The translations under genes and the position numbers were made by a program. From Lepidostoma basale (Eukaryota > Arthropoda > Insecta > Trichoptera > Lepidostomatidae), in contig JAHDVF020000211.1 of NCBI GenBank assembly GCA_022606425.2, positions 3,782,001 to 3,846,000 on the forward strand: a stretch of DNA of 64,000 nt. The letters run 5' to 3'. How positions within the stretch are numbered: position 1 is the stretch's first letter; each line of letters opens with the position of its first letter. Below the pieces are notes generated by a model. That model saw nothing but the letters and a program-made list of their open reading frames with translations, made no database searches and was not told the DNA's origin. Positions 1-64,000 of this stretch are shown here, piece after piece.

Positions 1-204
1 TATTACGACAATTTTTAGATCGGAATCCACAAGGGTATATTAAATTTTAAAAATAAAATCCTTTCCATATGTAATACATAGGCAGACGAACGATTACATT
101 ACTTACAACCTTGCACGTGTTAGACCCACACATAAGACGATTTACGGTTGCCTTAAAATATAATTATTAAATAAAGTGATTTGAAAAGAGAATTTTAAAC
201 CCTA

Positions 205-806
205 TTTAATGCAACATTTTGAATGTATACAAATACTTGTAGACGAATACTGGATTTTATTTACCCATTGCGGGTTATCAATTCAAGGATTAATTTTATC
301 TCAATAGAGACGAAGATGCAAACTGGAAACTGAATATGGTGATCGAGGTGTTTACAGGACTTATGACCTGTCATTGGTTGGGTTAAGCGCACGCTTTATG
401 TAATACAACTTTCCCCATTTCACCTTTCTTATGACCACCATGTCTGACAAATTTTTGGAAGAGTAACATTTCCAGGCGTTATCTAGCAGTGCGTTGCAAT
501 GGCGGTAGCCTTTCACATTGCGTTATAAAAAGATCTTCTGCTTAATGCTTAAATCTAATCTCCATAGATGGCGCTGGTCTGTAAATTGAAACTGACATGT
601 GAATTGTGGTGTTGGATATTAACATATATACAACTTTCAAAAATTTGTCAGACATGGTGGTCATAAGAAAGGTGGAATGGGGAATGTTGTATTACACAAA
701 GCGTGCACTTAACCCAACCAATGACAGGTCATAAGTCCTGTAAACACCTCGATCACCATATTCAGTTTCCAGTTTGCATCTTCGTCTCTATTGAGATAAA
801 ATTAAT
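205..806. repeat. Foldback element, family Q, copy 1
   Basis: Long imperfect inverted repeat. The left arm (about 290-460) reappears reverse-complemented at about 630-806, around a central unique part. Relatives lie at 5826-6285, 39530-39872, 44563-44865 and 48660-48755. A block at the outer edge, ending with ACCCATTGCGGG, recurs beside the copies at 6225-6285, 39800-39872 and 48660-48710. No coding capacity. Probably a non-autonomous hairpin element; class unknown. Confidence 0.8.
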
Positions 807-833
807 TATTTAATGCATTTTTTATCATTTAAG

Positions 834-1047
834 GAGAAAGGAGTAAAAGGAAGAATCTGATTATTAATTATGTTTTCACTCAATTTCACCGACTTTTTAT
901 ACCTCTTTTTATATCAAAATTTAGAAATCCTCAAGTCGGTGGGGATAGGATTTCTAAATTTTGGTAGAAAAAGAGGTATAAAAAGTCGGTGAAATTGTCT
1001 GAAAACACAATTAATAATCAGATTCCTCCTTTTACTCCTTTCTCCTC
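834..1047. repeat. Near-perfect 214-bp inverted repeat
   Basis: Two arms of about 97 bases (834-930 and 950-1047) are reverse complements with only a handful of mismatches, separated by a loop of under 20 bases. No second copy was noticed in the window. A foldback or MITE-like element that abuts the Q element on its left. Confidence 0.85.
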
Positions 1048-1136
1048 TAATACTTTTTCTACATTTAATCTCCCAAGCTCAAATTCCCAATCAAATACAA
1101 CTTAATCATTTATTAATTTCTATATAAATACAATTG

Positions 1137-1173
1137 AAGTGGACGAGAATAGGCTGAGGAAGAAGAAGAAAAA
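1137..1173 (+). repeat. Extreme 3' end of an RTE-type LINE
   Basis: The short sequence around AGGCTGAGGAAGAAGAAG matches, inverted, the end of the fragment at 2222-2400. It ends in an AAG-rich tail, as several RTE-like fragments here do. Confidence 0.4.
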
Positions 1174-1517
1174 CTTCTTTAAACTTCTATACAATTTTTA
1201 TTATTTTTTTTATAGTATCATCATGTATTATTATTATTTAATATTATTAATTAGTTCTTACTGATAAAAAAAGAATTATTAGTACTCATAACAAGTAGCC
1301 CAGGTTAATTTTGAAATTTGAATTATTGTATCGAATTTTAAATGCGTTTTTATATTAGTCTTTCTTTGTTTAGTTTTTATTATATTTTTACAAATTATTG
1401 ATGTTGTTGATTGAAATTTCTTGGTACAAGTTCATTGTAAATAATGAAAATATATATATTTTTTTAAATAAACTGAAAAATTCTTAAATTTTTCATTTTT
1501 ATTTTCATTATTTATAT

Positions 1518-1601
1518 TTTTACACCTGAAGATGGAGGTATCCTCCGAAACATGTATTTTTTAATAATTAGTGGATTAAACAAAGTTATAAAAAATCCAA
1601 A
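1518..1601 (+). repeat. Hammerhead-like repeat, family HH1
   Basis: Core CTGAAGA at 1526-1532, one extra T, stem II GGAGG/CCTCC with loop TAT (1534-1546), GAAAC at 1547-1551, then AT and GTA. The bases before the core (ACAC) would pair with the GTGT kept after the cleavage triplet in the copy at 36745-36790. Here those bases are lost. The downstream part to 1601 matches the arm ends of the palindrome at 36693-36905. Confidence 0.65.
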
Positions 1602-1624
1602 GTATATAATAATTTTTATTATTA

Positions 1625-1690
1625 TTATTCGCGACAGCTGTTTCACCAACCGAAGTTGGCATAATCAGGTGTTACAAACAACTGTTTTGA
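1625..1690 (-). repeat. Hammerhead-like repeat, family HH2
   Basis: On the minus strand: CTGATTA, a hairpin GCCAAC/GTTGGT, GAAAC, AGCT, GTC. It matches the copies at 11085-11150, 34370-34430 and 49485-49595. One base of the CUGANGA core is changed (G8 to T), so it is probably a dead copy. Confidence 0.6.
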
Positions 1691-2221
1691 AAACAAAAGT
1701 TTAATTTTAACAGTGAAAAATGTGGTCTTATTCACAAAAAAACTAATATACCTACACTAACACAAAATATTCATAAGATACGAAAACACCCATTTGTATG
1801 GTGAAATTAAAATGAATGGGTAACAATTTACACCCAAACTAAATACAACCCTCGAAATATCAAAAACCCGTAATATTTCATACGAATGGGCTCCTTACAC
1901 CCCGCGCTGCGTACCGCGGTATTGTATTGTGTCTTGTAATGACGGTACAATGGACCCCGCGCAGCGAAACCGGTCGTCTAGGGTCAAATAATTTTTGGGA
2001 CCCCGGCTTTGAATGGGTTGGGTTAATGTGATCAAATAATTTGTATTTTCGAGTTCGTACAGTCTCCGCCGAGGTTGCCAGACGTATAATGTATGGTTTG
2101 ATTATCTTCTGGGAAAATATTCGTTAATAAACTAACCCCCTAATTAAGTCCCATAAAAATATATTGCTCATTATTCCTTCGTCCTTGTTATTCAAAGAAT
2201 ATCAAATACTTATTTTTTATC

Positions 2222-2400
2222 TTCTTCTTCCTCAGCCTATTCCCGTCCACTTCTGGACAAAGGCCTCCTCCATTCGCTCCCATGTCACTCTGTCTTATGC
2301 ACACTGCATTCAGGTTATTCTGACGTGTCTGTTCAGATCATCCTTCCACCGTTATTGCGGTCGTCCTGCACTTCTTCTTGTCCACGGTTTCCAAGTCAGC
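2222..2400 (-). repeat. RTE-type LINE 3' fragment
   Basis: The minus strand carries a degraded C-terminal GRP-rich coding stretch and ends in an AAG-rich tail at 2222. It is the same family as the short end at 1137-1173. No intact frame. Confidence 0.45.
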
Positions 2401-2574
2401 AGTCGAAGCAGCAGCAGAGAATTTGGCTCGTAAGCTGACATGTTTAATCGGGAATAACTTTATGATGCAGACACAAATCGACTAATATTTCGATGGCGTT
2501 ATGTTTACAAATACTTAAGCTTATTGTATGACATCTACTCGTATGATCTATTTATTCCAACTACCACTTACCGC

Positions 2575-2755
2575 TACTGCCATTTCACTGCTTGTATATA
2601 TCATTTTAACCATTCTTTCATCATCCATTCGTTCCATATGTCTAAACCATCTTAGTGACCCTTAATTTTTTTAGTACGTATTCATCCGTCTAACATTTCT
2701 TTTTGACTTCTTCGTTGGGTATTCTATCATACCGTTTTTCCGCATAATATTCTAA
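2575..2755 (-). repeat. Decayed RTE-A/B fragment
   Basis: The minus strand still resembles the RTE segment that encodes the SLRWFGHMERM motif (compare 14480-14560), with many substitutions. An old copy. Confidence 0.4.
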
Positions 2756-3034
2756 TTAATCTCATTTCTATGTTGCATTGGCGGACCTATTTGGTGCTGT
2801 CATTTCCAATTGTGTCAACAACTTTCCACATATTGCAAGACAAAGATCCTCAATGTAGTTGAGCGCTTCATTGTATATTTCTTCTGTGAAATCCAAGCCA
2901 TGATTAAGTGCATCTTGACGCATTCTGTGCAGAATATCATCAGCCATGTAGTCTTTGTATTACTCCCATAATTGTACTGGTTGTGATGGAGAACATGTAG
3001 ACGAAATAATTGCGAATAGCGAAGTATTTGAAAT

Positions 3035-3555
3035 GGATTAAATAATAATGAAATAAAACGATATTTTTTAACTACTTCCACTTTTGTCTTTATTTCGACA
3101 GCAACCGGTTTCGCCAGGCTCGCTGGCATCGACAGACTGGTGACACTATTGTAAATTTAGTCCTTTATATACATACAGATCAGGGGTGGTAAACATGATT
3201 CTATACAAAAATAATCTTCAAATATTTATGTAAAATTTACTGAATCTAAATATTGGTGTAGTATATGTAATCGAAAATACAATTTTAAACCATTGTATTA
3301 TTTACGAACCTCCTTGAATACTTGCAATACCAAAATTTAAATTCAGTAAATTTTACATAAATATTTGAAGATTATTTTTGTATAGAATCATGTTTACCAC
3401 CCCTGATCTGTGTGTATAAATAGGACTAAGTTTACAATAGTGTCACCAGTCTGTCGATGCCAGCGAGCCTGGCGAATCCGGTCGCTGTCGAAATAAAGAC
3501 AAAAGTGGAAGTAGTTAAAAAACATCGTTTTATTTAATTATTATTTAAAATTAAC
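3035..3555. repeat. About 520-bp palindrome with two HH3 hammerhead-like cores
   Basis: The two arms (about 3035-3245 and 3335-3555) are reverse complements around a 90-base centre. Each carries family HH3. The plus copy has CAGT, CTGTCGA, T, stem GCCAG/CTGGC, GAATC, CG and GTC, then GCTG (3447-3488). The minus copy (3099-3144) keeps GAAAC. Stem I would be CAGU/GCUG with one wobble pair. Core position A6 is U in both, which should weaken cleavage. The outer ends (AAAACGATGTTTTTTAACTA-like) recur at 6505-6530, 10955-10980, 15690-15830, 19256-19286 and 24590. Confidence 0.8.
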
Positions 3556-3794
3556 TTCCATCAAGAGATTTCAGTAAAATCATTAGATTATCTGAAATGG
3601 ATAAGAAGTAGCGGATGAATCTTCTATTGACTTATCCTATGATACTTTCATCATTCTTCTGCCAAATTCAAGCTTAACTTTCATACATACTTTGCATCTA
3701 AATATATAAATAATGAATGTGAAGCAGAATTTAAGCAACATAATAATTAAGAAACTAATTAAATTACCTTTAAATTTCTCTAGGGTAATTTAAA

Positions 3795-4010
3795 TTTGAC
3801 ACGTCATAATCACGAATTTCACAGTTGCAGATAGTTTTCCCAAGTTGCATGTTGTAGGACGAACTTCCGACCAATGAGACGTCGGCCCGTGTTTGCTGGG
3901 GGTGGGGTTGGGCGTCGGGGCGGGGGTGTTGTGGGAGAACCAATGGTCAACAGAGTCGTGCGTCCAACATGGCGGTCTCAAGTACACACGGCGTATTGTC
4001 TAAAGACTCG
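3795..4010 (+). promoter_or_regulatory. GC-rich promoter-like island
   Basis: In an AT-rich setting this stretch has two CCAAT boxes (about 3870 and 3939), a G-rich GC-box-like run (3896-3928) and a CAACATGGCGG element near 3966. The combination looks like a TATA-less promoter or an LTR/UTR remnant. No downstream gene could be read. Tentative. Confidence 0.3.
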
Positions 4011-4164
4011 TTAACATGGAGAGTACTGTATTATCATATAAACTTATAATTAGTATTTTTAATTGAAATATCTTGGAAGAAGTTCATTTTAGACAATGAA
4101 ATCGAAAAAAAATATACGAGTATACAAACATTTCTTTATTATTATGTATTTAGTGTGCTTCCCC

Positions 4165-4262
4165 TTCTAGTCACCAGGCGATGGCAGCAAGCTGCCGAAA
4201 CCGGTCAAACATAAATACAAGTGGAAACACACTAAATACATAAAAATAAAGAAATTTTTTAA
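4165..4262 (+). repeat. Hammerhead-like repeat, family HH4
   Basis: CAGGCGA, T, stem GGCAGC/GCTGCC, GAAAC, CG and GTC (4174-4207). A relative with CAGAAGA lies inverted at 49313-49352. Core position U4 is A in both, so this is a variant or inactive family. Confidence 0.55.
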
Positions 4263-4379
4263 TAATTTTTTTTTTCATTATATAAACTTATGTTATATTC
4301 AAAATGAAAAAATAAAATGTGTTACATTTTAGAATTTTTAATCAAGAGAGTGATTGAAAAATAAATTATTAAGCATCTT

Positions 4380-4715
4380 GCCATCTCCCCGAAGGGGTAG
4401 ACAGAAAAAATGGACTGCCACACTTTTCTTTTCTCATAGACATTTCTAGATTCCTAAACATTCATACGCACATGTACGCACGTTGATTTCTCCGACTTAT
4501 ATTTGATTAATATTATTCAATATTTGATTTATTTGATCGTGCCACGTTTTACTCGGTCTTCCTCTATTTCTAGTTCCATTCACATCGTTAACATTATTTA
4601 ATTTTATTTACCATTCTTTCTTCTTTAATTTTTGTACCATTCTTAATTATTTTCATGTGTCTAAATCATTTTGTTGATCCTTTCATAATTTTGTTCATAA
4701 CACTTTCATGCAATT
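4380..4715 (-). repeat. RTE-A LINE 3' fragment
   Basis: On the minus strand it matches the RTE-A C-terminal coding and 3' region (best copy 14244-14702) but with several indels. The 3' end is at 4380. Confidence 0.65.
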
Positions 4716-4804
4716 AAGCATTGTGAAAATAAAATATTGTCTAAAAGTGATTCTAATATGAATATACACCACAAAGTGATAACGAATACAGAACAGATGA
4801 TCAT

Positions 4805-5015
4805 TATTATTTATTGTTTCTTGAATAATGATATAAAACTCCATATTAAATAATTAATACGAATGAAAACGTCAGTTTTCTAGAAGTTTTATGGAAATGA
4901 CATGCTTCGCCCTTTTAAGGCATTGTTAAATGTTGAAACGAAACATGTGATTTCCAAAAAATATAATAAAACTTCCGGAAAACTGACGTTTTCATTCGTA
5001 TTAAGAATTCATTAT
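4805..5015. repeat. Foldback element, family P
   Basis: Inverted repeat whose outer ends read TATTGTTTCTTGAATAATGA and whose arms contain GAATGAAAACGTCAGTTTTC. The centre has a GCCTTnnnAGGC-like hairpin next to GAAAC. Other copies are annotated at 10690, 18050, 22350, 28330, 32395, 36212, 49690, 55005, 58505, 60195, 60520 and 63395. This is the commonest palindrome in the window. Confidence 0.8.
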
Positions 5016-5039
5016 TAATTATTACCCATCGCTAGAATG

Positions 5040-5275
5040 TTAGACTCGCTCTTCGGGTTACGCCCATGGTATTGTGAACCCCGTTAAGGCTAGGAGTCCA
5101 AAACAGTTGAATCCCCAAAACAATACCCGCCCGCTGCACAGTGCGGTAACAATGGTAGGAAAATACTTACACGCTTAGTCCCGAGTGCCCCCTACCCCAG
5201 ACTCCCCCATTCGTTACGCCTCTGGCGGAGACAACGTGTACTAAGAACGCTCTTAAGTGGGTCCTCGGTTTTTTT
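5040..5275. other. GC-rich island, no gene recognised
   Basis: A compositionally distinct stretch with no sustained reading frame and no repeat match noticed within the window. It could be the 5' or untranslated part of an unseen retroelement. Confidence 0.25.
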
Positions 5276-5449
5276 ACTAGTACTATTTGTTAAAGGCGTA
5301 GTACTGAAATAGAAAAAGTATTAAATTTCTCAGGATTCCGCCTATTCTAATGTATGATTTTATTTACGTTATTTCTAACTCTGCCATTATGGAAAATATA
5401 ACTAACTTTGATAAGAAGTCATTACTTGGTGGTTGGACATATTTAACAC

Positions 5450-5700
5450 TTAATTCAACACTTTTTTAAATATACTTGGTATGCAACCACTTTATTATGT
5501 GAGGATGCGGGCCTACCGGTTTCGCTCTTCGAGCTTCGTCAGGGCTTGACACATACTGTATGTATCAAGCCCTGCCAGTATGTGTCAAGCCCTGACGAAG
5601 TTCGCATAGAGCGAAACCAGTACGCCCGCATCCTCACATAATAAAGTGGTTGCATACCAAGTATATTAAAAAAAAGTGTTTAATTAAGTGTTATATAACT
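5450..5700. repeat. Palindrome with two HH5 hammerhead-like cores
   Basis: About 250 bp, centre near 5565. The plus core is CTGACGA (5592-5598), A, GTTC/GAGC, GAAAC (5613-5617), CA, GTA. The minus core (5507-5558) is CTGACGA, A, GCTC/GAGC with loop GAA, GAAAC, CG, GTA. Stem I of the minus copy can pair GCC with GGC. A related copy is at 59170-59330. Confidence 0.75.
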
Positions 5701-5825
5701 AACTAACTAACCATCACTAAATAACCGAAATTGACACTTTTCTTTCCTGCATAGATACTTCACTCGCTTCCTCAACATTCATACATCGCGCCACATTCAA
5801 TATTTGATCGTGCCACTTTTAAATA
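5695..5825 (-). repeat. RTE-A 3' end with (TTAG)n tail
   Basis: Inverted TTAG-type tail at about 5697-5712, followed by degraded RTE-A 3' sequence. It abuts the HH5 palindrome and the next Q element. Confidence 0.6.
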
Positions 5826-6285
5826 TTATTTCTAAGGATTAATTGTATCTCCATAGAGACGAAGATGCAAATTGGAAACAGAATATGGTGGTCGAGGCGT
5901 TTACAGGACTTATGACATGTCATTGGTTAGGTTAAGCGCATGCTTTATGTAATACAACATTCCCCATTCCGCGCTTCTTACGACCACCACGTCTGACAAA
6001 TTTTTGGAAGATGTATGTATGCTACAATGTAGGACCACGCTTCACATTTTTTAGTTCAATCTACACTAGCGCCATCTATTAAGATTTAATTAAGCATTAA
6101 GCAGAAGATCTCTATTAACGCAATGTGAAAGGCTACCGCCATTAACATACATTGCTAGATAACGCCCGGAGATGTCTCTCCAATTGTTATGCTTTTTTAA
6201 CTTGGACCAGTTTTTTTACAACATTTTGAATATATACAAATACTTGTAGACGATTACTGGATTTTTCCCATTGCGGGTTTGGAAT
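5826..6285. repeat. Foldback element, family Q, copy 2
   Basis: Starts with the GTATCTCCATAGAGACGAAG arm end and is largely collinear with copies at 39530-39872 (inverted) and 44563-44865. It ends at the ACTGGATTTTTCCCATTGCG block. No coding capacity. Confidence 0.75.
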
Positions 6286-6484
6286 TGGATCGGCAGACAC
6301 CCTTCCTCATTGTATCAATTTTAACAACAAATGATACAAAATCATTACTTATTTTATATAAGTAATGATTTTGTTTCATTTAATTCTAAAATTCTACTTC
6401 AGAAGGGTATCTGTGGTTCGAAACGTGTTTGCGAAAAGCGTCCCTACACTGTTTTTCAAAAGTTATGTTTAGTTATTACATTTA

Positions 6485-6600
6485 TTTTTTTAATAATTAA
6501 ATAAAACGATGTTTTTTAAACAACTTCCACCTTTGTCTTTATTTCGACAGCCATCGGTTTTGCCAGGCTCGCTGGAATCGACAGACTGTCTTTTTAATTT
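6485..6600 (-). repeat. HH3 terminal fragment
   Basis: Minus-strand copy of the family HH3 arm, truncated just beyond the CTGTCGA core. GAAAC reads AAAAC here. Confidence 0.6.
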
Positions 6601-7414
6601 TTTATTTATTTTTTGTTTTATTTAATTATTATTCCTTGAGGCCCTATGCACCACGGAGGTATGACAGGACAAAAAGAAGAAGAAGATTATTTAAAATGAA
6701 CTTCTATCAAAATAAATCAAAAATCATTTGATTTATTTATTTATTTGATGCTAAAATGCTTTAAGAACGATCATTTTTTGGAAATTGAAGATTTATGTTG
6801 TATCTAGTTTTAAAAAATCTGTATTTTCCATTTTATTTAAATGTTTTTTTTATTACGATTTAACAAATTAAAACTACATAATTGTATTCAAATTGCAAGT
6901 ACCTTAAATTTCTTAATTAATTTAAATTTCTTTGTAAAATACAATGAACAGAAAATGGTTGCCGAACAGACCAGCTGCCGAAACTGAAAGAACAAGCGAA
7001 ATTAAACTTGAAAGTATTGACACTATTAAAAAGTATTTTAAATGTTTACTAAATCTAATACTATATTTTAAACCCGATACAATTGCTAAAATAAGTTTGA
7101 TTAAAATTCGCATGTCGATGGTTTCTGATACCTAAAGAATAATCGTACCAATAAAGGTAAACGACCCCACCACAAAAGCAAATCGGCCGAAATTCGAAAT
7201 TTTGTAAATTGAACTGTTAGCCATCTGTGAATGACTTCGGTAACTAGAAAGCCGATTGCATACCTACCGTTTTCTGCGTGGTGCCTACCCTTGTACCTCT
7301 CGGTAGCTATCCCCAAATCAAACACACCACCTAGGTATCCACTTTAACAGCGATTCTCAAATGTAAATAATTAAAACTTCTTAAAAAACTTTTTAAGAAA
7401 TACGACAATAACAA
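6601..7414. other. Noncoding, no recognised element
   Basis: Mostly AT-rich. The part 7140-7330 is more complex (about half GC) and unique in the window. Short overlapping frames on both strands around 6922-7325 show no family features. Confidence 0.3.
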
Positions 7415-7418
7415 AGAT

Positions 7419-7970
7419 CACGCCATTTCTCCGAAATGGTAGGCAGAGAGAATGGACCGCCACACTACTCTATCCTTACACACCTCTCTAGCTTCCTCTA
7501 GCTAGGAAGGAGAGTGTTAGGATAAAGTAGGATAGAAACGGATTAATGGATTGTTTGTTTTTTAACTTTAGACGATATAAATTAATTAGCCTCTTTGCCA
7601 AAAACAGTGGTTTTACAGAAAAAAATTGTGACTGCTAAATAACAAATAAATCATCACGCTGCTTCCTTGGAATAGTAGGCGGAGAGAATGAGCTTACACA
7701 CCTCTCCAGTTTCTTCTACATTCATACGACGAGTCATACATACACGTCAATTCTTCCGACTCCAAAGATGGCCGATCTTTAAATTTCATTGATTTGGTCA
7801 TGCCGTGTTTTCCTCGACTCCGTACTCCATTTACATTGTTGACGTATACTTTCTTATCCATTCATTCTTCATACATACGTTCCATATGACCAAACTATCG
7901 CAGTGACCATTTCATAATTTTGTTCATAATACTTTCTTCCGCTCTACATTCCTTCCTAATGTCGTTCTTA
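7419..7970 (-). repeat. Two RTE-B LINE 3' fragments
   Basis: Minus-strand RTE-B 3' sequence at 7419-7500, followed by a partly inverted copy to about 7540, then a second fragment at 7651-7970. Both resemble the segment at 49180-49285, which ends in a GTTT-type tail. Heavily mutated. Confidence 0.6.
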
Positions 7971-8109
7971 GTAAACAGTGTTTTACATCATAAATATAAT
8001 AAATCTGTTATCTTCTTCTTCTTCTAATTCTTCTTATAGGTCTGATAACCTGTTATTAGTTGCATCTTCGTCCTCCTGGGAGGTGGACCGCCAACTATCT
8101 CGCCATCTC

Positions 8110-8462
8110 TTCGGTGTTCGGTCTTTTGCATCCTAAACATTCATACGTAGTGTTATCGCACGTCGATTTATTCGACTCTTCACGTGACCGAGATTCAATA
8201 TTTGATTATTTTGATCTCTCCACATTTTCCTCGGTATTCCTCTATTTCTAACGTTCCATTTACTATTATTTCCATATGCCCAAACCATCTTAATGTTCCT
8301 TTTATTATATTGTTCAAAATACTTTCATTCGCACTGCATTCACTACTTATATTTTCATTCGATACTTTATCATTCATGGATTTTTTAGACATTCGACTAA
8401 GAGATCTCATTTCTACTGCATTAAATCTATTTTCATTCTTCTTTTGGCAGTTCCGTGCAGAA
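8110..8462 (-). repeat. RTE-A/B C-terminal fragment
   Basis: The minus strand encodes remnants such as NAVEMRSLSRM and GTLRWFGHME, matching the post-RT segment of the 14244-14702 copy. Frames are broken. The 3' end lies near 8110. Confidence 0.6.
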
Positions 8463-8934
8463 TAACGTAAGTAGTATAAATAAAGAATTTCAAGCATTTA
8501 TTGATTAAATCTAGCAAAACAGAAATCGTTGGAATTCAAGTCAGCTTCCAATTCATGGGGGAATTTTATGAAATTCCATAAAAGTATAATTTATGACGGC
8601 TAGTAACAATGAAAAAGTATTGTTTTGTTTTTCGCACTCTAGCAACATCAGGTATTAAAAAATACTCTTAACATTTCCCGCACAATGTGTTAAAAATAAA
8701 CTTCAATGGCAAAATCCAACTAGATTCCTTTTAAAAAAAGAACTAAAATTGTATGAACAAAAATCATAATGGTAATTAAAATGATATATTAATACGCTAG
8801 TAACCACGATTGACCACATGTCCTCTGGATCTAAAGACAAGTGTTCTGTCCTCTAGAAAATCATCCTGATCTTATTTATTTATTTCGCTTATTTTTAATT
8901 TATTTATTTACGTGATGACATATTTTTACCAATG

Positions 8935-9065
8935 CGCTCTCTAAGACCTTTGGTCTGTTCCTGTAATCATACTGGCCTTTCTTGGGAGGTCGACTCCCAG
9001 CTATCCCTCCTTCTCTTTGGCGGTCTTCCGGGTGACTGTGGAAGAAGCAGGAGAGGTGTGTCAGG
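8935..9065 (-). repeat. RTE-D LINE 3' fragment
   Basis: The minus strand resembles the 3' parts at 16060-16180 and 51255-51370, with a shared GGGAGGTCGACTCCCAG-like block. Short and degraded. Confidence 0.4.
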
Positions 9066-9174
9066 TTTATTATTATTATAATTTTGTTGAATCGCTCTTT
9101 ACACCATGACGGCACGAGCCAAATCGATGTACCATAAAGGGTATTATAGATATCATAGTGGTTCTCGTGACATA

Positions 9175-9325
9175 TGTAGCTAATCTATTACCTTTTTTTT
9201 ATTTTCACGTGAATTCTACACCAGACCAAAGACAGTGTGATCACACTGCCCTCGCCGGGAATCGATCCCGGAACCTTCGGGTGGTAGTCAATGCACTTAC
9301 CACTCGGCCACGAAGGTCGTCAGGA
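9175..9325 (-). repeat. tRNA-headed SINE
   Basis: The minus strand starts with a tRNA-like head. It has an A-box-like TGGCCGAGTGGTAAG near 9300 and a B-box GGATCGATTCCC near 9265, then a body shared with 46630-46875 and 50990-51230. Pol III promoter boxes are visible; the body is truncated. Confidence 0.7.
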
Positions 9326-9403
9326 TAGAGTAGTGTGGCGGCTAACTCTCTCTGCCTACTCTTCCGGGGAAACGGCGTGATAGTTTGTTTGATAGTTTGT
9401 TGT
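9317..9403 (+). repeat. RTE-B 3' end with GTTT-type tail
   Basis: Contains CAGGATAGAGTAGTGTGGCG and GGGGAAACGGCGTGAT, then TTTGTTTGATAGTTTGTTG. It directly adjoins the SINE head. Confidence 0.65.
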
Positions 9404-9805
9404 AACAATGTTTTTTTAACTACTGTTATTGCCAAAGGTGGAAGCGAAACCGGTTGGTTTGATAAAACAAAAATAAAGCAATTAATAATAAATAATGTAA
9501 TGAATACATTACAATTACAAAAATAAAGTAATTAATTATAAATAAATTAATAATAAATAATGTGATTCCATAAAATGTTTAAAGAAGTTATAGTTTCTAT
9601 GTATGTGTCTGATATTTCCTAAATGTTTCTGTATTTCTGTAAATTTTGTAAGATGTTTCAATTTCTATCTGTGTTTCGATATTTCCTGAAAGTCTTACAA
9701 ATATTTATTTATTTAATAAAAATACAAAAACATTTTACAACTTATAAAACAACATTTTATAAACAATTAATCATATAAAAAACACAAATGAAAAAAACAC
9801 AAACT

Positions 9806-10010
9806 TTAAACATCGGTACTTACAACATATTTAAAGCATTTTCGACGAAAGATCGTAAGAGAACCGGGATCTCTTACCTCATTTGGCAATTCGTTAAATA
9901 ATTTGAATCCTCTATAAAAAAACACCTATCTCTGTACTTTCAAGTCTGGGTCTCCGGTGTCGGAATCTATCACGACCTCTCGTCAAATAGTCATGTATAT
10001 CATAACTATA
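9806..10010 (-). pseudogene. C-terminal end of a LINE reverse-transcriptase ORF
   Basis: The minus strand encodes, across one frameshift, a stretch ending in GFKLFNELPNEVRDPGSL, followed by a basic segment and a stop at 9806-9808. The GF(K/R)L(F/Y)NELP block before the stop is typical of ORF2 C-termini in jockey/I/CR1-like LINEs. The upstream half (DYLTRGRDRFRHRRPRLES) is in the neighbouring frame, and no reverse transcriptase core is present, so this is a 5'-truncated dead copy. Family call is from memory of such proteins. Confidence 0.6.
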
Positions 10011-10254
10011 TGCTAATTGTTGTCTATCTTTATGTAATTATTCAATATGTCAATTGTCATTTTGTCCCATAATGAGTATTATCCTCATGGGAAAACAGTT
10101 TTGTATGTCTAAATCAATAAAAAATAAAAAAGTGGTGAAAAAACAAGCTAAGCAGCTTTTTAAAATTATTTTGAATAATGTCCTACCACAAATTAATTGT
10201 TTCACACGAAAGTATGTAAATACCAATTTTATTTTTATGTAAAAATTAATTTCA

Positions 10255-10540
10255 AAGTGTGAAGGGAATATCAGATTCCGCATAGTCTACCTGCTACGCA
10301 AACACCTGGTATCATAGTTGATGAAGCTTTGGCTGAGACAAGGAGACTGTCAAGTGGTGGCCCACCCCCGCGGAGCCCTCACCCCTAGCGAAGTCGTTAG
10401 TAACGGCCGTTGATCAGCAAACCACTCGTCTCGTTAAATCGGTTATTTCCTAAAATCCTCCTAAAACTTCCATCGCTATCTGCCCGCTACTACATCGCCT
10501 ACTGCAAAGTGGGCCCGTGTTACATATCCTAATCGCAAGG
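10255..10540. other. GC-rich island, unassigned
   Basis: A complex stretch in AT-rich surroundings with no long frame and no repeat partner noticed in the window. It resembles 5040-5275 in composition only. Confidence 0.25.
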
Positions 10541-10689
10541 GTAAATAAAATAATATAACATTTCAAAATATACATTTCATACAATGAAAATGGTCAGCGC
10601 ATTTTGATATACGATATACTCGTAATTCACAAAATAAACAAATTTTAATAATGCTTTCTTATGCACTCTACATATTTGTGGTGTTACAG

Positions 10690-10880
10690 TATTTTAACTA
10701 ATTAATACGAATGAAAACGTCAGTTTTCTAGACTTTTTATGATATTTTATGGGAATGACATGTTTCGACCTTCTAAGGTATTATCAAATGTTTGATAAAA
10801 CTTCTAGAAAACTGACGTTTTCAATCGTATTAATTATTTAATATGGAGTTTAAATCATTGTTCAAGAAACAATAAATACA
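10690..10880. repeat. Foldback element, family P
   Basis: Both arms are present: GAATGAAAACGTCAGTTTTC on the left and its complement on the right, then the AACAATAAATA outer end at 10870. The central loop is shortened. Confidence 0.8.
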
Positions 10881-11030
10881 AGGCATCGACAGACTGGTGG
10901 CCAGCGAGCCTGGCGAAACCGGTCGCTGTCTAAATAAAGACAAAAGTGGAAGTAGTTAAAAAACATCGTTTTATTTAATTATTATTTAAAATGAACATCC
11001 ATCAAGAGATTTCAGTAAAATCATTTAAGT
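10881..11030 (+). repeat. HH3 copy with rearranged core
   Basis: The second half (stem GCCAG/CTGGC, GAAAC, CG, GTC at 10900-10927) is intact. The part that should hold CTGTCGA is an inverted fragment, a likely collapsed palindrome. Confidence 0.65.
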
Positions 11031-11084
11031 ATTTAACTGTTTAAATAAATTAAAGCTTCGTTATAAATATCTAAATTGATTATT

Positions 11085-11370
11085 TTTTGTCGCAACATCT
11101 GTTACGCTAACCGATGTTAGCATCATCAGGTCTCACAATCAACTAAAAATACACCAGAAAGGCCTTATTTATACACAAAATTATTAGGAGCGGAAGAAAC
11201 TGCATACAATATTGTAAATAATTATAATAAAGTTGGGGAAAAACAATATTTAGGTTCAAAACAATTGAAAATCTAAATTCACTTTATTTATATTATTATT
11301 TTTTCTAGTTTACATTTTTACCCCGACGATGAAGGCTATAAACCTTCGAAACTTGCCGAGAAAAATAAAC
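11085..11370. repeat. HH2 copy (minus) and an HH1-like copy (plus)
   Basis: Minus 11085-11150: CTGATGA, T, GCTAAC/GTTAGC, GTAAC in place of GAAAC, then GATGTT. Plus 11325-11365: CCGACGA, T, GAAGG/CCTTC, GAAAC. Both are degraded hammerhead-like cores with intact stem II. Confidence 0.5.
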
Positions 11371-11739
11371 GCAAAAGTTGATAAAACAGTATTTATGCAT
11401 AAAAAACGGAATTATTGAATTTCAGAGTGTTAGCGCCTTAATATTATATTATCACATATGAACACATCTTAAACGAATATGGCATCTATTTTATAAATCA
11501 AGTCCTCACTGTATATTCAATAAATTATAAATATATCAATGGTTTAATTATAATAAAAAAAATCTCTTTTAAAGTTGTCGAAAGAGTTGACAACTTTTTT
11601 ATACTATATCATTCTTCCGGTGATGGTGTTATCAAGCCTTCTAATAAGTCAAGAAAATAAACTGAAATGTGAAAGAATTAAGTTTTTTAATTCATAAAAA
11701 TAATGCATATGTATGAATGCAATATAAAAGTAGTGTTGA

Positions 11740-12130
11740 CAAAATTTAGCACTCTAAGCTATATGTGTGTCGACCAAGGGTGCGATAGGAGGATGAAGTT
11801 GGGAGAGATGGGGCGAAATTGTTACGAGTATCAGATTGGAGGGTCGAAGCGGAGAACAGGAGAAGTTGTAAGCGAAGAATACTGGAGGCTAAGGCTCGAT
11901 ATAGGCTGTATGGCCATCGAAGAAGAAGAATAAGAAGAAACCATATGTGTGTACCTTGTATTATATGATGTTAGTATTGCCTTGCAAAAACTGTTAAAAA
12001 TGAAAACCCCAACAGCAAGAGACTACGAGGAAGGCCGCCGAAGAGATGGAAAGATGGCTGGACGTCATCATCCCAGGACATTCACCGTTACAAACAGGCC
12101 AATGACCTAAGCAAAGAAAAATAAGAAGAA
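11740..12130 (+). repeat. RTE-type LINE C-terminal remnants
   Basis: Two pieces. One ends in a GAAGAAGAAGAATAAG tail (to 11940). The other (12000-12130) encodes RLRGRPPKRWKDGWTSSSQD, a GRPP(K/T)RW motif typical of RTE C-termini, and also ends in AAG-rich sequence. The rest of the block, 12130-12580, holds nothing I recognise. Confidence 0.55.
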
Positions 12131-12589
12131 TGTGTTAATATTACATTACAAAATGGAGAAGGATTTGTAAGCGTACAGCGCCCAGGTAGGCTTAGGTAAT
12201 TTGGCTCGCTAATACCAGCACATACATAAAACGTGAATATCTCGTGAGGTAAACGACGGAGGTCGGAGGTGAATGAAAGAAGAAATCGGAAGATCTGATC
12301 AGAAGTAAGCTGCTTGACTGTTCTCGAGCGATGTGCATGGCACACGGATTTACCATCATTCCCTGAGAATACCCGAATATTCATACCCACTCTATATACA
12401 ACGAACCGATGTAAAATACTTCAAGGGGTGAAATGTCTGTCTATTGTTTTGAGTAATTATCCTACAAGAGGAATGAAATAATTGTTTTTTTATGTTAAGA
12501 TTATGGAACTTAGTGACCAGTGACGCTCGAGTTCTTTCCTGTCTCGACCGTCGCGTGGGCAAGACGTATGTACATACATTTTAGTCAGC

Positions 12590-12715
12590 CATGTCGTGGC
12601 AGAGTAGCAACAGCTGTGGCTGACACACCGAAGGTCCCGGATTCGATTCCTGGCGATGACGGTGTAGTTCTCACACTGTATTTGGTTTGACTCATCAATA
12701 TTGAATTTCTGATAC
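12590..12715 (+). repeat. SINE head, tRNA-derived
   Basis: A-box-like GTGGCAGAGTAGCAACAGC and B-box GGATTCGATTCC, with the start of the SINE body (TCTCACACTGTATTTGGT). Truncated. Confidence 0.65.
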
Positions 12716-13019
12716 TGAACCTAATTACTGTTTTTTCCCATCTTTATTATAATTGTTTACAATATTGTGTGTAGTTTCTTCCCCTCCTAAATAATTTTGT
12801 ATATAAATTACGTATTTAAATATACCGTCTTATTTTCATTTTATATGCACGATGAAGTGCTCTTATGGTAGGTACAATGAATAATTTTATATTTTATAAT
12901 AGCATTTTTTTTTATAATTAAATTATTGAAACATGATTTAGTGAAATTCATCTGATGGAATTCTATTGTTTTTTTTTTTACATTAATTTAGTACAGACAT
13001 TCCGAGAGAACGGGAAATT

Positions 13020-13285
13020 TTGAAATAAGGAAGATTTGGGGTGTCGAAGATGTTTTGCGATGAGGAAGGCTGAGAAGATGTTACTGGAGAGAACGTGTTT
13101 TGAAAGAGTGATAAGTATAGCGGCAAATAAAGTACCAACAGGCAATTGCACAAGGCGACTTCCAGGATGACCACCCAGAAGATGGCACGACAGTTGGACA
13201 TCTACATCCCAGGAATAGGCTCCGAGAAATAACATATCGCAGTCCTAAAAGAGCAGAAGAAAAGTAATGAATTAAAAAGTCAATT
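13020..13285 (+). repeat. RTE-type LINE C-terminal fragment
   Basis: The plus strand encodes RRLPGCPPRRWHDSWTSTSQ around 13157-13210. This is related to the remnant at 12000-12130 and is broken by a stop. Confidence 0.5.
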
Positions 13286-13359
13286 GTTTTGACCGAAACA
13301 CTATGATACTTCAACATTATTAAGTATTACTCGTAAATTATAAAACTCTGTTTTTATGT

Positions 13360-13780
13360 ACCTATCACATTAAAAAAAAAAAAAAAACAATTGTGATACA
13401 TGAAAACAGAGTTTATATTTTTTTCTATGTTCGCCATAACTTTGTGTTGTAGATGTTTAATGTTTCTTTTTTGTGTACTTTGTATAGAACACAATAATTT
13501 ATTTAAAAAAATTAAATTAAATATCAAACATGTGTCGGACTAAACAGCCCTCCATCAGAGGTATTAAATAAATATTTAGAATATTATACAATTGTTTACA
13601 AATATGGTCAGTTTTGACAGATGCTATAATGATTTATTTTGGAACGTTTATGCTTTTGTTATAACAAATATAATGAATAAATTTAAAATTTAAAATCATA
13701 ATTTAAAGTTGTTATTGGGGTTCAAATTCAACAAAGGAAATAAATCAAATATTGGACTTGACGTTATATTATATTTATTT
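13360..13780 (-). repeat. Long HH6 hammerhead-like element
   Basis: Reverse complement of 17690-18045, with the same order of arm, core and a distal AT-rich part. The core (minus, 13530-13565) is degraded: CTGATGG, a hairpin, then CGACAC instead of GAAAC. The tail block with TTTGTGTTGTAGATGTTTAA matches the 3' end of the unit at 22425-22680. Confidence 0.65.
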
Positions 13781-13954
13781 GATTATTTATAATATTTTCT
13801 TTATTTTCAATTGCTTAATTAAGTTATATTTCTATTATTAACATCCAAAATCAACGCCACTTTCTTTATTAAATTAATTATTTTTTTCAATGAGATGGTT
13901 TGCGAATTCAGACATACAATTCAGAATACAGAGTTACACTTAACAAATAATACA

Positions 13955-14150
13955 TAAATTCTTCGTCTTCTTTCTGGCCCTATAGTCCTGGGTGGATCTC
14001 GGTCACTATAAAAAGTTTCTCCAGCCGACCGTATCCTGAGCCTTGGACTTCCACTCTTCTGGTCTGACTTCAAAAATTCTAGACCCTTCTAAAAACCGTC
14101 CAGCCAACGAAGCCACGGTCTTCCCACACTGCGTCTTCCCTATATTATTG
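13955..14150 (-). repeat. RTE-type LINE 3' fragment
   Basis: The minus strand reads as a degraded C-terminal segment and ends in AAG-rich sequence at 13955. It is distinct from families A and B. No frame survives. Confidence 0.4.
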
Positions 14151-14215
14151 AAGAATACATTGATATGATAAAAAATTGGATCATTTATAAACTTATGAAT
14201 TAATTATATATAGCT

Positions 14216-14744
14216 GTAAACTAACTAACTAACTAACTAACCATCACGCCGTCTCCCCCAAGGGGTAGGCAGAAAGAATGGACTGCCACACTTTTCTTTC
14301 CTGACATATTTCTCTCGCTTCCTCAACATTCATACATCGTGTCATGCACGCGCGTCGATTTCTCTGACTCCTCACATGGCCAACATTCAATATTTGATTT
14401 ATTTGATCGTGCCACGTTTTCCTCGGTCTTCCTCTATTTCTGGTTCTATTTACATCATTAACATATAATTTTTTTACCATTCTTTCTTCATTCATTCTTT
14501 CCATATGTCCAAACCATCTTAATGATCCTTTCATTATTTTGTCCATGACACCATCATTCGCACCGCATTCAGTTCTTATATTTTCATTCGACACTCTAGC
14601 ATACACAGAGTATCCACACATTCGTCTAAGAGATCTCATTTCTACTGCATTTATTCTACTTTCATCCTTCTTTTGCCAGTTCCATGCTTCGCTTCCATAC
14701 ATAAGGGTCGGTAGAAGAACACCATTGTACGTATATTATATAGC
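14216..14744 (-). mobile_element. RTE-A LINE, best-preserved 5'-truncated copy
   Basis: It contains a 152-codon open frame (14244-14702, minus). This is the post-RT C-terminal part of an RTE-clade LINE protein. Motifs seen: YGSEAW, INAVEMRSLRRM, GSLRWFGHMERM, RNRGRPRKTWHDQI, RNRRACMTRCMNVEEAREIC and the end YPLGETA. A (TTAG)n tail sits at 14221-14240. ATATATAGCT flanks the insertion at 14206-14215 and 14745-14754, a likely target-site duplication. The truncation removes the endonuclease and RT domains, so it cannot move alone. The open frame suggests a recent insertion. Confidence 0.85.
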
Positions 14745-14754
14745 ATATATAGCT

Positions 14755-15140
14755 AAATAGTCCGACTCCTGTATACTACTGGATTCAGGAATTGTATATT
14801 TAATTTCAAAGTAAATTTAAGAACACAATTCCAATGTTCGTACCAGATTTTGGTATTCCAATTGGTCGTATTTAGTGCGAGGGTTGTCCAATCAGAATAC
14901 GCGTCCCGAGGGATACTGGCGGATCCTCTTATCACCATTTACACCAAGTTCGTTACCGTTAAACCGTTAGTTAGCGAATAACGGTCTTGTCGCGAGGATT
15001 CGTACCGAAAGCTCACTCACACAAAATGAAGAGATAACAGCGCCACGGAGGCTGGGGCGAGATTAGAGGACAGATTGGCGCGTGGGGGCAGGATTAGGGC
15101 ACCGTACAATATAATAAGATACCATAGTCACACCTACAAA
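14755..15140. other. Noncoding, unassigned
   Basis: Moderately complex sequence without a sustained frame. A GC-richer part lies at 14890-15100. No repeat partner noticed. Confidence 0.25.
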
Positions 15141-15144
15141 CAAT

Positions 15145-15385
15145 CGCTGTCTGCAAATTTAATGTCTGTATTCATATTTCCGAATCTTCTTCTTCTTACT
15201 CCCCTGTTACACCTACGTCGATTTTATACCTGGTTAGCCTCTGTTCGCCGTATCATGTGAATAAAGTGAAAAAAACATGTTATAAATAATGAATATAAAC
15301 ATGTTATAACATGTAACAGGGGTGTAAGCACATAAGGTATAACAGGGCAGCAAGAATAAGAAGCAGACATTAAATTTGTAGATTA
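15145..15385. repeat. Imperfect inverted repeat
   Basis: The left arm (15148-15215) carries CTGCAAATTTAATGTCTG and a TTCTTCTTCTT run. The right arm (about 15315-15383) carries AGACATTAAATTTGTAGA and an AAGAATAAGAAG run. Both arms share CCCCTGTTAC. A foldback with gaps. Confidence 0.55.
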
Positions 15386-15394
15386 ACTATCTAA

Positions 15395-15560
15395 CTTACC
15401 ATCACGCCGTTTCCCCGAAGGGGTGGGCAGAGAGGATGGATCGCCACATTGTTCTATCCTGACATAACTCTTGCTCCTCTTCTACATTCACACATCGTGA
15501 CATGCACCCTCGTCGATTGTTCCTACTTCGAACATGGCCGCCTTTCAGTATCTAGATTTT
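15395..15560 (-). repeat. RTE-B 3' fragment
   Basis: Inverted 3' end starting CCATCACGCCGTTTCCCCGA, matching 49140-49265 on the other strand. The coding part is degraded. Confidence 0.65.
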
Positions 15561-15644
15561 TTTTTTTTATATTGACTCTACTTATGGATTATTATATTTT
15601 ATTCAAATATAAAAATCTTAAGAGATATTTAGTTATAAAATTAA

Positions 15645-15845
15645 ATGATGAAATCTCTTGATGGAAGTTCATTTTAAATAATAATGAAATAAAACGATGT
15701 TTTTAAACTACTTCCACTTTTGTCTTTATTTAGACAGCGACCGGTTTCGCCAGGTTCGCTGGCATCGACAGACTGGTCGCTGTCTTAATAAAGACAAAAG
15801 TGGAAGTAGTTAAAAAACATCGTTTTATTTAATTATTAGTTACAA
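15645..15845. repeat. Compact HH3 palindrome
   Basis: Two HH3 arms meet at 15780 with almost no spacer. The minus core (15733-15780) reads CTGTCGA, T, stem GCCAG/CTGGC with an extended loop, GAAAC, CG, GTC. Outer ends are AAAACGATG-type on both sides. Confidence 0.75.
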
Positions 15846-16039
15846 AATTATTTAGAACTAGAGTTTTTCATAATAATTGTATTTTGATCAATTAATTCAA
15901 AGTATCCGAAAATAAATTGATTTTATATTTTTCGGGTATATTGAATTCATTGTCTCGGTGGTACCATGATTTCCTTGGTTCTCCTTGAGTTTGAATATAT
16001 TTTAACTATAATTCATTGTTCCCACGTTAAATGTGAACT

Positions 16040-16590
16040 ATTTCTTCTTCTTCTTTCTTCTTCTTGTAGACTTATGTGGTCTGTTCTCCAGAGTGTTGCT
16101 CCTCCTGTGAGGTAGACTCCCAGATGTCCTTCCATCTTTAAGGAGGTCTTCCACGAAGACGAGTCCCGTGAGGCTGATTATGTAGTCAATATAGGGAAGT
16201 CTGGTGGTGTCCATTCTTTGAACATGTACCAGTCCCTTCTTCGCTGTCCGCTCCATCTTATAATATCGTTAACCTCACATATCTCTCTAATTCTGGTGTT
16301 CCTCACGTGATCTCTCAGTGCTTTGCCTGCTATCATCCTGGGTGTTTCCATCTCTGAAATCCTCAAAACTTGTTTGGTTCTTACTATGTCTGCCCCTGCT
16401 TCGACGCCATATGTTATTATTGGTCTTACGCATGCTTAATAGATTCTCACCTTACTCTTAATGGCCATGTCTTTGTTTTTCCATATTGTGGTTTATTGAG
16501 CGCCAGAGATTGCAGCTATCTTGTTTACTTGGGCTTGTATTTCTTCCCGCAGATCAGCTCCTCCCACCAGGTCTATAGTAGTGTGAATGA
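16040..16590 (-). repeat. RTE-D LINE C-terminal fragment
   Basis: The minus strand encodes ISEMETPRMIAGKALRDHV and RIREICEVNDIIRWSGQRRR, related to the better copy at 55918-56271. Frame breaks lie near 16180 and 16370. The 3' end is an AAG-rich run at 16040-16065. Confidence 0.65.
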
Positions 16591-16800
16591 ATAAAGATGT
16601 CGAGGAAGGCCAAGGAAGACATTGCAGGACCAAATAAATCAATTACTAAAAGGTGGTCAGGTTAAAAGTCGGAACAAACAACGAGCGTGCGTTCACGGTG
16701 TGGAGTGTAGAAAAGGCATGAGAAATATGTCAAGATAGAATAGTGTGGCGGTTCATCCCCTTTGCCTACCCCTCCATAGAAACGGTGTGATGCTAAGTTA
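16591..16800 (+). repeat. RTE-type fragment, B-like 3' end
   Basis: Encodes remnants of RPRKTLQDQINQLLKGGQVK and ends CCATAGAAACGGTGTGATG. Closest to the copy at 53554-53902. Confidence 0.55.
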
Positions 16801-17439
16801 CTTAATGTTGAAACTTGTAGATTTATCTTTTAAAATAGTAAATGAAATATTGCAGGTGTTAGTTATAATTGGTTAAATGAAGATAAGTGACATATATCCT
16901 CAGTTTATTTTTAAAAAAAATCACAACATACGTAGATATTACAATATTATATCTGACTCGAATATTATACAAATTATATCAGATTGTAATGTAATGTTAA
17001 GAATATCATATTTAGCGAAGACGCACACCAATTTCGTTAAAGCTGCCCCGCACAAACTAACTTTTAAAGAATAGCGCCATCTCTCGGTTAGTAGGACTAC
17101 TACTAGATCAATATTAGTTTCCGGTGTAAACTATCTTTCAACGACCGGGCGTAAATTAGTTTCTTATTGGATTATATTACATAGTGTTATGCACAAATAT
17201 ACTAACCGACATTCAAAACCATTTGTATGCAGAATATTTTTGAACATTAACCGTTTTTGCTTTAAAGAAATTTCGTATTTTGTCGTTCGTTTCATGTCGT
17301 TTTATGAGATGTTTCCATTCTTTCGATCTTATTCCAAAATTCACCACCGAGGGTTTAGTATAAAATAACAATCTCATGAAATCATGAAAATAAAAGTTCA
17401 TATCTGTGCACTCTTTCAATTATTTTTTTGGTTTGCATC

Positions 17440-17570
17440 ATAGTTTGATATCTATACGGTTTGCTTGATAATGGATTGAGAATGTGAAACATATAATTCC
17501 CATAAAACTTCTAGAAAGCAGACGTTTTTGTTCATATTAAATATTCAATCATATTAAATATACAATAAAT
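17440..17570 (+). repeat. Half copy of foldback P
   Basis: The right arm only: AACTTCTAGAAAGCAGACGT then a degraded outer end. The block 16800-17440 before it is AT-rich and unassigned. Confidence 0.45.
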
Positions 17571-17689
17571 ATATTTTATGATTAATAAAACAATTTGAAA
17601 TATAACTTCGAACAATCTCGAAATTTTAGAACTTAAAAAAGCGATTAAAACTAAAGAAAATATTATAAATAATCAAATAAATTTAACTT

Positions 17690-18045
17690 TAATTTAAAGT
17701 CCAATGTTTGGTTTATTTGCTTTGATGTAAGATAATACCTGGACCCCCAATAAGAACTTTAAATTATAATTTTTAATTTATTCACAATAGTTGTTATAAA
17801 AAAACGTAAACGTTCCGAAATAAATCATTTTAATATATGTCAAAACTGACCTCATTTGTGAATTAAAAAAATAATAATTAATTATATTTATATAAAATCA
17901 CTGATGAAGGGCTTGTATGTCCGTTTTTTTGTTTTTAATATATTTTTAAATAAAGTGTGTGTTGTATACAAAGTATATAAAAAAGAAACACTAAACATCC
18001 GCAACACAAAGTTATGATGAATATAGAAGAGATTATTTTTCATTT
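17690..18045 (+). repeat. Long HH6 hammerhead-like element
   Basis: Inverted partner of 13360-13780. The core at 17900-17925 is CTGATGA, A, GGGC/GTCC-like hairpin, then CCG without GAAAC. The tail with AACACAAAGTTATGATGAAT is like that of 22425-22680. Confidence 0.6.
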
Positions 18046-18049
18046 TCTC

Positions 18050-18225
18050 GTGGTTATTTATTTATTGTGTCTTGAATATAAAATAAAATAATAATAAAAC
18101 TCCCTATTAAATATTTAGTACGAATGTTTTCAAGATGATTCATTATATTTTATGGGATTTGATGAAATATTTCAATATGAAATATAATAAAACTTCTAGA
18201 GAAACAGACATATTAATCGATTATT
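18050..18225. repeat. Foldback element, family P, decayed
   Basis: Outer ends TTATTGTGTCTTGAATAT and a TTCTAGAgaaACAGAC arm are visible. The centre is shortened. Confidence 0.5.
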
Positions 18226-18449
18226 TAGTTTCGTTATATTTCTTTGTTATTCAAATCTGATTATATAATATTATTATTGTTATAAATGTGGATTAAGAAT
18301 TTCCATTACACAGTTCATTGTTTTGCCCGAAACACTATGATAGTTCAACATTAAACGTATGTGTTTTAAAACGATTTACGACAGAACTTCAAATGCTAAT
18401 ATCAGGAAATAATGTAAAGCGGAAGGAAGTATTATTAACAAAATTACGA

Positions 18450-18710
18450 AAGGTTCACTGCGCTCGTATGGACACATATATATGGATAAAGAAAGGATGG
18501 TTAAGAAAGTATACGTTAACGATGTAAATGGAGTACTGAGTCGAGGAAGATCGAGAAAAACATGGCATGACTAAATCAATAAAATTTTAAAGGTCGGCCT
18601 ATAAAAAGTCGTTGTTTGAATGTGGAGGAAACTAGAGAGGTGTATGTCAGGGTAGAGTTGTGTCCATGCTCTCTCCCTGCCTTTCTGGAGAAACGGCGTG
18701 ATGGTTTTTT
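18450..18710 (+). repeat. RTE-B LINE 3' fragment
   Basis: Carries the AAAGAAAGGATGGTTAAGAA region, then a degraded RKTWHD-type block and GGAGAAACGGCGTGATGGTT at the end. Similar to 48880-49285. Confidence 0.65.
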
Positions 18711-18944
18711 GTTGTTATTCAATATTATTTAAATATACTAACTTAATCGGTTAAGCTCCATTTCCTATTCTATCGAGTCTGGTCACTTCCACCTCAACGT
18801 CCTCATTTCTGCAACATGCAGCCTTTGGTCATCTTGGTATCTTACACTCTTACAACCCAATATGGATAAACTGTATAGCTTGAATTGGGCTTATTGCTTT
18901 TTTTACACCTTACATTAGTTTTATTTATAGTGCCGTTGAAACGT

Positions 18945-19035
18945 AGTTGACGACTCTCGTGGCAGAGTGATAAGAGCTATGACTGCCAGACTGAAGGTCC
19001 GGATTCGAATCCCGGCGTTGCCAGTATGATTGCCC
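18945..19035 (+). repeat. SINE head, tRNA-derived
   Basis: A-box-like CGTGGCAGAGTGATAAGAGC and B-box GGATTCGAATCCC. The body is lost. Not a functional tRNA, since no cloverleaf could be closed by eye. Confidence 0.65.
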
Positions 19036-19154
19036 GGGGCGCAATTTGAATGTCTTGGGGGGTAAAGCGCAAATCGTTAATATATAATATGTTACATTGT
19101 TCACACAAACGCATTTTCGAAAAAAATATATATTGAAAGACTGACTTTTCGGTC

Positions 19155-19810
19155 AAGTATTAGTTAGTTATTTGACAGACATCTTTGAACAAATAAACAT
19201 TCTAAATAAACAACTACAAAGAGCAAACAAGACCCTTATTGATACAAAATTTAAGTAATAATTAAATAAAACGATGTTTTTTAACTAAAATTTAAGATTT
19301 CTGCAGAGCAATTTTATTGGCTAAGTAAGTGTGAGGTGACCAATTCAGCTGTAATTGTTATTGTGGATCACTTGGATAAAATGCCTAGTGACTTAAATGA
19401 CAGTTATTCAGATTTGAAAGAAATTTCTTTCCTATCTAGGATAACCCAATCAATATTGGTAGATATAACTGGTGTGGCCATACGGTGTCAAGAAAAACTT
19501 TTAGAATTGCAAAATGATGAATCTTTTAAAGCACTATTCAACATAAAAAATACAATGTCGTGGCTTTGAGTCGAGACAGAAACTAAAGGCCCGATTAAGA
19601 CAAATTTAGCAAGAAAATTACTGTTACCATTCCCATCATCATATATAGTTGAATGCGGTTTTAGCGCTGTGAATGATTTGCAATTGAAAAAAAAAATAAC
19701 GAAATTTTCTTGATATCACAAACTGTGGAGATTTAAGATTAAAATTTACCAACTTAGTACCTCACATGAAAACTCTTTGCAGTTTACATCAAGCCCAAGG
19801 ATCGCACTAA
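19155..19810 (+). pseudogene. Broken hAT transposase, C-terminal part
   Basis: The plus strand encodes LTDIFEQINILNKQLQR (19160-19215), then SAEQFYWLSKCEVTNSA (from 19300), an open frame to 19569 with DHLDKMPSDLNDSYSDLKE, and further on LLLPFPSSYIVECGFSAVN followed by remnants of LRLKLTNLVPH. The FPSSY-VE-GFSAVN block is the hAT dimerisation region as seen in SCAND3/ZBED-like proteins. The frame is broken by a 31-bp insertion at 19256-19286, by a stop at 19567 and by later frameshifts. No N-terminal BED finger or catalytic part lies in the window. Transposition would need an intact copy elsewhere. Confidence 0.75.
19256..19286 (+). mobile_element. 31-bp terminal fragment of HH3 inserted with duplication
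   Basis: The inserted bases equal the outer end of family HH3 (compare 6487-6515 and 15822-15850). AAAATTTAAG occurs on both sides (19246-19255 and 19287-19296). Without the insert and one repeat copy, the hAT frame is continuous. Confidence 0.75.
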
Positions 19811-19984
19811 TTTTCTTTCGAGTAGTTATGTAACATAATATGCATATTATTTATTTATGGAAATTAAATAAAATCAGTATATATTACATCTGTGCATTTA
19901 GGTAAATCAAAAATTGGGAAGGGATGGCGTGGAGATTTTTGAATCATTGAAGTGGGGCAAGGTGGGGAAACCATGCTTTAGAGC

Positions 19985-20215
19985 AACAACAACAAACCAT
20001 CACGCCGTTTCCCCGCAGGGGTAGGCAGAGAGAATGGACCGCCACACTACTCTATCCTGACATACCTCTCTAACTTCCTCCACATTCATACTCGTACATC
20101 GAGTCATACACGCACGTCGATTCACTTACTCCACTTACATCGTAACGTATACTTTTTTAACCATTCTTTCTTCACCCATGCGCTCCATATGTCCAAGCCA
20201 ACGCAGCGATCCTTT
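19985..20215 (-). repeat. RTE-B LINE 3' fragment
   Basis: The inverted GTT-type tail (CAACAACAACAAACC) is followed by the RTE-B 3' end and the segment encoding ERMG-type residues. It abuts the next element at 20215. Confidence 0.75.
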
Positions 20216-20515
20216 CACCAATCTGCCTCTAGTGACACCGGTGGGTGGAGCAATTAGTCTGCTGAACGCAGTCTCCTCGGAGATCGACGTCTTTCATGTT
20301 AGTGAAAGTACGTTCAGGGGACAAATACTCTTGACTTTAGAAAGTATCTTGTCTTCCTAATGTCGAACCATCACTAATGCGTTCCTGGTATTATGTTGTA
20401 TGTGTATAATATCTTACCTGTACTCAATAGATGCCTTAAACATTTATGCTGTTTGTAATGTCTTTTGAGTAAATAAACTGATTTGATTTCATTTGATTTG
20501 ATAAATGCTTTAGAG
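20216..20515 (+). repeat. LINE 3' UTR with TTTGA-type tail
   Basis: Matches 61140-61410 in inverse orientation, including CGTACTTTCACTAA (complement) and ATAGATGCCTTAAAC. It ends in tandem TGATTTGATTTCATTTGATT. The tail type fits jockey-like LINEs of moths and butterflies. No coding part is present. Confidence 0.6.
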
Positions 20516-22349
20516 GAAACGGCATAATGGTTTGTTGTTGGTGTTGTTGGAAGGATTGTAAAATGAAATCACATTTTTTCATTCAATTTATTTTATTTTG
20601 TTATTATATATATAATGAATGACATTCGTAGTTTCTGAAATGGTTTCGATTTTCAACACTCATCAAATGCATGTAATATTATTTTATCTTTCATTTTTAG
20701 TGGGTTATACAACAATTAATGATAATATGTTAGTGTCCATAATTTTACCTTTAACGTCTACAAACACATTTAATTTAAGTTACACACTATGAATTGTTAA
20801 GATAAACAGCAAATGTACACGGGGTTTGATAGTTATATTAGAATAATTCACATTTAATTCTTTATACACATATCAGAAAAAAAACGCAACTATTGTAAAA
20901 CAAAATATTTCAACAAACAAATTAATACAATTCACAGAATTATTTATTTTTTCTAAACCTCGCGTTTTTACAGGTATTTAATAGTGTAAAAATCACCATT
21001 AACAAAAGAGTAACAAAAAAACAATGCAACAATATTTCGAAATTCAAAATTCAATAACAAAAAAGAACAATTTTATAATAACGATACAATGTCTTGAGTT
21101 ATAAAAAGCTATTGTTATTTATCTGACAACATAACAGAACTTAAAATCATTACATTTCATATGACAAGTGTTTAAATTTATTATTTGTGTACGCATACAG
21201 AAGTGTACATAATAGCTGGTATATAAAATATTAAAAACTTTCTGTAGATTATTTTTATATATTTTACAAGATCTAGTAACATCAGTTAGTACCGTTATTA
21301 CTCATTTCTACTGAAATATAATGATTTCGAGTTATTGTTTATATTTTGACCACAATTTGATGCATATTTATTTATATAATAGCTAAAATTTAAGCATCAT
21401 TTCGCTAAGGAATAAGTGAACTCAATTATTTAGTAAAAAAAACAGTTGTTACATAATTGAATGTAAAGATCTGGAATGATATACATTTTCGGTAGACGGC
21501 ATTGGAATGGCTATTTGATTTAAAATTTGTACTTTGCACATCGACCGAATGAAAAATAATAAAAAGTATTTTTTATAACTTAAATTGGTTATGCATTGAT
21601 ACTTTTAGACGTAAGAAATGAAAGGATATGTGTTAGAAATGAGATAATTTATTTCTTGATTTCTCTCAATCAAAGCACCATTTTTGTGTGCGGAAAATAA
21701 GAATACATGAAATTCTAACCTTCTAGGTATGATTCCAAAATAAATGACATTAAACTAACATAAGTACTCCCTAGCAATAAGGTACTCCTTAAAATTATGC
21801 AACATTTATTATTTAAAGGAACTCATGTAGAATCGACTTGACTTACACTTATTATGTTTAAGTTTTCAGTATTTAAAATCGTTTCACAAAGATACAGGTA
21901 CAGCAAAGGTACAGCTGCTTATAGAAATATTAATCGTTTTTCGTTTTGATTCTGATTCATATTTTTTATGTTTTGTAATAATTTCTTTTACAATTTGAAA
22001 TGACGGTGATACATTTTACAAATTTTAATTACATTTAACAGTTAATTACAACTGGTTTCGCAAAGCAATTGTTTTAAAATCAATTAAACCGATCGCAAGA
22101 TTCTGTTCGCAAATAGTTGAGCTTATTTCAAGTATAAGCTTTATCAAAAATACGTGATATTCGCTCTGAATAAAACTGATTGTGATTATCTCGTAAATAT
22201 AAAAAATTTACACCCCCGTTCATCGGTTGGTTTCATTTGTAATAGTAAAGTGTACTGGCCTCGAACTGTAATTAACTACATTTACAGACATATAGTCTAA
22301 GTTCATCATTATATTACGTACAATTTAGTAGTAATTAAAGTTTGTAAGA

Positions 22350-22810
22350 TTATTAATTATTGTTTCTTGAACAATGATGTAAAACTCCATATTAAAAAAA
22401 TAATATGAATGAAAATGTCTCTTTATCTTTTTCTTTTTTATTTACTTTGTATATATAACACTAACTTTAAAAAAAATTATATATCAGTTTTGACAGATGT
22501 GATAAAGACTTATTTTGGAACGTTTATATTATCACTGAGGAAGGACTGATTGTCCGAAACATGTCTGATATATAATTGAATTTTTTGTAAAGTTAGTTTT
22601 GTAGGTATATACAAAGTATATAAAAAGAAAAAAGAAAAAAAAATAAAACATCTACAACACAAAGTACGGCGAACATAGAAGAAAATGTCTCTTTTCAAGA
22701 AGTTTTATTATAATTTATGTGAATGACATGATTCATTTGATAATACCTTAGACAGGCGGAACAAATCATTAATATAAAATGTGCTGGAATTCGTATTAAT
22801 TATTTATAAG
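22350..22810. repeat. Foldback P interrupted by a nested HH6 element
   Basis: The left end (TATTGTTTCTTGAACAATGA, 22360) and right end (GAATTCGTATTAATTATTTA, 22790) of a P element are split by the unit at 22425-22680. The P element was therefore present first. Confidence 0.8.
22425..22680 (+). mobile_element. Complete 256-bp HH6 hammerhead-like unit with target-site duplication
   Basis: GAAAATGTCTCTTT flanks it on both sides (22411-22424 and 22681-22694). The arms 22425-22487 and 22566-22635 are inverted repeats, followed by a 45-base tail (22636-22680). The core lies between the arms: TATCA (22530-22534), CTGAGGA (22535-22541), A, GGAC/GTCC with loop TGATT (22543-22555), GAAAC (22556-22560), AT, GTC (22563-22565), TGATA (22566-22570). 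Stem I (TATCA/TGATA) has five perfect pairs. The layout fits the short-stem-III type I hammerhead of Penelope-like elements, apart from one extra base before stem II. Catalysis is inferred. Confidence 0.8.
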
Positions 22811-22954
22811 ACACGTTCAAATGTGAACTGCAAATGTAGTCTACCGCAGATCAAAACATTTTTTGGACTGCATATGTAGCAAGGCGCACTATAGGGGTTA
22901 ACTAGTAATATTTGTATACATAATATTTCAAAGCTGGAGATGCCTTTTCGCAAC

Positions 22955-23085
22955 CCATCACACGTGTCTCCCGCTGGGGCGAAAAGAGAAGGATTGAATG
23001 CAACATCGGTTAAAGTGTGGTAGTTCTTTATTTCTACCTACCCTTTTGGAGAGACGGCGTGATGGTTAGTTAGTTAGTTAATATT
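22955..23085 (+). repeat. RTE-A2 3' end with (TTAG)n tail
   Basis: Shares the GGGGCGAAAAGAGAAGGAT block and ACATCGGTTAAAGTGTGG with the inverted copies at 42110-42230 and 55236-55359. Ends GACGGCGTGATGGTTAGTTA. Confidence 0.7.
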
Positions 23086-24519
23086 TTTAATACAGCGAAC
23101 AGTTGTAAAGCGGATCCCTAATCAATCATCGATCTCATAGTTTTTCGTATTCGCAAAAAAATTTCATTGCCAATTCATTCATTAACCACAATAGTAGGAA
23201 TTTAAAAATCACATTGCATTTTTCCGTTATGCTATACAAAATCACATTTTGGATATTTGAAAATCGAAAGATGTACAATTCTGTAGTTTTATTTTTTTAC
23301 ATTATGCTCTAACATTCTAAGATATGCTAACAAATTATTATTTTACTAATTAATTTAGCTGATGTATGAAAGAGATACAATCTCTTATTTTTTATGACAT
23401 GCGATTTGGATATTGTCAAAAATCGTTAATTTGAAGATCTACTTGTTATGATGTTGCATTAACTGGCAAAACCCTGATATCGATTTTTTTTCTGTAAATT
23501 CATAGTTGCATTTTCCTACCCTGTTGAGTATACAGGATACGTTATATTGTGAGTGTTTTCCTAAATATACGTTTTGTTTTCACTAAAAGTTATATATATT
23601 TTTTCCGATACTTTTGTAGTTAGTGGACATCAGTTAAAGTAGACAATAGTTACATTATATTGCGTATCTACACGAAAATATTATTTTGACTTTTTCAACC
23701 CTGTAACTCTATTCGAAATTTTATTACAGCATAAACATAATATCTGTGTTGGCTTCTATTTAAAAAGTATATATAACACATTTTTTTAATAAGGGTAGAA
23801 AAAAATATAAATAAAAAAAAACAAAATAATTTCAACAAAAGAATTTTTTATTTTTTTATGAAGGAATTAAGTAAACTTAAATTTCACATAGTTAACGAAA
23901 AAATTACTATATAAAAATGATTTAGTGTTATCACAAAGAAATTTGCACAACTTAAATAATTTTGTATACAATGTTAGGTTAAAATCGAAACATAAACAGG
24001 CCCACAAAATATTCCGATGTAATACTGGCTGTCGAGATTATACTAATGTGATTTTGGTAAACAAATGCAACGATAAATAAATTAATATATATTTAATAGT
24101 ATTATTCAAAATGCTTTAAAACGGTCGAAATCAATCAGATTTATTTTTACAAATTGTTTATTTAGGTACCACACGATGAACAAACTTAGTTTAAAAAGTG
24201 TATTCCATTTATGAATTAAAACAATTGAAGTATAAAAAAACAGTAGGTGTAGTATCAAAGAGAAAGAGAATTTTAATATCAAACTATATATAAATGTACA
24301 TCATGGACTTAAAAAGACAACTTGCATTTTTTATATCTTTATATGATTTTTTTCGAGCGTTTACATAAAATAATCATTTGGAATTATTTTGTGTATAATA
24401 TTGGTATTAAATATTTTAGTAAGTACGTATACAGGTAGTCACACCGTTTGAATATTTTAATGTTGGTTCAGAGGTCAATCTTAAAAAATGGTAAAATATG
24501 AACAGATTTTTTTGGAAAC

Positions 24520-24720
24520 GTGTTTTTAAGATAATCGAATGATTTTACTGAAATGTCTTGATAGAAGTTTATTTGAAATAATAATGAATTAAAACTTTAT
24601 TTTTAAACAACTACTTTCACTTTATTCTATATTTCGACGGTGACCGGCTTAGCCACTGGTCTACTGGTCTCCTGTAGTTATAAAAAAAATTGTTTTATTT
24701 AATTATAATATTATTTTACA
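24520..24720 (-). repeat. Decayed HH3 fragment
   Basis: The minus strand keeps the AAGTGGAAGTAG-like outer part and GGTCACCG around 24640. The hammerhead core is lost. Confidence 0.5.
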
Positions 24721-25777
24721 TATGTATTGTTTGAAACATGATAGAATTGTTGCCTATTGATTTAAGTATGGTATAATAAAATAAATCTGTGTTGCATCGT
24801 GGAAGGTGATCTTACGGATAAGCTGTGAATTAAACTAAAAATTAGCTGGAATTTTATTTCAGTCTTACAAATTAACATGGTTGTCTTCATTATACAATAA
24901 TTTATTAATTTTCATACTATTTTGATTTTTGTTAGATACATTTTTTTATAATTATAATATAGTACAGTAATAATTATCTAACAGTAATAAAACAGTAAGA
25001 ATGAACAATGGAAATATTCCGAAATTTTATAATAACTTAAATTTTTAATCTAGAATATTTATATTAAATATAATTGCATTTGAGAAAGTATATACAAGAT
25101 TTCTATTTTAATATTAATAGGAAATACGTACACAACAATAAAAAGTTAATTAATGTATCTTTACAATATGCCAGACACTCCATGTCCAGCTCAACAGTAG
25201 TACTTTGGCATTGTTTAAACTCTCCACTTCTTCGGAGTGTATACATACTTCATACATAGGTACAATATAACTAAAAGTGTCTTTTATCATCTTAAATAAA
25301 TACGCAAAAATGTACAGCGCATATTGAGAATCAACAAAATGTCTTTTTTTTTCGATCACCAAACAAAATACCGTGTTTAGGGGTACTTAGGATTGTAAAT
25401 AATAATTGATTTTAGAACTTAACTAGGAATAGTTCCTCGCCACAAGAAAAAGAAACTAAATGCAAAGAGTTATACATATATAAAGTAACACAAACCACCG
25501 ATTTGAATGCAGTAAAATAATGCCCACCACATTTAACGCGAAATCACAAATGCCGGGAATACAGATTATAAAACAGACTACAGAGGAAATCTGCCGAAAT
25601 TAGACTAGATGAGAATGTGTCGCTCCGCGGGCGAGCGAGAGTTAGTTTACCTTAAATATAACTGGCCCTTATTTGGTTAATCGTTCAACTTCGAGGATAC
25701 GGGTGTCGAATTAATTATCAAAATATCTGACTGGGCGGGGCGGGCGGCGGCAGGCGGAACCCCCCCCAAGGAAAGAG

Positions 25778-27825
25778 TCACGTGGCCTCCTCCTTGCAGG
25801 CGTTAGAGTCGTCCGATATTATTCCGAGGGGAGCGCCACCCTTGCTTTGGTTCACCACGCACTTACGCATGTGCTTCTCGAGGGTGGACGGTACGGAGAA
25901 AGGCATCTCGCAAAACCGGCAGCGGTAGACGTCTTTCCCCAGCCGGCCGTGGGTCTTCATGTGGCGCGTGAGCTTCGAGCTCTGGGCGCACGCGTACGAG
26001 CACAGCTCGCACTTGTAGGGCTTTTCCCCCGTGTGGGAGCGCCGGTGAACGGTCAGGTTCGAGCAGTTCTTGAACACCTTCCCGCAGTACTCACACGTGT
26101 CGTTCCGCCGGTTGTCCTTGGACTTGAGCAAAGGGTTCTGCAGAAGGCTGTTGGGGTTCGACTTCAAACCATCGAAAATGTTGTCGGGAGGCCGTTGTCC
26201 GTGAAGGTTGGGCAGCCACCAGCCATCGCCTCTTTCCATCTCCAGCTTCATTCGCTTGCTGGCCTCAAAAGGGTTTTCGAAAGGGTTGAAGAGTGGGTGA
26301 GGTCCACCAGGGCCAGGCTGCCCGAGCATGTTTTTTGCAAACTCTTCCTTGAGTCTGAGGGCTGAAGGCGGTAGACCGTTCAGTTTCTCTTGGGATCCGG
26401 GAGGGATGGCCCCTAGACCGTTATTGTTATCGTGATCCTTATTAGCTAGCTGCCATTTATGTGCATTGCCCGACTCTTGGAGGGCTTGCTTGTAGGCTTC
26501 ACTATATTGAGCAATGTTTGACAAACCAAATTTATCCATCAGTTCTCCCACGAGAGATGCTGCACTCACAGGCGGTTGTGTGAGATGGTTAAGTGGCTTT
26601 AATGGTTTTGGAGGTAAGCCCGTTGACGGAACACTCAGATCTTCAGCTTCATCTTCCTGATATTCATCATCCTCTTCTTCCTCTTCGACGTCTTCTTCTT
26701 CTAATTCTTCGTTGGAATCTTCCTCGTCTAGAGTTTCTACAGAACCAGCATTACTAGTCCGATCTTCTGGCGTTTGGTGGATCTTCATATGACGTTTCAG
26801 TTTTGAGCTTTGAGCGCAAGCGTGGTCGCATACTGTGCACTTGTATGGTTTTTCTCCAGTATGTGCGCGTTTATGTACGATAAGATTACTTTGGAAGCGG
26901 AATTTCTTCCCACAAAACTCACAAGAATGAACCGAGTCCTCCGAGGTGCCCAGGAGAGCCTGCTTAGAAGGAGGGGTCGACGCGGACCGCGGAGTCGTGG
27001 TGATGGCGGGGGCGGATGAAGGGGCCGCCGAGAGTTCCGATCTCTTCTCGGGCGGCGTGAGGCTCTGCGGTCTGCTAGAGTTGCTGTTGCTGTTGTTGTT
27101 GTTATTCGTCACCGGCGTGGGCGGCAGGTGAGAAGGAGAGGGGGAAGCGAAAGGTGGAGATTGCTTCCGGGGGCTAGGTGAGCTTGAATTGCCTGTGGCC
27201 GCCCCCGGGCTGGTTGTACCGGCCAGTTGCCGCAAGCGCTGCGAGTAAAAATCCAGTTGTGGTTCTAGAGATAGTTGTTGGCTGGGTGGAGGGAGAGAAC
27301 GGTCTCTGGAGGGGACCGGAGGAGCGGGAGGTCTGTCCGAGGGTGGGGGAAAAGGGGCATGCGGAGGAAGAGACCCCGCCGCCACGGCTGCGGCGGCCGC
27401 CGCCGCTGCGAGGTTTAATCCGTGGTGCCTAAACTGTTCCGAGACAAGCTGCTCCATTCTGAACCGGTGGTCGTGGTGAGATGGTCTGGCGAACATCGGC
27501 GCGGGTGGGCCTGGGGGATGCGCCAGAGATGGTAGGTTTCCTCCCAACGGCATTCTCAGCAGACTACCGACACCGAAAGGACTGTGTAGATCCGGTGGGG
27601 GAGGCGGTAGGATAGGGTGGTGGCGTAGCGACTGGGGCAAGGGAGCCCCTCCTCCAGATGAGCAAGAACTCGTGGAGCACGAGGAGCTAGAACTGTGGTT
27701 GCTTTTATGAGGTCCTGGAGATTCCACGTAAATTTTCACTCCGTGTGAATGTTGAACGTGCTGCAGGAGGCGCCAGGCAGAGTGGACGCGCGTCTTGCAC
27801 GTTGAACAAACGTAGTTACTTGGTT
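25778..27825 (-). CDS. BCL11: BCL11A/B homologue, last coding exon (six zinc fingers and stop)
   Basis: A C2H2 transcription factor of the BCL11/CG9650 family, expected to act in the nucleus as a sequence-specific regulator. Exon of 2048 bases: two bases complete a split Glu codon, then 681 residues and TGA at 25778-25780. The acceptor AG is at 27826-27827. Numbering from the first full codon: EPSNYVC starts finger 1 (C6, C9, H22, H27); fingers 2 and 3 at about 301-349; fingers 4 to 6 at about 577-655, including [20 protein letters not shown] and ending in HMRKC, so the last finger is C2HC. Between them lie a polyproline and serine-rich start, an Ala tract (139-150), an Asn run (240-248), an acidic tract (365-396) and SKRMKLEME, which aligns with SKRIKLEKE of vertebrate BCL11A. 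The sequence is far more GC-rich than its surroundings. Function is from family knowledge. Confidence 0.95.
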
Positions 27826-27954
27826 CTGTAACAAAAAGAAAAAAAATTTATTAAATTTGCATTATTTAATCTATGACGTCTACTTATGAACATTTTTCTA
27901 ATAAATCACAGCAAATTTTCCGCCGTTTATCATTCAAAGAAAGGGTCATCTGAA

Positions 27955-28255
27955 AACCACCCATTCTGTCCATGTGTGAGCGAAGGGGGCTCCTCACTCT
28001 GTCCACATGAAGAGGCCATTACTCATAGCCCGGCAGACCCCCCTTCGGAGGCTGTTTAGAATTCAGAGGGCGGAGGGCCATAAGGCTAATAGCGGCACGG
28101 AAGTCGGACTCCGGACGGTGGCCGAGAAAAGGGGAATCCTTTACAATCTTCAATGGAGCGGTACTGAAAGGGTATTTCAGGTTTTTGTATCGCGTCTTCA
28201 ATACAACTTTACGGCATTTAACTCTAGAATAGAGTCAGCCAGTCTTTCAAATTAG
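27955..28255. other. Single-copy GC-rich intronic stretch
   Basis: Lies 130 bases upstream of the last exon in gene sense. Complex, GC-rich and unmatched elsewhere in the window. The overlapping frames on both strands show no domain. Could be a conserved intronic element or an unused exon; not supported as coding. Confidence 0.25.
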
Positions 28256-28329
28256 TTCAACAGAAAAATATTTATAACGAGGTAAATAAACGTCGGTTAT
28301 CACTTTTTGCAAGATACATAAGAACAAAT

Positions 28330-28680
28330 AAATACAATATTCTTATGTATTGTTTTTTGAACAATGATGTAAAATATCATATTAAATAATTAATACCAAT
28401 AGAAACGTCCGCTTTCTCGAAGTTTTATTATATTTTACGTGAATGACATGTTGCATTTGATAATGCATTGGCAATACGAATCATGTCATTCCCATAAAAC
28501 TCGTAGAAAACAGACGTTTTCGTTTATATAAAAAATTTAACTAATTTGTTAAGCAATTATCAAACATTTATTTCACAAAAAATACATTTGATAATATCTT
28601 TCAAGACGAATCATGTCATTCTCATAAAATAACATTAATCTTTAAGAAAACAGACGTTGTTATTCGTATTAATTACAAAA
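28330..28680. repeat. Foldback P, full copy plus a half copy
   Basis: The full copy at 28340-28540 has arms AGAAACGTCCGCTTTCTCGA and AAAACAGACGTTTTCG. An extra right half lies at 28590-28680 (GAAAACAGACGTTGTTATTC). Confidence 0.7.
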
Positions 28681-28859
28681 TATTTATAAAATAAAAAGAA
28701 GCATTCATATAAGTAATTTTGCTGGAAATCAAAGAAGATTTGGAAATATGCATTTTATCCTTCTGGTTCCTGCATTTTCATATTTTATAGTTCAAAACAT
28801 AATACAAAATTAACGACACTACATAGTTAAAATGCGAAAGCTACCGCAAGAAAATAGAA

Positions 28860-29110
28860 GCACATGGGCCGAGTTATAGGTATAAATTTTTAATAACTGC
28901 GCCATCACGGAGTGTTCTGGTCGGGGAAAAAATAGGAAAGCCGTTTCGAATACTTGGCGCGCTTTTCCAAGCGGAAACGGCGCAGACTTCCGGCGCTGGA
29001 CAGAAACGGCGGGACAATACAGCGACAGGTAGTATTATAGCTACGACGCCGCGCTGCGTCGCGACGCCTCGCAATATTAATGCACAGGACGCCGAGGGGT
29101 GATGAATCAA
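28860..29110. other. Single-copy GC-rich stretch
   Basis: Complex sequence with several CG dinucleotides, including the dyad-like GCCGCGCTGCGTCGCGACGC (29048-29067). No coding sense and no repeat partner. Confidence 0.25.
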
Positions 29111-29232
29111 TCCATGAAAAATTATTCTGTCCTTGGTAAATTATATTAGTTCAAACACCATAGATCTATTTACAAAAAAATATCGTAAGGCTATACCGGA
29201 AAATGAATTACTCACAAACATAGGTACTATTA

Positions 29233-29677
29233 GAAGGATGAAAGTAGAATAAATGCAGTAGAAATGAGATCTCTTAGACGAATGTGTCGATACTCTGTGT
29301 ATGATAGAGTGTCGAATGAAAATATAAGAAGTGAATGCGGTGCGAATGATGGTGTCATGAATAAGATAATGAAAGGATCATTAAGATGGTTTGGACATAT
29401 GGAAAGAATGAATGAAGAAAGAATGGTATAAAAAATATGTTAATGATGCAAATGGAACCAGATAAAGAGGAAGACCGAGGAAAACGTGGCACGATCAAAT
29501 AAATCAAATATTGAATGTCGGCCATGTGAGGAGTCAGAGAAATCGACGCGCGTGCATGACACGATGTATGAATGTTGAGGAAGCGAGAGAAATATGTCAG
29601 AAAAGAAAAGTGTGGCAGTCCATTCTTTCTGCCTACCCCTTCGGGGAGACGGCGTGATGGTTAGTTAGTTAGTTAGT
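29233..29677 (+). mobile_element. RTE-A LINE, 5'-truncated, with target-site duplication
   Basis: TAGGTACTATTA flanks it at 29221-29232 and 29678-29689. It carries the RTE-A C-terminal region (NAVEMRSLRRM, GSLRWFGHMERM) with a frameshift near 29430, and ends GACGGCGTGATGGTTAGTTA plus further TTAG units. Confidence 0.85.
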
Positions 29678-29776
29678 TAGGTACTATTATATATTTATTT
29701 GATTGGGTAATGCTTTTCTTCCTTGGATTCCATTTGGAAACATATCGAGATAAATAAACTTATAGTACAATATATT

Positions 29777-30087
29777 CATTGAGCAGCTGGGTATCAAAGC
29801 AAGACTCTCGCGGATGTGCTCTCAGAGAGTGTTGAAATATTTTGGACAAATAGCCCGGAAAGATCAAGGTAACCTTGAAAAGCTCATCATTATGGACAAA
29901 GTTGAGAGAAGGCGACCACAAGAACGACCACCGAGCCGCTGGTCCGATGAAATCAGGGATCTGACTGGTCTCTCATTAGCTGCAGCCTGGAGACTGAGGG
30001 TGATAGGAGCGCATGGCGTGCCATGGTCAATAGTTTACAGGATGGACGCGACCCTCAATCATGAGGAATACGACGGAGAAGAAGAAG
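29777..30087 (+). mobile_element. RTE-E LINE C-terminal fragment
   Basis: Open frame within 29814-30140 with MCSQRVLKYFGQIARKDQGN, LEKLIIMDKVE, RRPQERPPSRWSDEI and DLTGLSLAAAWRLR, ending in an AAG-rich run. This is the RTE post-RT segment (V-GH-AR-D, RGR-P-RW, LTGLSL). ACAATATAT-like repeats at 29767-29776 and 30088-30097 look like a target-site duplication. Relatives are at 43610-43905 and 61415-61800. Confidence 0.75.
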
Positions 30088-30119
30088 ACAATATATATTT
30101 TAAGGGAGAAAAAACAGTG

Positions 30120-31194
30120 TTTAAATTCATCAAATCATGAATTTACTTGCATACAATTTTTAAGGGTATTTAGATATTTTCTAAATATAAAAACATTAGA
30201 GTTGAAAAGAGGATAGTGATGTGTTTAATTCAGATAAGATTAATATGTTATATACTTTTTTTTAAGTGCCACAATAATCTAATTTCTAAATTCATTATGT
30301 GAATAATATCGCAAAGAACTCTAGCAGCAACTTATGATTTCCAGGCGCAGTGCTTTGAAAACAATTAAGGGATAGGACATATTGTTTTGTGTGTTTTTTA
30401 TTAAATTATTTGATCCTTGTACCAGTAGCTTTATCTTTTATCATAGTTAAAGTTATTTAAATATTATGCATAGCCCGGTATAATGAACAGTTATGTAGGA
30501 TAATTGAGGAGACAGTTGGAGACCGCACTTTTAATGCTTGATGTTTAGTTTCGAGGAAAGTTTATATTTTACAACGATAGATGGTGCTTAATTATCTTAA
30601 ATATTTGTTTTTTTAAAGTACATAACATTTATACTTTCATATGAAGCAATTAATTTGATATATCATTATTAAAATAATTTTAAACATGCTTTTACTAGTT
30701 TCTACACCATATTAATTATCTTGTTAAAATTAATCGGTTTTGTTCTCGCCAGAACTTCAGGTTTACAAAATAAACAATTAATTTTTATTCTCTAATTCTG
30801 TTTCTCCGATAGTTTAAACAAAAAAATAAAGCAGTGTAAAATAGAAAAAATGTGTTAACAATTTTTTTGTAAAATATTTCTTGGTATGACATCCTACATT
30901 TTTCAAAAAATAAGATTAAATAATATCGCGCTGCAAGTCCATCGAGCCTTGACACATTAAGACGGGGGTAGTTTTCAGTTTTCACCCCTTTTGGCGTCAC
31001 TCGCGCATCGGGCGTCTCTCGGACGTCCGCCGCATAACAATCTCATCCCTCTAGGACTACAGCCTTCCCACACCAGGATCATTGAAGGGTGGGGGTCGGG
31101 GTGGAGGGGTGTCACTTCCTCTGTTCTACCTCACAGAGTAAAAATCTGCATTCTGCTATTTTGTAACGTGAAATGTACAACACTAGTACCATAA
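30120..31194. other. AT-rich intron sequence with a GC-rich patch
   Basis: No frame or repeat recognised in 30120-30950. The patch 30955-31150 is C- and G-rich, unique and noncoding. Confidence 0.3.
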
Positions 31195-31410
31195 CATTTT
31201 AAAATAGCAAAGTGGCAACAACTATGACTGTCACACATGTGAAAAAATATCTCACACTGTCTTCGGTCTGCTAGAATTCACGTGACAATATAATTGGCAA
31301 TAGACTAGCTAGTCATGAGAATCAACAGTTAAAAAATGTATACAGTAATTGGGTTCAAATAACATGTTGTGTACACAAATGTGGACACCAACGGGAAACT
31401 ATTACATCAA
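31195..31410 (+). repeat. SINE copy with damaged head
   Basis: The body (TCACACTGTCTTCGGTCTGC to GTAATTGGGTTCAAATAACA) matches 50990-51230. The A box is weak (AAGTGGCAACAACTA) and the B box is deleted. Confidence 0.65.
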
Positions 31411-32394
31411 AAAAGCCCAAATGGCATCCCAAGAACCAGCAGAATTGAATAGACTTAATCAATCTCTAAGATTGAAACTAAAAAATATATATAAAAACGA
31501 AACAAAATTCTATACAGTATTTCCATGATATAAAATTTTAAATAACGAACAAACAAAATCTAGTAAAGATGTCTAATTTTTTTAACGTTATCAGTCGGTT
31601 ATTTATATTCAAAATCTATTTCTAATTAATTTTAAAAAGTGAATATCAGTAAACACGTGGACTTTATGAAGAATTTTGTTTGGTGATATAAATACGAGTA
31701 CTACGTATATTACCGTATATACTACGTAGAGTACCTATTGATAGAAATATTGGGGTAGCATGGATAAATGATCGTTATATTGTCTAAGGCATTTTATGTT
31801 ATTTAATAATATAGAAAGTGTGTTAATGGAAGTTGGCAGTAGTCGGAAGAGAATATTCTGGAATGGATATTCCACATCTCGTCATGAGGTGACTCTATCT
31901 AATTATGTAAATATCCGTAGCAAATATTGGTTCCCCAAGGCGTCAGTTTTTATGGTTTTTTTACCCCCGGTCACACCCCGTCGTTTAAAATACACCCCCA
32001 CGGTCAGGGAGGAGAATATCATAATGTGGATGGAAATATATTACCAAGGTGAACCGAAAACGTGTTAACAGCACTGTAAAATGAATGTAAATAATAAAAA
32101 TAATATTAGAAAAAATACGCTATTCGTAAAAACCCCTACGTATAATATTAATAAAAATCATACAGAATTGTACCTGTATTGGGTAGTATAAATCTCATGA
32201 AAAAGACAAATATTTTAGTTATGTTTATTCACTATACAAGTGTAAATAAAGCCTGTCATAAACTAAAGTAAAAAAATATCCTGATTTTAATGTAAGGCGA
32301 AACGTAAAAATCGTACAAAATATAAATAAAATTATTTGACGTCATTTCGCATATCGTAGGCAGAATGATGGATCACTACATTTTATTTATTATA
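31411..32394. other. AT-rich intron sequence
   Basis: No repeat or gene recognised. A short frame at 31796-32068 has no family features. A GC-richer patch lies at 31930-32020. Confidence 0.3.
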
Positions 32395-32655
32395 TTAGTT
32401 AAAACAATTTCACGAATATTTAATATGAATGAAAACGTCCTTTTTCTAGAAGTTTAATTTTATTTTATGGGATTTAGACGTTTCGCCTTACTAAAGCATT
32501 GTCAAATGTCGTAAACATTTGATAATGCTTCAGTAAGACGAAACACGACAGTCCCATAAAACATTATAAAACTCATAGAAAACAAACGTTTTCATTCATC
32601 TTATTATTTGTTATAGAGTTTTACATCATTATTCAAGAAACGGCAAATAATCTTT
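32395..32655. repeat. Foldback P, well preserved
   Basis: Arms GAATGAAAACGTCCTTTTTC and GAAAACAAACGTTTTCATTC. The central dyad around 32500-32530 carries TTGATAA, T, GCTTCAGTAAG, ACGAAAC on the right arm, a degraded hammerhead-like order. Confidence 0.8.
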
Positions 32656-33760
32656 ACGAATTTAGTGTTTTAAAATTTATTAATCAGATATTGAGTAATT
32701 CAGGAATGAGTTGTTATTTGGATGTTTTATTTACTAAAAAAACTTGAATGTTTCATCACCCTGTTTCTCTGTTTTTTGTGGTTTTAGTAACACGGGAATA
32801 GTAACACCAAATTCTACATTATACTGAAAATTTCATCCGGTGAAACCCTCCCTTGGTCTCCGCGGGGAGGGGCGGGCGTGGTGCCTCGGAGGGGTTGTGA
32901 GGGAGGGAGTTTTAAACTAATATTGCGACACTTGTCAACATGTGTTGTTAAAATCCATTATCACCCCCAAAACACAAAAGCGGAACGATATAAAAACGCA
33001 GCTTTTCGATGGACACAAATATTATATCAAATTTGTGAACCGTGAAATTGGTAAGCGGTTATCAGCAAAATGAAATATTTTACATGTTATCTGTGAAATT
33101 AAATGTATCGAATATATGTAAATTGCAGTCTGTTGTGTTAATATTACGAACTAAATTTAAACTCATATTTTGAATATCGAATCTATTAACAAATAAATAA
33201 AGAAAAAAATATATTTTAACAATGCATTAACAGTGTCATAAATATAAGTTTTTTCTGTTTTATTTATACTTATTACAGTTAATTTAACTTTTATTATTGC
33301 GTACTTACTAACACTTATGTCTGAAATAAGCTAATTCTTTCGAATTCGATCTTTAAAAGATAACACTTTATTTTGACGATTAAGGCATATAGGTAGGATC
33401 AACTCAACCTTATTTATTTGGATATTTATTTATTGAAATACTTCTAGACGAAGTTTTATTTCCAATTTGATTTTTAGGTATTTTATTCTTTAAAACAGAG
33501 CTTTACTAATTCGACTGATTTAATAATCATATGAAATTGTATCATTTTAAAAATCAATATTTTATCTTTGATAATAGTCATAATTTTTTATTGTGGATTC
33601 ACATTTGCATCACAAACATGCTTCGGGTAAAAAATTTACAGTTATGAAGAGTATCTGTATACCGAAAAATGTTGGAGAAAAGTGCAAAGAAGTATTGTGA
33701 AAATACAAAGTTTAAAAAAGATATTTAAAAGTTATATTTATTATTGAAGGATTCATAATA
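32656..33760. other. AT-rich intron sequence with a GC-rich patch
   Basis: The patch 32835-32925 is G-rich on the plus strand. The rest is low complexity. Nothing coding. Confidence 0.3.
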
Positions 33761-33764
33761 ACAG

Positions 33765-33895
33765 AGTGTCAAATGCAAACATAAGAAGTGAATGCAATGC
33801 AAATGAAAGTGTTATGAACATAATTATTAAAGTGTCATTCAGATAGTTTGGATACATAAAAATTATGAATAAAAAATGGTAAAGAAAGTATATAA
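33765..33895 (+). repeat. Decayed RTE-A fragment
   Basis: AGAGTGTCAAATGCAAACAT to ATGGTAAAGAAAGTATAT matches the 29310-29440 region with many changes. Confidence 0.5.
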
Positions 33896-34339
33896 ACTAT
33901 GAAATTATTACATTGATGCTATTAACGAATGTAAAAATTAATTAATTGTGTTTTTATCCTAAAGCGAACGCATATAATGTAACCAGTATGTTTATTATAG
34001 CAACAATGTACAATAAATGAAGCAATTTTGAAAATAAAATAATCTCAAGGATATCTCAAACACTATAAATAATCCTTCATCCCTTGCGGGACTAGAAGGA
34101 GGGAGGAAAATATAATATGCGGTATTTGAATTTCTTTTATATTTCTACAATCTGATTCTGTGTGCCCACATTCCGGTCTTAATGGTATAATGGACCGAGG
34201 GGTCAAACGCGAGAATACGTTGAGATTTCTTTAAGATGAAATCTTACGCAAATATTTTTTTCAGAAATGTTTTTAAACATAAAAAGATCCTTTAATTTAA
34301 ACATATTTCTTTTAAATTTTGAAACACTGTTATTATATC

Positions 34340-34440
34340 ACAATTTATTATTATGATATTGTCACGATAGCTGTTTCGCCATCTGATGATGCGATACATC
34401 TGTCACAACAATCTCATAAAAATTAATTGAGATATAGGTA
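34340..34440 (-). repeat. HH2 hammerhead-like fragment, rearranged
   Basis: The minus strand keeps GGCGAAACAGCTATCGTGAC, but the left side of stem II is replaced. An old or collapsed copy. The stretch 34450-34950 beyond it is AT-rich and unassigned. Confidence 0.5.
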
Positions 34441-34952
34441 TATAACAACAGTATTTAAAATTTAAAACATTTTATAATGTTAACGTGTCATAGAGTTTCG
34501 GTCAAAATAATGGATTATCTATCAAATAGTATTTTTACAAGCTTTTATTACAATCAATTGCATTTATTTTTTATATATGAATATTTAATGAATTTTTATA
34601 ATATAATTGAAAATTTACTTTGTTTAAAAGCACATTTTAAAACTCCACATTAGCTATTTGATGTGGAAATTACAGCATGCTGTCTACTCATCATTTTTAT
34701 CTAGGACATCGATTTTAAATTCATCCAAAATATATGTGAGTTTTTAAATATTTAACAAATAGAAAGTCACTTTCTAATACTTGAGTCTTTTAAGAACAAT
34801 ATGATAATTTGGATTGATTTTTTTTTTTATATTTTCCACTGCATATTATAATAAATTATGCGATTAATATTTATTCATGTATTATATACTTATGTAAAAC
34901 ACAGTACCTACATGCATCATATTCGAAATTTGAAATTATTATGAAAACGATG

Positions 34953-35650
34953 GATGAAAGTAGAATAAATGCACTAGAAGTGAAATCTCTCACGAATATG
35001 TGAAAAATCTGTGTATGATAGAGTGTCGAATGGAAATATGATAAATAAATGCAGCGTGAATGAAAGTGTTATGAACAAAAAAATGAAAGGAACATTATGA
35101 TACTTTGGACATATGAAATAAAATGAATGAAGAGAGAATGGTAAAAAAGTATATCTTAATGGTGTTATTGGAACTAGAAATAGAGGAAGAACGAAGAATA
35201 CGTGTACGAACAAATAAATAAAAAATACCACTAGGTCTACCTCGACTCCGTACTCCATTTACATCGTTAATGTATACTTTTTTAACCATTCTTTCTTCTC
35301 CCATGCGCTCCATATGTCCGAACCAACGTAGCGATCCATTCATAATTTTGTTCGTATTACCTTTTTTCGCTCTACATTCCTTTCTAATATCAGCATTTGA
35401 GATTTTGTCGTACATCGTTCTACCACACATACGTCTTAGGGACCTCATCTCTACCGCATTTATTTTGCTCTCATCTTTCTTCTGCCTGTTCTATGCTTCG
35501 CTTCCACACATAAGGGTTGGGACCAGAACTCCATTGTGAACGGCCATTTTCGCTTTCATTGATAAATTCTTGTTTCCAATAACTATGTGGCAGTCCATTA
35601 TTTCTGCCTATCCCTTCGGGGACACGGCGTGATGGTTAGTTATTTAGTTT
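34953..35650. repeat. RTE-A (plus) interrupted by RTE-B-like fragment (minus)
   Basis: RTE-A sequence runs 34953-35222 and resumes at 35587-35650 with its TTAG-type end. Between them, 35230-35570 (minus) encodes KINAVEMRSLRRMCGRTMYD, KIMNGSLRWFGHMERMGEER and GVRSRGRP, a B-like variant without a tail. Nested insertion is inferred from the order. Confidence 0.65.
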
Positions 35651-36129
35651 TTTATGTTAAACAGTGTAACTTCTTGCTTCATGTTTGAAATTTGAAATTA
35701 TTATGTACATGCATTCGTTTAAATCTATACACATACATGCGAGTATACACATACTCGTATTATATCCTGTTAGAACTCGTTCTGCAGACAGGATTGCCTC
35801 TATATTTTTCTAGAAGAAAGGCTTTTCTGGACAATATCCTTTGTCCGACGGTAGACAGATCGTTTACTGGGGGAGGTGCACGCTCGGATGACAACAATTA
35901 TTCAATCTTCATCATCAGTCTAGCATCACTCCATTTAGTCTGGACTGTAGAGGCTAACTGCCTGATAATGATACAATTCTTAATCGTCTTTTGTGTGCTT
36001 TTTGTACCGTTTCTCTACACTAATTCTACGTCTAGCTGAATCGATTCGAAATAAGACGTGGAAAAAATAATCTAGTAATAGCTTTTTGTATGATGCATAT
36101 TAAATTAGTGAAATTGCTAACTTAGATAT

Positions 36130-36205
36130 GTAAAATTTCGGAACGGAGTGGCAGCAGCTATGACTACTACACGTTTGATTCCGGCGATGATGGCAAAAAT
36201 GTTGC
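36130..36205 (+). repeat. Degraded SINE head
   Basis: GGAGTGGCAGCAGCTATGAC and TTTGATTCCGGCGATGATGG are the A-box and B-box regions with a deletion between them. The block 35700-36120 before it is unassigned. Confidence 0.5.
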
Positions 36206-36211
36206 TGTAAG

Positions 36212-36412
36212 TGGTTTATTGTTTCTTGAATTGAATATTAAATTATTAATACAAATGAAAACGTCTGTTATCTAGACGTTTTAATATATTTTATTTAAAT
36301 GACATGTTTCGTCTGTCTAAGACATTTGATAATGAATTAGACAGGCGAAACATGTCATTTACATAAAATACAAAAAAAATCTAGAAAACAGACATTCGTA
36401 TTAATTTTCTGT
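36212..36412. repeat. Foldback P
   Basis: Arms AAATGAAAACGTCTGTTATC and GAAAACAGACATTCGTATTA. The right arm centre reads TTGATAA, T, a hairpin, AGGC, GAAAC, AT, GTC (36327-36358). Confidence 0.8.
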
Positions 36413-36477
36413 AATTGGTTTTATATTACCTGTTGCTTACAGAAAATAACCCATTATTATGAATATACTTAGGAAAC

Positions 36478-36692
36478 CAGAAATAGAGGAAGACCGAGGA
36501 AAACGTGGCACGATCAAATAAATCAAATATTGAATGTCGGCCATGTGAGGAGTCATAGAAATCGACGCGTGTGCATGACACGATGTATGAATGTTGAGGA
36601 ATCGAGAGAAATATGTCAGGAAAGAAAAGTGTGGCAGTCCATTCTTTCTGCCTACCCCTTCGGGGAGACGGCGTGACGGTTAGTTAGTTAGT
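36478..36692 (+). mobile_element. RTE-A LINE 3' fragment with 12-bp duplication
   Basis: TACTTAGGAAAC flanks it at 36466-36477 and 36693-36704. It encodes RNRGRPRKTWHDQINQIL through the CMNVEE block and ends in TTAG units. It inserted into the outer arm of the HH1 palindrome to its right. Confidence 0.85.
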
Positions 36693-36905
36693 TACTTAGG
36701 AAACTGAAAATAACTTTGTTTAATCCACTAATTATTTAAAAAATATGAAAAAACACGACATGTTTCGGAGGATACCTCCATCTTTATGTGTAAAAATATA
36801 ATATTTTTATGCCTGAAGATGTTATCCTCCGAAACGTGTCGTTTTTTAAATATATTTTTAATAATTAGTGAATTAAACAAAGTTATTTTCAATTTCCTAA
36901 GTATA
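36693..36905. repeat. HH1 palindrome with two hammerhead-like cores
   Basis: Arms 36693-36790 and 36810-36905. The minus core (36748-36785) reads ACAC, ATAAAGA, T, GGAGG/CCTCC, GAAAC, AT, GTC, GTGT: stem I ACAC/GTGT is perfect but CUG is lost. The plus core (36818-36842) keeps CTGAAGA and GAAAC, GT, GTC, with a deletion in stem II. Confidence 0.75.
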
Positions 36906-37114
36906 TTACTATGGAATTCCACAAAGTTAATGCCTTAGCGTTCAATACATTATTAGCAAGAAGGAATCGAGTCGTGTTCAGGCTTGAATCTAAATCTCCT
37001 TTATTAGGAGCCAAGCGTTTTATCCCCAAGACCACCATCTAATTCCTGTCAATATTCATTTGTCTATAAATATAAAAAAGTAAAATGATGATTCATTAGT
37101 GTATAGAGTGGTGT

Positions 37115-37490
37115 TTTAACCATGCGATTTTGTCCCGTTGATTTTGCTTAACATTGAAGTGGAATTTAAATTCAATTGTCAAACAGTTTAAAATTTTACA
37201 CAGCAGACACTTGACATAATCGATTTCAACAGCAACAAATAAGTCTGCTCTTCTACGAAACAAGTTTTAAACTCGTTAGATACGACATTGTGCGGTGACC
37301 GCGGGGTTCCAATTGAGGGAACAATGACAGCCGGTCTCGTAAGAGTGGCAAATTGGTGTAAATGCAGTCCGAAATTAAGGGATAAAAGAGTTGAGAGCAG
37401 TTACAGCGAATTTGCATACGATTCGGTGGATTTGAGAGCTTTCGCTTAAATACGAATGGAAGTGAGTTTCAACTGCATCTGCCAGATTTT
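37115..37490. promoter_or_regulatory. Single-copy complex intronic block
   Basis: Unlike its neighbours it is neither repeat nor simple AT-rich sequence. It holds an octamer-like ATTTGCAT (37413), CTTAACATTG and several AATT cores. It lies in the 22-kb BCL11 intron. Candidate enhancer only. Confidence 0.25.
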
Positions 37491-38150
37491 ATTCGACATA
37501 TTTGCGTGTATATGCCACAATACTTGTATTTAAATCTAAAATATCGATTTTGTATATTAACTCTTTGTCTGCTACGATGTTTCTCAAAATGCTATCATAT
37601 GAAAATAATAGAACCTTGAAAAATAACATATTTCATTGTTTTGTTAAAGAGTCCATCTACCAGATGTGCACTATACTCGTATATTATTTATTATCTTGTT
37701 CGTACGAGTATGCTGTTTATCGCACATAAATTATTTTAATTCAAGCATTTATGAATCATATTTTAGGAAAATACACTTTACGTGTTTCTCTTTGATTATT
37801 CAAACAATTATGTATAGTTGTTTAGCATTTAAAGGCTTTATAAAAGTTTTACGACGTAAAATAAAATCTACTCTTATAAATATAAATTAACATTGGTTTT
37901 ATTTATTGCAAAACAATATGTTTTCTTTAGTGACAATAGAATTATATAAATAAATAAATCTTATATTTATAATACATTATAATTACTAATCTTGATTCTT
38001 TTATAATTAGACCGTCTGAATCAGATATAAAAATTTGTAATTAGATATTAATATTTTTTTACGGAAATCGGATATAAATTGAATACACAGATAAATCATT
38101 TTAAATAAAATGTCGTATCATACAAGGTTTAAATAAGAAGATATTGCTAG
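37491..38150. other. AT-rich intron sequence
   Basis: No element recognised. Short frames at 37502-37890 lack any domain. Confidence 0.3.
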
Positions 38151-38159
38151 CTCAATGAC

Positions 38160-38245
38160 AATGCGCCCTTGAGGTGATTACATCACAAAACGGCGCTTTA
38201 GAAGTTAGCATATTATCATTATTATTATTATTATTGTTAATAACA
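38160..38245 (-). repeat. Short dispersed repeat with (ATT)n
   Basis: The GGTGATTACATCACAAAACG block, followed by GCGCTTTAGAAGTTAGCATA and ATT repeats, recurs inverted at 40970-41025 and 52405-52460. Confidence 0.6.
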
Positions 38246-39340
38246 TTACGCGATACCAAAATAGTAATAACCACATATTGTGTACACGCTTATTTTTTTT
38301 AAAGTTTTTATTAAAATGTGTTTAAAATAAAAAATGTAAATAAGCGATTTTTTTTTAAAATAGTGAGGTGTATTTTGAAACCTTGCATATTATACAAATA
38401 TATATTGTATATAATAATACATAACAGCAGAAAAAATCGTTTAGTTAAATATTAGAAACGATTGGAATTAAATTCGTATCATTTTTTTATGAGACAAAAC
38501 ACCTATTAAATGCGATTTTTTTAATTATTTGAAAATACACTCTTTTTAAAAGAAAAGTTTAGATTTTTCCAAACTTTTATCTAATGTTTGTGAGGTGAGC
38601 ATTTCTCCATGCATGCATATAGATGTAAGTTTTCATAGCTCCCTAAGTTGAAAACCGTGTCTTCAAAATCATTCAAAGCCCGAAGATTAAATCTCTGACC
38701 CGTGCTGGGCACGTGTTATAACCGGGAAGATATTTTTATTTAATACCAAAAAACACCCCTTCCGAAATCCGTTCAACCCTTCGCATTACAGTGAATTATG
38801 ACATAAGTGCGCCTAACCCGGTCCATCTGTTATGCGATGATTGTCAAAATACGGTAAAAAGAAATCCCCGTTCTTAATTCGAATTTCAATGATAAACGTA
38901 TTGTAATATAGACGCGTGCATAAGATGATTGGTGGATGCTGGTGTACAAAAGAAGCACCTCTGTTGGAAGGGAATAATTCAGATTTTTTGTGAGCTGTGC
39001 ATAATTAAGAAAGAATTTTATTTGTACGATATTTAAATAAGTTTTTTTTAAAGATAATAAAGGGTTTTCTCTTGTCTAAAAATTTGCCAGCTGTCATGCA
39101 CGAATAATTTTTTTAAAAATAGGTCTATTTAAAAAACATGTTACGCAAAATTTTATTATGATTACTATTTCACAATGGAATAGGTAATATTTAAAAATAT
39201 CTATGTTGTGAATATCTATGGGTATGGGTATCAATATTTATCTTAATAGTTGATTTTTTTTAGAATAAACAATTAAATTAAATATTTTATGTTAAACTTA
39301 AGGCATATAATGTAAAACGTGGATTCCATAATGTATTTTT
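38246..39340. other. AT-rich intron sequence
   Basis: A complex part at 38690-38960 includes an E-box GCACGTGT (38709) and is unmatched. The remainder is low-complexity. Confidence 0.3.
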
Positions 39341-39354
39341 TTTAAAATTAAAAG

Positions 39355-39530
39355 TGTTTTTTTTTCACTTTTAAGTTTATTTTTCTAGACACGCTTCGAA
39401 AGTTTTAGACCTTAATCATTGGGAGTAAATTATAAACTGATTCTTTTAAAAAAAAATATAGTTCTCTTGATGAAGAATATGGAAACACGACAAGAAAAAT
39501 AAACTCAAAAGTAAAAAAAAAGTTGTAAAA
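39355..39530. repeat. Imperfect inverted repeat
   Basis: TTTTCACTTTTAAGTTTATT and TCTAGACACG on the left face their near-complements at 39480-39520. The right half has CTTGATGA and GGAAACACGAC, a degraded hammerhead-like order. Confidence 0.5.
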
Positions 39531-39872
39531 AACTGGTCCAAGTTAAAAAGCATAAAAAAATTGAATAGATTGAACTAAAAAATGTGAAGTGTATCCCAAC
39601 ATTATAGCATACATACATCTTCCAAAAATTTGTCAGACGTGGTGGTCGTAAGAAGGGCGAAATGGGGAATGTTGTTTTACATAAAGTGTGCGCTTAACCT
39701 AACCAATGACAAGTCATAAGTCCTGCAATCGCCCCGACAACCATATTCTATTTCCAATTTGCATCTTCGTCTCTATTGAGATACAATTAATCCTTAAAAA
39801 TGATAACCCGCAATGGGTAAAATCCAGTATTCGTCTACAAGTATTTATATACATTCAAAATGTTAGAAAAAA
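39530..39872. repeat. Foldback element, family Q
   Basis: Inverted relative of 5826-6285. Contains GTCAGACGTGGTGGTCGTAA and ends with the complement of the ACTGGATTTT block. Confidence 0.75.
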
Positions 39873-40399
39873 GTTAATAAAATAGCATAGACTATGACAA
39901 GTATTAATGCAGTAACCGGTATATAAATAAATTGAACTACAGTTTAACAAAATTAGAAAAAATCAGTGGAAGAAGATTTTTAATCAGTGGAAATATACAT
40001 AGCATTTACAAAATATTTAGGTAATTTTCAAATCATGATCGAATTCACGACCCTCAAATCATAAACAAAAGTTTCTCGTATTATCTCCTCTAAGCGTTTT
40101 GCCCATGTAATTTTAATGTATATTTTTTACATTATTAGATAATGTTGTTAAAAAGACGTTAAAATAATTGTTATGGGCGAATAATTCAAGCTACCAGTAT
40201 GAGTAATAAATTATTTTAAACATTACCATCAAATAAAATTAAAATATACGTGGTTTATCAAACATGTCGCATAAATTATTAAAACAGTAATTGAAATAGG
40301 CAAAACTACAATTACTTTTTACTTTACAATATGAAACATGACAACAACGTCATCTCACTCCCTTTTAATAATATAAATAAAAAAAATTAAAGAAAAATA
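39873..40399. other. AT-rich intron sequence
   Basis: No element or frame recognised. Confidence 0.3.
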
Positions 40400-40740
40400 G
40401 GTTTTATGAGCGTGGACATAAAGGTTATTTTGGTACAGAAATTTACCATTTTCCTGCTTTGAATCCGTGCCCTTTTATCGCACCACAATGTCACTTGTTA
40501 TTCATGGTCAGTCCAGATTACGGTGATATATTTCACGGTTCGCCCATTCCAATCGGCGAGGAGAAAGGTTTTCATATGGAGATGGGAATGCGAATGGGGG
40601 TGTACGGTCACTGGGCAGGGACGCCAATCCTCTTATGTACGCTAGTTGATTTTTTTTCGTCCGTGATAAATTCAGTGGACATGACAGTAGTATGGAAGTT
40701 TCAACTAGGGGGTGGCTCGTAAAAAGGTATCGGGCGTTTT
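40400..40740. promoter_or_regulatory. Single-copy complex intronic block
   Basis: Balanced composition and unique in the window. An 87-codon frame (40459-40722, plus) is Met- and Gly-rich without domain, splice context or start context, so coding is unlikely. Candidate conserved noncoding element. Confidence 0.25.
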
Positions 40741-40964
40741 GAAGTACAGTGATATTTATAAAACAAATGAATTTATGCCTTTTATAATATTTTTTAATTA
40801 AACTGTCTTAAGGATTAAAATAATTTTATTTACACATATTTTTAAATAATTAAAAACATGTGAAATGTTAGGATTGTCGTTAAGGAGTACCCAATGTATG
40901 TATTATATAAGAATTATTATCAAGTGAAAAAACAACCCATCACGCTGTTTCCCCGCAATAATAA

Positions 40965-41030
40965 TAATAATATGCTAACTTTTAAAGCGCCGTTTTTGTG
41001 ATGTAATCACCTCAATAATATGTGTTTTAA
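40965..41030 (+). repeat. Short dispersed repeat with (AAT)n
   Basis: Inverted copy of 38160-38245: AATAATAATAATATGCTAAC then AAAGCGCCGTTTTTGTGATG. A 20-base RTE-like remnant (CCATCACGCTGTTTCCCCGC) precedes it at 40937-40956. Confidence 0.6.
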
Positions 41031-41154
41031 ATCTAAAAATCTTAATGTGAACGCTGCATCTAATTTTCGCGATCGGTTAGAAAGTATAGTAGAACAAAAT
41101 ATAAATGTTTAAATTGGGTATGAAATATGAAAAAGATTTTATCTTGACAAACCT

Positions 41155-41205
41155 TTTTAATTCTTCTACATTCAAACAGCGAGTCATACACGCACGCCAG
41201 AATAT
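41155..41205 (-). repeat. Small RTE-B fragment
   Basis: TTCTTCTACATTCAAACAGC and GAGTCATACACGCACG match the inverted RTE-B 3' region (for example 44285-44310). The stretch 41210-41830 after it is AT-rich and unassigned. Confidence 0.45.
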
Positions 41206-41834
41206 ATTAAATATGTTTAGTTTTTTTAGTAGTGTGAACTTGAAACATTTAGATTGTTATTTGAAATGTAATTACTGTTAATAAAATAAAAGTGTTTTAA
41301 TTTATAAGCACAGTTGTTTTTACTACATGGAAAGATTGTACGAGATAATAAATATTGATAACCTATGTAAAACCTGTGAATTTTAAAAGTAACGTTTTAA
41401 TACAAGAGTCTGTCGGTCCATTCTCTTTGCTTATATCTGGCCTCGAATCAAAGACCATATATCTATTCAAAATAAAGTGTCAATCGTTCATGACGAGTAT
41501 AGGCTCGATTGACGTATTTTCCATAGATAGGTAAAATACTCTGGGCTTATGGCACACTTGTATATGGGTAAACTTGGTGAAATTATGAAAATTGATTTAT
41601 TTATAACCTAGTGATGGATTATACGGAAAGCAGACTTAATGCCTGCGTTAAGCCCCGGAAATTTGTTTATGTCATATAATTGTATTTTGTTGTTCGAATA
41701 TTATAACATTGAAAGAGTTTCACCAAACACAATAGACATACAATATTATAGTATTCACCTACGTAACTAATGGATTAATAATTTAAAAGTTTGTCATACA
41801 AACATTAGAAATTTAAAAAAACACATTACGTATT

Positions 41835-42065
41835 ATATCAGAAATTAGACCTCGAACCGAGGTTTCTGACATCATGGATCGTACAACTAAATTGAAGTGG
41901 CAATGGGCTGGACGTATAGTCAGACAGGGCAGTATCAAATGGAGACCCAGAATATGCCTTGGACAAAGAAAAGGAATATCGGGACGAGTGGCGAAAGATA
42001 TATGAATAAGGCGGGAGAAGAAAAAGAAAAGTATGCATATAATTAGACCGATAATCACTTACGGC
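41835..42065 (+). repeat. RTE-F LINE C-terminal fragment
   Basis: Encodes RTTKLKWQWAGRIVRQGSIK and then GRVAKDI-like sequence with an AAG-rich run. Related to 58670-59150. Frames are broken. Confidence 0.6.
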
Positions 42066-42104
42066 TGTGAAATAGGCACATTTCAGTGTGAATATAAAAA
42101 TTAA

Positions 42105-42232
42105 ATTATAACTAACTAACTGTCTAACCATCACGCCGTCTCCCCGAAAGTGTAGGCAGAAAGAACGGACTGCCACACTTTAACCGATGCGCAATCCATT
42201 CTTCTCTTTTCGCCCCCGCGAGAGTCTTATAT
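42105..42232 (-). repeat. RTE-A2 3' end
   Basis: Starts with CTAACTAAC-type tail, then CCATCACGCCGTCTCCCCGA, then ACCGATGCGCAATCCATTCT and CTTTTCGCCCCCGCGAGAG. Same subfamily as 22955-23085 and 55236-55359. Confidence 0.7.
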
Positions 42233-43435
42233 CCACAAATTAAATCTAAAACAAATATTATAAAATACAATGATATAAAATAAAATAACAATATAAAAAT
42301 AATTTAACACATAATGTGTTTTTAGGTTCACTTGATGTCGGCTGGACAATCTGGACTTTTGTGTTTATTTAATTTATATTCCACGTATCCACCGTTTTTA
42401 AAATGAAACGTAATTTGGCACTTAAAACAAACCAACACCAGCAAGAACTTAAAAATATTATTGAAGAAATTGTCATTGGAACAAATGAAAACATTATTTT
42501 TACACCGGTCAAAATTGTTTATATAAACGAAAAAACTTATATAATTTTAATATCTAAACAGTAAACATGTATTACGTGTCACAATTAACTATTATAATAT
42601 ATACACAAAATATCTCCAAATTTACGGAAGAACCACATGAACCAAAACAAAATTACAAAATCAGAACCAGTATTATTCTCCTTAATATTAACGAACGTAA
42701 TGATATATTTTATCTTAACGTCAACACGTAGTGTTAAACAAAAAACAACTCGTACACGTCGATATAAAAATGCGTAATTTAAATATATGTAGTGTATACG
42801 TTAATTAAAAAATATATATAATATTTCAACCACGGTTCCTATTTAGCCAATATGCGATAGGCTACCTGCACATTAGCAAACATTTATTTCACTCTTGATA
42901 AAGTGTCATCCGGTAATCCCATAATCCCTTATTTTTAAAGCTTGATATCACTGAATTTGCGTGTCACAGTAATTAGCAAGGGTGATAAATCAATTGGATT
43001 TCATCGATGGCGATAAAAAAAACATGATACTTTTCCCCGTAGAATTACGCGCGAAAACTATAGTACGGCGGTACTTTAAATTATAATATTAGCATACGTC
43101 GATGATTATATTTTTTTTGAGGGTAAGCACCACAAAATGCCAAAATACAAGTATTTTAAACATGTTTTAATTATTTATATTTGTTAAATTATTTCTTTAC
43201 GTCATACCAAATATAAGACATCAGTTCACATCAATCATATCATCATCAAATCATCATACAGATACGAAAGTCTTCTACTACTAATAGTTTGGAAATTCCC
43301 TTTAAAAATAATTTGATTGCAAAATGGATTAGTATGAGAACTGCCTAAAAGTAATATCGCCTAACTGATACTAAAAACTTTCTTCTAAGTAATTGTCAAT
43401 ATCGCGAGGACTTGACTAGAATTGAAAGGAATAAG
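42233..43435. other. AT-rich intron sequence with a complex block
   Basis: 42870-43080 is more complex and has two adjacent TAATCC/AATCCC sites (42913-42929) of the Otd/Bicoid type and a TCATCGATGG motif. Otherwise nothing recognised. Confidence 0.3.
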
Positions 43436-43439
43436 AAGT

Positions 43440-43572
43440 TAGCAGGAGTCATGTTAGAAGTCGGAAGAATCGACGTGCGTGTATGACTCGTTGTATGAAG
43501 CTATGCTGGAGAGGTGTGTCAGGATAGAGTAGTGTGGCGGGCCATTCTGGCGTGATGGTTTGTTTGGTTGAA
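43440..43572 (+). repeat. RTE-B 3' fragment with tail
   Basis: GAAGAATCGACGTGCGTGTA to GGCGTGATGGTTTGTTTGG. A deletion removes part of the 3' UTR. Confidence 0.65.
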
Positions 43573-43604
43573 GAGGATTTATTTTATATTTTTGCGTCAC
43601 TGTA

Positions 43605-43905
43605 AGATATCTCAATCATTGACCAGCTCAGCCACCAAGGCAAGACTCTCGCGGGTGTGCTTTCAAAGAGTGTTGAAATATTTTGGACACATAGCCCGGA
43701 GAGATCAGGACAACCTTGAAAAGCTCATCATCATGGCAAAGGGAGGGAAGGCGACCATAAGTACGACCACTGAGCTGCTGGTCCGATCAAATCAGGGATC
43801 TGACTGGTCTCTCATTAGCTGGAGACTGACGGGTGACAGGAACGCATGGCGTGCCATGGTCAATAGTTTACGGAGGAATACTACTGAGAAGAAGATCTAA
43901 CTTTA
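43605..43905 (+). repeat. RTE-E LINE C-terminal fragment
   Basis: Encodes RVCFQRVLKYFGHIARRDQD and LEKLIIMAKGGKATIS, then shifts frame. Same family as 29777-30087. Confidence 0.7.
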
Positions 43906-44214
43906 TTGTTTTATAATGATATCTACTCGCTTCATAATGGCGTATTTTTCTTCCATTTGGCTTTCAGCTCCATCCTCGCGCATCTGCCATTATTATAAAA
44001 AGAATGTCGTATTGAGAATGGGTAAAGTGACACCGCAGTATTCCCGTGAAAGGATTGAAAATAAGAAAGTTAAAAGAGTAGAAATATAAAGGAGGGAACA
44101 GGGACTTCGAAAATGTCACGGACGTTCTCAATTTGAAAATTTAAACAGAAATATTATAATCATAACAAACGTAAAAAAATTCTTTGATTGACTATTTTTT
44201 TTCCAAATAACAAC

Positions 44215-44545
44215 AACAACAAACCATCAACAAACCTCCCCCTAGGACCGCCATACTACTCTATCCTGATACACCTCGCTAGCTTACTCCACATTCATAC
44301 AGCGAGTCATACACGCCCGTAAATTCTATCGACTTCTAACATGGCCACCTTTAAAATCTGATTGATTTGTTCATACCATTATTTTCCTCGATCTTCCTCG
44401 ACACCAAACTCCATTGACATCGTTGACATATACTTTCTTAACCTTGCTTTATTCATCCATGCGTTATATGTGACTGAACCAACGCAGTGATCCTTTCATA
44501 ATTTTGATCATAATACTTTCTTCCGCTCTATATTCCTTCTCATAA
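44215..44545 (-). repeat. RTE-B LINE 3' fragment
   Basis: Inverted GTT-type tail (CAACAACAACAAACC at 44211), followed by the 3' and C-terminal coding region, degraded. The block 43906-44210 before it holds nothing recognised. Confidence 0.65.
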
Positions 44546-44562
44546 TTATTAATCTTATCTTG

Positions 44563-44865
44563 TAAGGATTAATTGTATCTCAATAGAGACGAATATGTAA
44601 ATTGTTTTCTGGGAACAGAATATGGTGGCCGAGGGGCTTACAGGACTTATGACCTGTCATTGGTTGGGTTGAGCGATCGCTTTATGTTTAACAACATTCA
44701 CCATTCCGCCCTTCTTACGACCACTACGGCTGACAATTTTTTGGAAGTTGTATATATGCTAAGATGCCGCGCCTATCTTTACATTTTTTTAGTTCACTCT
44801 ACACTAGCGTCATCTATTAAGATTGGGAAGCATTAAGCAGAAAATCTTTATTAATGCAATTGTAA
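44563..44865. repeat. Foldback element, family Q
   Basis: Collinear with 5826-6130, from GTATCTCAATAGAGACGAAT to the end of the GCATTAAGCAGAAAATCTTT block. Confidence 0.75.
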
Positions 44866-45420
44866 TCTTATCAATTAAAAAAAGTTTTTTTTAAAGCATT
44901 TTAATGATTCGATTTTAGAAATCGAATTACTTTTCGATTTTGATTCTTCTGATTCCAGTATAGGTAAGTACTGGTTAATTTTATTGCACAACTTGTTTTC
45001 AAAAAGCTTGCATTTCATTTTGTTCCTTTTCATCCGGCTTATGAATGCGTGTAAACTTTTTTAACCCCTGTCTGACATTATGCCGGGGCATTGTCCACTC
45101 GTCAAAGGACGAACCGGCCGCGAACCGGCAGACGTCGGGGGCAGAATGAGTTTATAATTAACCGGTTTCCCGGGTTAAAAATGAATTGTCCCTAATTTTG
45201 TACACGCGGGGATGGTTTTCAATTGACTGACACGATAAGTGGTGTGATATGTCGCCCTTGTTATGGAAATATATATCGGACTCAATGAATTTTTGACCAG
45301 CAGAGATTAAAGGGGAACTCGCATCATTCATATGTATGTAAACAGAAGACATGCGTAACAAATAAAGTAATGTAAAAATATCAAATATGAAAAAAATTAA
45401 AATAATAATAAATTTTCATG
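44866..45420. other. Unassigned intron sequence
   Basis: AT-rich, with a GC-rich patch at 45060-45170 that has a GGACGAACCGGCCGCGAACC segment. No frame or repeat recognised. Confidence 0.3.
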
Positions 45421-45424
45421 AACG

Positions 45425-45815
45425 AATTAAGAAAGAATGATAAAAAAGTATATGTTAACAATGGAAATGGAACTAGAAATAGAGGAACCAGGAAAACGTG
45501 GCACGATCAAACAAATCAAATATTGAATGCCGGTAGAGAAATCGCCGTGCGTGCATGACACGATGTATAAATACATTTGCTCGATGATTTTTATTTAAAA
45601 TCATTCAGATGTAGGACGTATGACAAGCCGTTTCAAACAAAATCAATTTGCAATTACATTTGCTTACTTATTCTGTTTCAAAACTGTTTGGATGCTAAAA
45701 GGACATTTATTTGTTTAAATGGAAGCGAGTGAATTATGTCAGGAAAGAACATTGTGGAAGTCTATTATTTCTGCCCACCCCTTCGCAGAGACGGCGTGTT
45801 AGTTAGTTAGTTATA
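45425..45815 (+). repeat. RTE-A LINE fragment split by about 150 bases
   Basis: RTE-A sequence at 45425-45575 (GGAAAACGTGGCACGATCAA) and again at 45722-45812, ending GCAGAGACGGCGTGTTAGTT. The 45576-45720 spacer is unrelated and unmatched. Confidence 0.6.
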
Positions 45816-46077
45816 AATATTTATTTTAAGTACCAAAAATATATTATCATTTTTGTTTCATAAGAGTCTTCATCAAAATACAATTTCAATTGATTTTCAG
45901 AATTAAAATACAGTACTTTATTAAACTTGGAAAAAATGCATATATTTTAATTTTAATGGATGTGGCATAGAATTGAAAAAATATATGTTATGTACTGTTT
46001 CAACGTACCTACTCGTGAAACATGTGATTTCTCTAAAAATCGTTTATATTATAATATGATGGTATAATAAAAAAATA

Positions 46078-46169
46078 TCACAAAATTATCTCATGTGTCA
46101 CTAAATTACCATTCATGTCACTAAATTACCTCGTGTATCACTAAATTACCAGACGTCTCCCTAAATATA
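46078..46169 (+). repeat. 20-bp tandem repeat, about 4.5 units
   Basis: Units start at 46078, 46098, 46118, 46138 and 46158. The 13-base core TCACTAAATTACC is kept while the other seven bases differ from unit to unit. Confidence 0.85.
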
Positions 46170-46239
46170 AAGACTATTTTCATTATAAGTTTTTACTAAT
46201 TTGCTGGCAAAACGCGAGTAAAAATTTAGCTTGTGCTAA

Positions 46240-46450
46240 TTAATTCACAATGGTTGAGGGACACAAACGCGAGTGCTGGTTGCCCTTATCTAGAAAAGCG
46301 TTGAAAATAATATGTGATGCCTGTGCTATACGGGCGAGAGAAGAAGAATACATTATTGTTTTCGCCTTCATAACGCGACCCGCCCAGCGGACCAATAGGC
46401 GGGCGAGACTCTTCGCGGCAACGGGTGGGCCGAGAAATAATATACTTTCT
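46240..46450. other. Single-copy complex stretch
   Basis: Balanced composition. The 72-codon frame from 46250 has no recognisable domain. It contains GACCCGCCCAGCGGACCAAT (GC- and CCAAT-like). Unassigned. Confidence 0.25.
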
Positions 46451-46629
46451 AAATTACAAATTAATTAATACATAATTCATATAACGTATAATGTTTTTAT
46501 GTTTAAACAACTTAAACACGCAATTGGCATATTTGCATTATATACTTTTTATGTTTATACAACTTAAACACGCAGTTCGCATCTGAAATATGATTTATTG
46601 TTACATTATTTTTATTTTATGTTTTTATT

Positions 46630-46875
46630 ATTTTTTTTTTTGTACACAACAGGTCGTTTGAACCCAATTACTGCATACAATTATTATTTTTTAGCTATTA
46701 TATTGATTCTCGTGTGTGATAGGTAGCCAATCTATCGCCATTTTACTGTCAGGTGAATTCTACACCAGACCAAAGAAAGTGTGACAATCATACTGCCATC
46801 GCCGGGAATCAAACCCAGGACCTTCGGCATGGAAATAAGAGCTCTTACCACTCTGCCACGAAGGTCGTCATTGTT
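46630..46875 (-). repeat. Full-length tRNA-headed SINE
   Basis: The minus strand runs ACGACCTTCGTGGCAGAGTG (A box), GGGTTTGATTCCCGG (B box), the common body with TTTGGTCTGGTGTAGAATTC, and ends GTTCAAACGACCTGTTGTGT. With 50990-51230 it defines the family consensus of about 240 bases. Confidence 0.85.
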
Positions 46876-46914
46876 AGAGGATCCTATATAAGGATCTAAG
46901 TCATCTTATATGAA

Positions 46915-46985
46915 AATATTTGCCACCCTAGAACGGGTAACCCCAGTTGGGAGGTATTAAAATCACGTACTTGGTAAATAAATAA
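46915..46985 (+). repeat. Short repeat shared with 57425-57480
   Basis: GAACGGGTAACCCCAGTTGG and the following GTATTAAAATCACGTA recur with few changes. Origin unknown. Confidence 0.55.
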
Positions 46986-47289
46986 ATATTTGTTTTTGGA
47001 ATTTATAAAAAAGTTGCACTCCTCCAATATATTAATCGATTACTTGTAGTGGGAATACTTAAATTTTAACTATTTAAGAAAGTGAGGCTTACGTGATAAC
47101 TGAAAAGAATGTATGCAAATCTTCTGAAACAGAATAAAAAACATTAGTTAATAAAACAAATGTTTTTTAATCAATAAGATTTTTATCGCAAAAAATATTC
47201 TTTTTATTTCCCTTATTGTAGATCTTGTGATAAAAATGCAATATCTATTAATTTTTAAAACAATTAAAATTTTATATTTGTTTTATATA

Positions 47290-47580
47290 TTTCAGTTTTT
47301 TTGTTGTTGTATTTCTTGGATCACCCGGTACAGAACGCGAAACAAACGAAAGCTGTGAGTGACGCGACAATAAGATAATGTACGGGGCCAAACGGGCGGT
47401 CGAAAGGGTTCAAAATTAGATATCACTGTCACCCGCGTATCAGCGCGGCCGCGTGGGAGGGGGACGTGTGATGGCAATTGGTGCCTCTTCATAAAGTATA
47501 AGCGTCCCGGAAAAAAATATGTTCGCGAAACCAAATCAAGATTGCCTTCAAAGCGGCCTGTATATTTCACGTGAATTAAA
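47290..47580. other. Single-copy GC-rich intronic stretch
   Basis: Unique and complex, with CGCGGCCGCG at 47443-47452. The minus frame over it has no domain. Candidate regulatory element. 46990-47290 and 47580-47890 around it are AT-rich and empty. Confidence 0.25.
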
Positions 47581-47889
47581 ATTGTACTTTATTCTGTTTT
47601 GTTAAGCGGCTTCTGTTAGTTTCTGTTAACGAAAAAATAGAATTCACTATCGATAGTTATTGTTTTAATTTTAAAAAACTCCATTAAAATTCGGGCGTGT
47701 ATTAAAAACTCCGCTTTTTTATATTATTCATAAAAAATATATATAAATAATAGTTAGAAATTTGTTACACTTTGCTATGGCATTCTTAAATTGACTTGGT
47801 TTAGGACTGCCCTCACAAGGCAAAACAAATTTATCACTGTTATTTATATATATTTTTTATAAATCATAATAAAAAATCAATGTGAAAAT

Positions 47890-48145
47890 CCATTTACATC
47901 GTTAACATATCATTTTTATACCATTCTTTCGACAATTATTCTTTCCATATGTCTAAACCATCTTAATGATCCTTTCGTTATTTTGTTCATAACACCATCA
48001 TTCGCACCGCATTCACTTGTTATATTTTCATTCGACACTCTATCATACACAGAGTATCTACACATTCGTCTAAGAGATCTCATTTTGACTGCATTTAATT
48101 TACTTTCATCCTTCTTTTGCCAGTTCCATGTTTCGCTCTCCATGT
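47890..48145 (-). repeat. RTE-A LINE fragment
   Basis: The minus strand encodes ETWNWQKKDESKLNAVKMRS and ITKGSLRWFRHMERIIVERM, with the 3' part missing. Confidence 0.7.
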
Positions 48146-48194
48146 TGAATTTATTGACGTTATATTTAAAAATAAGTGTCTTATTTATTTATTT

Positions 48195-48570
48195 TCATCG
48201 TTTTAATTGTTATGAGATAAGGCAAAGACGATTGCTGGCATATCCATCTTATTCAAGATACGCCAGATAATGGTTGTTATCGATAATTTGGTCATTAAAA
48301 TCGGATTTTTTTAAAGCGGGTCATCGATAATTTAGCAAACACACGGTGATAGAGCGATAAAATTTGCTTGGTAATTGCCCCCTACAATTGCATCAGAAAT
48401 AGATTTGATCGATTGATTGTATGCATTTGGGACATTGGACCGATTGTGCCCAGAACCTGTCACAAAAGATGTTCTCAAACCAGCCACGGCACTTACTCAA
48501 CCGACGAACAATTGAAAAGGTGTTTTTTTAACGTCGCTCAAGGCAAATTTAAAACTGTTTCAACCTCGTT
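48195..48570. promoter_or_regulatory. Single-copy complex intronic block
   Basis: Has two closely similar ATCGATAATTT sites (48279 and 48327), TTGATCGATTGATTG (48404-48418) and further GATAA cores. TATCGATA-type sites resemble DREF/BEAF targets in flies. Candidate enhancer or boundary. Confidence 0.3.
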
Positions 48571-48659
48571 CTTCGTATCGTAACATATACTCGTAGTTAT
48601 ACCATAATCTAATACTACTCGTACATAAAAATATACATATGAAAAAAAAAACAATTTTT

Positions 48660-48755
48660 TTGTTTTGAATGTATACAAATACTGGATTTTACCCATTGCG
48701 GGGTTTATCATTTAAGGATTTATTGTATCTTAACAGAAACGAAGATATATACCTA
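48660..48755. repeat. Foldback Q end fragment
   Basis: Carries the ACTGGATTTTACCCATTGCG block and the GTATCTTAACAGAAACGAAG arm end only. Confidence 0.6.
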
Positions 48756-48824
48756 CATCTTTCAAGAAGATATAATCAAAGGTCGAAAATAATAGAATCA
48801 AATAATATAGACCTAAAACTGAGA

Positions 48825-49285
48825 ATACCTACTCCTCATCAAGACCTATGTATGGAGTATTTTGATGTACGGCTGCGAGACATGGTGCCTATCCGAAAGA
48901 GATAAGCGGAGAGGCTTTTGAGATGTGGTCCTATAGAAGACTAGAGCGGAAGAAGGTATTATGAACAAAATTAAGAAAGGATCGCTGCGATGGTTCGGAC
49001 ATATGAAACGCATGGATGGAGAAAGAATGGTTAAAAAAGTATACGTTAAAGATTTAAGTTGAGTACGGAGTCGAGACAGACCGAGGAAAACATGGCATGA
49101 CCAAATTAATAAAATTTTAACGGTTAGTCATGTTAGAAGTCTGAGAAATCGACGTGCGTGTATGACTCGTTGTATGAATGTGAAGGAATCTAGAGAGGTT
49201 TGCCAGGATAGAGTAGTGTGGCGGTACATTCTCTCTGCCTACCCCTGCGGGGAAACGGCGTGATGGTTTGTTTGTTTGTTTTAGT
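48825..49285 (+). repeat. RTE-B LINE 3' fragment, longest copy
   Basis: Encodes IKTYVWSILMYGCETWCLSE, then after stops KGSLRWFGHMKRMDGERMVK, RPRKTWHDQINKIL and RNRRACMTRCMNVKESREVC, ending YPCGETA and GGCGTGATGGTTTGTTTG. Reaches further 5' than the other copies (the YGCETW motif after the RT). Dead. Confidence 0.8.
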
Positions 49286-49299
49286 TAAAATCCACTATT

Positions 49300-49360
49300 G
49301 TTGTGTTTTACACCGATTTCGGCAGCTTGCTGCCATCTTCTGGTAGCGAGCTTTCCAGAA
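49300..49360 (-). repeat. HH4 hammerhead-like copy
   Basis: Minus strand: CAGAAGA, T, GGCAGC/GCTGCC, GAAAT, CG, GTG. Core and cleavage triplet are altered. Confidence 0.55.
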
Positions 49361-49379
49361 AAACTAAGAAATTTCAAAT

Positions 49380-49660
49380 AAAAATATATAGTCCATTGTT
49401 TTGGCTTAAGCACTCTGATACTTCAACATTATTACTATTAAAATTTAAAACACTGTTATAATATCACATTTTCTTTTTATCAGATTGTCGCGACAGCTGT
49501 TTCGCCAACCGATGTTGCAACCGGCATCATCATCATAGTTTATTTGTAACACCTGATGATACCAACATAGGTTGGCGAAACAGCTGTCGCGATACTCGGT
49601 AAATAAAAATAAATTGTGATATTATAACAGTGTTTTAAATTTTAACAGTAAAAAAATTAT
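49380..49660. repeat. HH2 palindrome with two hammerhead-like cores
   Basis: Arms with AAAACACTGTTATAATATCA at 49447 and its complement at 49615. The plus core: CTGATGA (49553-49559), T, ACCAAC/GTTGGC, GAAAC (49577-49581), AGCT, GTC (49586-49588). The minus core at 49485-49535 keeps GGCGAAAC and GTC, but the left of stem II is expanded. Stem I is weak in this family. Confidence 0.7.
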
Positions 49661-49689
49661 AAGAATACTCGTATACCTGTACGTAATAA

Positions 49690-49805
49690 GAAATAAACAT
49701 TCTTAATTGATACGAATGAGAACGTCTATTTTCTAAGTTTATTGTATTATAGTTACGAGAATGATTTAGTTCCTCTTTCTAAGGCATTATCAACATTGCA
49801 TAATT
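49690..49805 (+). repeat. Half copy of foldback P
   Basis: Left arm only: ACGAATGAGAACGTCTATTT, then a degraded centre. It lies 125 bases from the BCL11 exon. Confidence 0.5.
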
Positions 49806-49930
49806 GTTGAATAAATATTAAAATATATTGTACATACAATATAAAAAAAGAACAGCATTATCAGGTGTGGATTATCGGAAGTATGAATAGAATAAAAAAG
49901 GGAATTTAAATAAACTTTAAAGTTACTAAC

Positions 49931-50116
49931 CGCTGTGCATGGTATTCGATTCTGCATCGGCTACTTCTGCTCTCGCCTTTCTCTGGCCATCTTCAGGTGA
50001 GGAACTGGTATCCATGGGGTGTTCTTGTTTAATTTGGGGCTTCACGTCTTCCTCGAGGGAACTGGAGGCGATGGGGGAGCTAGACGCTCTTCTTTTGGGG
50101 GTGTTGGAATCGCCAT
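49931..50116 (-). CDS. BCL11: BCL11 homologue, internal exon with SUMO-site-like motif
   Basis: 186 bases, phase 1 at both ends. The acceptor TTAG ends at 50117; the donor GTTAGT starts at 49930 on the minus strand. It encodes about 62 residues beginning DGDSNTPKRRASSSPIASSS, rich in Ser, Pro and acidic residues, with QIKQEHP. IKQE fits the sumoylation consensus (hydrophobic-K-x-E). This low-complexity linker sits between the CCHC finger and the EPSNYVC finger, where vertebrate BCL11A has its exon 2-3 linker. It is assigned by matching phase, splice sites and position, not by direct homology, so slightly less certain than the finger exons. Confidence 0.8.
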
Positions 50117-50283
50117 CTAAGAAAAACACTACGAAAATTAATTTAGATATTCTTTTGAATACTAAATCCTAAAAAATAATTGATGAATATATCGTATTAT
50201 TAAGGCAAACACGCCACTTTCTTTTAATATTAAAAAAACTTCATGGCTTAAAGTAGATAAAAAAGATGGTTCTTATACAGTAA

Positions 50284-50449
50284 ACAACTAACTAACGCCG
50301 TCTTCCCGAAGGGGTGGGCAGAAAGAATGGACTGCCACACTTTTCTTTCCTGACATATTTCTCTCGCTTCCTCAACATTCATACATTGTGTCATACACGC
50401 GCGTCTATTTCTTTGACTCCTCACATGGCCGACTTTCAATATTGATTTA
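50284..50449 (-). mobile_element. RTE-A 3' fragment with 14-bp duplication
   Basis: TTCTTATACAGTAA flanks it at 50270-50283 and 50450-50463. Contains the inverted CTAAC tail, GGAAGACGGCG-type end and the CMNVEEAREICQERK coding part. A clean, short, recent-looking insertion. Confidence 0.85.
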
Positions 50450-50463
50450 TTCTTATACAGTAA

Positions 50464-50985
50464 CATATGTAGAAATATGATATTACTTTGCGTACTGTGA
50501 AAATCATGGCACAAGTGGCGTGCTATTCCCTTGATGCTTTGTGGCTATAAAACACCAATACAAACTAAAAGAAAAGTGAATAAATCTGCAGTAAGACCAA
50601 CTAAACTCTATGATGTGGAATGCTAGAATGTGAGACGTAAAGTGTAAGAGAAATGAGTATTTGAGATGGGTTGCCGGGATACAGTTATATACAGGTATAC
50701 CTAAAGAAGCTACAAAGTGACACCTGTGATGGAAAAGCCAAGGGTGGATTATCTTCGATATTTTGTGTATATGTACAGAAGTCATGAAGAACACATCTAA
50801 GAAAAGACCCTACAATTATACGTTTCTTTTTATTTTTCGTTTGTCTTGTCTTTATTTGTCGATGTCAAGCTAGTTTTGTAAGGATAGTTTTTAAGTGGAC
50901 CATATCTGTCCTCTTGCCAATGTGGTGGAAGGTTTGCCAACTTTGTGTCATTTCCATGGGTGTCGGCTGTTATAGTTATAGTAAC
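50464..50985. other. Intron sequence, unassigned
   Basis: No repeat or domain recognised. Part of 50600-50800 resembles degraded LINE coding sequence but could not be matched. Confidence 0.25.
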
Positions 50986-50989
50986 ACGT

Positions 50990-51230
50990 AACGACCTTCG
51001 TGGCAGAGGGTAAGAGCTTTGCTTTTCATACCGAAGGTCCTGGGTTCGATTTCCGGCGATGGCGGTGTGATTGTCACACTGTCTTTGGTCTGGTGTAGAA
51101 TTCACGTGACAATAAAATGGCGATAGATTGGCTACTTATTATATGTCAGGGAATCAATCTAATAGCTAAAAAATAAATTGTATACAGTAATTGGGTCCAA
51201 ACGACCTGTTGTATACATAAAAAAAAGTAA
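50990..51230 (+). repeat. Full-length tRNA-headed SINE
   Basis: A box CGTGGCAGAGGGTAAGAGC, B box GGGTTCGATTTCC, the complete body, then GTCCAAACGACCTGTTGTAT and an A-rich end. Pairs with 46630-46875. Confidence 0.85.
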
Positions 51231-51234
51231 ACAC

Positions 51235-51530
51235 TTCTTCTTCTTCTTCCTTATTGTAGACTCATGTGGCCTGTTCTCCAGAGTGTTGCTCCTTCTGTGA
51301 GGTCGAATCACCAGCTGTCCTTCAATCTTTTAAGAGGTCTTCCACGAGGACGATTCCCATGAGGCTGATTATGAAATGCAATATAAGGGAGTCTGGTGGT
51401 GTCCATTCTTTGAACATGACCTACCAGTCCCTTTTTCGCTGTCTGCTCCATCTTATAATATCCTCAACCTCACATATCTCTCTTATATTCCTCACGCGAT
51501 CCCTCAGTGTCTTGCCTACAAAGTAAACAC
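51235..51530 (-). repeat. RTE-D LINE 3' fragment
   Basis: Inverted AAG-type tail at 51235-51250, then sequence matching 16045-16320, including CCTCACATATCTCTC (REICEV on the minus strand). Confidence 0.65.
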
Positions 51531-52400
51531 GTGAAGACATTTTCCTTCCCCTAATTGTACTATGGAAGGAGAGCTTGGTTGTCAACCGTCAAAAACGATA
51601 TATAGTCGGAAATAGTCCGAGACTTAAGTTCTATTGGGAGGGAGGCGACCCAAAATGAATAGGAAATAGCAAAGGAAGAAGATTAAATGAATGTCATTGT
51701 TCGATTTGTCATAACAATACACCTATGTACATAATAGAATTATGTGCAATGAAATTTCACACTCTACATACCGCTCAGGAATGACACTGGTCAACATGTG
51801 ATCACCGTGTTGACTCAGGTGCCAGCGATGAAAAATATTTTGTGACCATTTTACGCGACATTTGCATTTCGTATTTAATTTCCTGTCTGTCCTTTTGTTA
51901 CTCAGGCGATCATTTGGTTGGAAGATAAACAACCGCGAGTCAATAATTAGTGATTAACAGTAAACGTATGTGTGCTTGAATACATTATCGCTGCTGTAAA
52001 CGCACAACCTTGGGGTTCGGTTTTACTTATGATGGACAGAAACGGTTGACTAACTAACTAACTAACCACTACATAACTTAATATGACATAAATTTTAAGC
52101 ACTAACGCATACTTCATTCATCATAATTTCCAGTTTCCCAAATTCAATTTGATTGCGATTATTTTATACAGCACCATTTCCGGGAGAGGCTTACTTCAAG
52201 GAATCACGCATTTTTTAAAAAACTTTTCTTAAAACCATGATATGTTTGAGATGATTTGATCTTTCTGAAAATACATTTAAAATAAATTGATAAGAAAGTC
52301 TGTGGAAATCGATGAAAAGTCTCAGGCGATCATAAACTTTAGTGCAAATTAAAAAATATTTTTCTCCAATTAACAAATACATTTAAGGGAGCCTAACAAA
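51531..52400. other. Intron sequence, no element recognised
   Basis: Mixed composition. A minus frame at 51723-51932 lacks domain features. A CTAACTAAC run at 52049-52068 is a tail-like remnant of RTE-A. Confidence 0.3.
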
Positions 52401-52404
52401 ATGT

Positions 52405-52465
52405 AATAATAATAATATGCTAAATTTTAAAGCGCCGTTTTTGTAATGTTTGTGATCACCTCAAG
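52405..52465 (+). repeat. Short dispersed repeat with (AAT)n
   Basis: Third copy of the block at 38160-38245 and 40965-41030: AATAATATGCTAAATTTTAA then AGCGCCGTTTTTGTAATG. Confidence 0.6.
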
Positions 52466-52594
52466 GGTGCAATCATATATTAGGAAAGAAGAGTATAAAA
52501 GTTCATCTGCTTTGTGTAGCTCTTTGTAATGGTTATTACTTGGTTTCGAGTATTTTTTATTTACTTTATTTTCTATTTTTTCCCTTTACTTTTT

Positions 52595-52740
52595 AAAAAA
52601 AAATTTTACTGCCTTTTTTATTAACAACTTTTTTATTTACTGCCTATTATATTTACTCTCATTTTTATTTACTGCGTATCTTATTTACTGTCAATTAATT
52701 TACTGCCTTTTTATTCACTGTCTTTTTAATGTGTTGCTTT
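52595..52740 (+). repeat. Degenerate TTTACTGCC minisatellite
   Basis: TTTACTGCC or close variants recur about eight times at irregular 12-25 base spacing, separated by T-rich runs. Confidence 0.7.
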
Positions 52741-53006
52741 TTTTATATAATGTCTAATTATCAAACCGAGAATTTACATATTTATTCATTTCTCTCTCCG
52801 TTTATTATCTGTGAAGTAAATATTAAAGATGTATTTTCATAGAAATTTATATTTAACTTTTAAAAATTTAATTTGGTATATAATTGTTACTTGCCATAAT
52901 TTGTTATTTCTTCGATTGTTTAGTTTAGTTAGTTTTAAGTAATTGTATGTATAATTTTTCACAATCTACAATAAGTATATTTATTGGTTAAAATAATGTT
53001 TAAAAT

Positions 53007-53055
53007 AACTCATGTCATAAATAGTGTTATAAGGAACTCATGTCATAAATAGTGG
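53007..53055 (+). repeat. Direct duplication of 20 bases
   Basis: AACTCATGTCATAAATAGTG occurs twice, 30 bases apart. Confidence 0.8.
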
Positions 53056-53236
53056 GGTATCAATAATGAGAGTCCTCTCACGATACTCCTATATTAAATT
53101 GTATAAATAATAATAATAATTAAAAAAATACTGTTTATTTATTTACAGAGTATATTTTTTTATCTACTGTTTGCCGAATTACTTATTTTATCTGTGTATT
53201 GATTGATGTGGAAGGAATCATGGAGTGAAGACCTAC

Positions 53237-53455
53237 CGTCATGAAGCCGTTTAGGCGTGCTGGATGCCGCACCGTCCTGCTGCAGATGGTGGGGGGCGGG
53301 CAACGATGGCGAGGCTGGAGGGGGCGTGTGGACACGGGCGGCCTGCGCCTTGCCCCGTCCGCCGGCGCCCATCGGGGCTGAGATGGACTGGCGACGGGCA
53401 TTGGCCACCCCCAGAGGTCGGCTACCATCGTCGCTGTCTCGATCAGCATTGGGAC
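53237..53455 (-). CDS. BCL11: BCL11 homologue, internal linker exon
   Basis: 219 bases, phase 1 at both ends. The acceptor CTCCAG ends at 53456; the donor GTAGGT starts at 53236. It encodes PNADRDSDDGSRPLGVANAR, then a Gly-, Ala- and Pro-rich linker with VHTPPPASPSLPAPHHLQQ and STPKRLHD. No zinc finger. GC content is far above the flanking introns, as in the last exon, which supports coding. The three-base periodicity and clean joins to 54398-54550 and 49931-50116 support one transcript, though it could be alternatively spliced. A competing minus frame over the same bases (53183-53482) is a shadow. Confidence 0.82.
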
Positions 53456-53553
53456 CTGGAGAAGAAATTTTGCGAATCGCAAAATTGATTTATTTTATCA
53501 CATTTCTCTTAAATTTACATATCAGAAAATAAAGACATCATAATATTGTATAA

Positions 53554-53902
53554 TGTACCTAAGGCAGATGACTGCATCATGGATAAAATTAAAAAAGGAT
53601 CCCTGAGATGGTTAGGACATACGGAACGAATGGATGAGAGTGGAATGGTTAAAAAGTTGTACACAAGCAGCGCGAGTGGAAAAAGAAACCGAAGACGACC
53701 GAGGAAAACATGGCTTGACCAAATTAATCAATTACTAAAAGGCGGTCTCATTCGAAGTCGGAATAATCGACGTGCGGGCATGGTACGATGTATGAATGTA
53801 GAGGAAACCCGAGAGGTATGCCAGGACAGAACATTGTGGCGATCCATCCTCTCTGCCTACCCCTCCAGGGAAATGGCGTAATGGTTAGTTAGTTAGTTAG
53901 TT
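53554..53902 (+). mobile_element. RTE-C LINE C-terminal fragment with target-site duplication
   Basis: ATATTGTATAA flanks it at 53543-53553 and 53903-53913. Open frame (53546-53881): KIKKGSLRWLGHTERMDESG, RNRRRPRKTWLDQINQLLKG, VRCMNVEETREVCQDRTLW, ending YPSREMA. A TTAG-type tail follows. It sits in the intron only about 90 bases upstream, in gene sense, of the linker exon. Confidence 0.85.
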
Positions 53903-54397
53903 ATATTGTATAAGTAGACAAAAACCCGAATGTAGAGAGCGAGAGAGGAATACTTTGATTTTCTCTGTAAGTAATTCGAAATGCTCACGATGCGCATACC
54001 CGAGAATATTTCTGGGTTATTTTGAAATTTGTTCTGATTGTTATTGTGACAGTAGTGTAGAAAATAAAAAGAGAACCATTTGGTGTTGTTAATTGTGAAT
54101 TTTTTAACGTGTGTAAAAAATATATTTATATTAAAAGTTAAAACTTATTACTGGTTACGATTGTATAGTGAACCAAGTTTTTAAAAGGGTAGAAAATCTT
54201 TATTTCCGTGAATATTTCACGGGTCGCAACCACTCGTAATTAAAACTAATAAAAATGTAAATAATACGAACCATTAGTTGATTTTTGTCATGATTGTAAA
54301 TATGAGTAAATTGGACAAATGTAAATAAAAAAAATTGATGTTCAGAACTCAGAATACTTTCAAAAGTATCTTTGTCCTAAAAGTAAGTTTGTCCTAC

Positions 54398-54550
54398 CTT
54401 GTGGAAAGCACTGCGAAAAGTTTTCCTTGTTGCAGGCTAGCACTTTATGCTGAATGAAGCGGACGATGTCTGCTAAGGCGAAAGCCTTCTGACATCCACC
54501 GCACGTTAACAGGTCCTGCGTAGCATCTCCCTCTGCGCTGTCTGCGTCCG
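54398..54550 (-). CDS. BCL11: BCL11 homologue, N-terminal CCHC-finger exon
   Basis: 153 bases, phase 1 at both ends. The acceptor TTTCAG ends at 54551; the donor GTAGGA starts at 54397. It encodes DADSAEGDATQDLLTCGGCQ, then KAFALADIVRFIQHKVLACN and KENFSQCFPQ. C-x2-C-x12-H-x5-C corresponds to the first, atypical CCHC finger of BCL11A (LLTCGQCQ-FPL-DIL-FI-HK--QC), which mediates oligomerisation or partner contacts in vertebrates. The exon upstream, with the start codon and the NuRD-binding N-terminus expected for this family, was not found within 54551-64000. Confidence 0.93.
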
Positions 54551-54934
54551 CTGAAACAATAAAATAAATCAAATTAGGCTTAACTACAACCGACCAGTTT
54601 CGACACTATAAAATCCTCATCAAGCTATTGTATTTTAGTTTAACATTTTATATTATTTATGCTATTTAACATAACATGTTGAAAGATAATCAATGTATTT
54701 AATTGTTAAATGATGGATCGATAAGTGTAAATATTCTAAAAAACATTGTTAACGCCTTAACCAATTTTGTTATAACATATATTTATTTATTGAAGTTTAA
54801 GGCAATTAACACCTTGGAATTCTATTCATAATTTGGAAGTAGAATATCAAACATGGCATAATCCACTTAATTTATTAAATATTTTTTTACTAAATTAAAA
54901 TATTATAAATTATCTACAACATGTATCAGAGGTG

Positions 54935-54990
54935 ACCTCTTCCATCCTCAGGTTAAATATAACCGATGTTTTAGAAAAACTACATTTTCT
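54935..54990 (-). repeat. Hammerhead-like copy, family HH7
   Basis: Minus strand: CTGAGGA, T, a hairpin whose distal part AGAGGT/ACCTCT is perfect, GATAC in place of GAAAC, AT, GTT. A single copy. Confidence 0.45.
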
Positions 54991-55004
54991 TGCCCATACA
55001 ATAC

Positions 55005-55425
55005 ATATAATAAAATTTATTCGAATGACAACGTCTGTTTTCTAAAAGTTTTAGTGTATTTTATGTGAATGACATGTTTTGCCTGTCTTAGGCATTATCA
55101 AATATAGCGTAATTCGAATGTTTTGAGTTTGTATTTCACTACGTTTGATAATGCCTGAGATAGGTGAAATATGTCATACCATAAAATATAATATAAAAAA
55201 ACCCTCTAGAAAATAGATGTTTTCATTGGTATTAACTAACTAACGAACCATCACGCCATCTCGCCGAAAGGGTAGGCAGAAATAATGGACTGCCACACTT
55301 AAACCGATGCGGCACTCCATCCTTCTCTTTTCGCCCCCGCGAGAGATGCGATGTGATTTTTTTCATTGGTATTAATTATTTAATATGGAGTTTTAGATCA
55401 TTATTTAAGGAACAATAAATAGTGT
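55005..55425. repeat. Foldback P interrupted by an RTE-A2 fragment
   Basis: P arms 55015-55235 and the outer end 55360-55425. The insert lies at 55236-55359, and TTTTCATTGGTATTAA is duplicated at both edges. Confidence 0.85.
55236..55359 (-). mobile_element. RTE-A2 3' fragment with 16-bp duplication
   Basis: Inverted CTAACTAAC tail, CCATCACGCCATCTCGCCGA, then the subfamily block CTTTTCGCCCCCGCGAGAG. 124 bases. Duplication at 55220-55235 and 55360-55375. Confidence 0.85.
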
Positions 55426-55429
55426 TGTA

Positions 55430-55790
55430 CACGATGTAAACAGTAACGGAAGAAATGAGAGAAGTGTAACTTCAGGTGCACGGTATAGCGGTCAGGGTCT
55501 GTTGTGTGTTCTCCTGCGTGCTGGAGTCGAGCTACCGAGACACTCGGCCCACGTGAGCCACTGGTGTTGTGTGAAGAAAGATCTACGTGTTGACACACGA
55601 CGGTGCTGTGTACACAGACGCCAAGACGGACATATTTGTCCCGAGCTCGCTAAACAAATGCTGGATGAGGCGGTGTATTTACAATTTTATTCCACCTTTT
55701 ATTCGCTGCTTTTCTTCGCTGTCCATTATTAAGTGTGAGCAAACAGCTATCCGGCCCCTATTGTGAGTCCAGTCTGGACTATTCACAGGA
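55430..55790. other. Complex single-copy stretch
   Basis: Balanced composition. The 76-codon plus frame from 55502 has no domain. Unassigned; might be a remnant of a transposon or an untranslated exon. Confidence 0.25.
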
Positions 55791-55917
55791 AGTGTCTTAT
55801 TTGACTTGTTTCTCAATACAATACTCATTACACTAAAGAATTTAAACAAAACACAATTTTTTTACGAATTTCAATTCTACATAATTTTAACACAAAACGT
55901 ATAAACCACTTTTCAAA

Positions 55918-56310
55918 ATGGGCGCAATCCTCACATATGGCATTGAATCGAGGGCAGACACTGTCAAGACAAAGAGCATGCTCAGGACAACCGAGATGAA
56001 AACACTCCGCGCTGGCAAGACCCTACGTGATCGAGTTAGGAATACAGCGATCCGAGAAATCTGCGAGGTCGAAGATGTGGTCAGATGGAGACGTCAAAGA
56101 CGGCGATACTGGCATCAACACGTAGAAAGGATGAGCTCAAATAGCATACCACACATAGCTCTCCATGGAACGCCAAACGGACAACGCCGACCAGGAAGAC
56201 CCCCGAAATGGTGGAGAGAAAGCTGGAGTTCAGCGTCTCAAGAGAAACCGCCTGAAATAACAGACTCCTGAGTCTACCAAAAGTGAAGAAGAAGAAGAAG
56301 AAGAAGTATA
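55918..56310 (+). repeat. RTE-D LINE C-terminal fragment
   Basis: A 117-codon frame with MGAILTYGIESRADTVKTKS, KTLRDRVRNTAIREICEVED, VVRWRRQRRRYWHQHVERM and GQRRPGRPPKWWRES, then an AAG run (GAAGAAGAAGAAGAAGAAG). YG-E-RAD and GRPP-W are RTE post-RT motifs. The frame is intact to its stop, so a fairly young copy. Confidence 0.75.
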
Positions 56311-56389
56311 AACCACAAATACACTTCACATACACTATAAATAACTTATATGTAGTTTAAAAAATACACTTGTTTTTAATCGTAAATAA

Positions 56390-56800
56390 TAAAACGTAGT
56401 ATTTTCATAAGCTTTTGATTGTTTAATTAAGCCTGCGATTGCATTTTTAACTTTTCGAACGTCTCTCTTAATCGCGTGTCGGCAACGATTTGATTAGCAA
56501 CTCGAACACTATCGGCGCGATGGAAGGATAGTAAACCTGTCATGTCATGCAAACAGAATAAGAGGGCGATAAGGAGCCACTAAAAATGACCGTGCATTCA
56601 ATACTTAAAGAATTAGTGGTTATTCGTGGTGTTATAATTACCGAAGCATAATTAAAATGGTGATAAGTCGTGCGGCCCAATCAACATCGAGTTATAAAAA
56701 ATGGCCGACTGTGAAATTAGTAAGACATTAACCAACTTAAGTTGTTGCGTGGAAGATATGTTGTATTCTAACCGCTTTTGCAAAATATCAAAACGATCAA
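56390..56800. promoter_or_regulatory. Single-copy complex intronic block
   Basis: Unique, with several homeodomain-type TAATTA/ATTA cores (56427, 56637, 56650) and TCATGTCATG. Candidate enhancer in the upstream BCL11 intron. Confidence 0.25.
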
Positions 56801-57129
56801 TAATGACTTTCAAGCACCAGACATAATACAAGTAAGAAACTTATACGTGCACTATCATAAGGACACTGACTGACATAAAAAAGAAAAAAGTACAACCTTC
56901 GCAACAAACATAGCCATATGGTAAGAAGACATTTCAACTATCTCGGACCCAAATTGTATAATATAATGAACAAAAATAAAAACGACCCCAATAAATGACA
57001 ACAGAAAAATACAATAATCAAGCTTCTTCAGAGACAATAAAAAAAGCCCGCTTGAACGCTGAATGCTTTTTAAAAATAAGTAAATAGTAATGAAATAGTG
57101 ATAGTATATTATATCACATAAGAAAATTA

Positions 57130-57310
57130 ATTTAAGAGACCAAGAGACAGACCGAGGAAAAGATGGGCGGATTGCGTGGAAGAAGATTGGAAGAAAATGG
57201 AAGGAGCTGGGGAATGGAGAGAGATGGCCGGAAACATAAGTCAGTGGAGGACCGTTGTGGAGAAGGCCAAGTCCCACACCGGGATGTAGCACCGAGAAAC
57301 GATGAATGAA
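57130..57310 (+). repeat. RTE-G LINE C-terminal fragment
   Basis: Encodes RPRDRPRKRWADCVEEDWKK, MEGAGEWREMAGNISQWR and VVEKAKSHTGM, a typical post-RT end, then ATGAATGAATGAAT as tail. Confidence 0.7.
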
Positions 57311-57424
57311 TGAATAATGAAGAAAATTAAGTTGAAATCAATACACATTAAGATATGTTTCATTTCCCTTGTTCCCTATTTGGTCCCTAATTTTGTAATT
57401 TTTATATTAAGATTATATAGTGTG

Positions 57425-57482
57425 CGATAAAAATGTCTCCATGGAACGGGTTACCCCAGTTGGGAAGTATTAAAACCACGTA
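57425..57482 (+). repeat. Short repeat shared with 46915-46985
   Basis: GAACGGGTTACCCCAGTTGG and GTATTAAAACCACGTA. Confidence 0.55.
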
Positions 57483-57497
57483 GAGTTTGTTCATTTA

Positions 57498-57918
57498 AGG
57501 GAGATTGTTTGCAATAGTGTGAGTGACAGTGCGTTTACAAAAAAATAGTCTGTGTTTATTTAACATTCTTTAAAATAATAGGCAAAAAAATATTTTATGT
57601 TCAGGCATACAGAGTTAAAATTCAAAATAATTAGTTGTTAAAGTTTAATTATTTCAAATATCAAGTGTCCCGGGTAATGGTATCTAGAAGTTTCAATTTT
57701 CTAGCAATGTGTAGTCAAAAACAAAACCACAAACGCAATCATGTCCTTCCGCCGTTAAAATTAATTTATTTTCCTATTTTCCAAATAGTAGTAATATTCT
57801 AACCCTCGAGTATTTTAGAAGCATTCACACTCCGCCTACTAAAACTCATGAACCAATCAGATAGCGTTATATAACCAATTTAGGAGGTACCACTAACACT
57901 ATTGCAAACCATCTCCCC
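57498..57918. mobile_element. MITE with about 28-bp terminal inverted repeats
   Basis: The left end (57499-57525, GGGAGATTGTTTGCAATAGT and on) and right end (57891-57918, complement GGGGAGATGGTTTGCAATAG) match with few mismatches. The interior is noncoding and AT-rich. No clear target-site duplication seen. Confidence 0.75.
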
Positions 57919-58079
57919 GAATTGAATAAACTATACTTGAAAAATGATTAATAAATAAGTAAATCGTATAAATGCGTGCTGTTACTCCAGATTTGAACAC
58001 ATGTACGTAAACAACTCGTTTGATATCATCAGACTATTTGATTTGTGGTCATCATCTAAATTGTATCATCAAATGGCAG

Positions 58080-58180
58080 GAGGTCAATGACACAGTGGGG
58101 CGAGGGATAGAAAGTTGTAGAACTTGTGAAGGGAGGTCTACGTCCAACATTGGATGACAAATTCATGATGATGATGACAA
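58080..58180 (+). repeat. RTE-like 3' end with ATG-type tail
   Basis: GGAGGTCTACGTCCAACATT then GGATGACAAATTCATGATGA: the GL(R/C)P--DD end followed by an ATGATGATGA tail. Confidence 0.5.
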
Positions 58181-58181
58181 C

Positions 58182-58412
58182 AACATTGCACAAATGCAAG
58201 AATTTCGTTTATTTAAATATTGTTTTTTTACTGGTACTTGATCAATGATGGATAACTCTATATCAAATAATACATAACAGATTTTACCACATGTATGCAA
58301 ACAATCTTTAACAATATTGCACATTTGCAATAAACTTACTTGTTTAAATTTTGTTTTTTTACTGCTACTTGAGATGATGGATTACTCTATATCAAATAAT
58401 ACATAATACAAT
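58182..58412 (+). repeat. Tandem duplication, two units of about 120 bases
   Basis: TTGTTTTTTTACTGGTACTT to CTATATCAAATAATACATAA at 58220-58277 recurs at 58341-58407. The flanking ATTGCACA(A/T)TTGCA part is also repeated. Confidence 0.75.
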
Positions 58413-58669
58413 CAATGTATAATAATAAAAATATTTGATTGTGAAAACGACACAAATCACTGTCATATATAACGTTGGCACACGTCAATATATTAAAATT
58501 TAAATTATTGATACAGCAAATTTATTGTTTCTTAAACATTGATGCAAAAATTTCATATAAAGTAATTAATCTCGATGAAACGTCCGTTTTATGGAATGTT
58601 TGACGTATTTCGCCTTGTTAGGGCATTATCAAATGATAGATTTTTTAATCTTTGATAAGAAGCCAATAA

Positions 58670-59150
58670 TTACTTGCTGGTTTGGCATTCTCAAAAGAAA
58701 GGTCTATGACATGTGTATACTACCCATGATGACATACGGACTAGAGACGACAACTCTTACAGCAAAAAGTGTCCACAGGCTCAAGTGTACACAGAGGTCC
58801 ATGGAAAGACAGATACTTGGTGTGAGCTTGCGTGACCGCATAAGGAATGAAGAAATCAGACGCCGCACCAGGGTTGCTGACGTCATGAACCGAGTGGCAA
58901 AATTGAAATGGCAATGGGCTGAACACTTGGCTAGACAGGGTGGCAACAGATGGCACCCAGGATACTCGTGGATACATGGGCAAATAGGCGAAGTGTCGGA
59001 AGGCCACCGATGAGATGGACCGATGATATTGTCAAAAGGGTTGGAAAATCTTGGATACAAAGGGGGCAGGATAGAGACGAGTGGAGGAAATTTGAAGAGG
59101 CATGCAGCAGTGGAGGGAAGAAGGCTAGAAAAGAAGAAGAAGAAGGTTTG
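58670..59150 (+). repeat. RTE-F LINE C-terminal fragment
   Basis: Encodes VYDMCILPMMTYGLETTTLT, MERQILGVSLRDRIRNEEIR, RVADVMNRVAKLKWQWAEHL and, after a frameshift near 58985, RRSVGRPPMRWTDDIVKRVG, then RDEWRKFEEACSS. These are the standard RTE post-RT motifs (PVMTYGAETW, ME-LGVSLRDR, KWQWAGH, GRPPTRWTDD). Frameshift and truncation make it a pseudogene. Confidence 0.8.
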
Positions 59151-59164
59151 GCATATTCAAAAAT

Positions 59165-59330
59165 AAAATTAAACACTTTTTCAGTTAGTATAAACCAGCT
59201 TCCTCATGGCTACACACATTCAAGGTTTGTGTATAGCCCTGAGGAAGTTAGCTACAGAGCGAAACCGGTTAGCGCTACTTACTCAAATAAAGTGTTGTAT
59301 ACTAAATGAAAAAGTGTATAATTATATTTT
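59165..59330. repeat. HH5 palindrome
   Basis: The plus core is CTGAGGA (59239-59245), A, a weak GTT/GAGC hairpin, GAAAC (59261-59265), CG, GTT. The left arm at 59170-59215 is the complement of the right up to the core only. Confidence 0.6.
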
Positions 59331-59439
59331 TTTAGATATTTGAATGTTGTAAACAAGGCGAAATATATCACTTTCATTACATTTAAAAACTTCTTGAAAA
59401 ATAATAATCTAAACATATTTCAGTAATTTCAGTTCATTT

Positions 59440-59605
59440 TCTCACATTCTGTTTTTAGTGATCTTATTTTTACTTTCATACTTATTTTGCCAGCTCCAAG
59501 TTTCACATCCATAAATAAGAGTTGTCACTTTTCATTTTGTGCTGCCATCTTTGCTTCAGTGGATATATTTCTATTTGCAGTTTTGACATTGACTGAGCCA
59601 TTTAT
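59440..59605 (-). repeat. Decayed RTE fragment
   Basis: The minus strand encodes TTLIYGCETWSWQNKYESK, a YGCETW motif near the RT end. Stops follow. Confidence 0.5.
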
Positions 59606-60190
59606 GTCATGTAAAACCAATTTTTTTGTTTTTCTGGCAACTTAATTTTAAAAAATACGAAATTTCCCAAACAATATGATGTCTTATTGTATTGTACTTG
59701 AATGAATGTAAAAAAACTATTAGATACTTATTGTAAAATACGTTTTCTAGCAAAATCGCCTTACGTAGGTAAGGTTCAAATTTCACTTTATTTAACTTAC
59801 TAACAAAAAAATGACCTCTTAGAACCAACCGACTTTTTTTGGCGTATGTGTCAATTAAATAATTTGAATAAAAATACTATTTTACATAAAGAAATTCAAC
59901 AAAAAGTTAGTCACCAGATGATAATGGCGAGTACTTACGCATGTATGTCTCTACATATGTATACATACAAAATCATATTCTGTTATATCATATAATATAT
60001 CGAACAGAGGCGGTAGACTCGAAAATAATTACTTTCAAATTTCGAACCTTTGGCAACCTCGAATTTTTAAATTAAGAATACATGTTTTTCACTCAATTAT
60101 CACGATCGAACATAGGACTACTCAATCAGACACTAATATTAAAACATATATTTTAATGTAATTCTGTGACAAAATCAAACTGTACAATAG
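59606..60190. other. AT-rich, unassigned
   Basis: No repeat or coding sequence recognised. Confidence 0.3.
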
Positions 60191-60194
60191 CTTT

Positions 60195-60700
60195 TATGAT
60201 GTTAATTAATACAAATGAAATCGTCTGTTTTCTAGAAGTTTTATTAAATTTCATGTGAATAACATATATCGCCTGTCTGTTGATAATGCCTTAGATAGGC
60301 TAAACGTGTCATACACATAAAATATAATAAAACTATTAGAAAACAGACGTCTTCATTCATATTGCTTATTATTATTATTATGTAAAAACTCATATGTAAA
60401 GGGTGAAAAAAAAGAATATCAAAGGAAATATACATAGAACCTTATAAACAGGAATATGCCACTTATTTCCTTGCTGCTTTATCGTAAGCGTATTCACGAA
60501 TTGATGTAATATTGAGTTTTATATAATGTAATATTGAGTTTTATATCATTGTCCAAGAAACAATAAACATGTCAATCTCAAAAAAGTAATTAATTCGAAT
60601 GAAAACGCATGTTTTCTAGATGGGTCATTCCCATAAAATATAATAAATCTCCTAGAAAATACAAGAAGATTTTATCATTCCTATTAACTCAGCTTTGATG
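60195..60700. repeat. Two P foldbacks, the second collapsed
   Basis: 60205-60365: arms AAATGAAATCGTCTGTTTTC and GAAAACAGACGTCTTCATTC, with TTGATAA, T, GCCTTAGATAGGC, TAAAC, GT, GTC on the right arm (60279-60310). 60540-60700: a shortened copy. A 23-base duplication ATGTAATATTGAGTTTTATAT lies at 60503-60544. Confidence 0.7.
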
Positions 60701-61135
60701 ATTTAAAAAAGTGTATGAATAATCTATTGTGATCCCAGTACCAACACGACAAACATAAATAACAGAAGAATACGTATAAATAAATAAAAACCAAATTTTA
60801 GGATACATCTTAATTGTTATACAGTTATCCAAAAAAACGAAAATTTTGTAATATTTGTTGAGATCGCTTGTTGAAGCAATGAAACGACACTTTACGAAAA
60901 TTCCACATTCCTACACTGGTATGTTGATGTGTTTTATCTACAACAGTACGATCGCCGGCGTTTTAGGTACAGAAATATAATGATATGCCTACCACCCGCC
61001 ATACATAGCAATAACCTCATAAAAACCTACACGGGTAATAGCGATAGGGTCGCCAAATACCATTCATTAGTTTGATTCATTAAAATTGATATTCTCTCAA
61101 TATTCCTGGTTTATGAATAAAACATAGCCCGGGAG
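60701..61135. other. Unassigned intron sequence
   Basis: No repeat or frame recognised. Confidence 0.3.
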
Positions 61136-61137
61136 AT

Positions 61138-61410
61138 TAAATCAAATCAAACAGTTTATTTCATCAATAGACATTACAAAATCAAGGTTTAAGGCATCTA
61201 TTGAGAACAGGTAAAATAATATATTGTAGGTATATAGAATACTACAAAAAACGCACGAGCGAAGGTTCGACATTAAAAAGACAAGATACTCTCCGAAGTC
61301 AAGAGTTTTTGCCTTCTGAACGTACTTTCACTAATATAAAAGACGTCGATCTCCGAAGAGACCGCGTTCAGCAGATTAATTGCTCTTCCTACCGTTGTCT
61401 CCAGAGGCAG
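61138..61410 (-). repeat. LINE 3' UTR with TTTGA-type tail
   Basis: Inverted copy of 20216-20515, beginning with AAATCAAATCAAACAG. The coding part is absent. It abuts RTE-E sequence. Confidence 0.6.
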
Positions 61411-61411
61411 T

Positions 61412-61800
61412 TTAGTTCTGATCAAATTAGGGAGCTGACTGGTCTCTCATTAGCTGCAGCCTTGAGACTGGGGGTAAGGGGGATCCTATTGACTCTTCGA
61501 GCGGTGCATGGCCATGCTACGCTGGAGGATTGATCTGATCCCAAGTACCTATCCACACCTCCTCGACTTTGGTCTCCCCTGGAAACTATGCGAAATGTTA
61601 GAGATCGAGTGTGAATAATCTCGGTGGATAATATTGATGCATAGGCTAATGTGGATGGACACCTCGCCAACCCGTCTGGTAAGCGTGGCGTTGTAATGCC
61701 AACCACCCCCCGTATGACATGTCATACATGGAGAAGTATGGGGGAGGCCTATGTCCAGCAGTGGACGACAACGGCTGTTAAAGAAGAAGAAGAAAATAAT
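61412..61800 (+). repeat. RTE-E LINE 3' fragment
   Basis: Encodes LTGLSLAAALRLG, then the 3' UTR with GGAGGCCTATGTCCAGCAGT and GGACGACAACGGCTGTTAAA, ending in AAG repeats. Same family as 29777-30087, here with the 3' UTR. Confidence 0.7.
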
Positions 61801-61879
61801 ATAAATACTTTTTTTAATAAAATAAGTACCTGCTCATTTATTTTCAGAAATAATTTTGGTTTGAAATAAGAACATGTTT

Positions 61880-62110
61880 TTTTAAGCTGGCAGCCCTATT
61901 TGGAATAAAGCTATCGCCTTTGGAAGTAGAGGTGATACAGGTAACACTCGCCTCGGCGGTAATTACAATATTTATCATTACAATAACACATGTCCAAATG
62001 TCCCGGCAGTGGGCGGCGACAGGGGGCCCAGGGGGAGTAGGGGGAGGGGGGGTGGACAAGCCGGCTGCACAATGGGCGACACGTAAGCCGGCGTCAACCT
62101 AAGGCGATTG
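61880..62110. other. G-rich single-copy patch
   Basis: The plus strand is G-rich at 62010-62055 (runs of three to seven G). No frame with a domain. Could form G-quadruplex structures. Confidence 0.3.
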
Positions 62111-62334
62111 TGATGTGAGCTTAATTTTTTTCACTTCGTATTTGGCTATTAACTACACCTTTGGTACGCTGAAAAAAGCGAATTTTAGAAAACTAACTAA
62201 TAAATAATGCATTGGCTTAAAATATAGTTTCTTTTCAAGCGGCTAACGTATTGTTTAAAAAAATTGAAAGAGAAAATTGGTTATGTATTATACTTTACAT
62301 AGACAATACACTTTTTTACAGAATACATGTTTAA

Positions 62335-62555
62335 AATGAACGTAGAAAATAAAAAAAAATTATATGTTAATGATGTAAATAGAACCAGAAATAGAGGAAG
62401 ACCGAGGAAATCGTGGCACGATCAAATAAATCAAATATTGAATGTCGGCCATGTGAGGAGTCAGAGAAATCGACGCGCGTGCATGACACGATGTATGAAT
62501 GTTGAGGAAGCGAGAGAAATATGTCAGGAAAGAAAAGTGTGGCAGTCCATTCTTC
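62335..62555 (+). repeat. RTE-A LINE fragment without tail
   Basis: Open frame with LYVNDVNRTRNRGRPRKSW, HDQINQILNVGHVRSQRNRR and CMNVEEAREICQERKVW. The 3' end with the TTAG tail is missing, so the copy is truncated on both sides. Confidence 0.75.
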
Positions 62556-62789
62556 ACAGTAAGAGTGTATTCCAAAAATATTTTTTGAAAATAAAATTCC
62601 CAAACGCATTTCTTTTGCAAATCTTAGGGATTTGTATATCTTTCTATTCTATGGATCTGTTATTAAAATGGAGTTGTATATTAATGAACTTACTACTTAT
62701 TTTTAATGGTAAAGTATAGTTTTAGTATCATAGATTGATTATCGACGTTGAACCACCAAGTATTGTTGATGCGTTCGAAAATCAAAAGT

Positions 62790-63130
62790 TGGATCATTTC
62801 AAAATCAAAAATAGAATCGCCGGCTCTCGGCTTCCCGCTCTTATTGGAAAGGCGATATCTTATTCAATGGTCACATTACAATATAGATTACTTATTACAT
62901 CCTCCAGAATACCGTGGCTGTTTCATCCTAGGCAGACACGGCGGAACCACGTCTCGTCCCTCTCCGACCCGCCGAAGGGGTTGAAGCCAGACAGAGACGA
63001 GGGGCGTAATAAAAAAGTAATATAAGGTAAATTGCCCACGGCGGGAAAAGCATTGGCAACCGATCGATGTGAAACGTCGCGGATTTCGCGGGAATTGGAG
63101 GTGAGAAACGGGAGCAAACAACGTCCCAAG
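62790..63130. other. Single-copy GC-rich stretch
   Basis: Complex and CG-containing. CGTCTCGTCCCTCTCCGACC (62949) faces GAGACGAGGGGCG (62994) in a possible stem. Short overlapping frames on both strands lack domains. Confidence 0.25.
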
Positions 63131-63394
63131 ATCGGAAGAATATCATATTATTTATGTTATGAGCTGGAAGCTAAACAAACAGGGGTACATCGAGAAATTC
63201 CAAGATTGCTTCCAAATTCAGGACCGAGTGTATATACCATTGTCTTCTAAACGTTAACCAAAATACACATTTTTGTTAAAGATTATAAATACATAACACA
63301 AACAAAAAAGCAAATATATATTTTTACACATTAATTTGTCATCGTTCACAATTAAATTTAATGCATTTCGGTTTTTGCATATTGATTAAATTAA

Positions 63395-63595
63395 TTATAC
63401 GTATTTATCGTTTCTTGAACAATGATGTAAATAATTAACACGAATGAAAAAGTGCCATGTTTCGCCTTTCTAAGACATTATCAAATGTAATTACCATAAA
63501 ATATAATAAGACTTATAGAAAACTAACGTTTTTATTCTTATCAATTATTTCATATGGAGTTTTAAATCATCGTTTAAGAAACAAATAATATCATA
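63395..63595. repeat. Foldback P
   Basis: Outer ends TTTATCGTTTCTTGAACAAT and TTTAAGAAACAAATAA, with an arm around GAAAACTAACGTTTTTATTC. The left arm is shortened. Confidence 0.65.
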
Positions 63596-63739
63596 AAACC
63601 TAAAAAAAAGAAAACACACATTTTATTTAGAATAATTACATAAAAAAGGCATCAAATATAAAATAAAAAATATCTTCGTATCTACTAATGATTGTACATG
63701 TTTTTATTTATTATATAGTTTGATATTAAAATGTTTGAA

Positions 63740-64000
63740 TTAGAACTAACTAACCATCACGCCGTCTCCCCGAAGGGTTAGTCAGAAAGAATAGACTGCC
63801 ACACTTTTCTTTCCTGACATATTTCTCTCGCTTTCTCAACATTCCATACAGCGTGTCGTGCAGGCGCGTCGATTTCTCTGACTCCTCACGTGTCCGACAT
63901 TCAATATTTGATTTATTTGATCGTGCCACGTTTTTCTCGGTCTCAGTCCATTCTTTCTGCCTACCCCTTCGGGGAGACGGCGTGATGGTTAATTAGTTAG
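63740..64000. repeat. RTE-A fragments in opposite orientation
   Basis: 63740-63945 is inverted (tail CTAACTAAC, then the 3' and RPRKTWHD region). 63946-64000 is the same 3' end in plus sense, ending GGCGTGATGGTTAATTAGTT. The two meet at 63945. Confidence 0.75.

Follow-up and report, generated by a model that had tools for sequence, protein, structure and literature searches.

Foldback repeats with a hammerhead-like motif in Lepidostoma basale look like non-coding stubs of Penelope-like elements

Results

Foldback families in the window

The window, meaning the whole 64,000-nucleotide stretch of L. basale DNA analysed here, contains foldbacks, insertions flanked by target-site duplications (TSDs) and single motifs belonging to several repeat families (Table 1), and comparison of its 10 ORFs with Pfam revealed zinc fingers in a single ORF, no match for the other nine and no protein of Penelope-like elements (PLEs). 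Besides decayed ones, seven families in the window have a common motif order, composed of a CUGANGA-like core, one base, a paired hairpin, GAAAC, a palindrome and GUH. Cores that are exact or carry one or two departures are located at 1526+ (HH1), 49553+, 1668-, 11129- and 49533- (HH2), 3135-, 3451+ and 15771- (HH3), 5542- and 5592+ (HH5) and 22535+ (HH6). The type I order (CUGANGA, stem II, GAAA, stem III and UH, with stem I open) is found in HH1, HH2, HH5 and HH6, and departures at one or two core positions are present in HH3 (A6U), HH4 (CAGGCGA) and HH7 (UUGAUAA). Decay is common among copies: for instance, the core at 1668- reads CTGATTA, and stem II at 36813+ is shortened. To the families listed in the first-pass annotation can be added HH4 (4175+, 49342-), HH7 with 103 arms in 364 kb, 24 of them in the window, the decayed HH8 (54951-), HH11 (39358-39521) and HH13 (47715-47876). 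The description of these families as unrelated is partly right: profile cross-matches connect HH10 to HH5, HH4 to HH3 and HH12 to HH6.

Table 1. Positions of foldback insertions and hammerhead-like motifs in the window
Feature	Position	Strand	Details
HH1 motif	1526..1556	+	ACAUGU palindrome; A9-U-G = ATG
HH2 motif	1633..1668	-	palindrome ACAGCUGU; core CTGATTA
HH3 insertion	3025..3602		TSDs 3025-3038, 3589-3602; foldback 3038-3548; hammerheads 3103-3135 (-), 3451-3483 (+); tail 3549-3588, right only
HH4 insertion	4036..4291		TSDs 4036-4047, 4280-4291; left extension 4048-4103; foldback 4104-4276; hammerhead-like motif 4175-4206 (+)
HH7 insertion	4801..5023		TSDs 4801-4815, 5009-5023; left tail ~4816-4842; foldback 4843-5015; motif 4899-4929 (-)
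HH5 insertion	5396..5704		TSDs 5396-5407, 5693-5704; left extension 5408-5439; foldback 5440-5697; hammerheads 5514-5542 (-), 5592-5622 (+)
HH7 foldback	10691..10844		motif 10757-10787 (-); right-hand tail
HH2 motif	11094..11129	-	compensated stem II GCUAAC/GUUAGC
HH6 second copy	13527..13558	-	decayed: core CTGATGG, GACA
HH3 insertion	15629..15850		TSDs 15629-15643, 15836-15850; left tail 15644-15671; foldback 15672-15845; hammerhead 15739-15771 (-)
HH6 insertion inside older HH7 copy	22411..22694		TSDs 22411-22424, 22681-22694 (14 bp); foldback 22422-22639; hammerhead 22535-22565 (+); right extension 22640-22680
HH7 foldback	28379..28683		decayed motifs 28457+, 28588+
HH7 foldback	32400..32623		motifs 32475-32505 (-), 32519-32549 (+)
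HH7 insertion	36205..36421		weak TSD 36205-36217/36409-36421 (13 nt, one mismatch); left tail; foldback 36245-36405; motif 36326-36356 (+)
HH1 foldback	36685..36911		motifs 36757-36787 (-), 36813-36840 (+)
HH11 foldback	39358..39521		motif decayed
HH13 foldback	47715..47876		decayed; family assigned by eye
HH4 second copy	49311..49342	-	
HH2 foldback	49429..49654		motifs 49492-49533 (-), 49553-49588 (+)
HH7 foldback	55016..55235		motifs 55071-55101 (-), 55145-55175 (+); no visible tail on either side
HH5-like foldback	59159..59331		motif 59239-59270 (+); remnant in opposite arm
HH7 foldback	60208..60363		motif 60280-60310 (+); no visible tail on either side
HH7 foldback	63450..63545		motif 63454-63484 (-); tail-like sequence flanks both ends

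Abundance and pairing of the hammerhead-like motif

The hammerhead-like motif is real and occurs far above chance, confirming the earlier proposal that several foldback families have such a core in common. Scanning the whole 769-Mb genome with an exact custom descriptor, an approach suggested by the first-pass annotation, gave 54,895 matches (27,510 + 27,385) as compared to 620 (330 + 290) for a reversed-pattern control, an 89-fold excess. In the window, 10 motifs with a descriptor score of at least 17 were observed vs 0.83 expected from 40 order-3 Markov simulations; eight of these lie inside foldbacks detected independently by blastn and the remaining two (1526, 1668) in an interval added by hand and not derived from blastn. 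Over 210 kb of contig C1, 34 motifs reach a score of at least 17 vs 3.17 expected, and seven reach at least 20 vs none across 12 simulations. Exact-pattern scans of viral contigs with two patterns gave no matches. Rfam hammerhead models, which had also been suggested, reported no hammerhead in the window (gathering threshold; E<=10), and on short stretches the best matches to RAGATH-1-hammerhead and Hammerhead_1 stayed below threshold with scores of 13.7 bits (threshold 34) and 15.5 bits (threshold 56.3), the gathering score being a detection limit and not a structural requirement of a hammerhead.

Pairing within descriptor matches is not evidence, because the descriptor itself demands stem II and the palindrome. 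Copies for covariation analysis were picked by homology and ungapped length only, with rows containing gaps or inserts dropped (27/39 arms used for HH2, 48/103 for HH7 and 16/26 for HH5). Stem II of HH2 has 16 cells changed on both sides vs a shuffled mean of 7.3, and that of HH5 has 11 double changes vs 5.4, with none of 500 shuffles as high in either family, while HH7 exhibits no excess (7 vs 5.4 among 47 distinct copies; 137/500 shuffles). The compensated stem II claimed earlier is thus supported in two of the three families tested. The pairs GGAGG/CCUCC, GCCAG/CUGGC, GCUC/GAGC and GGAC/GUCC are as originally given, but GCCAAC/GUUGGC of HH2 belongs to locus L027 and not to the window, where HH2 has GCCAAC/GUUGGU (1668-) and ACCAAC/GUUGGC (49553+). 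Stem III is indeed very short, as had been noted, and its 6-10 letters change between families yet stay palindromic. For stem I, nine typed family consensuses contain 32 contiguous pairs vs 10.1 expected (p 5e-5), with only one or two in HH2, HH4 and HH7. When families are compared, unpaired core letters are kept and paired letters vary. Judged from sequence, these motifs may be catalytic.

In HH7 and HH13 the C3-G8 pair is replaced by U3-A8, and HH13 relatives on contig C1 have a UUGAGAA core with the 10-nt palindrome ACAAAUUUGU. A count of position-3/8 letters in 364 kb, which required GAAA, the palindrome and a stem II of at least 3 bp, gave CG 21, TA 15, GG 3, TG 3, TT 2, CT 2, AG 2 and a single instance of each of five further combinations, vs a total of six in the reversed-sequence control (TA 1, CG 0). 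Inspected by eye, the 15 TA rows comprise 11 HH7, two HH13 and two that are not hammerhead-like, and hence the U3-A8 swap reflects one or two events, not many. Such a hammerhead lineage with its catalytic C3-G8 exchanged for U3-A8 would perhaps be new. The 'extra' base between the core and stem II usually turns A9-U-G into ATG; HH5 and HH6 carry AAG at that place, not ATG.

Architecture of the foldbacks

Among the 100 exact cores listed on contig C1, neighbours up to 150 bp apart face outward in 8/8 cases; centres of 315-625 nt are found in 4 of 17 hammerhead pairs. In C1:1-200000, 37 of 55 foldbacks match family profiles, a relaxed core test was negative in all 18 without a family match, and in the window some foldbacks, such as that at 832-1046, have no visible hammerhead. 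TSD-like repeats with a score of at least 10 flank 13 of 56 foldbacks, as compared to 8.1-8.5% when flanks are mismatched; as one of these repeats turned out to be the motif itself, 12 of 56 were retained. Where still visible, the duplications measure 10-15 bp. All 12 retained elements have an additional 27-56 nt on the outer side of a single arm, resembling a PLE tail; of 114 chance repeats obtained with mismatched flanks, 43 have this one-sided geometry as well. Tails are family-specific in HH3 and HH7, and by-eye reading of nine HH7 copies found six with a tail on one side, one with a tail on both sides and two with none. In five of eight families the arms stop ~4-17 nt beyond the hammerhead core, and no sharp inner end was found for HH1, HH6 and HH12. 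Stubs that end just past the putative ribozyme, as in these five families, are perhaps also new.

Endonuclease-like frames

At two loci of contig C1, endonuclease-like frames lie just upstream of hammerheads. A fragment that we take to be endonuclease-like from a sequence motif has a decayed HH6 arm 192 nt past its stop, and for a related copy, C1:1343516-1343740(+), the distance to an exact downstream hammerhead is 186 nt; among the three endonuclease places listed on C1, the downstream hammerhead is exact at one, decayed at one and not listed at one. Close endonuclease pairs are head-to-head in 15/15 cases, by eye and among the matches listed. The family comprises 5070 candidates, of which the 150 scored all have E<=3.4e-27, and its open frames reach up to 862 aa. 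For the fragment, Pfam gave no GIY-YIG, PDB and the protein collection gave nothing useful and no protein homologue was found, and its listed relatives coincide with none of 62 Pfam GIY-YIG matches. Ten ORFs of other loci compared with Pfam gave matches in three (transposase, integrase/RNase H and RVT_1), none assigned to PLEs.

Discussion

Kinship with PLEs, as put forward in the first-pass annotation, is supported by the head-to-head build, the one-sided tails, TSDs in a subset, the position of ATG and the endonuclease-like copies upstream. We estimate at about 90% the probability that the foldbacks are non-coding PLE stubs, each made of two primed cDNAs of the 5' end of a hammerhead-bearing RNA, joined head to head. 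A minimal type I hammerhead would be located close to the 5' end of the source RNA, with the ORF start ATG in most families provided by A9-U-G of the ribozyme core. An enzyme, presumably a PLE protein, would cut both target strands. Priming of a cDNA on each strand would then start from one of two alternative positions, ~50-75 or 80-115 nt downstream of where the hammerhead cleaves. The cDNA would be copied back through the hammerhead, stopping ~4-17 nt beyond the core in five of eight families, and the joining of two such cDNAs would generate an inverted pair in which at least one arm has an outward hammerhead, in most cases together with a one-sided tail and, where still visible, a 10-15-bp target duplication. 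Since stems I and II are accompanied by only a palindromic 6-10-nt stem III, cleavage would be expected mainly as a dimer. Cleaved RNA as the usual template was considered and rejected: only one of 278 profile arms (HH6) has its start no more than 2 nt from the cut, profiles HH6 and HH12 overlapping in some of the arms counted, and genomic ends thus show no footprint of cleavage. More tentatively, each foldback might preserve a single PLE insertion as two 'strong-stop' cDNAs of the mRNA 5' end, primed on the two target strands and usually from different start sites, with the ribozyme core serving as start codon and one widespread lineage using U3-A8, a natural active-site double mutant; if the core is the start codon, cleavage and translation would be mutually exclusive.

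The same PLE origin could also operate by self-priming of one cDNA as a hairpin instead of two initiations, as the available portion of PMC3846280 puts forward for bdelloid PLEs on the basis of palindromes seen at their inverted junctions. An arm copied from the other arm should, however, have an equal outer end, and hence the one-sided extension in 12/12 retained elements (chance geometry 43/114) counts against self-priming, which we regard as rather unlikely; the HH7 tails, judged by eye, are less uniform with 6/9 one-sided. The first-pass annotation also named retrozymes, small non-autonomous elements with tandem hammerheads that spread via circular RNA. Hammerheads without an adjacent ORF would fit, as would the retrozyme-like repeats reported from insects among other invertebrates in the part of PMC7229834 available; nevertheless, among the exact cores listed on C1, 8/8 neighbours within 150 bp are inverted and only 2/15 within 700 bp have the same orientation, so that close hammerheads are mostly not head-to-tail and this reading is unsupported and highly improbable. 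Foldback or MITE DNA transposons with hairpins merely resembling hammerheads would account for the inverted repeats, the short TSDs and foldbacks without a visible hammerhead, but hardly for core letters kept while paired ones vary, a stem III palindrome that outlasts its letters, the genome-wide descriptor excess or the one-sided tails, and we give them very little credence.

Comparison with known systems

For the questions of how PLEs integrate and what purpose their hammerheads serve, this genome is a large natural data set, with about 55,000 exact cores of which many lie in short inverted stubs. It is relevant to the number of cDNAs, one or two, made per insertion, to where the template RNA starts, to whether an active site with U3-A8 is functional and to whether cleaved RNA gets copied, which the arms suggest it does not; that one-sided tails are frequent points to the two RT start sites being used in order. 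The foldbacks look like an extension of a known, poorly understood kind of mobile element. In PLEs, one pLTR can carry a tail of 30-40 bp, and their minimal type I hammerheads were reportedly described by Cervera and de la Pena in 2014 and by Lunse, Weinberg and Breaker in 2017.

As presented in the accessible text of PMC7761336, which calls the role of PLE hammerheads unknown, these share with the present motifs the type I order, the CUGANGA and GAAA blocks, a vestigial stem III and many dispersed copies in an animal genome, whereas HH7 and HH13 have U3-A8 and not C3-G8. Animal non-LTR retrozymes likewise have ORF-less type I hammerheads, arranged, as far as the excerpt of PMC7229834 goes, as tandem repeats there as compared to inverted pairs here. 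In the sections available of PMC3846280, Adineta vaga Penelope families have head-to-head inverted pLTRs, a 31-bp tail on one of them and a short TSD, a build matching that of the foldbacks, although the TSD is 8-10 bp there and 10-15 bp here, and the inverted pLTR there accompanies a coding copy. For the Poseidon PLE of Anolis carolinensis (PAc), the accessible part of PMC11167929 describes two RT start sites separated by the tail, cutting and extension of both strands in vitro, and an ORF that begins at stem II, with the cut 26 bp into the ORF. PAc forms tandem copies with an ORF, in contrast to the ORF-less inverted stubs of the window; its cut ~26 nt past the start codon finds its counterpart in the 25-30 nt of the ATG families here.

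Make-up and conservation of the hammerhead-like motif

The foldback repeats of families HH1-HH13 carry a hammerhead-like motif, found on both strands of the window by core scans, which consists, in order, of CUGANGA or a near form, one further base, stem II (4-6 bp, paired), GAAA, a short palindrome (stem III, including ACAUGU, ACAGCUGU and ACCGGU) and H. At a descriptor score of at least 17, 10 matches were found in the window as compared to 0.83 expected, and 34 in 210 kb of C1, another contig of the same genome, as compared to 3.17 expected, with 32 of these 34 containing the extra base between the last core base A9 and stem II. The motif proposed in the first-pass annotation thus stands, also genome-wide, since the exact pattern CTGANGAN{9,24}GAAACN{2,4}GTH has 54,895 matches in the 768.8-Mb genome and its backwards-read control 620. 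Two Rfam hammerhead models each pick up one example, both far under threshold, and cleavage by these motifs is putative, as predicted from sequence.

Compensated pairing of stem II, likewise claimed at that stage, was confirmed using copies collected by profile searches with arms and not by pairing. In HH2, 89.2% of cells are paired (27 of 39 arms kept, ungapped) and 16 cells are changed on both sides versus a shuffled mean of 7.3 (0/500 shuffles as high), these changes sitting at two adjacent pairs and being mostly C-G <-> U-A switches. HH5 has 11 such cells versus 5.4 (0/500; 16 of 26 arms kept), while HH7 is without excess (7 versus 5.4, 137/500; 48 of 103 arms kept, 47 distinct), with 82% of its cells paired versus at most 52.7% with slid partners. 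Because relatedness of copies inflates these shuffle tests, contrasts between families carry more weight here. For stem I, the typed consensuses of nine families show 32 contiguous pairs versus 10.1 with shuffled partners, with few in HH2 (1), HH4 (1) and HH7 (2).

Foldback architecture and probable kinship with Penelope-like elements

In the foldbacks examined, hammerheads point outward. Among 100 exact cores listed on C1, neighbours less than 150 bp apart form eight pairs, all (-,+), with 0.95 expected in any orientation, and those within 700 bp comprise 11 (-,+), 2 (+,-) and 2 (+,+). Family profiles match 37 of the 55 foldbacks on C1:1-200000; three of the other 18 are HH13-like by eye, and a relaxed core test by script detected no core in these 18.

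The foldbacks are very probably (about 0.9) head-to-head non-coding stubs of Penelope-like elements (PLEs), a figure lowered to this value because the endonuclease identity lacks profile confirmation. The kinship with PLEs suggested earlier is most likely right; retrozymes, offered then as an equal option, are not supported, close neighbours among the exact cores listed on C1 being mostly inverted. A fragment at L003:5503-5763, in a C1 locus, which we take to be endonuclease-like from its motif (0.0 expected in 364 kb at no more than one substitution, 20 simulations), ends 192 nt upstream of an HH6 arm that has the same orientation and is decayed. It has many relatives in the genome: of 5070 candidates 150 were scored, each with E<=3.4e-27, and among those scored open frames reach 862 aa. 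Three endonuclease-like places on C1 are among the matches listed: the query itself, followed by the decayed arm; C1:1343516-1343740(+), with an exact hammerhead 186 nt downstream; and 1342724(-), with no hammerhead downstream among the cores listed. Putative endonuclease frames thus lie upstream of hammerheads at two C1 loci, and a Pfam search of the fragment did not confirm the identity. A separate search with Pfam GIY-YIG gave 62 matches, the longest listed frame being 758 aa, at places other than the listed fragment relatives. Long endonuclease-type frames stand at C853:1283974, C1406:245385, C742:6956 and C236:971207. Endonuclease matches less than 3 kb apart, picked by eye among those listed, are head to head in 15/15 cases, which is the layout of the small foldbacks. 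In HH1, HH2, HH3, HH4 and HH7, A9-U-G mostly reads ATG, and A9 lies 25-30 nt from the predicted cleavage-site base H17; HH5 and HH6 have AAG at this position.

Inner ends, tails and insertion

Going upstream from the core, conservation reaches background level within about 4 nt in HH7, 7 nt in HH3 and 15 nt in HH2, HH5 and HH11, with no sharp fall in HH1, HH6 and HH12, and the core-to-core distance within a pair is 13-65 nt in 13/17 and 315-625 nt in 4/17. A template RNA with its 5' end just upstream of the hammerhead would yield such short stubs with near-fixed inner ends; alternatively, copying may halt at the ribozyme fold. Uncleaved RNA seems to be copied, because arms almost never start at the cut (1/278).

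One arm is often longer by family-specific sequence, about 38 nt in HH3 and about 45 nt in HH7. By eye, this tail is one-sided in 4/4 HH3 and 6/9 HH7 foldbacks, the HH7 exceptions having it on both sides (63450) or on neither (55016 and 60208). From cut to element end, nine arms of window elements measure 52-73 nt where the tail is absent and 83-115 nt where it is present. At 6615-6690, an HH3 arm is separated from its tail by an unrelated stretch of ~50 nt. Among 37 hammerhead foldbacks of C1 and 19 hand-listed ones of the window, 56 in all, 13 are flanked by direct repeats scoring at least 10, versus 8.1-8.5% in mismatched flanks, and one, being the motif itself, was dropped. All 12 remaining elements end within 12 nt of the repeat on one side and carry 27-56 nt on the other, a geometry also present in 43/114 chance repeats from mismatched flanks. 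The HH6 foldback 22422-22639 interrupts an HH7 copy at GAAAATGTCTCTTT, now duplicated, and is therefore the younger insertion.

That the foldbacks are frozen pairs of 5'-end cDNA, together with a U3-A8 lineage, is a tentative proposal, marked down because three of nine HH7 copies lack the one-sided tail. Slightly more doubtful, though raised somewhat in turn, is hairpin self-priming of a single cDNA, which would also give inverted pairs and fits one-sided tails less well than two independent starts. A DNA-transposon origin, likewise raised a little, is highly improbable against the PLE reading.

Other features of the window
Feature	Position	Strand	Remark
Open frame, 689 aa, several C2H2 zinc fingers (Pfam)	25778-27847	-	Resembles BCL11-type regulators, pointing to an animal and probably insect genome
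Second inverted repeat family (TTAATTGTATCTCAATAGAGACGAAGATG)	281-814, 5824-6063, 39566-39805, 44609-44789		Seen by eye on C1 too; no hammerhead in C1 copies
Palindrome, 215 bp, 88% complementary, MITE-like	832-1046		No hammerhead seen in it
tRNA-like match	9247-9317	-	Rfam 29.6 bits vs threshold 29; perhaps a SINE head
Open frames	14244-14735, 35095-35490, 53513-53881, 55891-56271		Resemble pieces of non-LTR retrotransposon coding regions; no Pfam match

Comparison with known systems

The core of HH7 and HH13 is UUGANAA, with U-A at both catalytic-pair columns in 45/47 rows of the HH7 copy alignment, and this U3-A8 combination would preserve pairing at the catalytic C3-G8 position. Both families may share ancestry, and therefore the swap counts as one or two events. 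Among the papers listed on lepidopteran hammerheads or C3-G8 exchange, titles and abstract openings hold no natural variant of this type, the likeliest source, Lunse et al. 2017, lying outside this scope. In a lizard PLE, according to PMC11167929, a single C3G or G8C change abolishes cleavage, and the double change restores it partly.

This kind of hammerhead-bearing element is already known; of interest to specialists are the lineage with U3-A8, inner ends that are nearly fixed in five of eight families and a tail that is often one-sided. Bdelloid PLEs have inverted pseudo-LTRs, one with a 31-bp tail (PMC3846280). In PAc, the Poseidon PLE of Anolis carolinensis, PMC11167929 describes a protein that cuts and extends both target strands, an ORF that begins at stem II and has the cut 26 bp into it, reverse transcription with two start sites, the commonest lying 111-118 bp into the ORF, and a tail that is a 30-40 bp extension corresponding to the stretch between these sites; PAc likewise suggests the copying of uncleaved RNA.
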